Positions 1 to 64,000 of a stretch of DNA of 64,000 nucleotides are shown here, in pieces. Position numbers and translations under genes: made by a program. The stretch lies in assembly GCF_000189635.1 (NCBI RefSeq), contig NW_002476514.1:214506-278505 (forward strand). Direction: 5' to 3'. Positions within the stretch are counted from its first letter, which is position 1, and every line of letters begins with the position of its first letter. A model generated the notes under the pieces. It did no database searches. It saw nothing but the letters and a program-made list of their open reading frames with translations, and had not been told where the DNA came from. Source of the DNA: Tetrahymena thermophila SB210 (Eukaryota; Ciliophora; Oligohymenophorea; Hymenostomatida; Tetrahymenidae).

Positions 1-3000
1 AATATATTATAAATATTATACGCAACAATAAATAAGAATAAATATTTATTATATCAGCTTTTAATCATTAATTTGTTTTGCGTGGAAAAAATTTGGTTTG
101 ATTTAAATTAACTTACTTAAAATATTTGAAAGTTATTTCAAAATTACATTTGTCTTAAAATACACTATAAAAACTAGAATATTAATTTAATATTCTTCCT
201 AAAATATCAAGATTTAATTTATGCACCATTTTTTTAATATATAATTTTAACTTTTTGCTATAAATTGTTTTAATTACTCATAAATTATTATTAAATTTAT
301 TTTATAGTTGATTATTATAACAAATGGCTTGATATTACTTTGTTGATTATCTACTTATAAAATACTTCTAATAAATTATGCCTTTAAGTTAAAAAATTAA
401 AATTTTATTCGTAATTACTACTATTTTTTATTTTGCTTAATTTAGATATCTGATTAATTTTTTTGCGGTGGTTTTGTTTCAACAAAAAATTTAATACTCT
501 TTCAATAAGGTAAATTTCCCATTCATCCATCATAGTAGATTTAAAAATTTTTTATGTGTCCCATCCCCTTTTTACTTATACTCTACTTTTATTTTTAATC
601 TTTTTTATTGAAATTCAAACTAACTGAGGCACTTAAATATTTTTTAATTTACTTTAAAATAGAGAGTAGATATCAATGCTTAATGCTTAAATTAATTTCA
701 TTTAAAACAACATTTATCTTAAAATATAATGAATGTAATACAACAGCTCAAATAAATTAATAATTAATAATAATTAATATCGGAATTAATATTTTCAACT
801 TATATTTTGATTGCGATAATATTAAATATATCTATTATAATAAATAAACTAAAAGCATCGTTAAGTTGATGTTTTATGATTCTTATCTTTATTTAAACAT
901 ATATTTTATCTCAAATAATATCTTATTTGTAAATAATAATTAATTTTAAGATGATTATTTTCATAAAAGATTATAAAATAGCTAAAAAAATCTATGAAAA
1001 GCATAGAATTTATTAGGAATTTTAAATAATTTAATAGAAATAAAATCATCAGAAGTAAGTCATAATAAATACGCTTTAAAAGAAATCAGAAGCGTAAAGA
1101 ACTTTTATCTAAAATATATTTGGCTTTTAAATCAAAAAATAATAATTCAATATATTTAATAGCAGCCACAAAAATTTGCTCACCAAATTAATTAAATAAA
1201 TAATCAGATATTCAAGATAAGAAACAAACAAAGCATACATCGATTGTTATAAATTAATATTTTTTACAAAAATAATAAGGAGTAATTTAACTAATTTTAC
1301 TAATTTATAAGCATGTTTTGATTGATCTAAAAGATTTTTAAAAACAATTTATTTTTTTCATTACCATATAACCTATATAAAGTTATATTTTTGAAGTGCC
1401 ATTAATTTTACTTAAAAATTGTGATTCTTTATATGATAGCTAATTAATATTTAAAATAACTCATTATTGATTAATAAATTTAACGTTGATATCAAGCTTA
1501 ATTATTTTTTAGAAAGGCAAATTTTATTAGAAATTATTTTCAGAAGTAATATTTTGATTGTTATTTATATTTTTTATTTTCATTTATATATAGAGGAATT
1601 AAATTAGTCTAAAACAAAATGTTAATTATTTTAGAAATACACAAAAATTAATCTAATTTGCTTTTAAAAAAATAATTGAAAATAAATAATGAATATACTA
1701 ATTAATTCTTATTTCGATGTAACACAAATTTTAGACAAATCAAAAAAGATAATTATTTAAGATAATGTAAGCAAATCAAGGATTAATTTTATAAAATATC
1801 AGTTTATTAATTCAAAGTAATATAATCTAAAAAAAATTTAATTTTATTTACACTGATAGATTAATTATTTAGTTTCAAAAATTATAAATTTAAAAGAATT
1901 TAAGTTACTTCTTTTCTTAAAATATTTTGAATTATTTCATTAAACAAATCTTACTTACAAAAGTTGTAAAATAAATCCTTTTCTTGATATATAGCAAATC
2001 TAATTATTGTTTTAAAAAATTAGTAGTATATGCTCTAATCCCTACATATGAGATTTTTATTAAAATTGTTAGCATCATAATTTAAATATCCTGAAATAAA
2101 AAATGTATTTTTTAATCGAATCTTCAACCTAAAGTAGAAAAAAAGGTATTTAAAAATAATTGATTAAAGAAGTATTTCAAAATTAACTATTTAGATCATT
2201 TTGTGGTAATTGATGCAGGTAAAACAAATATTTGATATTAAAAAAGAAAAAAAGAAATAATATTTATCAAAATATATACCAATATGAATGATATACATGA
2301 TTATTTATTTGGTATTAAAAATCTGGTTATATTATTTTAAAAAAGTTCGCTTACACCCTTTATTATTTTCTACTCCATATTTAATAAATTTTGCTACAAA
2401 TATTTCATCTAGTAGTTGAAATAAATCAACTAAGATTATATTTTAGGATGCTTAATATGAATATATTTTTTGTTTATATTATTAGAATTAATAGTTAAAA
2501 AATATTTTTTTATTAGTGATTAGTTTTATTTATGATAATAAAAGAAAAAAAATGTATTGATTATAAAGAAAGAGTTTAATAAATTTAAGGCTCTTACCTC
2601 AATATCTAATAAAATATTCAGGCTGATTTATTCAGTTTTAATAAAGATTACTAAAGTTTTAAGTAGGTAAGAATTTAAATGATAAATTTTAGCCAATTAA
2701 TTATTATTAATTTACTTATAAATATATTATATTTGTTTTTATTAAAATAATAGTGAAGCAAAATTATTTTGTACATTTTAAGATCTTTTTAATGAAAAAC
2801 TTTTAAGACCTTTTTTATCAATTTTTCTATCAATTCTCTCTTTCTCTCTTTTTTTAATTAAAAATATTAGCTTGATAAAAATTTAGATATTAAGCAAAAG
2901 AATACCCTTAATTTATTAATTTATTTAGTAAAATGTAACAATAACAAATAATTTAAATATTTTTGTACTTTTATTTCATACTATAGCAAAGTTTTTAATA

Positions 3001-4205
3001 TGCTGAACAATTTTAGATGAATTAATCGATTATAATCTACTACTCGCTCAAAAATTTTTATAAAAAATTAAACTTATTTGTAAATTTTATCCATGCTTTT
3101 AATTTTATAATTATTAATGTTAATGTTATGAAATAATTACTTCTACTTGATGATAAAACACTTATTTTAACATATTTAATTTACTTAAAACAGCATTAAA
3201 AATAATATTTGCTTAATTTAGTTAAAATATTAAATATTCTATTTGAGTTTACTTTCTTCTACTTAGCATAAATTAACAAGTTAAAAATATAAGTACATTT
3301 TATACTTTGTAAAATGATGTCTTTAATATGGTTGAAGATATCTTATTTAAGATGTTTCTTTAATTAAAAAAGCTTTATTAATTATTTTTGCATAGATGAG
3401 GGCAGATGGCTATAATTTTACTCTTTCCTATTTCTGAAATTTCTGAAAGCCATAATTATATAAGCTTTTAAAGTGCTTTCTAATTTTTTGATAAAATGCA
3501 TTTGCATTAATTTATTACTTTCAAAACTATTTAGCTCTTTAAAACAAAATCAATTTAATTGAAAATATATACTAATTTATTCAGTTAAAATCACTTATTT
3601 TTAATTAGAAAAAATATAAGAAATCCAATAATGAAAAATAAGATAATATTATAAAATTCTGTTTAATGCTTTTATTTATATATAATATGAATTTAAAATT
3701 TATACTGTAATATTGAATTTTTGCAAACTAAATTTTGATATTTATAATACAGATTTTTGATCAAAATAAATTATTAGAATTACCATTTTTCCTTTATTTC
3801 GATCTATATTAATTATATTTTATGGTCTATATTATAGCACAGACTATAATTTTAATCTTAGAAACTGTAAAAGGATTTTTAATTAATTTTAATCTAAATA
3901 GATTTTTTTTATTCCTTTAGAAACTATAAATATTTTTAAAATGGAATTTATTTTATATTGTTTAAAGTGTTTGAAGGTAAATATGCATAAATAAATAATT
4001 GATTAATTAATTAGCGTATTGATTCAGTGCAGGTCTGAATTTATATATATTTAAAGAAAGTAAGTATTAATTAGATAATATTAGATTTAACACAAAATGA
4101 AAGTGTTAATTTATTTTTGATTGTTATCTTATTGCAAAAAAATGATATTTTATTAATATTCTTTTTAAGAAGGAATGTACTTTTATGAAATTAATAGCTT
4201 TATTA
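1..4205. other. Intergenic, AT-rich, no convincing gene
   Basis: No frame with TGA-only stops stands out above what this base composition gives by chance. From about 525 on, the sequence aligns with 32705-36441 of the second duplication copy. A short frame at about 3317 (plus strand) is also open in the partner copy near 35529, but it is leucine/phenylalanine/isoleucine-rich and its second half does not align. Bases 1-520 lie outside the duplication and show nothing recognisable. Confidence 0.6.
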
Positions 4206-5177
4206 TCAATTGAATTATGGATTTTGTTAAAAACATAACAATTAATATTTTCTTCTCTATAATTCTTAGTCATCATCAAATTAATCTTTTGAGTTGGTAG
4301 ATTGTTCTTCATTTTATTACTGGGTTGGTTTGTTAAATTACAGAAAATGGTTCATAGATTCTTCTTCGTAACTATCTTCTTCAAATATTCTATTATTGAT
4401 TGGTTATTTGCATGACTTATAATCAGAATAATCGTTACTTTACGCATAATTATTCGTGTTTTCGAAAGACTACTTAACACTATTTTTACTTGAGTTTATA
4501 TAAGTAGAAATTTCTTCATTTATATAGTCTTATTAATTCTATAAAGAAAGCGAGGAACTACAATTAAATAAATGAGCAGTAGAGGAAATTAAAGAGTCAT
4601 TACAATTGACTTCTTCTTTGATCATTATATCTGATTTAATTTATTTGTCGAATTTTGTGAGTTTTTTTTTTATTTGAATTTCTTAAGGATAACAAATGTT
4701 CCACAGTTCATAAAAGGAAGGTATTTCTTATTGTTCATATATTTTAAAATACTTTAAGATTAAAAGGCACACAAACTATTTTCTCACAGCTTTTAAAGCA
4801 TTATATGTTTTTTTTGTGCTGCTTTAAGTAATATCTTCTGGATTTGAAAGAATTTACTAAATATTTTATATAAATAGATCTTCTTGATTGTATTTTTTGA
4901 TATAGAAGAAATACCATTCAATAATCCTCATGTATTTAGGTTTACATTAAATAGTTTTTTGTGAGTGAATAAATGTTTTTAATTATGTGGTAGAGCTAAA
5001 GCAAAGATGTTTGACTATCAGAGGAGCGGCAACAGTTTCTAATACGTAACTCTTGATAGAATCTTAAAACCATTTATTTAGTAGATTTCTTTAGCTTGAT
5101 TAACTCGTTTTACTTAAATTAACCAAGAAGAGAATATTATTCAAAATAATGAGTTCTTAGTTATTATCTTATTTCAT
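4206..5177 (-). CDS. Gene A: family protein with conserved N-domain and PINN motif, 323 aa
   Basis: Read with TAA/TAG as glutamine, this is one open frame from ATG (5177-5175) to TGA (4208-4206). I do not recognise the family and assign no function. The conserved domain is residues 1 to about 178: RNLLNKWFQDSIKSY at 30-44, KPKYM at 79-83, NPEDIT at 112-117, VRKQFVCLLILKYF at 131-144, SFYELWNICYPQE at 154-166 and a basic KKKLTKFDK at 170-178. It is followed by a Ser/Asn/Gln-rich linker. PINNRIFEEDSYEEE then starts at residue 259, and a Gln-rich tail closes the protein. There is no signal peptide. Hydrophobic runs are short and look like helices of a soluble domain. The ATG is chosen because it matches the starts of the paralogues (M-x-Q-x-N near LII-x-x-NILFL). 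The nearest relative is A' at 36442-37413, which has exactly the same length. Confidence 0.88.
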
Positions 5178-8100
5178 TTGATTGATTGATATCTTATTGA
5201 AACTAATTTTTTTTAATTTCTTTTAATTTAATTGTAATTTATTTAATATACATTTTTAAGGATTAAGCTTTTACAGTGACAAAATTCAAGCATCCTATAA
5301 TTAATGTAATTAACATTATTATATTTTAAATAAATTTAATATATTTGGGTGTTCAAAAAATTATTAAGAAAAAGATCTTCTTCTTTGTGTACGTACATTT
5401 TTAAGAATTTCTTTTAATAATGAAAATAATATATTATCATATATTCTGATTAATTAATTTTATTTTTATATATTATAATTAATTAGCTTCAAGATAGCAT
5501 AAACTATTTAAGCTCAAATACAAGTAAGTACTCAAATTAAAGAAATAGAAAAAATATATAGCAAATTTAAACATTTTATTTTGTTCTCTCAAAAATATAT
5601 ACATAAATAAAGAATATTTACATTTGATTGGTATTTAAATTTTTTTTGATTGCAATAACTTAAACTATTTTTCAAAACTATGAAAAATATTCTATGTATT
5701 TATGTTTCTTTTAAATAATTTATTTTTATAACTTTAAATTAATTATGTAAAATTTGCAAAAAATCATTTATGTATAGTAAATCGCTTTAAATATCGTATT
5801 AAACTAGTTTATATATTGTAAAAATTCCATAAATAAGTATACATTGAAAGAAATTAAAAATTGCTCTTCGCAAATCTTAAATGAAAGTAAGGAAAGATTA
5901 AAAACAATAAACTTTCTGATCTAAATCTCAAATTAAAGTCAACCTTTTTTTATGAAATCCTAATACGCATACAAAATTATAATTTAGTTCTGATTTTTTC
6001 AAATTATCAAACTAAATATTAATAACAGTGATATGATATGTTTTATATTTTAGTTACAATTAAAAGTGAAATCCATTAAAAACTGATATTTTCTCAAAAA
6101 ACTTGTTAAAAAACTAATTTTAATCCTGGAAACCTATCACAAAAAAAATATATTATCTGATACTGATTTATTATTGTGCTGATTTTACATTAATAATTTA
6201 CAGCTTAGTTAAGCAAACTCGTGGTAAATACTAAAAGAATAATTGAGTAAATTATATTTTTACGTTAGACAGTAAAATTAAAATTTTTCATGAGATTTAT
6301 ATTATAAATTTATTTCTATCATAAAAATTATACATTAATTTTGGACTGTTTTAGATAAAATATAAATAGATGGATTTCAATTTTTAAAATATAATATCTT
6401 TTTTTAATAAACATTCATTTACAGTGTTTTTAATGATAGAATACTAGAGAATTTTTTTAAATTAATAGTTATAACAAAGTAATTAAAATTAGGTTGAATA
6501 AGTTAAAAAAGATATTATTTACATAATTTACGGGGTTTTAATTGTATTTGAATTACAAACTATTGAAAGATAAAAAGAATAAATTCCTAATACAATCAAT
6601 TCTATCAATTATTTGACGATATTTCATTTGAATAATAATAAATTAACTTTTTACCGCATAATTTAAATTTTTTTGTTTTAGATTAAATAACTTGATGAAG
6701 TAACAAGAAAATTTTCTGATTTTATGTCAAGCAACTTTTAATATTTGTAAATAAAGAAAATAATTACCTAAAATCAACCCACCATTCAAATATTGTAAAA
6801 TCAATTATGAAATTAGTATTGTTAAATCAAAATTTACCTTTAAATATTGTATCAAGCTAAATAACATACTAAAGTTTTTAAATAATTTATTTTTATTCTT
6901 TATCTTGGTAAAAATGGGAGTGCTCTTTTATGTTTTAAGACTTAAACTATTTTTTTGGAATTTAAATTAGTTGAAATTAATTTTCTTAGAAGCTGTGCCA
7001 TTTTCATAGCCTACACCCTCCCTTAATAATATTCTTTGCTTTATATGAATATATTTACTCTAAATGCTTTTTATATTTTGACATAAATTTGGTTTAATAA
7101 AATAAATTAATTTTAAAAATTATGATTAGTGAAATAATATATATTGCCTTAAAATATATTTAATAGTTTATATAAAAGATTTTGTTTGATTAGTTTAATA
7201 CAATTATTTACACATTTTAATTTGTGATAATTGAACTCATATTAAAGATCTAAAGGATATTTAATTAATCAATCAAAATAATTATGGATTTACCAAAGGA
7301 GAAATAACTTATTTAATATTATTTATTAAAATAACTTAAATAATTAATTAAATACGAAATTGATTTAAACAAATAGTTACCTTAAAATATATTTACCTTC
7401 TCTATTATACTTATTGCAACATTTTGTTATCTTTATAATCGCCTCTTATTAATTTAATGTAGGAAATATTTTCACATACTAGTTTTATTTAAAAAAATAT
7501 ACTAATTTATTAAATAAAAACTACAATCAATGTAAAATCATTTCCTTTTCTCATAGTAGAAATTATTTAGTTTTTATTAAAATAAATAAATCATTAATTG
7601 AATTATGTTATTTGTTAATATAAATTTTAATTAAAAATTAAGATTACATTCATAAATTTTATTGATATCAGAATTTAGTTTACTCTAGATTTCTCTCAAA
7701 AACTTTTAAATAATTAGATAGATTAATTCAAATTTCATTTTTTAATACGAAGATATAAAAACTGCTTGTTAAATAAATGGATATTATTTAAAATTAATAA
7801 ATATAATTTCAATGTTTAGTGTCTAATTTGTTGATTTTACAGTTATTAAAAATGTTTTTAAATAGGCTGATTTAACCAGTAATTAATCAAATAGATTATT
7901 ATATTTTTGAAAATTTAATTATTTGTATGTAAAATCCCCTTTATGATCAAATAGTTCACATTCGCTAATAAATTTAATAATATTTAGATATCATATTAAA
8001 TATATTTCAAAGACACTTAATTAACTTAAAAAAAATATCATTTTTAATTTTAAATGTAAATTCTAAGTATTCTTTTATTTCATAATTTAAATCTCCAAAT

Positions 8101-8420
8101 TAAGTGATCTTACAGTATTTACTCATATAGATTTAATAAAAATCCAAAATTAATGAAAATAAATATTGTAAATGTTATTTAACAATAATATTTTATTGAT
8201 AAATGAATTAATATATTGGTTAAAATTAATTATGTTATTCATTATTTATATAATAAATAAGAATGAAATTAACTATAATAGATAAAATAAATAATATATT
8301 TATTATTGATAGTGAATATGAAGTTAGTTATATCTATTTAATTTAAATTTTTTATTTGAGAGATAGAGGATAAAAGAATAATTTGATAATGTGAAAGTTA
8401 ATAGTATTAGTATTAATCTA
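5178..8420. other. Intergenic between genes A and B
   Basis: AT-rich and without a supportable gene on either strand. It aligns with 37414 to about 40395 and 43735-44152 in the other duplication copy, with many small indels. Around 7146 and 7379 it holds two examples of a short dispersed motif, CCTTAAAATATATTT, that recurs through the window. The junction where copy 2 has an extra 3.3 kb is at about 8015-8050. Confidence 0.6.
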
Positions 8421-9503
8421 TCAATTTTGGTTAATTTAATTCATGTGTTAGTTGTTATTTTATTATAAAAAATGGAAATTTGAAGGGTAGTTAATTTCGT
8501 AAAGTTGATCTTCATAATATTCTTATTATTAAAAGCACTTTTTGTCTTATGAGACATAGAAAAATTCTTATTAATTTTAATACTGACCGAAATAATCTGC
8601 ATCACAATTAATCTAAGTAGGTTGTTATTATTCGTTTTAGCACAAATTTGATAAGTTATTAAATTGCAGATAATGGTCCATTGATTTTTCTTCATAACTC
8701 TCTTCATCAAATATTCTATTATTTATTGGTTTTTTCTAAGAATTAAAATTAAAGTTATAGCTAATTTATAAATTTTGGTCTTATTTTATTTGATTTTAAT
8801 TATCTATCATCTGAGTACCCGAGATTGTGATAATTTTTTAATTAGATATTTCTGATTAATTATTAGAAGAAAGAGAAGTGCTGCAATTTTAGAAATTTAA
8901 AGAAGAGCGTAAAGAGCTATCTTAATCAAAATCTTATTTAAGAATGATTTTTTACTTTTTATTATCACTCTTTTTATCAAATTTAGAGAGTTTTTTCTTA
9001 ACTTGAAGTTCTTAGGGGAAGCATGTGTTCCACAAATCATAAAAGGATGCCATTTCTTGTTGACCAAATAATTTAAAGTATTTTAGGATTAGCAAACACA
9101 CAAACTATTTTCTAACAATTTTCATTGTATTGTAAGAGAGTTCACTTTCCATAGAAGTAATGTCTTCAGGATTCAAAATTATTTATTGAAGTTTGTTTAT
9201 AAACTCGTCTTATTAATTGTATTGATTTATATAAATAAAATATTATTCTATGATTCCCATGTATTTTGGTTTATTTTTGTCTATTTTTTTGTGGATAAAG
9301 GTCTTAACTTCTGTAGATGTTTTTAATTTTAGGTAGTTTGCAATCAGAGGAGATGCATAAGACTCAAAAATATAGGTTTTTATAGAATCTTAGAACCACT
9401 TATTTAGTAGATTTCTTTAGCTAGATATGGCTTAGCCACTTTGTTTAGCCAAAAAGAGAATATTCTTCATAATAATCAATTAATTTTGGTTAGCTTAGTT
9501 CAT
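8421..9503 (-). CDS. Gene B: family protein with conserved N-domain and PINN motif, 360 aa
   Basis: Single open frame under the ciliate code from ATG (9503-9501) to TGA (8423-8421), 361 codons. Most glutamines are TAA. Function is unknown. The N-terminal domain has SSQRNLLNKWFQDSIKTY at about 27-44, KPKYMGIIEQYF at 78-89, NPEDIT at 111-116, VRKQFVCLLILKYF at 130-143, SFYDLWNTCFPQE at 153-165 and KKKLSKFDKK at 169-178. A roughly 80-residue Asn/Gln/Ser linker leads to KKPINNRIFDEESYEE at 257-272, and a 90-residue Gln/Asn/Tyr-rich tail follows. The domain appears wholly alpha-helical and cytosolic or nuclear. I see no catalytic signature. The copy B' at 44153-45247 differs in length by 12 bases (four codons, in the linker). 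Confidence 0.9.
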
Positions 9504-10171
9504 TTTTTTTGGAAGTGTTTTGTGAATTTGTTTTTTATATTGTTTTTTTTTAAATTAATTGCTTGTATTTATTAAGTGCAGTTCTTCAATTTATCAAAAT
9601 ATGCAATGCCAATTTTCATAAAAAATTTAAATAACTTAAATCGATTGCATTTAATTCATTTATAATAAAGTAACGAAACTTTAATTTAAAGTAAACTAAT
9701 ATAATTAAATAAGAATGGAAAAGATTATTTTGTTGCAAAATAAATATATATATATTCTGTCGATGCTAAACAACTTATTTTAAGAATTTATCAATCAACG
9801 TAAACTGTAAGAACTCTTAAAGCTATATTTAAATGAAATAACTATTTTGTTTTAGCAATATATTTAATCTAATCTATAAAGTAGTAACAGATAATATGGT
9901 GATCAATCAGAATGTAGCTACATTAAGATTTCATATTTTTTACTAAAACCAAATTGATTTAACCATATATAAAGAAAGAGAGGTTGTTTGTTAATTATAA
10001 AGAACGAACCTCAAAACAAAAAATAAATGAAAACAAACCTATAAAAAGTGTACTTATAAACTAAAGAGTAGATAAATACTTTATATTCATAAGTAAAGAA
10101 CATATTAATTTATTGTTAGATTCTTTCAGAAAATGCTTCATTTATAAATTACCTGCTTGAATTGCTAATGG

Positions 10172-10201
10172 CTTACTTATTTACTTACCTACTTACTTAC
10201 T
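10172..10201. repeat. Short TTAC-type microsatellite
   Basis: An imperfect run of TTAC units with one TTAT and one CTAC variant. It lies immediately before the first unit of the 314-bp tandem duplication. Confidence 0.8.
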
Positions 10202-10206
10202 TTTTG

Positions 10207-10834
10207 TTGGTCTTGTTTTTATTTACTATCAGATTTATAAACCAATATCAAATTAAAATACTAATTTTAAAAAATTCATATTATTGATTGATATTATATT
10301 GCAATTTCAAAACTGATAAATTAATATCACACAAATTGACTTATTAAAATTGTAAAGAAAATAATTAACAGTATTTATTAGGATATCTAAATCACAACGA
10401 ATTAACAATTAATATATCTAATTTGATTCTAACATTTCTAATGAAATAAACAAACTTATTTATCTTAAAAAAATTAATATAATTAAAAGAATAATCAATA
10501 AATTGTAAAAATACTTTTTATTGGCCTTGTTTTTATTATTATCAAATTTATAAACCAATATCAAATTAAAATACAACTTGAAAAAATTTCATATTATTCA
10601 GTGATTGATATTATGTTGCAATATCAAAACTGATAAATTAATATCTCACAAATTGACTTATTGAAATTGTAAAGAAAATAATGAACAGTATTTTTTAAGA
10701 TATTTAAATCACAACTAATTAATAATTAATATATATAATTTTATTCTTACATTTCTAATAAAACAAACAAACTTACTTATTTTTAACATTAATATAATTA
10801 AAACAATAATTAATAATTTGTAAACACACATATA
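10207..10834. repeat. Tandem duplication, period 314 bp, two units
   Basis: Units begin at 10207 (TTGGTCTTGTTTTTATT) and 10521 (TTGGCCTTGTTTTTATT) and stay alignable to about 10830. Shared stretches include TTTATAAACCAATATCAAAT and the closing AACAAACTTA. Copy 2 of the segmental duplication has only one unit, starting at about 46127. The tandem copy therefore either arose in copy 1 after the segments separated or was lost from copy 2. Confidence 0.85.
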
Positions 10835-12220
10835 ACGTCATATCTATTATGTAATCAACAATAAATAAAAAAAAATATGTTTTCTGATTTAGATTTTATG
10901 GAAAATAGCAATATATTATTAATATTCGAGACAATTTTTTTTAAGTTATATCTTATTAGCATTAAAAAAAATGGAAAAACTACTTTTTAATTAAATTTTA
11001 ATGTATTATTTAGGTTGCTAAAAAATTTTTAGGCTAACAGATACATATTAACAATTAATTAATTTTAAAATTAAACACTTTAAATAATATTTTAATGCAC
11101 TGATAGCTAAATTTAGTAAAACCTTTTATCATATCTACAATCACTCACTAAGTAAAACGGATTATTAAATAGTAAGTAACTAAGATATTTATTTTTCGTC
11201 TCTCTATTTTTTAAGGCTATTACAACTTCTTCTTAATGTAAATTTATTTATTTTTTAAATTCTTTATTAAAATTAAAAAATAAAGTGATTTTATCTTGAA
11301 ATTTTTTTAATAAAAATTCATATAAAATAAAATACTTTAAAATTTATTTTATAAATTCCTTCCATTTAAAAATATAAAATAAATTTAATTCACACATCAA
11401 AAATTAATTATTAATTATAAATAAATTACTTTCAAAAAATAATTGCATTAATAAAAATCTAATGTAATTAATTTATTTCCTTTTCTTTTGAGGAAATTTT
11501 GAAAATTATCTGTGTGCATAAACACTTATCACTCTCTCTTAATACATTTTTATTTTATCCTAGTCAAAAAATTTATATTAAGAGAGATGTAATGGCAATT
11601 TTTTCAAATAAAAACTGAAAATTTAATTTTTAATCTTAAACACTTTAAACAAAATAAGCTAGTGTTCTAATTTTTCTAGCAAATTTCTACTTATTTACCT
11701 TGCATAAAATAATCAAGAGTAAACAGAATCTTATTATTCTGGGCAGATGAATAATTAAAAATTTGCAATCAGTGAAAATAAGAGTAATGAAGGTTAGCTT
11801 TTAATTTGCTTCAGTAATAAATCTTTAAATACAAATTTTTTGAAATTTAATTTAGATATTTGAATGTATTTATCTGTAATCAGGACATATACAATAATTT
11901 AATAAGAAAAATATTTATTTTAATTAAGTATAAAACTAAAATCTATTTTATTTTATTTTTCATAAGGTTAAAAATTAAAAATTTAAAAATAATTAAATCT
12001 ATTATAAGATTTTTAAAAAGATAATAAGATCAAATTAATTCAAAGAATTTAGATTAGTTATAAAAAACTAAGAAGCAAAGATATACTGTTGTTTAATTAT
12101 AATTAAATTCATGTATAAAAGCACTCATAAATTGGTAAGATGTAAGATCAAAGTTAAGCTAATAAACATAAAAAAATAATATTTAACCAATCATAGTTAT
12201 CCATCACTTTTAAATTTTAA

Positions 12221-13480
12221 ATATTACATCATACTAAGAAAAGAAGAAAGAATAAAAATCTTGATTTTTTGTATAAAAGATTTAGCTTTCATTAAATGAA
12301 TTATTAAAAGTGTATGTAAATTACAGAATATTCGCACAAAAATATTATATTAAAGCGTCTAATATCTAGATAAAAAAGCTTTAAAAATAAATAACAATAT
12401 TCAAATTTTCTGGCCATTATATTTATATTTTTCATCTAAATTTTGAAAAATCATATAAATGATTCTACTTTAATGCTGTCATTTTCATATTTTTTATCTC
12501 ATTTTTAAATATTTTTAAAAAATAGTCCATTATTTTTATAGAAAATAAAATAGATGAACATAACAATAATAAATGCTCAATCAACTTTTTTTAGAGAAAA
12601 ATACTGAAATTTATAGTATATACATTTGTAAATATAAAGTAAAAGCAATGCTCCTAAGCAAGTTCATAATAAAATTGTTTTCCTAAGCTCTGCTTTATCC
12701 ACAATCTAACTTTTTAAACTGCACCATTATATATATCTCAATTAATTAGATCATAACAATTTAATTTTTTTCAATTAAAGCTATTAATGTTGCTTATTAA
12801 TATTCTTATTTTCTTTCAAGTATTTTTAATTTCCTTAAAGATATTTTCAATATTACATCATACTAAGAAAAGAAGGAAAGATAAAAATCTTCATTTTTTA
12901 TATAAAAGGTTTAGCTTTCTTTAAATGAATTATTAAAAGCATTTTTAAATTTACAGTATTTTTGCGCAAAAATATAATATTAAAATGACTACTACTACCG
13001 ATCTAAAAAATCTTTAAAAATTGATAACAACATTCAAATTTTCTGGCAATTATATTTATATATTTCATCTAAATTTTGAAAAATCTTTTTAATGACTCTA
13101 CTCTAATTCTATCTTTTTCATATTTTATATCGTATATTTAAAAATTTTTAAAAAATAGTACATTATTTTTTTAGAAAAAAAAATAGATGATCATTATAAT
13201 AAAAAATGCTCAATCAACTTTTTTTAGAGAAATAGACTGAAATTTAAAGAAAATAAATTTGTAAATATAAAGTTAAATCAATACTCTTTAACAAGTTCAT
13301 AATTCCTGACAAAATTGCTTACATAAGCTCTGCTTTATCCACTATTTTCTAATATGTTAAATCACACCATTATATATATCTAAATTAATTAGCTTATAAA
13401 CTATTTAATGTTTTTCAATCAAAACCTATAAATATTACTTACTAATACCCTTATTTTCTTTCAAGTATTTTTAATTTCCT
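12221..13480. repeat. Tandem duplication, period 629 bp, two units
   Basis: Units start at 12221 and 12850 with ATATTACATCATACTAAGAA. They run through matching blocks such as TTCAAATTTTCTGGC and GCTCAATCAACTTTTTTTAG to a shared TCTTTCAAGTATTTTTAATT. Copy 2 carries one unit only, about 50418-51000. No frame in either unit looks coding. Confidence 0.85.
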
Positions 13481-13692
13481 TCAAGCTATAAGGTTGCTTC
13501 TTTTCCTATAGTTTATTTGCTTTATTTGACTTGTATGAATCATTAAGGCTATTTTTCGCATATTTATTTATCTCAAAATAATTGTTTGATTCTTTATAGT
13601 TTTTTAATAATTTATTCACTCTTTTTCTAAAACTTATTCAATTATTTATTATTAATATAAAGTTATGTATACATATAATTTTAATTATTTTT

Positions 13693-13746
13693 AAAGAAGT
13701 GAGAAACAAATAAATCCATAAAGAAGTGAGAAACAAATAAATCCAA
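13693..13746. repeat. Perfect 27-bp tandem repeat, two units
   Basis: The 27-bp unit starting AAAGAAGTGAGAAACAAATA occurs at 13693 and again at 13720. It is absent from the aligned part of copy 2, which has only a diverged single unit near 51280. Confidence 0.85.
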
Positions 13747-14066
13747 CAAAAAAAATATATATTAATATAGCTGTTGGCGCATTTCAAATATTATTAATTA
13801 GATTTTGTCTGTAATAAAGATTTTTTATTTTCTTTAAATTATTTTTTCTAAGGCTAAAAAATTTCATTTAAATACAGAGATTTTTTTCAAAAGTATTTAA
13901 TAATATTTGAGTAAAGAAAGTATGAAAATGTATTTTGATATATTTTTAATTATAAAGGTTACTTACTTTATAACCCTTTTATTTTTATTTGGTAGGTAAA
14001 TTATATTTATATAATATTATAATGAATGGTTGGAATAGTAGCGAATCTAATGATGTAAGTAAATAT

Positions 14067-16016
14067 TCATTTATAATTAATTTCATAATATTCTAAATGG
14101 TTATTGTGGTATATATTCTAGTGAGGTATCTGATTTTAATTGTGATAAGTTGTTATTAATTATTATGAAATTAGATGAAATGGTTCATGATTCCTATTCA
14201 TAGATATCTTCTTAAATTATATTATTATTAATTGGCTTCTTTTAAGGATAATAATCATCTTAATTTTCAGGCTATTAGATATTCTTTGGTTAAAAGCCAT
14301 CTATTTTTGAAAAGAGTTAAGTAAAAGTCTCTTCTGATTAATTATAAATACTTGAACTGGTATTAAAAGAAAGAGGAGAGTGAAGGACACTGTTATTTAA
14401 AAAATAACAAGAGCACTTTTAAAGATAAAGATCATCTTAATTTTCAGAATATTAGAAATTCTTTGGTTAAAAGCCACCTATTTCTGAAGAGAGACAAATA
14501 CAAATCTCTTTTGATTAATTGTAATTACTAATTGGCTTCTTTTCAGGATAATGATCATCTTAATTTACAGGCTATTAGATATTCTTTGGTTAAAAGCCAT
14601 CTATCTTTGAAAAGAGTTAGGTAAAAGTCTCTTATGATTAATTCTAAATACTTGAATTAGAATTAAAAGAAAGAGGAGAGTGAAGGATAATATTATTTAA
14701 AAAACAACAAGAGCACTTTTAAAGATAAATATCATCTTAATTTTCAGAATATTAGAAATTCTTTGGTTAAAAGCCACTTATTTCTGAAGAGAGACAAATA
14801 GAAGTCTCTCCTGATTAATTTTAAATATTTGAATTGGAATTAAAAGAAAGAGGAGAGTAGAGGTCATTATTATTTGAAAAACAAGAAAGGCACTTTTAAG
14901 GATAAAGATCATCTTAATTTTCAGAATATTAGAAATTCTTTGGTTAAAAGCCACTTATTTATAAAGAGAGTTAAGTAGAAGTTTCTTCTTATTAATTTTT
15001 AATAGTTGATTAAGAATTAAAAGAAAGTGGAGAGTCGAGGATACTACTATTAAATAAACAAGAAGGGCCCTTTTAATGATAAAGATCATTTTATTTTTCA
15101 GAATATTAGAAATTCTTTGGTTAAAAGCCACTTATTTCTGAAGAGAGTTAAGTAGAAGTCTCTTCTTATTAATTGTTAATAGTTGATTAGGAATTAAAAG
15201 AAAGTGGAGAGTTGAGGATACTACTATTAAATAAACAAGAAGGGCGCTTTTAATGATTTAGATCATCTTAAATTTCAGAAAATTAGAAATTATTTGGTTA
15301 ATAAAATTCATCTATTTTTGAAGACAGTTAAGTAAAAGTTTCTTCTTATAAATTTTTAATAGTTGATTAGGAATTAAAAGAAAGAGGAAAGTCGAGGCTA
15401 TTAATAAAACTAGTAGATCTTTTTAAACTAGTGTTTAGATTATCTTCATTTCTAATCTAGGATTTCAAAGTTTTATTTTGAGCCTTTTTGTCAAATTTAG
15501 AGAGTTTTTTTTTAGTTTAAATTTATTATGGGAAGCAAATATTCCATAGTTCATAAAATGAGGGAATGTCCAACAACCCAAATAACTCAAAGTATCTTTA
15601 GATTAAAAAACACACAAATTACTTTCTAACAGTTTTCTGAGCTTTGTAACTTTAATCTTCTTATTGTTGAGTAATATCAATAGGATTCAAAAGAATTTCA
15701 TGAAGTTTTTATAGAAAAAGGTCTTATTAGTTGTATCTGATAATTTAGATAAAATATTATTCAATGATTCCCATGTACTTAGGTTTATTTTTGTCTGTTT
15801 ACTCGTGAATGAAGGCTTTAACTTAAGCGGAAGACCTTAAATTAAGGTATTTAGCAATTAGAGGAGATGCAGTCGATTCAAAAATATAAGTCTTAATAGA
15901 ATCTTAGAACCATTTATTTAGTAGATTTCTTTGACCTGTTTAAGTTTTTTATGAATTTCAGATAAGAAGAGTATATTTTTTTGAATGATTTACTCTTGCT
16001 TATTTAATTTTTTCAT
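14067..16016 (-). pseudogene. Gene C: expanded, frameshifted member of the PINN family
   Basis: Homologue of intact C' (51613-52659). The start is at 16016 and the position equivalent to the C' stop is 14069-14067. Three one-base deletions relative to C' disrupt it. The first is at about 15925, in the AAAAAACTTAAACAGG stretch just before RNLLNKWFQDS. The second is at about 14186, turning TCC ATG into an in-frame TCATGA stop before the NHF segment. The third is at about 14155 in the tail. The domain body between them is open and normal (WFQDSIKTYIFE, KPKYMGIIEQYF, FYELWNICFPQ). The linker is greatly lengthened by seven in-frame repeat units (see 14235-15415), so the ancestral product would have been about 650 residues against 348 in C'. 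The assembly could be wrong at an A-run, but three separate one-base losses make real decay more likely. Confidence 0.8.
14235..15415 (-). repeat. In-gene tandem repeat, 177-bp unit, seven units
   Basis: The anchor ATTCTTTGGT (last unit ATTATTTGGT) occurs at 14281, 14458, 14581, 14758, 14935, 15112 and 15289. Spacings are 177, 123, 177, 177, 177 and 177 bp, all multiples of three. Each 177-bp unit encodes 59 residues around motifs such as SPLSFNS, ETSTQLSSEISGFQPKNF and QDDLYHQKGPSC. The short 123-bp unit is a hybrid. It contains a stray copy of the KKPI-type motif sequence from the constant C-terminal part, so it probably arose by unequal recombination across that boundary. C' has one unit only. 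Confidence 0.9.
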
Positions 16017-19000
16017 TTTTAGTAACTTTTAGAATTTATTTGATTTCTATGTTTTTATTTATCAATTAATTCTTTATATAATTTTTTGAAAATAAATTAC
16101 CACAATTTAAATCATCATAAATACAAAGAATTTGCTATCAAACTTTAACTCACTTATTTATAATTTTTTTTTTTTTTTTACTACCCCATAATCATATAAT
16201 ATCCTTTCAAATCTAAAATTAGCCAGAAAATAATTAATTAAAATCTGATATGAGTTGATTTTTTGATTAAATTATTTTAATTATCATATGATTGCAAGAT
16301 TTATCTCTCTATATTTAAATTTATTTTTTAGATGCTTACTAGATAATTTATTCTAGAGTAAGCTATTTTCAAGCATTCTATTCTGTTATTTTACTTAAAG
16401 CGAAGATATTATAGTTAAATAAACTATATTTAATTTCAAAAAAAACTTATTGTCTGATCATATTTTTACTCTACCTCTTATTAATTTTCTATCTTATGCT
16501 ATTCTGTATTTAAATTTTTATAAGTATGGTTAGTTATTCGCAATTTTTCATATAATAATTAAAATCACACCCATTATTAGCTTATAATAAAAATAGAATT
16601 AATTCAATTCCTACTTCTTGTGCTTATTTTAGATATTAATATATCCTAAACTAATTTGTGATTAATTATCTAATATTTGAAATTATCAATTTTATGATTT
16701 TCTCAATTAGATTGAAAAATATAAATCAAATAGCAAAAAAATTAGTTTTTCTAAAAAAAAAAGGCCTATCTTTTTAATAAAATCACATGTAGAGCTGATA
16801 AATTCTGACAAACCTAAATAAAAAAAAACAAAAGGCAACTTATCATTCAAATGTCAATACCTGGATTAGCAATATTATATTATTACATATTACTTTTTTC
16901 ATATTCATAATCTCTGAATGTTTCTCACATAAATAGTTACATCTATAGTATATTTTAACTATTTTTATTATGTGATTTGAAGGAGACCAATCTTGTATTT
17001 AAAGTTTGTTTTCGGTTTACTACTTAAAAAAGTAATCTAAATTTTGTTTACATTTTATTTTTTTTGCACGCATTGTGTATCAGTAGTATTAAAAATAAAT
17101 AATTTTGAAATTATTTTCTTATTATATCATTCAGATAAATAGTAGATTGATTTAAAAGATAATTCTATGCTCAAATTAAAATCATAAAATAATTTTTTGT
17201 AAAATATAGATAAATATGTCTAAAAATTTATAACAATGAATAAAAATTAAAGATTAGTTCTAATTGATATTGAAAGGTTGTTACTATATTGTTTAAAAAA
17301 ATAGTAATCTATTTAATTTATATAATTGAAAATCATATGAAATAATTACTCGCATAAAAGAATTTATCAATTAGACTCCAACGTACTCAGTAAGATCTCA
17401 TTAAATTCTAAACGGCACAAAGTTTACATTGGCCATCCTTGATCAGCAATTTAAAAAATTAAATAGAAGTTTGTTTTACTTTTATGATTAAAATATTTTT
17501 GAATGCAAAGTTGCCAATTTAAATTCTATTTATTCTAAAAAAAGTTCTTGAAAATAAATAAATGATAAATCTCTATTATATTTTTCAATTCACCAAATAT
17601 TATCTATTTAATCTATTCAATACGCATAAATTATTATAAAAAACTAATTGAATTTTCAAGTGATAGTAACCTTTATTTAGATAACAAAAAAACTATTTAT
17701 TAATTATCAATTTAATTGTTTATGATAAAAAAGGAAACTCCATGGGGTTATTGCCATTAAAAAAAACAAATTAATAAAAACACATAATTTTTAATTAGCG
17801 AGTGATTTTTACATAACCAGAAGTAATTTATATAAATTAAAAAAAATATATATATATCTACAAACATTATTAAGCCTTAAGTTATTTATTATCTAAGAGA
17901 TATTTATATAAAGATAAAAAAATTAATTGATTACTAAAAATTTTCAGAAACAAGAGTTTCCCAGCATATCTGAAACTACAGTGTATAAATAATGTTGAAA
18001 TTTTAATGGTATGCTACAACACCATGCATTTTATTCAAATAAAAATATAATTTTATCCTAGCTATTTTCCCTGATTTCCCTCTTCTCCCAAGGATCCCTA
18101 AATTGAATTTTTAGGAATAATTGATAACTAACTACTAATTTAAAAATTTGATGGGTAAATTTAATTTTTAACTTAATTAATGTTTGTTTCAAGAGAAAAA
18201 CTTAGAAATAAGAATTATTAAAATAGATAAATATCATATAATTTTTAAGAAGAGAAAAAGGAGCATTCAGTATTTATATGAATTTATGTGATTTGAATTA
18301 ATTAATATTTACTCATTTTATTTCTTTCTAAATTTCATCACTTTTCGGTAATAAATACGCTTTATAAAAATATATTATTATTCTAGTGGCAAATATTATT
18401 AAAGCGAACGCAAAGATCATAACCTCATAATTTATTTTTGTTATTATCAATTTTTATAAAATATAATACTGATAATCTATTAGATCTTATGTAATATTTT
18501 GGCTTTCAATATAAAAATTTCAGTTTACTGTTATAAAAAATCAAACACTTAAAGTTAGGCGGGTTCATTAATCAGAGCATTAAATAAGAAAGAATAGAAA
18601 ATATTTTTAAAAATTAGTGTTATTAGACGGGTAAGTTGTTTAAATTGTAATAATTTCTTATTTTTTTAAATATTTTCTATTATCTTGCCTAAACATTCAA
18701 AGTCCTTATTTACTAATTGAAGGAAGCTATGGAAAAACAAATCAATTCCCACTAACTCTTTACTTAAAAAATATATTTTCTTACAATTATTCTCTCTCAG
18801 ACTCTCTAAGAAATTAAAAAATAATAATGACGTAAATAATTAGGGTTATGATGATATATTGATGATGCTTCTTCATTGAATTTCTTTTTTTTTATACCCA
18901 CCACTTAGGATTAATAAATAATTAATGTTTCTGAATTTTATTATATTCTTTTTTTTTAACAATGAGCATATTTTAACAAAAGCTAAATCCAAATAAAAAT

Positions 19001-19079
19001 GATTCCAGATCACATCAATCAACACAATATTAAAAACTCTTTATTAAAATAATTAATTTTTCATACTGTTTCTTACCAA

Positions 19080-19330
19080 ACTCATAATTAAGAGATTTTA
19101 ATTAATTTAAAGGAAAAAAACAAACAAAAAAAGGAGAAATATAGTATAATTAATTTAGATATTATCCAATTATACAATAAATAAAATGATAACTCACTTA
19201 GTGTGAATTAAATTTCTCCATACTCATTAATTAAGAAATTGTAATTAATTTAAAGGTATAAAACAATACAAAGTAGTATAATTTAGATATTATCTAATTA
19301 TTCAATAAATAAAACAATCATTTATTTATT
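19080..19330. repeat. Imperfect tandem duplication, period about 128 bp
   Basis: Two diverged units each contain TTTAGATATTATC followed by AATTAT and AATAAATAAAA, at 19154 and 19282. The partner copy has the same doubling at 56285 and 56402, so this duplication predates the segmental duplication, unlike the other local repeats. Confidence 0.7.
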
Positions 19331-19709
19331 TATGTAAATGTAAATTAAAAATATTAAAATAATTTTTTTTAATTGACAAAATTAATTTGTCCTTCTTCTA
19401 TTTTTTAGAAAATAGAAAACTTAAATTATTTTATTTTAAAGAAAATGTAATTATTAATACTTAAAAGTATTAGTTTAGAAAAATATGTGAAGCTCATTTA
19501 ATTATTAACTTACTCATTCTAAAGATATCAAATAACATTAAGAAAATTTTTATTATTAGATATGACTTTTCTTAATAAACACAGTCAGATTTCTAATAAT
19601 CTTATCTTTTATCTATATTAGTAATTTTTCACATCAATAAATAAATCAAGCCTGATTAACAACAGAAAATTTAAAACTAAATTTCTTCTTGATGTGACAT
19701 TCATTTTAA

Positions 19710-20225
19710 AAAATATGTAAAATAGGTATACAGTATTTCTATTTGAAAAGTAAAATATTTTAAAGAAAGCAAATTGAAGAAAATAGTGGCTTTTTTAAAG
19801 AAAATGTTCTATCCTAACATAGTAAATTTACCATAATCTAAGCATTATATTTAAAAATATAAAAGAAATTAATAAATAGGTCGATTTTATTGGTTAGTTC
19901 TAAAAAACCTTTATGTAAAAAATTTTTTTCCATTTGATGTTTGCTGATGTGAAATGATGTTTATTTTTAAATATAAGTAAAATAAATATACAGTTTTTCT
20001 ATTTGAAAAGTAAAATATTTTAAAAAAAGCAAATTAAAGACAACACTCGCTTTTTTAAAGAAAATATTCTACGCTAAGAAAGTAAATTTATTATAATCTA
20101 AGCATAATATTAGTAAAAATGCAAAACAAATTAAAAATAAATAAGTCGATTTTACTGGTTCGTTCTAAAAAAACTTTCAGTAAAAAAACAAAATAGTATT
20201 TCATTTGTCAAATTGATGTTTGTTA
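19710..20225. repeat. Tandem duplication, period about 260 bp, two units
   Basis: The anchor TTTCTATTTGAAAAGTAAAA recurs with a 260-bp spacing (CAGTATTTCT at 19731, CAGTTTTTCT at 19991). Both units end with GTCGATTTTA(T/C)TGGTT. Copy 2 has one unit, and there the GTCGATT site carries the 58-bp insertion at 57078-57135. Confidence 0.8.
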
Positions 20226-20429
20226 GCTTTTAAATTCTAACTTTTTATTGAAAATAAAGGATTATTTAATACAGAAATTAATCTATTATTAAATATAGTA
20301 CTAATTTTTAATGAATGAGTTGATAAATAAAATACATTAATTGTTTAGTTTATGAAGTTTTTGTATAAAATTAAAGGTAAAATAATGTGCGGTTATTTCC
20401 TTTAAAAGCTTAATTAATTATTAAAATCA

Positions 20430-20520
20430 TTATTTTCCTTTAAAATATTAATCTCCTTAAACATTACTTACTTTACTTAAAATATTTTTTTTCTTTAAAG
20501 TATTAATTTGCCTAAAAGTT
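20430..20520. repeat. Cluster of CTTAAAATATTA-like motifs
   Basis: Four to five imperfect copies of CCTTAAAATATTA, spaced about 20-25 bp, are packed together here and again at 57415-57500 in the partner segment. Single copies of a related motif occur elsewhere, for example at 7379, 24169, 39973 and 57961. No function can be read from the sequence. Confidence 0.55.
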
Positions 20521-22114
20521 TTACGATAAACTTACATGTCATTCATTATTTAAAAATAAATGAGGATATTACATCAGTAATTTTCTAACAAATTTTATTA
20601 CATCAAGAGATTCATTTTTTAATTGAATAATAAAGGAAGATCAAAATCATATATTATTTTTGCCTCAATTGTTTTTGAAAATATCCAAAACAAATGTTAA
20701 TACACTCAAAATTTTATTTGAGAAATGACATTCATTCATTTAATTTATAAAGTAGAACTCAGCAATATATTCACCTACTTAATTTATTTATTATAACAGA
20801 TATTTTAATTCTTAAAAAATATTTGAAAAGAGCATACTTTCTTTATAGTATATAAATAGATACAAATACTAATTTTAAATTATTTTAATCTTATAAATTT
20901 TCCTTTATTCTATTTATTTGATTTACTTTATCATTTTTTATATGATATTTTTATAATTTTATGGAATTTTTTGCTGGAAAATTTCTTCATGGTTTTTTAA
21001 ATTTCATACAGATAAATTACAGTTTTAATCTACATAGCTTGAAGAATTAAGGTGAATTTTATTATATTTAAATCATGGTTTGATATACATTTGCTATTGA
21101 TTTAAAGAAAGTAAATAAATGAAAAATCTTTTATAATCAGTTTAAAATATAATAATTACAATAATGAACATGAAGATTTCATCTATATTTTGAAGTAAAA
21201 TTTTATATTTTAATTTGATACTTAGTCAGTCATCATTCATTATTAAACAAATTAATGATGAAATATCATTATAGAGCAAAAACATTAGGTCATAAGTCAG
21301 CTTTAATTTTTGTTTCACCAATAAAAGAGTGTTGTTTTTTTCAAACACTTATTTATGATATTTGAATAGCAAGTAAATTAATTGCTAGAAAGTTTAAAAT
21401 AAGGTGGCTAATTTGCATTATTATAAAAATCATTATTGATTGTGGTAATTAATTAAGAAAAGAGGAAAAATAAATAATCAATTTATAAAAACTCATTATT
21501 AATTTGAAAATTTCATTTAAATTTACTTAATTCTTGTTGATTGATTCTTTTTTTAAGTTGATTTAACTAATTACTATATTCATTACCCAAATTCCATTCA
21601 ATCAATATGTTTATTTTATATATATTTTTATTTATTTATGTCAATAATTAAATGCTCTGTTATTCTTACTTACTTTACCTACAAACTAATAATTACATTT
21701 ATTTAAAAATTAGCTGTACATCGGTGAAATCAATCTTAAAAAATTGTGAGATAAATTAATTGAAAGTTTCTTGGTTTAAACAAAGTGTAATAAATTTTTA
21801 TTTAAATACTTACAATAAAAGAAGGTTTGTTTAATTCATCTGATATTCATTCCTGAAAATATAGAAAGACGGAAATATAATCTTTCTTAATTGTATATAA
21901 TAAATGAATCAACCATTTTACAAATTTTTTGAAATTTCTTTTCCAAATTAGAAATAATTTTTTTGAGCTTTAAATTAATTAAATTTTATATGAAGTAGAA
22001 TCTATTTCAAAATTAAAAAATATTCACATAATTTATATTTCAATTAAATTAAAGTAAGAAATAAAAAATCTTTAAATTAGATTGTAATCTCTATGAAAAC
22101 ATTTGAAAATAAAA

Positions 22115-22388
<274 letters not shown>

Positions 22389-22748
22389 AAGAAAGAAATA
22401 ATATTAAATTTGATAAATTAAATTTATTCTCGATTTTATATACATATTTCTATATGGTAGAGAGTGAGATAAATATATACTTACATAAAATAAAAAGTTA
22501 TTTAAATAATTAATTTTGTTATTTATTGCTATAAAAGAAGGTATTTAATTTTGATAAAATAATAAACTAAGTTGGAATTTAAGTCAGAGAAAATAATTTA
22601 ATAAAATTAATTTATATTTAGATGATAGAAAATGTTAACTTTAGTTATTTATTTTATTAGATTTTATTTGATTTATTTGATAATAATTTTTATATTAAGC
22701 TTTGTTTTAAGGATATAAATAATACTTAAATAATAATTACATAAGAAT

Positions 22749-23696
22749 TCATTCAATTTATATATTTTCATATACTTATTAATAGTTTTCTTTGCAATTA
22801 TTTTAATGAGAGAGGCATTACTCTTCTTAGTGTGTATTATAATTGTTATTATGAAATTTTAGAAAATGACTCTTGGATTCTTATTAGTAGCTGTCCTCTT
22901 CAAATATTTGGTTATTAATTGGCTGTTTCTAAGAACAGAAAACCTATTCTTAGATCATCTAATTGTCTTTAGATAATTCTATATTTTATTAATCTAAACC
23001 ATTTAATTTTTAAAACAAAAAATTAGAATGCGATTCTTATTAGATATTTGGTTAGATTCCATGATTAAGAGAAGTGCTACTATTTATAAAAATAAAAGAA
23101 TTTTAAAATGAATTATTTAAATAAAATTAATCTTAGATCTAGATTTACTACTTATTTTTTGCATATTTGTCGAATTTTGATAGTTTCTTTTTAATTTGAA
23201 CTTCTTAAGGGAAACAGATGTTCCACAATTCATAAAATGAAGGAATTTCTAGTATACCAAACACCTCAAAGTACCTTAGGATTAGAAAACACACAAATTG
23301 CTTTCTGACAGTTTTTAAAATTTTTTTGCTATATTCATCGTTTAATGTAGTAATGTCAATAGGGTTCAACAAAATTTAATGAAGCTTTTTTACAAAAATA
23401 TCACTTTAGTTGTATTTGTTGATATGGATAAAATATTATTCAATGATTCCCATATACTTAGGTTTAGTTTTGTCTGTTTTCTTATGGATAAATGCTTTGA
23501 GTCCTGCTGAAGAGTATATTTTAAGATGTTTAGAGATCAGAGGATATGCGATAGATTCCAAAATATAACTTTTTATTGAATCTTAGAACCATTTATTTAG
23601 TTGATTTCTTTCGCTTTGAATGGATTTTTTGTTTTTCTCAGCTAAGTAGAGTATATTTTTCATAATTACCAACTGGTCTTCATTTGGTTAGAACAT
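22749..23696 (-). CDS. Gene D: family protein with conserved N-domain and PINN motif, 315 aa
   Basis: Open from ATG (23696-23694) to TGA (22751-22749) with TAA/TAG as glutamine. It is the shortest intact member because its C-terminal tail is short. The conserved domain contains RNQLNKWFQDSIKSYILE at 30-47, KPKYMGIIEQYF at 78-89, NPIDIT at 111-116, VRKQFVCFLILRYF at 130-143, SFYELWNICFPQE at 153-165 and KKKLSKFDK at 169-177. KQPINNQIFEEDSYQQES follows from 257, with the proline again at residue 259. Function is unknown. The gene lies between the two copies of the segmental duplication and has no partner in the window as close as A is to A'. The linker is as long as in A, B and E although its sequence is largely different. 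Confidence 0.88.
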
Positions 23697-26600
23697 TTTA
23701 TTACTAATTATCACCTAATCACCTGATTTTTTTAAATTCAATCATAATTAATTTATTTTTTTATTTATTATTTATATGAAATACAAAGCCAAATGGGTCT
23801 TAAAAATAAAGACTATAAATAAATATTTAATTGCCTTACTTTTTTATTTATTTGCTTTATGCTACTTAATATTTAAAAGACTTAAGCTATTTAATAAAAG
23901 ACAAAATATTTTAACTAGCTAGAGTAATATGAAATTACTATTTAATAAAATAATTAACTAGTATTTAAATTATTTTGAGTAATACAATTTAATAATTTTT
24001 ATGTTTTATATTACCTAGTTAGTTAGCTTGTTCGTTTAAAAAAATATTTATTGAAAAATAGAATTGAGGAAGTAAGTAAATAAGTATTCAAATAGTTAAT
24101 CTAGAGTATTATTTTAAAGATTTCTAATTAAAATCTTCTTAATTAACTTTAATTTAATAAAATATTTACCTTAAAATAAAATTAGTCTAACATAATTATA
24201 ATTTATTTGTACCAATTTATTTTTTATTAAACATCGTTTATTTTGATGATTAAAATAACTCAAATATAAAAATTAATTTTTTTCTTTATTTATAAAATTC
24301 GAAATTACACATTAAAACAAACAATAGTCGCTAGTCGATAAAGAGTTAGAAGTAAATTAATTAAGTCATATATAATTAATAAAATAATTTAATCTTTATT
24401 TATTAACTTACAAACTGCATAAATTTATGCTTATTACCATTAATAAACCATTATTTGACTTTTAAATTATGTATGCATGTATGTAGATTTTTATAAAAGT
24501 TAAAAAATAAATAAATCGCTATTTAAAATTTGCATTTAATGAGCATAGAATTTATTTAAACATAAGAAAAAGTTCTTTAATTTAGAATTAATCAGAATTT
24601 TAAATCAAAGTAAACTTGCAAATATAAAAAGGAGAAAATGTTTAAAAGAAAAATCAATAGAATTGTAAAAAACTAATTTTTAAATAAATAAATATAACTA
24701 TTACCAAAAAAAATATAAATAAATATTTAGAATATTTAAAATTAAGATTCAATTGATTTCATTTAAAGTTAGCTTAGTATAGTTTTAAAAAAATTTTAAC
24801 TAACTTTGTATCTATATTTATTATTAGTAGATATATTTGTTTTACTTACAATTTTCAACATAATAATTGATTGTAATTTATTTCTTATTTTTGGAATAAA
24901 TACTGCAAAAATGAGTAAAAGTAGCATTCAAATAGTATTTAAAATAATTAGTTTTTAGCCTCTTTTCATTAAGTAAGATACTTTGCGATAAATCTAAAAA
25001 AACAGCTAAAACACAGACTTAAATTTATTTTTGTTCTATAAAACAATCTAAATCGATGAATATATTTTATTTTCAAAATATCATTGCTAGTTTAAAATAG
25101 AAAAATCCTATCTATAGATGAATAATAAAATAAATACAATTAAATACTTATACCTTAAGAATCTTAATTTAATTAAGATAATGTATCAAATATTTATCCT
25201 CTTGATAAATAGAATCAATTAATTTACAGTTTGATTCCATTCATTAATTATTACTTTAAAATCTGATTAAATCTTAATCAAAAATTTTCATCAAACTCAT
25301 AATCTAATATTGAAAAATCTAATTAACCAATTTCCGTTATTCCTTTCCTTAAAATTAATTTTAAGAAAAATTCTGTAAATACAGACTTAATAAAAATCTC
25401 TACTTTTTTAACAAAATAACGAACCAATGAATGATATGTGCCATGTAATTTATGACTTTTTACAAAGCATTTGTGCAAAACTATTCATTATAATATTTAA
25501 TTTATTATAATAGTTAAAAATTGTTAAATAGTTAAATATATTTTTATTTAAAGATAAGTTTTAAATATTTTCATTTAAAAAAATGCAAGTTAAGATCAGA
25601 AATCATTTAAGCTTTCTATCTTACACAATATTTGTAATCATCAAACAAAGCTAGCTAGATAGACAGATTGTTTATAATACTAATAAAAGATAGTATTGTT
25701 TAATATTACTTCAAATAAATTTTTATTTAAATGGATTTTAAATAAATTGACAAATAATTATTCCTATTATTACTTCCCTTAAAATGTTATTTATTTTAAG
25801 ACAAATTTGGTTAATCTAAATTTTATTTCAAATATATTTAGGAAAATATTAATAATAAATTTGATAATAAATAAAGATATTAATTTTTACTTAGGCTAAT
25901 TAATATATTTTATCTGCCATTTTCCATAATACTTATTAATTTTCTTAAAGAATTAAGCATCAATCACTTAAGGATGTTTTATATTTTATAAATGAAAATT
26001 ATAATTAGAAAATATTCAAATATAAAATGTGTATGATATATTAAATTAATAAAAGATCTTCATTCTATTAATTTATCTTATCAACTTATTATTTAAATAG
26101 GAGGAAACTTGAAATTTATTTTTCTCGCTAAAAATAATTCTAAATTTTTTAATAAATAAACATTTATTGAAGTATTAATTAAGATTTGATATTTATATAT
26201 TGATAATCCTGTAATTAAAATATCACCAACTGTGTAGGATAGTTTTCATTTTAATGTTAAATTTTTCTTTTATTTAAACAAATCCAATTATGTTAACTAT
26301 ATTTCTACACCAAGTAAATGCTATTCATAAAATAAAAAAACTCAAATCATTTGGTAAGATAAGAAATGAATCAAATATTTGGTTAGTTAATTTTAATAAA
26401 TGTCAGGCTATTATCATTATTTTACAAATAAAAAGAGAAATTCGTACTTTGAAAGAATAAAAGCAAACAAACAACAAATTTAATTCAAAATATATAAGGC
26501 TGAAAAAAAATTGTTTAACTCTATGATATTTGCTTATTCAATTTAACATATTAATATATAAACATTTATATAACCATTTTAATACATATTTCAAGGTTTA

Positions 26601-27416
26601 GTTAACTTTATAAGCTATTCAAAAAATTTGATTTCTAATTATCATCTGAATTCATTAACATTTATTATAAAAGATTACCTTGTTACCTCTTTAGTAAAAA
26701 TCTTCTTCAACCATAGATATTAAATATAACCAAATAAATTAACAATAAAAATTTTTTTTTGGCCCTTAATTTATGCGGCTCTTAATTAATGAAGATTTAG
26801 AGTATTTATTTTTACTTTAAATTTGTGTTTTTTGATTGATAATGAGTGAGTCTTTTAGCTTTTATTCTTGCTATGAAGTTGAAAACTACGAAGTATAGTT
26901 AATTTTAATTATTCTGCTGATTTATTTTGATTATTTGATAAAACTGATGGCTAATTTGTGTCATTTTTCATACTGACCATTTTGGTGTTGATTAAATTTA
27001 TGAGTTCTTTTCATAAAGAGCATTAATTTATATTGGAAGATAAAATATCTTTTCTTAGCTGTCTCTTAATATTTTTGACTTAGTCATTCTATTTATATCA
27101 ACCTAGTATTCTACAAGTGCTATCAATATATGTGTATTGCTAAATATGCTAAATATAATTTAAAATATTATTTATCTTTTGTATTAAACCATTAGCTTCA
27201 GGCTTCAAAATATTATTAATAAGGAAGTGTCTTTGTATGTAAATAAAAAGAATAAATGTATTAGCTATTGTAATTGCAAGGTAAAATGTTGCAATTAATT
27301 ATAAAACTTACCTGAATTTTGAAATAATATTTATCTTTAGTCATTTTGCCTACAAGATGAAATGACTTTCTACTAGATTATTTGTTTAAGTTTTATTATT
27401 CAAATAAAAATTTTCA
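23697..27416. other. Intergenic upstream of gene D
   Basis: AT-rich, no supportable gene. Single examples of the dispersed CCTTAAAAT motif lie at 24169 and 25776. From about 26700 to 27400 the minus strand holds several short protein-like frames that do not join. They may be decayed continuations of the fragment at 27417-27789. Confidence 0.5.
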
Positions 27417-27789
27417 TCAATCTAGATCAACACTCTCATTTTTAACATCTTTGACTTCAATTTGCTAACTAAATATGGGCTCATTTTTTAATAACAAAAG
27501 CAAATCTTTATGTTTATTAATTGGGAGAAATTATAGTTAAATTTGTAGATTTAAGTTACTGTTGTTAACATTATAGCTACTTAATTACATTAATCTACTT
27601 TATGCTATCATTCAATTACACAAAAAAAATAAAAACCTTTGGCATATATTTATAGAATTAAAATAATGATTTGATTGCCAACATATTATTAGATGCGGTC
27701 TCTCTGAAAGTATGCTTTTCTATTTTAATATTTTTAATGCTTGCTTCTTCTTTTTACAAACTAATCTATTTAATATTTATTTTTATCAT
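27417..27789 (-). pseudogene. Possible gene fragment, frameshifted
   Basis: A minus-strand frame opens at ATG 27789-27787 and stays open for 102 codons to TGA at 27483-27481. It contains segments such as KHTFRETASNNMLAIKSLFQFYKYMPKVFIFF (given here as landmarks KHTFRE and FYKYMPKVF). A second frame overlapping its end contains LPINKHKDLL and EPIFSQQIEVKD and ends at TGA 27419-27417. The join looks like a one-base slip near 27525. Downstream, a GTAAGT to TAG stretch near 27260-27310 could be an intron. With TGA as sole stop and 80% A+T, frames of 100 codons occur by chance, so this is tentative. If real, it is a remnant of a larger protein of unknown type. Confidence 0.3.
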
Positions 27790-28729
27790 TTATATATGTA
27801 GTTAACTTTATTACTATTTATTTTATTAGCTTGCTTAATAGTATATTTAAATTAATTTGATTGATTGATTTATTAATTGGATTTCTTTAATTTCAAAATT
27901 AAAAACCAGCTATTTATTTATCCTTATCTTATTAGGAGTAATTTCAAATATTAATTTGTTAATAAAAAATAAATACTTAAAATTCAATATGTTTTGGTAG
28001 CAAAAATGATGTGTATTAATTATTAATATTTAACTGATAAAACAAATAAGAAATATACTGGCATTTAAAAATTTAAATTGTGATTATTGAATTTGGTTTT
28101 TCTTAAACCATTAAAAAAACATTTATTTGTTTAATTATGAAACTTTTTTATCATTTTTTATTTTTTAATGCAAATTATTATCATTTTATTTCAAAAATTA
28201 ATTTTAAGTAAATTAACTTATTAATCAATTCAGTAATACCATAAATTTTCGAATAACCACCTGATCACATTTTGATGAGCGATTGGATTGTAACAAATTA
28301 AAATTTTAAGAGCGTCCAAAAAACATTTTATTGTATTCTTTAGATTCAATTCCATTTTACAGTGTTTAATATTATTAAAGATATTATAATTTATAACTAC
28401 ATAACATATTAAATATAAATAATATCTTTTTTAAAAATATTTTTTTAGCTTTAGTAAATAAATAAATGAATGAAAATATTAATTATAAATAGCAAAATAA
28501 ATAAATTTTTAGGTATTTTTATGGTAAATAAAAGTAAAATTTTTAATACTAATTTATTTTTTTTATATATAATATTTAAGAAGATATTTAATAAATACTA
28601 AGTTTTAATTAATTATTTATTTATTTTTAGAGTAAATAAGTAAATAAGTAAGAATTACAAAAAGATTAATTTATGATATTTTTGGTAATAATTTATCAAT
28701 TAAAATAAATTTGGTTAAAATTTTAGTGA
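27790..28729. other. Intergenic downstream of gene E
   Basis: AT-rich with no supportable gene. The part from about 28640 to 28729, directly beyond the stop of gene E, is repeated together with the end of that gene at 30985-31125. Confidence 0.55.
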
Positions 28730-29806
28730 TCAATCATCATTATGATTAAGATAATAATTTTATTAATAGTTATTTTAATATAATTGATGTTATTAATAGC
28801 ATAAATATTCTTATTAGTCTATTAAAAATTATTATTAATCTTAGAAAGATTCTTATTAGTTTTAGAAAGGTAGTTATTAATCTTCATGATTGAAATTGAT
28901 TGGTTAATAATCAACTTAGTTATTAAATTAGTCTTTATTTTATTAGAAGGTAGAATAATTATAGTTTTAATCAAAATAGTTAATATATTCTTCTTAATAG
29001 CTGTCTTCTTCAAAGATACCATTATTAATTGGTTACTTTTAAGAATTAGGTTCATATTTATAGTCACTTTCACTTTAGAAAGGGACTTAATATAAGTCAG
29101 AATTGCTAATTATCTTAATATTTGGGATTTCGATTACTTATAAACCAGTGATTTCTAATCTATTAGAATGAGGAGTAGAGCTATTGGAATTTAAAAGGTT
29201 TAAAGAAGTATTTAAAGACTTATTTTCAGCAAGTTCTTATTTATGATTGGCTTATGACCTTTTACTTTTACTCTTTGTATCGTATTTAGAAAGTTTTTTT
29301 TTTACTTAAACAACTTAGGGGAAGCAGTTATTCCAAAGATCATAAAAAGATGACATTTCTTGTTGGCCATATAAATTAAAGTACTTTAAGATTAGAAAAG
29401 ATACAAATTATTTTCTAACTTTTTTCATACAATTGTAAGAACAATCTTAACTCAAATTAGTAATATCTATGGGTTCCAAAAGAATCTCTTGAAGCTTTGC
29501 TGTAAAAGTGTACTTTTAGTTGTATTAATTAATATAATTAAAATATTAATCAATGATTCCCATATATATAGGCTTATTTTAGTTAATTTATTAGCGGATA
29601 AGTGCTTTAACGGATTAGGCAGATTCTAAATTAAGGTAATCAACAATCAGGGGAGATGCAACTGATTCCATAAAATAGCTCTTAATAGAATCTTAAAACC
29701 ATTTATTTAGTAAATTTCTTTAGCTTTATAAGCTTTTTTTGCTTGATTAAGCTAAAAAGAGAACATTTTTCATAATAATCAACTCACCTTAGTTAATTTA
29801 GCTCAT
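28730..29806 (-). CDS. Gene E: family protein with PINN motif and long Gln/Asn tail, 358 aa
   Basis: Open frame from ATG (29806-29804) to TGA (28732-28730). The domain has QSQRNLLNKWFQDSIKSY at 27-44, KPIYMGIIDQYF at 78-89, EPIDIT at 111-116, VRKQFVSFLILKYF at 130-143, SFYDLWNNCFPQ at 153-164 and KKKLSKYD at 169-176. KQPINNGIFEEDSYQEE starts at 257 and a second, weaker QPINFNHEDQQ appears at about 301-311. The last 60 residues are mostly Gln, Asn and Tyr. It is the most diverged intact member in the window: cysteine in RKQFVC is serine, and KPKYM is KPIYM. Function is unknown. It stands outside the duplicated segments. A copy of its 3' end lies 1.2 kb upstream of its start. Confidence 0.88.
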
Positions 29807-30164
29807 TTCTTTCGTTATTATTTGAGTTTTTTTTTTTGTTGATTTTTATCTAATTAATTGTTTATATGTTTTTAAGAGCGAAATTTCCATATTATATATG
29901 TGCGTAATTTAAAATCAAGAATTAGTTAAAAATAGCTTAAAATAAAAGCTTTTATTTCTAATTAAATATGCAAACTATTAATTTAATGTAAAAAAAACCA
30001 AATTAATTTTTAATAGACACTACACTTTAAATTCCAATTGATATAAATGAATTTCTGATGAAATACATAAAATAAATTTTAATTAAATATTTAGTTACAT
30101 ATTTATCAAATTTTATTGTCTTAAAACCATGAAAATTATGTAAATTGAAAGAAAGATATTTTTT

Positions 30165-30440
30165 ATTTTCTATTAAATATTTCTCTATTTAATCAATCAA
30201 ACTAAATAAGCAACCATTTGATAAATATCCTATTTAATTTTGCTTGTATTTGAAGGGGAATTACAAATTAAAACAAAAAGAGAATTAGATTTTTAATATT
30301 AAGAAAAAGAGACATATTTCATAAACAAAATTTACCTACACACTTAGGATCAATTAGATTTTTTATTTTCTATTAAATATTTCTCTATTTAATCAATCAA
30401 ACTAAATAATCAACCATTTGATAAATATGCTATTTAATTT
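30165..30440. repeat. Direct repeat, spacing 200 bp
   Basis: About 80 bp starting TATTAAATATTTCTCTATTT recurs at 30171 and 30371 with few changes, including the shared tail CAACCATTTGATAAATAT. The roughly 115 bp between the two units differ. No coding potential is seen. Confidence 0.8.
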
Positions 30441-30984
30441 TACTTAAGCTTTGAAGGAGTATTGAAAAAACAAGAAGAAAATTAGGGTAACTTTGAATAA
30501 ATGCCCACCTAGAGCACCGAGCACAGTATAGAAATCAAGAACATAAAAATTTTATATTTTAACTAAGGATAAATTTTTTAGAAAAATTTAAAAACAAATA
30601 TATTTACTGTAAATAATTTTTGAATCTCAAAATTAAAAAAAATAAATTTTATCTGTATTTTGATTAATTTTCTTAAGCGTTTTAAAAATAAATATTAAGA
30701 AAATGATTAAGATGTAGAATAAAAAACTTATTGTAAGTAATATAATGCAGTAGTAGCTATATTATCACAATAGTTTTTTTTATCATAACTAACTAAATAT
30801 TAGATAGTAATTGATAAAGTTATTTAATTTATTTGATGGAAAATTTTTTTTCAAAAATAAATAAATAAATTAAATTACATTTTAAAAATTCTAATACAAA
30901 CCTAATTTGTTCACTTGTTAAATATTTAATTGTATTATTTTTATTAAAATATAAAGCTATAAAAATAGTAAGAAAAATAGAAAT

Positions 30985-31125
30985 ATATAATAAGTAAAAA
31001 TTACAAAAATATTAATTTATGATATTTTTGGTAATAATAATTTATCAATTAAAATAAATTTGGTTAATATGTTAGTGATCATTATTATGACTAAGATAAA
31101 AATTTCATTAATAGTTATTTTATAA
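30985..31125 (-). pseudogene. Relic of the 3' end of a gene E-like copy
   Basis: These about 140 bp match 28640-28790, the last codons and 3' flank of gene E. Shared runs include TTATGATATTTTTGGTAATA, AAAATAAATTTGGTTAA and ATTAATAGTTATTTTA. The part equivalent to the coding end has changed around the stop. Nothing of the conserved N-terminal domain is found upstream, so this is either the tail of a deleted family member or a short dispersed duplication. Confidence 0.7.
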
Positions 31126-31623
31126 GCTTATCTAAATATAAGTAGAATTTAGTTTATAGATAGTAGGATTGATTAGCAATATTAGAATATTTTATATTAA
31201 ATATATTTTTTTTAAACTTTATTCTTTAATTGAATGAAATATATAACTTAGATGCATAATAATGTGAATTTATGTAGATAAGTATTTATTTTTTTGTGAT
31301 GGTTTTGTAAATAATCATTTTGGCTTTTTGAAAAGAAGGAATCATACATATTTAAGTGTTTAATGGCTAAAAATATTCTCCTGATATTTAGTCCCTCCTT
31401 ATTATTACAAGAATTTTAAACAGAATATTTATATTTGTTTATAACTAGATATTTAAACAATTTTAGTAAAATATCAAAAACGGAATATTTTCAATGCTAA
31501 CTTAAAACACTTTCATTTTTTATCTACTTTTCTTCAATCTTGAAGATTTTTATAAGTTTTCATCTTAGTAAAGATTTTGTTTGAGATACTTTAATAAATT
31601 TTTAATACTTAAACCTAAGAGCT

Positions 31624-31647
31624 CTAACTAACTAACTAACTAACTAA
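31624..31647. repeat. CTAA microsatellite, six units
   Basis: Six perfect CTAA units, the complement of the TTAG array at 22.1 kb. Too short to suggest more than slippage. Confidence 0.85.
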
Positions 31648-32059
31648 TATAAAACTAAACTTTAAAATGTATTTTATTTCATAAAAAGGTACACTTTATA
31701 TATGATTATTTAAAAAAGCAAAAGAAATTATTCAAAATTAACGAAAATAAGGAAGAATAGTTTAGGGTAATTAAGAAGAAGTAATTTGTAAATCATTCAA
31801 TAATTAATAAATCTGGTTTAATTTACAGTGAAATACTCTTACTATTAAAAGACAAAGTTTTGGTACATAATACATAAACTTAATTGTTTTAATTTATGTA
31901 AAATAAATATGATAAAGTTGAGGATAAATTTATTTTTTTATTTAAGTAAAAAAATAATGTAAAATATGATATGAATTTTTTGTAAAAATAGATATTATTT
32001 TCTTATTAAAGGTAATAATTGTAATACAGTTTTATTTTTAAATAGTTTTTGCATGTACC

Positions 32060-32497
32060 TCAATTTTAGATTTTTATCTATTCTTCTTATAATAGCTCTA
32101 GATTATTATTTGTTTGTAGATAATTGCTCTTAGGCTCTAATTCGTAGCTTTCTTCTTCAAATATCATATTGTTAATAGGCTGTTTTTAAGGTATATTGAC
32201 TAAGCTTTGGTTTACTTAAAAATTTTCATATTATTATATATTAGATTAATCAACATTATTTAATGTTTAATTGCTTAAATTTTCAAGAGATATATTATGT
32301 TCGCTAATAAAAGAAAACAAAGTATTAATATTTACAAATTTTTTAGATTAATAATTAGAAAGTTTTTTATCATTTTAGGTATTAATATTTTGAGATAGCA
32401 TTTTTAAATTTATATTTTTTTCTTTTTTGTTATATTTGGTGAGTTTATTTCTATTAAATCTCTTAGGGGAAGGAGGTCTTCCATAACTCATAGATTT
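32060..32497 (-). pseudogene. C-terminal half of a PINN-family gene, decayed
   Basis: Reading leftwards from 32497, the sequence encodes YELWKTSFPQE, equivalent to the SFYxLWNxCFPQE block. A one-base frameshift follows near 32455. A frame of about 130 codons then continues with NKLTKYNKK, an Asn/Ser linker and KQPINNMIFEEESYELEPKSN, ending at TGA 32062-32060. Upstream of 32500 only blurred similarity to the RKQFV region can be traced and the first 130 residues are missing. The remnant ends about 200 bp before the left edge of duplication copy 2, so it may mark where the segment joined. Confidence 0.8.
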
Positions 32498-35400
32498 TAT
32501 TGATATATCACTTCATTCATAAATAATTCTAACCTTAATATTCTTAAGCTTTACTTAAAATCTTAAATTATAACTTCTTAAATATTTATTCCTTATCAAT
32601 GATAAACAGACTAATCAATTATTAAATGTGCCTCTGAAGAGAAACTTTTAATAAAATTTAACTTACTAAAACTACCATTAATTTATGTATATTTTAAAAT
32701 CCCGTTCATAATAGTAAATTTTAAAAATTTTATGAGGCCACTGTCCTATCCCCTTTTTTCTTATACTCTATTTTGATATAAATCTTTTTTATTGAAAATA
32801 AAACTAGCTAAGCCACTTAAATATTTTTTAATTATCTTTAAAAAGACAATAGATATCAACGCTTAAATTAATTTCATTTTAAAATAGCATTTATCCTAAA
32901 ACATAACGAATATAACACATTAACTCTAATTGGCAATAATAATTTCTGAATTAATATTTTCAACTTATAAAATGTTTGGCATTTGATTGCAATAATTTAA
33001 AATATATCCGATATATTTGTTATAATAAATAAACTAAAAGTATCTTTTGGTTGTTGTTTTAAGTTTCTTATCTTTATTTAAACAGATATGTTATCTCAAA
33101 TAATATCCTATTTGTGTTAAATAATAAATTTTAGGATGATTATCTTCATAAAAGATTATAAAACAACAAAGAAAATCCATAAAAAGCTTAGAATTTATTA
33201 GGAATTTTAAATAATTTAAAAGAAATAAAATCATTAGAAGTAAGTCATAATACCCTTTAAAAGAAATTCGAAGCATAAAGAACTTTTATCTAAAAATATA
33301 TTTGGTTTTTAAATCAAAAAATAATAACCCAATATATTTTAATAGCAACCACAAAAAATTTGCTCACAACATTAATGAAATGATTAATCAGAAATTAAAA
33401 AGAAACAAATAAAGCTTACATCTATTGTTATAAATTAATATTTTTACAAAAATAAAAAGGAGTAATTTAACTAATTTTACAAATTTATAAGTTTGTTTTA
33501 ATTGATATAAAATATTTTTAAAAATAATTTATTTTATTTTTTGCCATAACCATATAACTTATTAAAGTTATGTTTTTGAAGTGCCATTAATTTTACTTAA
33601 AAATTGTGATTCTTTGTATGATAGCAACTGAATATTAAAATGAACCATTGATTAATAATTTTAACTTTGATATCAAGCTAAATTATAAAGGTAAATTTTA
33701 TTAGATATTATTTTCAGAAGTAATATTTTGATTGTTATTTTCTTTTTTATTTTCATTAAAAGAAATTAATTTAGTCTAAAATAAAGAATGTTGTTATTTA
33801 TTTTTGAAATACACAAAAATTAATCTAATCTGCTTTTTAAAAAATAATAGAAAATAAATAATGAGAATACCAATTAATTCTTATTTCATTGTAACTCAAA
33901 TTTTAGGCAAATCAAAAAAGATAATTATTTCAGATAATGTAAGCACATCAAGAATAAATGCCATAAAATTTCAGTTTATTAATTCAAAGTAATCTAATCT
34001 AAAAAATATTAATTTTATTTACACTGACTGATCAATTAATTATTAAGTTTCAAAAAAAAAAAAATTAAAAAGAATTTAAGTTACTTCTTTTCTTAAAATA
34101 TTTTGAATTATTTCATTAAACAAATCTTACTTTTAAAAGTTGTAAAATAAGTCCTTTTCTTATTATATAGTAAATCAAATTATTGTTTTAAACAATTAGC
34201 GGTGTATGATTAGAATTAAATTTTAAATATCCTTAAATAGAAAATGTATTTTTTATGAAAACTTTAACCTAAAGTAGAAATTAAAGGTATTTAAAAATAA
34301 TTGATTAATAAAGAATTTCAAAATTAACTATTTAGATAATTTGTGGTTATTGATTTAGATAGAACAAAATATTTGATATTAAAAAAGAAAGAGATAAATA
34401 ATATTCATCAAAATATTTTCCAAATAATTTTATTAATTTAAGAGTTATGAATGAAATAATACATTATTATTTAAAATTATTAGTATTAAAAATCTGATTA
34501 AATCATTTTTAAAATATTCGCTTACCCCTTTAATATTTTTTACTCCATATATAATAAATTTTGCAACAAATATTTCTAGAAATCTTTCTTCCGGTTGTTG
34601 AAATAAATCAACTAAGAGTATATTTTAGGATGTTTAACATGAATATATTTTTTTGTTTATATGTTTAGATTTTGTAGTTAAAAAATATTTTTTTTATTAG
34701 TTATTAGCGTTATTTATGATTATAAAAGAAAAAAAATTGATTGATAATAAATAAAGAATTTAATGAATTTAAGGCTCAAACCCGAATGTCTAATACATAT
34801 CTAATAAAATATTCAGGCTAATTTCTTAAAGTTTTAATGAAGATTACTAAAATTTTAATTAACTTAGAATTTAAATGATAGATTTTAGCCAATTACTTAG
34901 TATTAATTAAAATAAAAATATATATTTGTTTTTATTATTATAATAATGAAGCAAAATTTTTTTGTACATTTTAAGATCTTTTTAATGATATCTTGTATTT
35001 ATTCTTTAAAAAATTTAAGACCTTATTAATCAATTTCTCTATCAAGTCTCTCTTTCACTCTTTTTTTAATTAAAAATTAGCTTGATAAATTAAAATTTAG
35101 ATATAAAGCAAAAGAACACCCTTAATTTATTTATTTAGGCAAATGTAGCAATAACAAATAATTTAAATATTTTTCTAATTTTATTTCATACTATAACAAA
35201 GTTTTAATATGCTGAACTATTTTAGATGAATTAATTAATTATAAGCTACTGCTCGCTCAAAAATTTTTACAAAAAACTAAACTCATTTACATATATAATC
35301 GATACTTTTAATTTAATCAGTATTAATGATAATGAAGTTATGAAAAAATTACTTCTACTTGATGAATAAATACTTATTTTAAGCTATTTAATTTACTTAA

Positions 35401-36441
35401 AATATTAATAAAAATAATATTTGTTTAATTTAGTTAAAATTTTAGACATTCTACTTGAGTTAACCTACTTCTACCTAGCATAAATTAATGAGTTAAAAAT
35501 ATAAGCACTTTTTATATTTTATAAAACTGTGTTTTTAATAGGGTTGAAGATATCTTATTTAAGATGTTTCTTTAATAATAAAAGCAATATTAATTATTTT
35601 TGCATAGATGGCAGCAGATTGCTATTATTTTACTCCCTCCTGCTTCTGAAAAACATATTTATAAAAGCTTTTAAAAATAATATTTTAGAAAAGTACTTTT
35701 TAATTTTTAGCTATAATGCATTTGCATTAATTTATTGTTTTCAAAACTATTTCGCTCTTTAAAATAAAATCAATTTAATTCAAAATACAGATTTATTCAG
35801 TTAAAATAGTTTTAATATTAATATTTAGAAAAAAAATTATAAATAAAATATTGAAAAATAACATAATATTATTAAATTCTGTAGAAAGCAATTATTTAGA
35901 AATCTATTTTTAAATATACTATGAGTTTAAAATTTATACTGTAATACAGCACTTTTATAAATTAAATTCTGATATTTAAAGATTTTGACTTTATGATATG
36001 TGAAAAATGGAAAAAATTGTTCCAATTTCCAATTTTCTTGTATTTAATTTATATTTTTATGGTCTATATTATAATAATACAGACTGATTTTAATCTTAGA
36101 AACAGTAAAGAAATTTTTATTAAATTTAATCTAATTAATCTAAATAGATTTTTATACCTTTAGAAACTATAAATATTTAAAATATTGAATTTATTTTACT
36201 TTTTTTCAGGGTAAATATGCATGAATAAATAATTGATTAATTAATTAGTGTCTTCATTCAAAGTAGGTCTGAATGAGTTTATATATGTTTTTTTAAATAA
36301 ATTATTAATTAGATAATATTAGATTTAACACAAAACGAAAGTGTTAATTTACATTTGATGGTTATCTAATTGCAAAAAAATGAAATTTTAATATAATATT
36401 GTTTTTAATAGGGAACATTTATGAAATAAATAGCTTTATTA
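32498..36441. other. Intergenic left part of duplication copy 2
   Basis: AT-rich and aligned with about 525-4205. No supportable gene. The plus-strand frame at 35529-35762 is the partner of the frame near 3317, is strongly hydrophobic and lacks independent support. Confidence 0.6.
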
Positions 36442-37413
36442 TCAATTGAATTATGTATTTTGTTAAAAATTTTACAATTAATATTGTCCTCTCTATAATA
36501 CTTAGTCATTATCAAATTAATCTTTTGAATAGGTAGATTGCTCTTCATTTTATTATTAGAATTGTTTGTTAAATTACAGAAAATGGTTCATAGATTCTTC
36601 TTCATAACTATCTTCTTCAAATATTCTATTATTAATTGGTTATTTGCATGAATTGTAATCAGAATAATCACTACTTTACGCATCATTATTCGTGTTTTCG
36701 AACAACTACTTATCACTATTTTTTCTTGAGTTTATATAAGTAGAAATTTCTTAATTTAAATAGTCTTATTAATTGGATAAAGAAAGTGAGGAACTACAAT
36801 TCAAAAAATGATCAGTAGAGGAAATTAAAGAATCATTACAATTGACTTCTTCTTTGATCTTTATATCTGATTTAATTTATCTGTCGAACTTAGTGAGTTT
36901 TTTTTTTATTTAAATTTCTTAAGGATAGCAAATGTTCCACAGCTCATAAAACGAAGGTACTTCTAATTATCCATATATTTTAAAATACTTTAAGATTAAA
37001 AGGCATACAAACTATTTTCTCACAGTTTTTAAAGTATTGTATGTTTTTTTTGTGCTGCTTTAAGTAATATCTTCAGGATTTGAAAGAATTTACTAAAGAT
37101 TTTATATAAATAGATCTTCTTGATTGTATTTTTTGATATAGAAGAAATACTATTCAATAATCCTCATGTATTTAGGTTTGCATTAAATAGTTTTTTGTGA
37201 GTGAATAAATGTTTTCAATTATGCGGTAGAGCTAAAACAAAGATGTTTGACTATCAGAGGAGCAGCAACAGATTCTAATACATAACTCTTGATAGAATCT
37301 TAAAACCATTTATTTAGTAGATTTCTTGAACTTGATTAACTTGTTTTACTTAAATTAACCAAGAAGAGAATATTATTTAAAACAATGAGTTCTTCGTTAT
37401 TATCTTATTTCAT
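36442..37413 (-). CDS. Gene A': duplicate of gene A, 323 aa
   Basis: ATG at 37413-37411 and TGA at 36444-36442 give 324 codons, exactly as many as gene A. Over the first 90 residues the two differ at only about six places: for example EELIV for QELII, SSSRN for SSQRN, LESVA for LETVA and EQYFF for EWYFF. The conserved WFQDSIKSYVLE, KPKYMRIIE, NPEDIT and SFYELWN blocks and the acidic PINNRIFEEDSYEEE motif are kept. The intergenic DNA on both sides has many indels relative to copy 1 while this frame shows no net length change, which suggests selection to keep the protein. Function unknown. Confidence 0.88.
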
Positions 37414-40400
37414 TTAGATATATTATTGAAACTAATTTTTTTAATTTCTTTTCATTTAATTGTAATTTATTAATTTATTTAATATACTTTTTAAGAATTA
37501 AGATTTTACAGTAATAAAATACAAGCATCCTATTATTAGTTCAATTAACTTTACTATATTTTAAATAAATTTAATATATTTGGATGCTATTAAAAAAATG
37601 ATCTTCTTTTTGTACTTACATATTTAAGAATTTCTCTTAATAATGAAAATATTATATTATCATATATTCTGATTATTTAAATTTTTCATTTTTATATATT
37701 ATAGTTAATAACTTCAAGATAACTAGAAACTATTTAAGCTCAAGTACAAGTACCCAAAAGAATAATTTAAAGAAATAGAAAAATATATGTTAAATTTAAA
37801 CTTTTTATTTCGTTCTCTCAAAAATATATACATAAATAAAGAATATTTACATTCAACTAATATTTTAAATTTTATAGATTGCAATAACTTAACTTTTCAA
37901 AACTATGAAAAATATTCTAGATATTTATGTTTCTTCTAAATAATATAAAAGATACAAAAAAATATTGATGAATAGCAAACTGCTTTAAATATCCTATTCA
38001 ACTAGTTTATATATATTGTAAAAATGCAAAAAAATATAAATACACTGAAAGAACTATTGATAATTTAGTAACTTTAGCATACTAACAAAAGGATTTATCA
38101 ATTAAAAAGTATTCTTCGCTAATCTTAAAATCAAGATATAGATTAAAAACGATAAACTAGCTGATGTAAATCACTAATTAAAGTAAACTTGAAATTATTA
38201 ATTCCTAATAGGCATACAAAATTATAATTTAGTTTTGATTTTTTCAAATGATTAAACTAAATTTTAATAAAAGTGATATTATCTGTTTTATAGTTTAGTA
38301 ACAATCAACAGTAATATCAACCAGCTAATAAACGTAGACTAATAAAATCTAGATTAAGACATCAAAAAAAATTTATTATAGTTTACGAATTAGATAAAAT
38401 AAATACTTATCTGTTCTCAAAGACTTATTAAAAATCTAATTTTAATTGTGGAAACCTATCACAAAAAATATAAAACCTGATACTTATTTATTATTATGCT
38501 GATTTTATATTAATAATTTACAGCTTAATTTACCAAAACTATGGTAAATACTTCAAGATTAACTGAATAAATTATATTTTTAACATAAGATAGTAAAATT
38601 TAATTTTTTCATGTCATTTATATAATAAAATTAATTTCTATCTAAAAATAAAACATTAATTTTGGACTATTTTAGATTTAATAAATATAGATGAGTTTAA
38701 ATATTAAAAATATATATATCTTCTTTAAATAAACATTCATTTACAGTGTTTATAATGATAGAATACGACAAAAATCTTTTAAAATCAATAAATTATTACA
38801 AAGTAATTAAAATTAGTTTGAAAAAGTTAAAAAAGATATTATTTACATAATTCATGTGGTTTTAATTGGATTTGAATTACAAACTATTGAAAAATAAAAA
38901 GAATAAATTATTAATACAATCGCTTTTATCAATTATTTAATGGTATTTCATTTGAATAATAATAAATTAACTTTTTACCACATAATTTAAATTTTTTTCT
39001 TCTTAGATTAAATAGTTTGAAGAAGTGACAAGAACATTTTTTTATTTTATGTAAAGCAACTTTTAATTAATTGTTAATAAAGAATATAATTATCAGAAAT
39101 CAATCCACCATTGAAATATATTACAAAAATCGAATTATGAAATTAGTATTGTTAAAATAAAATTTACATTTACATATTTTATCAAGCTAAATAACAAAGT
39201 AACAGCTTTTAAAAAATGTATTTTTATTATTTATTTTGGTAAAAAAGGGAGTGTTCTTTTGATTAATATTTTAAATCTTAAACTATTTTTTTGGAATATA
39301 TGGCTAAAATTAATTTTTTGAGAAGTTCCTACATTTTCATAACCTACCCCCTTCTTCGATATTCTTTGCTTTATATGAATAAATTTACTCTAAACGCTTT
39401 TTGTATTTTCAAAATTTGTTTAATTTTCTATTATTAAAATAACTTAATTTTAAAAATTATGATTAGTGTAATATTATTTGTCTTAAAATATATTTAATCA
39501 TAATTTTTATAAAAGATTTTGTTTGATAAGGTTAATACGATTATTTACGCATTACAACTTGCGATAATTGATTTTATACTAAAGATATAAAGTAATTTAA
39601 TCTAATTAATCAAAATTGTGGTTTTATCATATGAGAAAACACCTACTTAATGTTATTTATTAAGATTACTTTAATAATTAATTAAATAAGAAATTGATTT
39701 AAACAAACAGTTGCCTTAAAATATATTTTGCCTTCTCTATAATATTTATTGAAACAATTTGGATTAAATATGTATCTTGATATTGTTTCTTATTATTTTA
39801 ATACAGGATTAATTTTGGCATACTAGTTTTATTTAAAACAATCTATTAATTTGTTAAATAAAAACTATAATCAATGTATAATCATTTTCTTTTCTAATAA
39901 TAGAAATTATTTTAGTTTTTTATCAATATAAATAAATTAAAAATTAAATTATTTTCATTTAAAAAATATTTACCTTAAAATATAATTGCTTTTACCGTTT
40001 ATTAATAAAAATTTTAATAAAAAACATTAAGATTACATTAATAAATTTTATTGATATCAAAATTTAGTTTACTCTAAATTTCTTTCAAGATATCTTTAAA
40101 TAAATAGATTTATTTCAAACTTCGTTTTTAAATTGAAAATATAATAACTGCTAATTAAAAAAATGGATATTAGTTGAAATTAAATAATTAGTGTCTAATT
40201 TGTTGATTTTACAACTATTAAAAATGTTTTAAGGCTAATTTAACCAGTAATTAATACAATAGATTTTATACTTTGCAAATTTAATTACTTGTATTTAAAA
40301 TCCCCTTTATAATCAAATAGATCACATTAGCAAATAAATTTAATAATAATATTTAGATATCATATTAAATATATTTCAAAGATGCTTAACTTAAAATATT

Positions 40401-43400
40401 GTTTTTCATTGTATTTCTTTTCTAATACTTTTTGAAAATGCTTCAATAAATTTATTACCTTAAAATGTATTTATAAATACTACTTTATTTCGTTTATTTC
40501 AATTAAAAACTCATAGAATGTAAAAAATATTTATCTATTAAATAGTAAAGTTTATATTGATTCAAAAATATTTTTCTACTTAAGCCATTAAATTTTTGAA
40601 GGGATATTTAAACTGCGATATTTTTTTTATTTCATTATTATATTTTGATTTATCTTACTAGTGACATTAAATTGATAAGTAATAAAATGAACTATTTTAG
40701 CTCTTTTCTTTAAGCATTTTAATTGAATTAAGCTTCCAAAAATTATTCAGCTATTAAAACAAGCAAAGTTTATTATTATTAATATATTAAGATAATTTCT
40801 ACAAAATTGTACCATTTTTAATGAAGCTTTTGAATATAATTTCTTAGTTTTTATATTGCGATGACACACATCTTTTAGAATTGGTTATGTAAATGTTTTT
40901 GCAAATAAGTTTTATTGACTTCTTTGATCATTAGGCATCTTAAAATAGTAATGATCAAAGAAATAATATTAAAATCAAAAATGTATTTTCTCAAAGAATT
41001 CTATAAAATTCATACATATTATTGTTTATATTTTGAATACTTTACTTTACTATTTTATCTTATGAATAGCTTTTTACCGCTTTTAAATCTATTTTGTGAT
41101 ATAAATTCATTTTTTTAGCCATAAATAGACTTTATTTTTTACTATATTTTTTGTAAGTTAATTAGAAATTATAAGTAGGTAATATAAAGGCTTGATTCAT
41201 TATTAAATAAAAACTTATTGAAATCACGCAATTAATTTCACATAATTTAAACTAATAATATACCTTAAAATAATTTTAAATTAAAGAGAGTTCATCTAAA
41301 AATTAAGTATAAATTATTTTTTTTAAATTTTTTATACTATTTATAATAAATGTAAATAATGTAATAATTTATGAGGATTTGCATTAAATTCATTTTGTAT
41401 TAATTCAATTAAAAACAAATATCTATTTGATAATCTCTTAGTCGATAAATTAATAATTGGTTAGTACTTTAATAGAAAAGCTCAATATGCTTATTTAAAA
41501 ATGAAATAAAATATTTCTAAGTAATTATATTTCAAAAATACCAATTTATTCACTAAAAGTCCAGATCTAATAAAAATTATTTTTTTTTTTGCTTTGTAAA
41601 AATAATCTATTTAAAAATTAAAGCTATATTTTTATAAAATTGTAAGAAATCTAAGTAAGTTTAATAAAGAGCTTTGTAAGTTGGTTTTTAAATTAAATAA
41701 TATTCTTCATTAGAAAATTTTATTTTAAGATAAATATCATTATTTTTACAAGAAAACTGTATTTATTTTCGAAAATATTTTATTTTAATTACTTTAATAT
41801 TTATTATCTAATTGAATCAATTCCATATTCTAATCTTGAATAAATTTAATCATTTTCAATCATTGTAACCTTAGTCTAGAAAAACAAATTATAATAAAAA
41901 TACATACCAAACTCATTCTATAAGTTAAGAAATTGGTTAGTTAAATTTAAAAAATTAAATTATCTTCTTTAGAGTAGACAAAAAATATGAAGAAGATATG
42001 CTTCTTAAAAGAGAAGTATGAATTTACATTTATTAACATAAGAAACTAATATTAACAATTATTTTTTAATAAATTAATGACACATACTAACATACTATTT
42101 ATTTCGAATCTTTTAGTATTTAGAATAGCATATTACCTTAATTTTTCATGATCAAATTTTCTTTTTATATTAGAGATATATAATAATAAAAAACCTTTAT
42201 AGGAAATTTATTTGGTTAGTTACGAAAACATTTTCATCATAGAACATATTTAATTTTACACTAATTAATATTTTTTCTATTCTCTATTTAGGTAAGATAA
42301 GATAGTATTATACATGAATTAACAAATGTGTTTGTTTAAGTATTTAGAGCTTTGAGTTAAAGAAAAAAATGAAATCATATAGATTGCTTCGATTATTCTT
42401 TTACCTTTTTTGAGAAAATTAATAAGTATAAAAGGCATATTTCTTTGTTTTTAATCCAATCAATATAATCAATATGACATTTTAGATATTTATTTAATTT
42501 TCAATAATTAATTAAAGGTATTAGTGTTCATTAATACCTCAATTTTCTACATTAGAAAGTTTAAAATACATTTTACTTACTAGCAATGCCACAAAGCTTC
42601 GCATTTAGCTAGTTCATTTATTTACAATAGTGAAAAATTAGTACTCATAGTTTCCAATTTTAATATTAAGACATATATTATAAACAAATAATTTAAATTA
42701 GCTTTATGTTAACATATTGAATAATTTTTTCAAGATTGCAAATAATTATAAACATATAATCACTTATGAAAATAAAAACGATAAACATTTTCTTCTAATA
42801 TCTAAATTAGTTGTATTTTTATTTAACCATTTTAAGATATTGTTTTTCTTCTTTGCTCTTTTCAATCTTTCAATTTTCGTTGATGAAAACTTTATTTAGA
42901 TTGCTTAATTCAAAGTCAAATTATTATTTGAACCTAATCAATGAATCAATCAATCTATATCCTTTAAAAATTATTCTCCTTTTATGCTAGCTAACTAAAT
43001 TTTTATTTGATTGATTCTTTAGAAAGAAGAGTTTATATAATTAATTTACCATTATTAATGCTATAACTTCTTATATAAAGCAATCATCGCTCATTTTGAT
43101 TTTATTAACTATCTCAATAAAAATGATTCAAACCATAAATTTTACATCATTATTAAAGATGATATGACTCTTAAGTAAGTGATTTCATCTTGTAAACTCT
43201 GATCGATTTCTCTCCCTTTAATAAATGTCTTGCTGTTATTTTATTTTTTTTGTTAAAGCTGATATCCTTTTATAATGATCCAACTTATTTCTACTTATTA
43301 TTAACTCTATTTGGCAATTAAATTATCAAAGTATATGTAAATTGATTCTTAAATCTAAAAAATCAAAATTAGCTTTGAATTTTTACTTCATTTAAGAAGG

Positions 43401-44152
43401 CTTTCTTTGAAATTTAATTTGTTTCACTTGTTTATAAAACTCTGAAATCTATTTATGCCATCTATGTAAAATAGAAAGATAAAAAAAAACATTATTAAAA
43501 AAATAAAGTAGACCAGAGAAATAAATAATAACTCATTTAAAATAATAAATTAAATAACAACTTTGTATTATTTTAATGGTAACATATTTATAGTATTAAT
43601 TTTTCTTATTTTATGATCATTTAAATGACCAGATCAATATCTATCTTTAATTTTAACAAATTATGGGTAAATTAATAGAATAACGCAAGAATGTAAAAAT
43701 ACCTTATATCCTTAAATAAGCTTCAAATATCCTAAGATTTTTTAATTAGTATTTAGATTATAAATGAAAATTCTAAGCATTCTTTTGTTTCATACTTTGA
43801 GTCTCCAGATTAAGTGATTTTGCAGTATTTACTCACATCCATCAATTAAATAAAAATTGTAAAATGAAAATAGATATTAAATATTTTAAATATTATTTTA
43901 TAAAACTATTTTATTGATAAACGATTTAATATTAAATTTATCAAAATTAATTAAATTTTATTTGTTATATGACATATAAATAGAGTGAAATTAACTATAA
44001 TAGATTATATAGTTAATAAATAATATATTTATTTTTTATAGTGAATAAGAACTTAGTTATGTTTCTATTTATTTTAATTTTTTTATTTTAGAGATAGTGT
44101 TATAAAAGAATAATTTGATAATATGAAGGTTAATGGTATTAGCATTAATTTA
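37414..44152. other. Intergenic between A' and B'
   Basis: Aligned with 5178-8420 except for the additional block at about 40396-43735. Motifs of the CCTTAAAAT type occur at 39714, 39973, 40458 and 41263. No gene can be supported on either strand. Confidence 0.55.
40396..43735. other. Extra block of about 3.3 kb in duplication copy 2
   Basis: Alignment with copy 1 stops after TTAACTTAAAA (about 8025 in copy 1) and resumes at AAATTCTAAG(C/T)ATTCTTTT (8060 and about 43768). The block shows no obvious terminal inverted repeats or target duplication by eye, and no frame that reads as a transposase. It could be an insertion into copy 2, for instance a germline-limited segment, or a deletion from copy 1. 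A minus-strand frame at 43147-43461 with one internal TGA is discussed under rejected items. Confidence 0.7.
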
Positions 44153-45247
44153 TCAATTTTGATTAATTTAGTTCATGTTTTAGTTATTATTTTATTACTA
44201 AAAATGAAAATTTTAAGGATAGCTAATTTCACAAAGTTAATCTTCATAATATCCTTATTATTAAAAGCACTATTAATCTTATGAGACATTGAAAAATTCT
44301 TATTAATTTTAATACTTTTCGAAATAGTCTTCATCACAATTAATTTAAATAGATTGTTATTATTCATTTTAGAACGAATTTGAAAAGTTATTAAATTGCA
44401 GATAATGGTTCATAGATTCTTCTTCATAACTTTCTTCTTCAAATATTCTATTATTTATTGGTTTTTTCTCAGAGTTAAAATTAAAGTTATTGCTAATTTA
44501 AAAGCTTTGATCTTATTTTACTTGATATTAATTTTTTATCCCTAAAATAGTTGAGATTGTGAAAATTTCTTAGTTAGATATTTCTGATTAATTTTTAGAG
44601 GAAAAAAAAGTGCTGCGATTTAAGAAGTTAATAGGAGTGTGTAAATTGTGTAAAGATTTGTCTTAATCAAAATCTTATTTAAGATGAATGCTTTTTAAGT
44701 CTTTATTATCGCTCTTTTTATCAAACCTAGAGAGTTTTTTTTTGACTTGAAGTTCTTAGGGGAAGCATATGTTCCACAAATCATAAAAGGAGGACATTTC
44801 TTATTGGCCAAATAATTCAAAGTATTTTAGGATTAGTAAACACACGAACTATTTTCTAACAGTTTTCATTGTATTGTAAGAGAGTTGATTTTTCATTGAA
44901 GTAATGTCTTCAGGATTCAAAAGTATTTATTGAAGTTTGTTTATAAAGGCATCTTATTTATTGCATTATTTGAGATAAATAAAATATTATTCAATGATTC
45001 CCATGTATTTTGGTTTATTCTTGTCTGTTTTTTTGTGGATAAAGGCTTTGACTTCTGTGGAGGTTTTTAATTTTAGGTAATCTGCGATCAGAGGAGATGC
45101 ATAAGACTCAAATATATAGGTCTTTATAGAATCTTAGAACCATTTATTTAGTAAATTTCTTTGGCTAGGAATGGCTTAACCACTTTGTTTAGCCAAATAG
45201 AGAATGTTGTTTTTAATAATCAACTAATTTTAGTTATTTTAGTCCAT
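44153..45247 (-). CDS. Gene B': duplicate of gene B, 364 aa
   Basis: Open from ATG (45247-45245) to TGA (44155-44153). It aligns with gene B along its whole length. The domain keeps SQRNLLNKWFQDSIKTYIFE, KPKYMGIIEQYF, NPEDIT, TVRKQFVCLLILKYFELF, SFYDLWNICFPQE and KKKLSRFDKK. The linker is four residues longer than in B, and the motif PINNRIFEEESYEEE starts at residue 263. From that proline to the end both proteins have exactly 102 residues. The acidic motif is closer to the family consensus here than in B, which has FDEESYEEK. Function unknown. Confidence 0.9.
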
Positions 45248-47119
45248 TTTTTTAGAAGTTCTTGAATTTGTTTTTGTATTGTTTTTTATTAAATTAATTG
45301 TTTATATTTAATAAGTGCAGTTCTTCAATATATCAAAATATGTAAAGGAATTTGCTTAGAAAATTTAAATAACTTAAATAGAACTTTTCGCATTTAATTA
45401 ATAATGAAGTGATGAAATTTAATGTAAAGTAAACTAATATAATTTAATAGGAATCAAAAGGATTATTTATTTTGCTGCAAAATGTATTGTCGATGTTTTA
45501 AAAACTTTTGGTTTGTTTACATAAACTGTGAGAACAGGATAATATCAAAATAACTAAATAACAAATAATAATTAATTTAAGTGATTATTGACTAAAAACT
45601 CAAGTTGTTACCTATGGTAAAACTCGTATCTTTTTATATTAATATTATTATTATAAATAAACTAAAAAAAAGGTCAAAGTTATTTAATTAAAAAAATACG
45701 GGTTTTAAAATAGACTTATTTCCCTACCCTCCAATAAATTAACTTGGCAATTAAACTGATTAAATATATCTGACCAGAGGTTTACTTTTAATTTTTTAGA
45801 ATCTTATAGCTATCGTTAAATGAAATAATTACTTTGAGTTAGCAAGATGTTTAATTTAATAGAAAAAGTAGTAATAGATAATACGGTGATCAGAATTTAG
45901 TTACATTAAGATTTCTATTTGTTACTTAACCATAGTAATTCAACCACATATAAAGAAAGAGAGAGTATTAATGACAACAAATCTCAAGGATAACATATAA
46001 AAATTCTACTTAAAAATTAATAAAAATATAACAACTTTTTATTCTTGAGTAAAAAGTGGCTATTTCTTTGTTTTATTCATTCTGAAAATACTTAATTGAA
46101 TAATTGGCTATTTGAATTTTTAATTTAGGTTGTCTTGTTTTTATTCACTATCAAATTTATAAACAAACATCTAATTAAAATATAACTCATAAAAAATTCT
46201 TATTATTGATAAAAATAATGCAGATTCAGAACTGATAAATTTCACAGCAAATTTAGTTAATAAAATTGTAAAGTAAATTTAAACAAGAATTTATCAGGAA
46301 ATCTAAATCGATCAATTAACTAACTATTAATATTTATAATTTGAACTGTATATTACATAAGTAATAAACAAACTTACTTATCATTACAATAAATATAAAA
46401 TTAAAGGAATAATAAGTAAATTGTAAGCATGCATATAATGTATTATTTATTATGAAAGCAATAATAAAAGAACAAAAAAAAAACTTGATATATGGTTTAG
46501 ATTTTATGAAGAATAGTAATGTATTTTTAATATTCATGACAGTTTTTTATTAGATATATCATAATTAAATTACAAAAAATGGAAAAACTACTTTTTAATT
46601 AAATTTTATTTAAATATTTAGATTGCTAAAAAAGTTGTAAGTTAACACATGCATATTATCAATTTTAAACTTAATCTATGTAAATAATATTTTTACTTGC
46701 TGATAGATTACTTTAGTATGCTATTTTATCAAATGTAAGATTACTAAGTAAAAAGGGTTATTAAATAGTAACTAAGATATTTTTTCTCTCACTATTTTTT
46801 AAGGCTATTACATCTTCCTACTGTTATATTTTAAATCCATTATTAAAGTTAAAAATTGATATTATTTTCAAATTTTTTATTAGAAATTCATATAAAAATA
46901 AAATACTTTAAATTTTAAAAATTCTATTTAAAAATATAAAATAAATTTAACTGACACTCACATATAAAAAATTATTCGCAGATTTCAAAAAATTACTATT
47001 AATAAAAAAGTAATATAATTTATTTCCTTTAATTTTGATGAAATGTTATAAATGGGCTGCGAAACGCTCTTCACTCTTAATATATTTTAATATTACGCCA
47101 GTCTACAAATTTACATAAA

Positions 47120-48325
47120 GATGATTACACATTATTAATTTGATATATTTCGAATAGAAAATTAGGTAATTAAAGACTTGCAAAATGTATGGTTTTTTTA
47201 ATCAATTTAATGGAAATAATTGTAGGTAATAAATCCTAAAGAAGATAATATATAAGTATACTCACTGTTATATATATCTAAAAATAAATAACCTTAAAAT
47301 ATAAAAAATCTGAACTAAAAAATTTCCTACTTAATTTAAAAATTTGAGGAACCACAACCTAATTCAAGAATTATGAGAAAACATATTTATTTACCCACCC
47401 TACCCACTCACATTAATATTACTAAGTAAGAGTAAACAAATTTGATAGAAATTTCAAAAGCAACAAATAAATAAATAGATTTATCAATTAAATATATACA
47501 AATTAAAAAATAAATAAAGTGTTTTTTTATTTTTTGCTATCAAGTCTAAGAAAGAATAGTATTAATAGCGTTAATTTTTATTTATAAAAAAGTTAGATTT
47601 GACAAAAATTTGATTTATTTAAAATATTTATTATCTTAAGGATGATTGATAGTGAAATAATTTTGGCTATTATTAATATATGAAAGATTAAAATAGCAAA
47701 ATCTAATAGCTGCTAGTAATTTTTATCTATTATTGAGGTAATTCAAAAATAATTAACTTACAGAATTTCATGTTAATTAAACAAAGAGTATATTAAATTA
47801 CATCTATTAATATTTTAGAAAGAAAAATATCAACTATTAAAATAGATAGGTAAAGCAAAGTAACCTTGCCAAAAATTATGAGTTAATAATAATAAGATGT
47901 GTAGTATATTAGTTTCATTTTTTTTCAATTCAACGAATAAATATTTCATACAAAAGTAGTGGAGGTCATATTAATTCTTGAGTTATTTTTTAAAATGAAA
48001 ATATATTTTCTTAAAAAATATGCTATTTTATTTATATTGGATTCACTGCGTATTATATATGAATAATAGCTTACCTTAATTAATTACATGGAATTGCTTT
48101 AATGATTTTAATATTAATACATTATTTTTAAGTAAGTATCTTAACATTAATCTTTTAGTAAGATTAATCAATTTCTTTCTTTAATTTCCTATTATTTTTA
48201 TCAATTTCTTAATTATCATTTCATGAATCAATTTATTTGTGATTTATTTTTTATTATTCAAATAATTAATAAAAAGAATGGGTGTAGCTTTTTTACCTAA
48301 TTGTCTTTTATTAGAAGAGGAGCTT
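47120..48325. other. Extra block of about 1.2 kb in duplication copy 2
   Basis: Copy 1 passes from AATACATTTTTATTTTA (11540) to GATGTAATGGCAATTTTTTC (11585) within about 50 bp. In copy 2 the equivalent left and right flanks are about 1.2 kb apart. No open frame or terminal repeat is evident. Confidence 0.6.
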
Positions 48326-48639
48326 TTGAGATGTAATGATAATTTTTTCAAATAAAAACTGAAAATTTCATTTTTAATCTTAAACAGAGACAGATAATTA
48401 TCTTAGTTTATTTAATTTACTGTAAACAAAATAAGCTAGTGTTCTAATTTTTCTATTAAATTTCTATTTACCTTGCATAAAATTAATCAAACATAATAGA
48501 ATCTTATTATTCTGGGCAGATGAATAATTAACAATTTGTAATCAATTTAGATAAGCAAAATGTTAGCTTTTTAATTTGCTTCAGTAATAGATCTTTAAAT
48601 TATTTTAAATTTAATTTAGATATTTGAAAGTATTTACCT

Positions 48640-50110
48640 TTAAGCAGAAAAATACTATTAATTAATTCAATTTGATTAATAATTAAAACAAAAAAAACAA
48701 CTATTACTCTGCTTTTCTATTTTTTTAAAGCTTGACTCAAAATTATGATACACCAATAATATTTTAAAGCTCTGCAATAAAAATGGTAAGCTTCTATATA
48801 AAAGTCAGCTCAATAAATCATAGGTAAATAAAGACAAGATATTGGCTATATATTTTATTGAAGAAAAGTAAGAACAAAATAATTAAAGATATTTTATGCA
48901 AATTAATTTTTTTTAGTCTTAAATTCACATTTTAGTTTAGAGGTGCGTATACTTGCATTTTTTAGTCTTTGCAAATGCTCTTTAGATAGGAATGAATAGT
49001 ATTTACCTCTAGTAGCTCATAGAAGTATTAAAAGAGTATTTTTTTAGTTGTTTTCTAATAATATATACCTTTTTTACCATTCAAGTTCATTTTATAAATT
49101 AGATAGAGCTAACATTATTGTTTAATGCTTCTTTATAATGTTAATTATTTGGCTTTAGATATGTATAATTATCTAAATTCTTCGATGAAATATTAAAAGA
49201 TGTCTGAATTTCTGATGAATTGAAGAACAAAATTATAATTAAAAATAAAATATTCAATAGCTTTCGAAATCTATTTCTTTACTTATAGAACTCAAAAACC
49301 GCTTTATAAGGTATATTATTTTCTCTCTAAGTTATTATTAATTAATGTGAAAGTGTAAGTAGAGATTAGGTAAGATCAGTAAACCATTTTCTGATACTAT
49401 GCTTTTCAGTTAGAAATGCAGAGTTAATTTTAAAAATATTTTTAAATAAAATATATTTATTCTATTTAGTGGATAACATAATTAACAAGAGATGAAAGAG
49501 CTTTTTATTAACAAAATAAAAAACAAATTTTATCAATTTCATATTTTTTTTTCAATTAAAACCACTTTTTATAGCAACAACATACAATGATTTTAATTTA
49601 AAGTTATTATAGTCATTTTTAAAAGTAAAATGATGATTATCTTTTCAAAAGATAAATAAATAAATAATTAAATATACAGTTAATTAATATTCTCAAGCAA
49701 TTAATTTAATAAGAACTATTATTTAAAAAAATGTATTAATATACTTTCTCTCCTTTTTATTAATTATGGTTTGTTTATTTTTTCAATTAGAGCTTAAGCT
49801 TATATATTTATTTATAGAAAATCTTTGAATAATTTACTTTCTTTCTATTTTAATCTTACCCCTAAAAATAAGTTTGATTTTTTTAGCACAATTTTACAAA
49901 TTTACACTATAAAAAGTTATTTCTAAAAAATATTTAATTTACAGTATAAAAATTTGTATCAAAAAATTATTAAATTTACATAATTGATTATGAGGATGAT
50001 TACATTTAATAATTGATTTGATTTAGATTTACAATCGAATAATAGATTAAATTATGATATTAAACATATTTGATTTTTAATTTAGAATAATATTCATTCA
50101 TATTTAAAAT
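48640..50110. other. Extra block of about 1.5 kb in duplication copy 2
   Basis: The copy 1 sequence around 11860-11900 is continuous (TTTAGATATTTGAA through CAATAATTTAATAA). In copy 2 these two landmarks are at about 48615 and 50125. The block contains no supportable gene. Confidence 0.6.
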
Positions 50111-51432
50111 ATTATAGGTATACGCAATAATTTAATAAACAAAATAATTATTTTGATTATGATAAAACTAAAATCTATTTTATTTTTTACAAGGTTAAAA
50201 ATTAATAATTTAAAAAAAATTAAATACCATTTTAAGATTTTTAAAAAGACAATAAGATCAAATAATTAGATTAATTGTAACAAGCTAAGAAGCAAAGGAT
50301 ATAGTTTTGTTATAATTAAATTCATAAGAGCACTCATATATTGATAAGATCAAAGTTAAGCTAATAAAAATCAAAGAGATAATATATAATCAATCTTAAT
50401 TATCATTATAAAATTTCAATATTACATACTTAAAAAGTAGAGAAGATAACAATCTTGATTTTTTATATAAAAGGTTTAACTTTCTTTAAATTATTAAAAG
50501 GGACAGTATATTTTCTCGCAAAAATATTCAAATTTTCTGGGCATTATATTTATATATTTCATCTAAATTTTGAAAAATCGTATAAATGTATAAATGATTC
50601 AACATTAATGCTGTTATTTTCAAATTTTCTATCATATATTTTTTAATTTTTTAAAAATAATCCATTGCATATTTAGAATATAAAATAGATGATAATTATA
50701 AATAATAAATGCTCAATCAACTTTATTTAAGAGAAATACACTAAAATTCAGGGTTTATATATTTATAAATATAAAATGAAGACAATGCTCATTGACAAAT
50801 TCATAGTTATGACAAAATTGCTTCCCTAAACTCTGCTTTATTCATAAATCTTCTATTATTTTAAGTCGCACCATCATATCTCAATTAATTAGCTCATAAA
50901 CTATTTAAATTTTTTCAATCAAAAACTATTAATGTTTCAAATGCCCTTACTTTCTTTCAAGTATTTTTAATTTCCTTAAAGCTATAAGGTTGCGCTTTCT
51001 AATAGTTTCTTTACTTTATTTGATTTATATGGATGATTAAAACCTATTATTGACATATTTATTTATCTCAAAGTAATTGCTTGATACTTAATATTTTTTA
51101 ATAATTTATTCAATTTTTTATGAAAGATATTCTAATATTATTTTTAGTAGATATTTCATAAATATATTTAATTTGTAAAACTTATTAAATTATTAACTTA
51201 AAAAATTAAAAAATAAAATTATTAGCATTATTATAAATATAAAATATTATATACAAGTAATTTTAATTCTATTTAAAGTAGTGAAAATCTAATGAATCCA
51301 AAAAATAAATTATATAACTTTAAAAATTCTTCTCTTTTTCTTAAAAAATCTGCGAAATCTGCAACGTTAATTCTACATATATTAATAAGTATTTAATCAT
51401 ATTTGAATTAAGTATGAATATATATTATGATA

Positions 51433-51457
51433 ATATATATATATATATATATATATA
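51433..51457. repeat. TA dinucleotide run
   Basis: Perfect alternating AT of about 25 bp, absent at the equivalent place in copy 1. Confidence 0.9.
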
Positions 51458-51612
51458 AATATATATTCTAAAATATTTGTTAATTATATATTTTTTCTTG
51501 TAGAGGTTACATTATAACCCTTTCATTTTTAGTAGGTAGGTAGATAAATTATATTTATATTATAATGATGAATGATTAATATAGTAGCGAATCAAATCAT
51601 GTGGATAAATAT

Positions 51613-52659
51613 TCATTCATAATTAATTTCATAATGCTCTAAATGGTTATTGCTGTATATATTCTAGTCAGGTATCTGATTTTAATTCTGATAAGTTGCT
51701 TATTAATTATAATAAAATTAGAGAAAATGGTTCATGGACTCCTCTTCGTATTAATCTTCTTCATATATATTATTATTAATTGGCTAATTTTAAGGATAAA
51801 GATCATCTTAGTAGCTCATTAATAAGTTTTCAGACTATTAGATATTGTTTGATTAAGAAAAGCCATCTATTTTCGAAGAAATAAAAACAGAAGGCTCTTC
51901 TTATTACTTTTAAATATTTGAATAGGGATTAAAATATAGAGAAGAGTGGAAGACACTACTATTTAAAAAACAAGAAGAGCTTTTTAAACTAGTGTTTAGA
52001 TTACCTTCATTGCTAATCTCGAATTTCAAAGTTTTATTTTCAACCTTTTTGTCACATGAGCTTTTTAAACTAGTGTTTAGATTACCTTCATTGCTAATCT
52101 AGAATTTCAAAGTTTTATTTTCAACCTTTTTGTCAAATTTCGAGAGTTTTTTTTTAGTTTAAATTTCTAGCGGGAAGCAGATATTCCATAGTTCATAAAA
52201 TGAGGGAATGTCTTATTACCCAAATAGCTCAAAGTATCTTAAGATTAGAAAACACACAAATTATTTTCTAACAATCTTCTCAGTGTTATAATTTTACTTT
52301 TCTTTTTGTTGAGTAATATCAACAGGATTCAAAAGAATTTCATATAGTTTTTACAGAAAAAGGTCTTTTTGGTTATATTTGATAATTTAGATAAAATATT
52401 ACTCAATAATTCCCATATACTTAGGTTTATTTGGCTCTGTTTACTAGTGAATGAAGGCTTTAACTTAAGCGGAAGAGCTTAAATTAAGGTATTTAGCAAT
52501 TAAAGGAGATGCAATCTATTCAAAAATATAAGTCTTAATAGAATCTTAGAACCATTTATTTAGTAGATTTCTTTCACCTTTTTAAGATTTTTTATGAAAG
52601 TCTGCTAAGTGGAGTATATTTTTCTTAATGATTAACTCTTCATTATTTAATTATTTCAT
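51613..52659 (-). CDS. Gene C': PINN-family protein with internal 27-aa duplication, 348 aa
   Basis: ATG at 52659-52657 and TGA at 51615-51613 frame 349 codons with no break. The domain contains GERNLLNKWFQDSIKTYIFE from about residue 28, followed by the KPKYMGII, RKQFV and FYELWN-type blocks. The basic KKLSKFDKK block is followed by a perfect-frame duplication of 27 residues (81 bp). NQPINNNIYEEDQYEEES then begins at about residue 293, with tyrosine for phenylalanine and glutamine for serine compared with the other members. The C-terminal tail is short (54 residues from the proline). Its partner C in copy 1 has expanded a neighbouring linker segment sevenfold and is frameshifted. C' is therefore probably the working copy. 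Function unknown. Confidence 0.88.
51977..52138 (-). repeat. In-gene 81-bp tandem duplication
   Basis: Two units with an 81-bp period begin GAGCTTTTTAAACTAGTGTT at 51977 and 52058 and are nearly identical, so the event is recent. The length is 27 codons and the frame is kept. Gene C in copy 1 has one unit of this segment but many of the adjacent 177-bp unit. Confidence 0.9.
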
Positions 52660-55600
52660 TTTTTAGTAATTTTTGAGTTGATTTGATTTGTTTGCTTTTA
52701 TTTGCCAAAAAATTCTTTATAATTTTTTTGGAAAGTTTAATCCATAATTTGAATCAAACTTTAACACATTTAAAAATTAATTAATACTTTTCTTTTCATG
52801 TAATAGCTATTCTAATCAAGCCAGAAAAAAATTAATTAAGATATGATATTAGTTACTTTTTTTATTAGATTATTTTGATAATCATTTGATTGAAAGATCT
52901 ATCAATATTTATACTTATTTTTTAGATGAAAGCTAGATAATTTACTCTAAAGTAATCTTTTTACAAGCATTCTATTCTGTTTTTTTATTTAAAGTGAAAA
53001 TATATGGTTAAAAAACTATAAACTTATTGCATGATGATATATAATCATATCCTTTAAATTAATTGTCTATCTCATGCTATTTTGTATTTAAAGTTTTATT
53101 TTAGGATTTGATGATGTCAAAATTGCTTAATTAACTCATGAAATTTAAGATTAATATACGTACTATTAAAGCATGGTGAGTTATTCGCAATTTACCATAT
53201 AATAATTAAAATCAAAGCCATTATTAGATTATAATAACAAATAAAATTACGCCAATTTACCCACAGCTTATGTTAGATATTAATTCTAAATTTATTTGTT
53301 AATTAATTATCTAATCTTTCATGTTACAATTAGAAATAACTAATTATATCTCAATAATTACTTAATTAAGTAAAGATCATGAATTAAGATAATCTAATTT
53401 AAATAAAATAATCAAGCATAACTATTTAAATAAATTAAGAGCAATATAAAGTTACGAAGAATAATATATGTTTATGAAAAGGCGCTAAAATTTCATTTAT
53501 GGCTAGGTAAATAATTTAAATAAGAAGTACATTTTCTGACAGAGATTTAATGGTATTCAATTTATTTGCTTTAATAAGTTTTATTAGCTAGCTTAACATG
53601 TATTTAATTTAGTCAAAAATTTTTCAAACTAAACCTAAACAATCCATAAAACCAAATTCAATCATTTTATTAATTAATGATGGGTAATACTAATTTATTT
53701 CTTTAAGCCAACTCTGACTATATATTGAATTTATTATTTTGATTGATTAAGACATTTAAATTATTCAAAATTTGACCAAAGTCATACAAAATCTCCACAA
53801 AATTTTTTGTAATTAAATTTATATTTCGCATTCATCAGAAAATAATATTACTTTTTATTCTAGCTAAAAACATAATCAAAAATTAAATTTATAACACATG
53901 CATATTAAATTATATTCATATTCATAATCTCTTAATGTTCCTTACATATTAATTAATTACATTAAAAAAATATTTTAACTATCTTTTTATTATGTGCTTT
54001 GAAAGAGAAATTATGTATTTACAGTTTTCGATTAACTATTTAAAAAATTAATCTAAATTTTCTACACCTTTTTTTGGTAAAAGCTACAACGCATTGAGTA
54101 ACAGTAGATTTAAAAATAAATAATTTTGAAAATATTTTCTTATTATATATCATTCAGTTAAATAGTAGATTGGTGTAAAAGATAATTCTATGCTTAAATT
54201 AAAATCATAAAATTATTTTTTTTAATTTTTTAAGAAATATAGATGAATATATTTTAAATACTGCAATAATGAAAAAGAAAGAGTCTTTCTAATTAAGATA
54301 ATAAAGTTGTAACTAAATAATTAAAATCTAAAAATAATCTATTTAATTTATAAAATTGAAAAACATACTAGCTATTACTTAAATAAAGAATTTATCTATT
54401 TTTTTATTAATTAGCCCCCAACACATTCATTTTAAGTATCTTTCTATTAAATCCTAATCACCACTAAGTTTATTTCTATACTTTTTGATGAACAATTTAA
54501 AAAATTAAATAGAAATTTCTTTTACTTTTATGATTAAAATATAATTTTAATGCAAAGTTGACTAATGTAAATTCTATTTAAATTATTTTAACAAAATATC
54601 TTGAATATAAATAATAAATCTCTATTAGATTTTTCAATCCAAAAAACATAATCTATTTAATATGCATAAATTATTATAAAAAACTAAATAAAATTCTAAA
54701 GTGATAATAATGTTTATTTAGATAACAAAAAAGCCATTAATTAATTATTAATTTTAAATTTTTGTGATAATATAGATAATTTTATGGGATTGTTGCCATT
54801 AAAAAAGATAACTTAATAAAAACACATAATTTTTAATTAGTGAGCTTTTAAAATTAAGCAATATTTGATTATTTCTAATCGAATTTACAGTTAAGAATTG
54901 AAAGTAATTGATATTACCTAACCTCTTAATCTCACCTAAATTACAAATTAAAAAAAATATCTCTTAAGAATTTAGTAAGCCTTAATTTATTATCTAAGAC
55001 AGATTTATAATAAGAGAATATTAAGATTATAACATAAATTATTTTATTTTGCGTTTATATTTCTATTATTTTAGTTATAAATTATATTTTTTGCATATAA
55101 AAATTTTCTTAAAAATAATCCAGAAATTCCCCAAATATCTGAAACTATAGTGTATACAGTAGATATATTAATATTTTACTGCAACACCTTGTAGTAAATT
55201 CCTCTTCTCGAAAAAGTAAGAGTAAGATTTAGCTTAACTATTTCAAGTAAATTTATCATTTAGGAAGCAGCGATAACTATTAATTTGAAAATTTGATGGG
55301 TAAATTTTATTTATAACTTAAATAATATTTCAGTAGAGAAACTAAGAAATAAAAATTATTAAAATAGATATCAACTGTATGGTATGGAACATTCAGTATT
55401 CATATTATTTTATCTAAACTGGATTAATTAATGTTAGCTCATTTATTGCTTTCTAAATTCCACTTCTTGTTTATAATAAATCTTCTTTATAAATATTTAT
55501 ACGATTATCTTACTAGTAATTATTTTAAAGCGAATTCATAATTCATAATCTGATAATTTATTTCTATTATTACCAATTTTTATGAAATATTATGCTGATG

Positions 55601-58600
55601 ATTTATTAAATCATAAAAAATGTTTTGGCTTTTAATAGAAAATATTTCAGTTCACTGTTATAAAAAATCAAACATTTAAAGTTAAGGAGGATTCACTAAT
55701 TCAAGCATTAAATAAGAAAGAATAAAAAATATTTTAAAAATTTAGTGTAATTAGATAGATAAATTGTTTAAATTGTAATAATTTCTTAATTTTTTTAGCT
55801 TTATCTATTTTAATTTGCATTACGCTTTCATAGTCATTATTTAATTTGAAGGAAGCTATGGAAAAAACACATCCTAAAAATAAATCAATTTACGCTATCT
55901 CTTTAATTAAAAATTTCACTTGCAATTATTATTTACCAGGTTTACTTACTAAAAATCTCTAAGAAATTTAAAAAAAGTAATAATATCCTAAATAATTAGG
56001 ATTATGATGTAATATCAATTTTGCTTTTTTAATTAACAAACTTTGTTTTATGTACAGGGAGGAGGGATTAATAAATAATTGATGTTTCTAAATTTTATTG
56101 GATCTCTTTTTTTACGAAGACCATTTTTTAGCAAAGCTAAATCGAAAAATGATTTCAAATCAAATCAAGTCAATATTAAAAATTCTTGATTAAAATAATT
56201 TTTCATACCATTTAATGTAAATTTCATAATTAACAAATGGTAATTTAAAGGTATAAAACATTACAAAAAAGGAATTTAGTATAATTTAGATATTATCGAA
56301 TTATTCAATAAATAAAAAGATCATTAAGTGTAAATTAAAATATTCAAATAATTTTTGCCAAATTGTAATTTAATGGTATAAAACAATATAAAATAGTATA
56401 ATTTAGATATTATCGAATTATTCAATAAATAAAATGATCATTAAGTGTTAATTAAAAATATTTAAATAATTTGTTTAAATTGACAAAATTTACTCTTCTA
56501 TTTTTTAGAAAATAGAAAACTTACATTATTTTATTTTAAAGAAAGTATACTTCTTAATACTTAAAAGTATTCGTTTAGAAAAATTTATAAAACACTATTA
56601 TATTTTTAACTCACTCCAAAGATGTCAAGTAATAACGTTAAGAAAATTTTTGTTATTAGATATGATTTTTCTTAAAAATAATAACTATAAACACAGTAAG
56701 ATTTCTAATAATCTAATCTTTTATCTATATTAATAATAGATCACATTTTTTGGTTTATATTTCTTTTATATTTTGTGTCAACTTCAATAGAAAAATTAAT
56801 AAAATTTAAATTAATAATCTAAGTAGATAAATAAATCAAGCTTGATTAACAACCGGAAATTTAAAAACTAAATTTCTTTTTTATAAGACATTTTAAATTA
56901 TTTGTAAAATATATTTCTATTTGAAAAGTAAAATATATTAAAGAAAGCAAATTTAAGACAACAGTGGCTTTTTTAAAGAAAATATTCTATCCTAAAACAG
57001 TATATTTCTTTTAAAATTATCATTATTTTAGTAATTTTTTTTTGTAAAAATGATAAGAAATTAAAAATATGTCGATTCAATACAAATTTTGTATGTAGCC
57101 TTGAAAAAGGCAGTGTCTCAGGGTATTATATATTAGTCGATTTGATTGGTTAGTACTAAAAAAATTTTCTATCAGTAAAAAAAAAATTTAACTAAAAAGC
57201 ATGAAATTTTTCTATTTGATTTTTGCATTTAAATTCTAACTTTTTATTAAAAAATGATTATTTAATACAGAAATTAGTCTATTATTAAATATAGTATGAA
57301 TTAATGATGAGTTGATAAATACAGTAATTGTTTAGTTAATAAGGTTTTTTAAATAAAATTAAAGGTAAAAAAGTGAGTTTATTTACTTTAAATGCTTAAT
57401 TATTAAAATCATTATTTTCCTTTAAAATATTAATCTCCTTAAAATATTACTTTACTTAAAACATTATTTTTCCTTAAATTATTAATTTGCGTAAAAGTAT
57501 TACTAAAAACTAACATGTCAATATTTAAAAATGAGAATCTTATAACAGTAACTTTCAAAAAAATTATTTATTATTTATAGATTTTAAAATTAGATGTAAA
57601 ATTAATTGAAATTGATTCATATGATTTATAATTTTTTAAATCCTTATTTAAAATTAAGAAAAAATATTTTTTAATAATACATTTATCTATTATAAAATTA
57701 TATAGTCTTTTAAAGCTAGCTAAAATATCATTTATTTTGTTAGTTCTACAAAGTTTTTTGTAATGGTAAATTAAATATTAGTAATAAAAATATTACCGTA
57801 AATCCTCGATAGGTACTGCTTTACTAATTGCTAATTTTTTTAAAATGTATGATTTTTCTATCATTTTTACCCACAGCCTCACTATTTTTTTGCGGATTAC
57901 GAATTATGAGGAATTAAGATAATTCTTTTTTAATGTTGAATAATTATAATCATTACTTCCCCTTAAAATATTATATTTATAAAATATAATCATTTATCTA
58001 TTATTAAATGATAACCTTATTTTACTGATAGATAAAATAACTATTTGGTTTATATAAAAAAATAATTATAGATAGTAAATCTTAAAAATTATAAGTAAAA
58101 ATTAAAATAAATTAATTAACATGATGTTTAATTTCCAAATCTTATTTAAGATATTTAAAAATATTTTTAAAAATATTAATTTGTCTATTATTAATAAAAA
58201 AATATAAAATTAGTCGATAAATCATTTGTATTACTAATTAATTATATGAATGTCTATTTTAATAATGATAATCTTTTACTAGTCGATAAATTAATTATTT
58301 TGTTAATACAAAATTTTTTTTTTAGCAGTAGATTTAAAATTAGAAGATATATAAGAATAATAATTAGATGCTATTAAATTTTTAAATACTAATTTAAAAT
58401 ATAGAAAAACATTTTTTCACAATATAATCTATCTATCAATCAATTATTAAAATTATCAATAATTTAGCTAATTCTTTCTCTAAATTTTTTTATTATAGCT
58501 TATAAATAAAAATAAAGATTTTAATATTATTGTAAATATAATGATTTATTACTCTCAATATTCAATTATTAAAATCATTACTTTACTTTAGAATATTATT

Positions 58601-60013
58601 ACAATAAAAGATATGTTTATTAATTTAAATAGTGTTAACTTTATTTTAATCAATTAGTTAATTAATACTAGTACTAAAAATTATCCAAATAAAGCTATTT
58701 AATATTCATTTCAACCCAACATATCATTTTTTTTGTTAATTTCTTAATAATAATTTATTTTAAAGTCATTTATTTAATGATTATGCTAAGATGTTATAGT
58801 AAAATTATTTACAAAATTCACATCTGAAAGATATATGAAAAACATTAATCAAGGAGAATTAATAAAAAGTTTAGATAATCTGGTTAATATTTTTTAATTT
58901 CAAATAAATAAATCATAATATTATATATAATACAATTAGTTTTATATAGAATAATTATAAATTATCAAAATAAATTACCCACTATTATTTATTTAATTTC
59001 TAAATATTATATTTTGCGATCTATTTTTATAGTAACTACTTAACATATATTAGACACTACTATTAAATTAAATTAAAAATCAACAAATAATTTAATATAA
59101 AATAAAATAATTTTTTTTTAACTCATGAAAATTTAAAAATTCTATGTAGAAGCAGATTCAAAATAGTGAAGGAGTTTTAATTATCTTGAACTGCTTAAAT
59201 AAAATTATAATATTCAAAAGAAAACCAATAAGTTGATTAAAAATAAATATATCTGAAAGAAAAAAATAATAAAACAGTTTTTGATGTTCTAATGCTATAA
59301 GATGACTTTAATATTTAATAAATTTTAAGAGTAACACTTTTAAAAAGAAAAGAAATATTATATTTTTAGTTTATTATATAATAATGTGAAAGGATATTCT
59401 CCATAAATAGATTTATATGATATTTCATTCAACTATACAAAAAAAATACAAGATTTGATTTAGTAAAAGAAAGATACTGTGAATTTGCTCAAAGTACTGT
59501 TAAAGAAATTATATTTTTGCTTTCTTAAAATACATTTACTTAAAATAATTTATTTATTTATTTAGGCTGTAATAAACTTTTTTTATTAACTTTTAATATA
59601 ATTTATTTTTCTTTTTATTCTGCTAAAATTATTTTTATTTATTGATTTAAATTTCATTTAAAATTTAAACATTTTATTCTAGTTAATTTTGTTTAGTAAT
59701 TTAAACTAATTTATATAAAAAGTTAAAAAAGTATCAATAAATCAGAAGAATTGAAAGTAGAGAACAAAACAAGTGACTTAAATCAAAAAGATTAGTTGTA
59801 TTTGAAATATGTTTATAATTTTAATAAATAAATGGTAAAAAAATATGAATAAATATAAAAATTTATGAATAATAGAAAATAATATTATTTATTTTAAAAT
59901 TATTAGTTATAGAATAATTTAACTTTAAATAAAGATAATAGCTTATATTATAAGAAACAAAGACAAGACTTTAATTTTTAAGTAAAATTATTTAAGTATA
60001 TCACTCCAATTAT
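52660..60013. other. Intergenic, AT-rich, right end of duplication copy 2 and beyond
   Basis: To about 57560 it aligns with 16017-20600. From there to 60000 the DNA is extremely A+T-rich, with several CTTAAAATATT-type motifs around 57961-58600, and I see no gene. A 58-bp insertion with a hairpin lies at 57078-57135. Confidence 0.6.
57078..57135. mobile_element. 58-bp insertion with hairpin, flanked by 7-bp direct repeats
   Basis: Both units of the aligned copy 1 sequence have one GTCGATT (19880 and 20145). Here GTCGATT occurs twice, at 57071-57077 and 57136-57142, with 58 bp between. The insert is much less A+T-rich than its surroundings and holds GCCTT-GAAA-AAGGC, a five-base-pair stem with a GAAA tetraloop, followed by CAGTGTCTCAGGG. 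The duplicated heptamer looks like a target-site duplication. The insert is too short to code for anything and I do not recognise it. A non-autonomous element or an inserted cDNA of a small structured RNA are both possible. Confidence 0.55.
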
Positions 60014-62390
60014 TCAAGCAAATAGATCATATATCACATCCTTGTTATTAATCTTTTTAAACATAAACCCATATTCTTTACAAGCTATTGATATTAAAAT
60101 TATCTCCATTTCCATTTTTAATAAATAGATTGTAATTATTTAGCATACTTAAAATTCCTTGATTTTGCTATTACATTCATACATCTATACATAACAAGTA
60201 TTAACTTATAAATATAATAATAATTAACATTTTATAATGTGTTCTTTTTGCTGCTCTCACAATTTTCATTATAGACTGAGTAAATTATTCGGATTAGAAC
60301 GCTCTTTCCATTATATTATCTAAAATTTCTCCCATTTACTAAATATTCTCCAATGAGTTATCTGTGCAGACAAGTATTCTATTTCTTCCTTCTTTAATAT
60401 CTTTAATTAGGGTTAATGCTTCTTCAATTCCAACATTTATTTGATGGATAAATTAGGTAGGAATGTTTTTCAAATCTTTTTAATATTGTGTGTTTTCTAT
60501 TATCCTGTTTATATGATTGATTATTTTCTTTTAAAATTCTTAAATAATCAAATTCTCCTACCGATATTTTTGATATGGAATTAAGAACAGTCTCTATTTT
60601 TTATATAAGTATAAAAAGTATCTGAGTTCAATTTTGATGAAAATTAATCATTCATGTTCAATTGAGAACTTTTAAGTCTGGTAGCTATCTCATTATATTG
60701 TTCCTATATTTAATTCACAATTGATTCAATCATGTTTTTAATCATAGAAAAGGAAGTGCATCATAATAACTCCTTTCTTTTTTCATCAGTTCTAGATGAT
60801 CTTCCTTATTCATTTATTTATTAATTACTAATATTATTTATTATCTAACTCAATTTTTGTTATGTTTTTCTCTAAGGGTGAATAGTCTTTTCCAACTCTT
60901 AGTAAACTTAAAACTCTTGGCCTATGTTTTCTGTATTTATTTTAGATAAAATATCTCGTAAGGTAGAAGATATTTTTTTTATATAATGCTCTAAAGTTTA
61001 TAGGATGTCTTTGTGGGCCTTTGCTTGGATTCTTGCAACATCTTTCCTTTTATTAATAACTTGAAGTGTAGAAATTTATTATAACTCTGATTCATATATT
61101 AGTAAATTCTACTTGATGTAATAATTTCTATTACCTAACTCCGATTTATTATATCAGTACTTCCAGTTCCTATATCTTCTAATATAACATTTGGCTTTGC
61201 AATTTAGTTCTTCCTTCCATTTCACATATAAGTAAATACTAATGATTTATTTCTTATATTTTCACTTGAACGATTGATTGATTTTTAGATTATAGATATA
61301 CTATCTGGGAAAGTTCTTGATGTTCTCTATCACTCTAATGTATAGTGTGGGAAGCCATGTGTTTAGCTTAAACTAATTTCTTACAAGAAATCTATTTTTG
61401 AGATTATCATAGCTTCATTGATAAATTAAAGGGGTTGATTTTTTTGGATAATCATTTTTTGATTTAACTATTATTCTAGCAATTGATTTCTAGAGAAAAA
61501 ATTTGATGCTATTTATTCAGCCCATTAGGTACTGAGCCTTACAGCATATATTTATTATTTTTTCGTATTTTTGATTGATTACTATCAAAAGTTATTTTCA
61601 TCTTGAATCCATCAGCTATTGCTCTTAATGCTTCTTTATTCATAGGTAGGTAAGGGATACCTTTATTCATCATCTTCCAGATAAAAATGTCATATTATAT
61701 TGATAACCCTGGTTATTTTATCCCCATGCTTTTAACTTTCTCCAACATTTTTTCAAAATAATCAAGACTAGCAAAAACAAATTTATGTTTCAAATTCTCT
61801 GAGCTACTTAAGATAGATGCAGTTAGCAACAAATTAAGTTCATAGATATCCTATAGTAGTTTATCATCATCTTTATTAATTAGTTGATGATAGGTAAACT
61901 CTATATTGTTCCATAAAAGTAATAGTTACTTAAGATAATTCCATTTCCATGTTAAATATCATCCTTGTTAAGAGTCTGTAAATAATTGGTATCAGATCTT
62001 AACGTTCTTATTCTGCCTATATCAAAAGTACATTTGCTTATAAAATGATTACTTCATCTACAATTGCTTTTTCATTAAAAGAAAAGCAGATTAAGTATAT
62101 AGTTTCGATCTTCTTCCTTTCTTCCTGGATTATCCCTACAATTTGGTTTGATAGACTATTCTCTAATTCCATTTCCCATTTCCATGAAAATAAAAACGAA
62201 ATAGGTAAAAAATAAGGAAACAGTTTAAGATAAGGAGATGGTTAATCATGGCCTAAAATCGAGCGATAAATGCTAGTATGAATGAATTTGATTGATATTT
62301 AAGAATCTATTAAAAGGATGACCATCCTTAGGTTAAGAATCACCTAAAGTATAATAAGTTGAGAATATTCATTAGTAGGATTTAGCAAAG
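60014..62390 (-). pseudogene. Decayed gene for a coiled-coil protein, many frameshifts
   Basis: The minus strand carries a chain of clearly protein-like segments in changing frames. Landmarks from N to C are GDSQPKDGHPFNRF (about 62340), QEERKKIETIYLI (62120), LLQDIYELNLLLTASILSS (61830), EALRAIADGFKMKITFD (61620), a block near 61430 with SKIDFLQEISLSQTHGFP, then DREHQELSQIVYL, DVARIQAKAHKDILQTLEHY (61030), IKNMIESIVNQIQEQYNE (60730), EEALTLIKDIKEGRN (60420) and KNGNGDNFNINSLQ (60110). Frame changes lie near 61905, 61515, 61335, 61100 and 60605, with an in-frame TGA near 60755. The 61000-60250 part has heptad-like Ile/Leu spacing typical of a coiled coil. Base composition is less A+T-rich than the surroundings. 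Some breaks could be unspliced introns, but no GT-AG pairs are evident. I do not recognise the family with confidence. Confidence 0.65.
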
Positions 62391-62949
62391 AATCAATTTA
62401 TTTATGTATCAAATCCTTAAATGTTACAAACTTGCTATCTATTTAATCAACAATTTTTCTACTTTAAGGTATAAATATAATTAAACTGCAAATTCAGTAA
62501 ATCATATTTAACTCTTAATTCATATTGCTTTTAATATTTTTTGACATTACTAAAACTCTAAACATACATATGAAATATGTTTATTTATAAAAATTGAAGA
62601 AATGATTATCCATAAATTTATTTAACAATACAGTATTTTGGTTGATAAGTTTATTTAATTAAATTGAACTTTTCATTAATTTGATTGAGTATTATTGATT
62701 ATTTTTGTCACAGCTCATTAAGAGTTGGAATTTTAAATTAATTACATAGCTCAAAATAACACAAATTTAGATAGCAGACAAGTTATTTTTTAAAAATTCA
62801 ATGTACTTTTATTTTATCACTAGTTCTCTTGAATAATTGAATAAAAGAGGTAAGGTTCAAAAATATTTAGTTGTTTTTCTATAAAAAATTTTTTTTAATT
62901 GCGATTTTTGATGTGAGTATGATATTATTTAATTAATATCATGTAGTAG
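62391..62949. other. Intergenic between two pseudogenes
   Basis: AT-rich, nothing recognisable. Confidence 0.5.
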
Positions 62950-63165
62950 TTAGATTTATTTATTTCTTATTTGCTTATGAGAAAGGCTTTTACTCAAACT
63001 AAAGTGGTTAAATAAAGATACTTAATAATTAAAGGAGAATCAATAGATTCTATAATATAGCTTTTATCCCAATCTTAAAATGATTTATTTATATTTATTT
63101 AGTTAACTTCTAAATCTTTTATTTTTATAAACTAATAAGAGAATATTTGTCATAATAATAAATTC
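62950..63165 (-). pseudogene. N-terminal remnant of a PINN-family gene
   Basis: From 63165 leftwards the sequence encodes EFIIMTNILLLV, matching the family start ELIIMKNILFLA. After frame changes it encodes SYIIESIDSPLIIKYL and KAFLISKQ, matching SYILESIASPLI and KAFIHKK. The W of NKWFQDS is lost, one TGA interrupts the frame, and the rest of the gene is absent. It has the same orientation as all other members and is the rightmost trace of the family in the window. Confidence 0.75.
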
Positions 63166-64000
63166 TTACTTTTATTATATACTTATTAATTTAATTTTAA
63201 AAATATAATAAATTAATTAATAAAAATAAATTAAAAAGTTGAATAATTTTGAATTATTACTGCCACACATTTTAAATTTTAATTTTAAGGAGATTAAAAT
63301 GTTCACTTTTAGATATTAAATATTAAATTAAAATAGAATAATTTTTTTTAATTTCAATTATCAATTTTTTAAATTTATTGAAAGTTTTTGATGTATGATA
63401 CTGTATTATTGTTATATTATTTTTATATAAGTTTTATTATTTTATAAAAAATTTAAGCTCTTGTTGATTGCATATACAGTTCATTTTTTTAAATTAATTT
63501 AAAAAGCCAATTTAAAGACAAATTATTTAAAAAATAATTTTCCTAAAATTTAGAATATGTGAAAAAAGTTAACAATAATTAATTTACTACTTATTTTTTC
63601 AAATTACAAATATAAGCTGTGACTAAATATGGCCTTTTATTTTAAGCAAAATTAATTGATTATTGATTAATGGTATTATTTTAATTATTTAATAATTAAG
63701 TTTACTATAACAATGATTGTTTTTTCAGTATTAAGTAGAACATCAAAAATTATTTAAAAGAAAAAATGAGCAGAAATCACTTTTTGGTGATTGATTACAT
63801 TTTTTTCTTCAGAATATGAAGCTGTAATAATTAAGGATTAATAGGTTACAAATTGTATAAAAGTAATATTTTACACTTTATTTAGTTTTCGATAATAGTT
63901 AAATATCCAAACATTTAATTAAATTCTATCTTCATTTAAAGTTATGTAATTTACATACCAAACATTTTAAAACTGACAATTTCTAATATATGTGTAATGA
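63166..64000. other. Intergenic to the window edge
   Basis: AT-rich, no gene, repeat or RNA recognised. Confidence 0.5.

Follow-up and report, generated by a model that had tools for sequence, protein, structure and literature searches.

A tandem gene family in Tetrahymena thermophila with a predicted helical domain and a constrained acidic tail motif

A tandem array of seven intact genes and three broken copies, all on the minus strand, is found in the window, a stretch of 64,000 nucleotides from Tetrahymena thermophila SB210 (contig NW_002476514.1, positions 214,506 to 278,505). The array had been proposed in a sequence-only reading of this DNA, and is confirmed here by open reading frames, genetic code 6 and tblastn. 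The same reading had claimed a multigene family whose function is unknown and whose short motif is constrained, a claim that the alignment, the genome search, dN/dS and the pattern of the motif support. We hypothesise that the proteins are lineage-specific, nuclear, SUMO-regulated regulators of transcription or chromatin, with the motif as an activation or partner-docking element. This is the best explanation that we can offer, plausible but somewhat short of probable: we infer location, modification, partners and role from sequence. It builds on direct observations, namely the gene set, its grouping, the selection pattern, the specificity of the motif, the basic patch and the enrichment of SUMO-consensus sites.

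Organisation of the gene array

The copies in the window have in common a domain of about 170 residues and/or the motif PINNxIFEE(D/E). All coordinates of genes and their parts given below are window positions on the minus strand. Genes are called intact where code 6 gives an uninterrupted frame between ATG and TGA. Genes A (323 aa, 4206..5177), B (360 aa, 8421..9503) and D (315 aa, 22749..23696) are open under code 6 and align with the family. For genes E (28730..29806) and F (36442..37413) a longer ORF is listed; the start was set at the ATG that aligns with the other genes, giving 358 aa and 323 aa. Gene F is the block-duplicate of gene A, gene G (364 aa, 44153..45247) that of gene B, and gene H (348 aa, 51613..52659) that of copy C. 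Copy C itself (14070..16014) is broken by two in-frame TGAs, one near the N terminus and one directly after the motif, and has a linker expanded by internal repeats. The other broken copies are a remnant with only the family tail and motif (32078..32492) and a partial domain (62711..63177; tblastn, best E 8e-16). Domain identity among the seven intact genes is 57-93%, with a mean of 65% (21 pairs); in one alignment of the family, the N-terminal bounds of two genes are slightly different from those in later alignments.

The array contains a duplicated block. Its first copy (528..20600) comprises genes A and B, broken copy C and their spacers, and is collinear with the second (32707..57573), which comprises genes F, G and H and their spacers. 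The main pieces of the two are about 71-84% identical, and the intergenic DNA also matches. A single block duplication made part of the growth of the array. The contig may have started with one founder, which would have multiplied via tandem and block duplication in a process of birth-and-death evolution.

Among ten further large ORFs in the window, Pfam gave a single sub-threshold match (TMEM100, E 0.0089), and an Rfam scan of the window gave no match at gathering scores.

The family across the genome

The family has at least 43 matched places in the 101 Mb code-6 genome, 20 of them on the array contig and 23 elsewhere; of the dispersed places, three (C288 twice, C114:821135) are weak matches only, as are a few further places. 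The contig copies group together: 17 rows lie on one side of a branch with support of 100/98, present in 100% of 200 bootstrap trees, in a tree rooted by midpoint only and built without the degenerate copy L034 and the fragments. The tails of the dispersed relatives that were read are unlike one another.

Pattern matches to the family were found in prokaryote genome contigs (25) and in viral contigs (38), and none of either was confirmed as a relative. Topic searches of the open-licence literature turned up, among the papers listed, no description of such a family in titles or the opening part of abstracts, and four motif and domain peptides, searched as text, had no match in open-licence papers.

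A predicted helical domain

The domain of gene G (residues 1-177, 44717..45247) was modelled with AlphaFold2. It is predicted to fold into eight helices, with a mean pLDDT of 82.7 and a pTM of 0.80. Its counterparts in the other intact genes lie at 4638-5177, 8970-9503, 23163-23696, 29273-29806, 36874-37413 and 52126-52659, and that in the open piece of copy C at 15493-15957. The net charge of the domain is positive in all 25 examples (+2 to +15).

A fold search with a structure model had been suggested in the earlier reading, in which the domain was not recognised. It has now been run, and the domain model has no significant match among PDB structures. The full-length model likewise has no significant match in the PDB or among viral structures (BFVD, best E 0.18). 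According to Pfam, no family scores above the cut-off in the seven whole window proteins or in ten dispersed proteins; 25 domains gave scattered matches below it, each family in one member only (best E 0.0009). No recognised DNA-binding or chromatin domain was found by Pfam in any of these three sets, nor was there a Pfam match above the cut-off to a transposon or virus protein family. A profile search against PDB sequences returned three chains of picornavirus capsids (E 0.03), which were taken as chance.

The motif, the linker and selection

The motif of gene G, PINNRIFEEESYEEE (44417..44461), is supported by an alignment and by a genome-wide pattern. Its counterparts lie at 4359-4403, 8685-8729, 14191-14235, 22878-22922, 28988-29032, 32135-32179, 36595-36639 and 51739-51783. 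It had been described as an invariant C-terminal motif, and both parts of this description need revision. Between 55 and 101 residues separate the I of INN from the stop in the intact genes, and the actual pattern is PINN[RQGN]I[FY][ED]E[DE].

The motif proline is indeed residue 259 in genes A, B, D and E, as had been noted, and also in gene F, making five of the seven genes. It is residue 263 in gene G (44153) and 293 in gene H (51613). The linker of gene H carries an 81-bp tandem duplication (51977..52138; 51977-52057 matches 52058-52138 at 97.5%), which adds 27 residues; otherwise the proline would be residue 266. The proposal of a spacer of fixed length holds largely within the cluster, where 14 of the 15 copies have a spacer of 89-101 residues, but not for the motif-bearing relatives outside it, which differ. 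Spacers were measured in 15 of the 17 cluster copies, leaving out L019, whose linker is expanded, and L023, which has no motif. The segment after the motif, by comparison with this spacer, ranges from 39 to 122 residues. Measured from the NK of the domain, the motif lies 225-237 residues away in 14 of 16 cluster copies, and 215 and 313 residues away in the two non-cluster relatives with the motif.

A comparison of dN/dS between domain, linker and motif, which had also been suggested beforehand, finds the domain and motif constrained and the linker not. The values are 0.11-0.30 for the domain and 0.38-1.33 for the linker (21 pairs of the seven intact genes); for the motif, the ratio is defined for 16 of the 21 pairs, being 0 in one and 0.09-0.33 in 15. 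These are simple Nei-Gojobori estimates, with synonymous sites near saturation in many pairs. A ratio near 1 in all copies is contradicted by the domain values. The domain and the motif are thus under purifying selection while the sequence of the linker is nearly free, and chance resemblance is excluded because dN/dS is low in both domain and motif.

The DNA pattern of the motif has 13 matches in the 101 Mb, 11 of them in the family. The reversed control has two matches, the same number as the non-family matches (C91 and C103); these two were set aside as chance, with no acidic run after them. The motif is therefore nearly family-specific. The strict motif is present in two of 20 dispersed relatives, where shuffling gives an expectation of 0.00015 for all of them; the shuffles, here and for the SUMO consensus below, keep composition only, and the cluster paralogues are not independent. 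In the other 18 it is absent within the part of the locus examined, and four of these run off the locus (tails that run off the examined loci are those of L027, L037, L038, L042 and L023). The dispersed tails were read without introns, and that of L029 looks cut short.

Basic patch and SUMO-type sites

Of 35 members, 31 have a basic patch (at least three K/R in five residues) after the domain; among other tail pieces the figure is 28 of 242. The patch was sought within 35 residues, counted from the last W detected at the end of the domain; two of 37 members (L026 and L051), in which the search for this W failed, were dropped, and of the four misses, three (L032, L033 and L066) used a W other than the last of the domain.

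The pattern [VILMF]KxE is a SUMO-acceptor consensus. In the 20 dispersed tails it occurs 30 times against 6.8 expected (4.4-fold, z 8.8), while the reversed pattern occurs three times against the same expectation of 6.8. At least one site is present in 13 of the 20 tails; L027 alone contributes 11 of the 30 sites, and without it there are 19 against 6.1. Background ORFs of the same genome show 8 sites against 12.7 expected in a set of 22, picked by length and G+C so that some may not be genes, and 6 against 5.0 in a smaller set of eight. Within the cluster the SUMO signal is not specific, because the control pattern K[VILMF]xE is also raised (14 against 4.05). It leans on L023, which has seven of the 16 sites, and among the intact genes of the window only A, F and H (three of seven) have any, with none in B, D, E and G. 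From the basic patch and the enrichment we infer a nuclear location. The Q+N content of the dispersed tails is 31%; in AT-rich genomes, neither a positive charge nor a tail rich in Q and N marks a protein as nuclear. It was also considered whether IFEED might be a SUMO-interacting motif, and this was dropped, since it seems to be without the hydrophobic run that such motifs need.

Possible function

We propose that the N-terminal eight-helix domain most likely binds chromatin, DNA or a partner in the transcription machinery, and that the patch at its end is of the nuclear-import type. The tail that follows, presumably disordered and rich in Q, N and S, in many members bears putative SUMO-acceptor-type sites. 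It would also present, in most of the cluster and in two dispersed members, the element INNxIFE(D/E), followed by acidic and aromatic residues. Placed some 90 residues from the domain, this element may function as an acidic motif for activation or for docking a common partner.

A constrained domain, a constrained motif and a near-constant spacer are also what would be expected of a cytoplasmic scaffold or adaptor, in which the domain binds one partner and INNxIFEE, at a fixed distance from it, docks another, with no nuclear role. The lack of any DNA-binding family above the Pfam cut-off suits this explanation, but a nuclear protein is the better fit to the basic patch (31 of 35) and to the enriched SUMO consensus of the dispersed relatives, and we consider an adaptor unlikely. 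The positive domain, the acidic motif and the near-fixed spacer could also be taken for self-regulation, with the motif folding back on the domain, or for a degradation signal read together with it. The sequence-only reading had suggested something of this kind, a motif working with the folded domain or marking the protein for degradation, and we find nothing to support it. The motif is disordered in the full-length model (pLDDT about 32-33), which is weak evidence coming from seven alignment rows; its spacing differs in two motif-bearing relatives, and 18 of the 20 domain-bearing dispersed relatives are without the strict motif in the part examined. We regard this explanation as distinctly improbable.

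That the copies are in tandem and some are broken might suggest genes of a mobile element, or genes domesticated from one, for example with a capsid-like or transposase-derived domain. Against this, six of the ten copies in the window belong to a block of 20-25 kb that was copied together with its spacers, and not as single mobile units, and the dispersed relatives have dissimilar tails, in contrast to recent mobile copies. With nothing above the Pfam cut-off, no significant match in the PDB or, for the full-length model, among viral structures, and neither viral nor prokaryote contigs yielding a confirmed relative, such an origin is very improbable. The three broken copies out of ten could also mark a decaying, non-functional array, which is contradicted by the domain dN/dS (0.11-0.30, 21 pairs) and by open frames in seven copies, and is almost certainly wrong.

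Nuclear SUMO-regulated regulators, the explanation preferred here, would have features in common with known SUMO-regulated transcription and chromatin proteins, which we use as a working class: a basic patch, a disordered Q/N-rich tail and acceptor-consensus sites. The family differs from them in having no known DNA-binding or chromatin domain, and its sites are putative. In conjugating Tetrahymena, the transcription factor Spt6 is reported in PMC10830130 to be conjugated to SUMO. Lineage-specific proteins of the transcription machinery offer a precedent for the family, compared by description and not by sequence.

A wider claim, which we regard as possible but doubtful, is that these genes form a class of transcriptional regulators that is specific to ciliates and has not been described before, with about 40 members in one genome, a new helical domain and a new activation or docking motif (INNxIFE[DE] and an acidic run), and with one branch in active tandem birth-and-death. 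If so, the class would be a considerable share of the ciliate gene regulators that are yet to be charted. PMC12716044 reports that sequence similarity does not find the basal transcription factors of Paramecium, or that they have diverged strongly. With about 40 matched places, one domain, a nuclear-type patch and SUMO-consensus sites, the family provides a concrete candidate in a genetically tractable organism, and the paralogues of the cluster make a natural series, their spacer drifting in sequence and their domain and motif being conserved.

Comparison with other tandem clusters

The species-specific tandem gene clusters of Tetrahymena are described in PMC6564038 as consisting chiefly of LRR genes. 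The present cluster resembles them in being made of lineage-multiplied tandem paralogues with other sequence between them, and its 17 contig rows form one clade. It is unlike them in that its proteins have no Pfam family above the cut-off, and so no recognised leucine-rich repeats, and in that it belongs to a larger dispersed family.

Family members in the window and elsewhere in the genome

The window (G000:C59:214506-278505) belongs to a genome of 101,022,631 bases in 445 contigs. In-frame TAA and TAG are abundant within the family genes and the stop is TGA, as illustrated by the interior of gene B, with 33 TAA, 3 TAG and no TGA. This is consistent with genetic code 6. Code and genome size together would suit the macronuclear genome of a Tetrahymena.

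The sequence-only reading had listed seven intact genes and at least three broken copies on the minus strand. Seven and three were borne out by tblastn of the window, with 25 family domains and the seven complete proteins as queries (E <= 1e-3), which matched these ten places and no further family copies. The intact genes are A (4206-5177), B (8421-9503), D (22749-23696), E (28730-29806), F (36442-37413), G (44153-45247) and H (51613-52659); the broken ones are C (14070-16014, matched as two pieces), a tail and motif remnant (32078-32492) and a partial-domain remnant (62711-63177). Depending on the bounds chosen, 79 or 80 invariant columns are common to the seven intact proteins. The linker of copy C (14185-15406) is expanded to repeated units of approximately 177 bp, and its open frame is therefore 590 residues long.

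The finding is larger than first described: the genes belong to a ciliate family whose domain is conserved but unrecognised and whose motif is almost exclusive to it. Protein searches of the genome placed 20 members on C59, spanning about 133 to 278 kb (19 on the minus strand, one on the plus), and 23 on other contigs. The C59 total includes broken copy C, the two window fragments and L034, which is degenerate. As for large families generally, such counts are lower bounds; in the opposite direction, some of the matches are weak, down to E 0.001. In the 20 dispersed loci read, the same domain precedes tails whose overall composition is 17% Q, 14% N and 10% S.

The family is not named in the passages covered from papers on tandem species-specific LRR clusters in Tetrahymena (PMC6564038), diverged transcription machinery and MITS proteins in Paramecium (PMC12716044), SUMO targets in Tetrahymena conjugation (PMC10830130) and nuclear proteomics (a review, PMC6562869), where it may be listed by gene number in supplementary tables. 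Four family peptides, searched as text, gave no match in the literature covered.

Growth of the array

Self-comparison of the window shows that 528-20600 and 32707-57573 are collinear through genes and spacers alike, at about 71-84% identity in the main pieces. The paired genes are A and F, B and G, and broken C and H. The array therefore grew partly through one block duplication. In a midpoint-rooted tree of 37 domains, a single branch (support 100/98) sets all 17 C59 rows apart from the rest, their nearest outsiders being relatives on C38, C442, C13, C184 and C418. Some dispersed relatives occur in pairs about 5–13 kb apart on single contigs (C336, C214, C122, C288 and C114), so that local duplication may occur beyond the main cluster.

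Linker and motif

The domain is joined to the INNxIFEE motif by a linker whose length had been proposed to be fixed. This largely holds for 14 of the 15 cluster copies measured, in which 89–101 residues separate the KKKL at the end of the domain from the motif; the exception, at 125, is gene H. The motif proline, placed at residue 259 in four genes by the sequence-only reading, is there in five of the seven intact genes; H has it at 293 and carries an 81-bp tandem duplication inside the linker. Contrary to the first description, the motif is not C-terminal: in each of the seven genes, the I of INN is separated from the stop by 55–101 residues. Across the cluster copies the motif-to-stop distance ranges from 39 to 122 residues, with a coefficient of variation of 0.29, against 0.09 for domain to motif.

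Nei-Gojobori dN/dS values for 21 pairs are 0.11–0.30 in the domain and 0.38–1.33 in the linker. For the motif, the ratio is defined in 16 of the 21 pairs, being 0 in one and 0.09–0.33 in 15; the region after it is short and saturated and gives no clear value. The linker therefore evolves almost neutrally in sequence, yet is constrained in length.

A back-translated INNxIFE(D/E) pattern occurs 13 times genome-wide. Ten are family copies on C59 and one is a dispersed relative on C123; in the remaining two (C91 and C103) the frame lacks the acidic run. Two is also the number of genome matches to the reversed control pattern. A second dispersed relative, on C122, reads IDNQIFED. The two strict motifs in the dispersed tails (7,066 residues) compare with 0.00015 expected by shuffling, and none of 20,000 shuffles reached two. 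In the midpoint-rooted tree, the deepest split separates the C123 and C122 relatives from the cluster, and the motif is therefore probably ancestral and was lost by most dispersed members; repeated gain is less likely.

A possible nuclear role

A basic patch (at least three K/R in five residues) directly follows the domain in 31 of the 35 members measured, and the same criterion is satisfied by 28 of 242 other 35-residue tail pieces. The pattern [VILMF]KxE is the classical SUMO-acceptor consensus, common among nuclear regulators. It occurs 30 times in the 20 dispersed tails (6.8 expected), in 13 of them; the reversed pattern occurs 3 times and two permuted patterns 8 and 7 times, each with 6.8–6.9 expected. 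These tails do not align by eye and would thus count as nearly independent samples. One dispersed member, L027 (G000:C184:753413-753895), has 11 sites in the known part of its tail, several reading IKQE or VKQE; without it there are 19 against 6.1 expected. As background, 22 ORFs of the same genome (7,678 residues) have 8 sites against 12.7 expected, and a smaller set of eight ORFs has 6 against 5.0.

The 17 cluster tails have 16 sites against 4.1 expected, but a single member holds seven of these. With the permuted K[VILMF]xE likewise elevated (14 against 4.05), the SUMO argument could not rest on the cluster by itself. In the window, A, F and H are the only ones of the seven intact genes that carry the consensus. 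The cluster member L023 (G000:C59:199061-199696) has a very long tail (at least 708 residues from the ATG) with seven consensus sites and no INNxIFEE motif within the part covered, as if the sites stood in for the motif.

The best-supported guess, which we hold tentatively, is that these proteins are nuclear regulators. The domain would anchor the protein, whether on chromatin, on DNA or on a core partner, the basic patch would serve nuclear import, and the tail would be disordered, multivalent and controlled by SUMO. INNxIFEE with its acidic and aromatic run may be an element of activation or docking type, recognised by a partner common to most cluster members and held at a defined distance from the domain.

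Other features of the window

Positions 60000-62500 have a G+C of 0.21–0.30 in 250-base steps, against 0.12–0.14 before and 0.19 after, and several overlapping open frames on both strands. Two of these ORFs had no match in Pfam. This is perhaps an intron-containing or decayed gene. At 22112-22379 there is a tandem repeat reading TNQL..., with copies about 89–92% identical.
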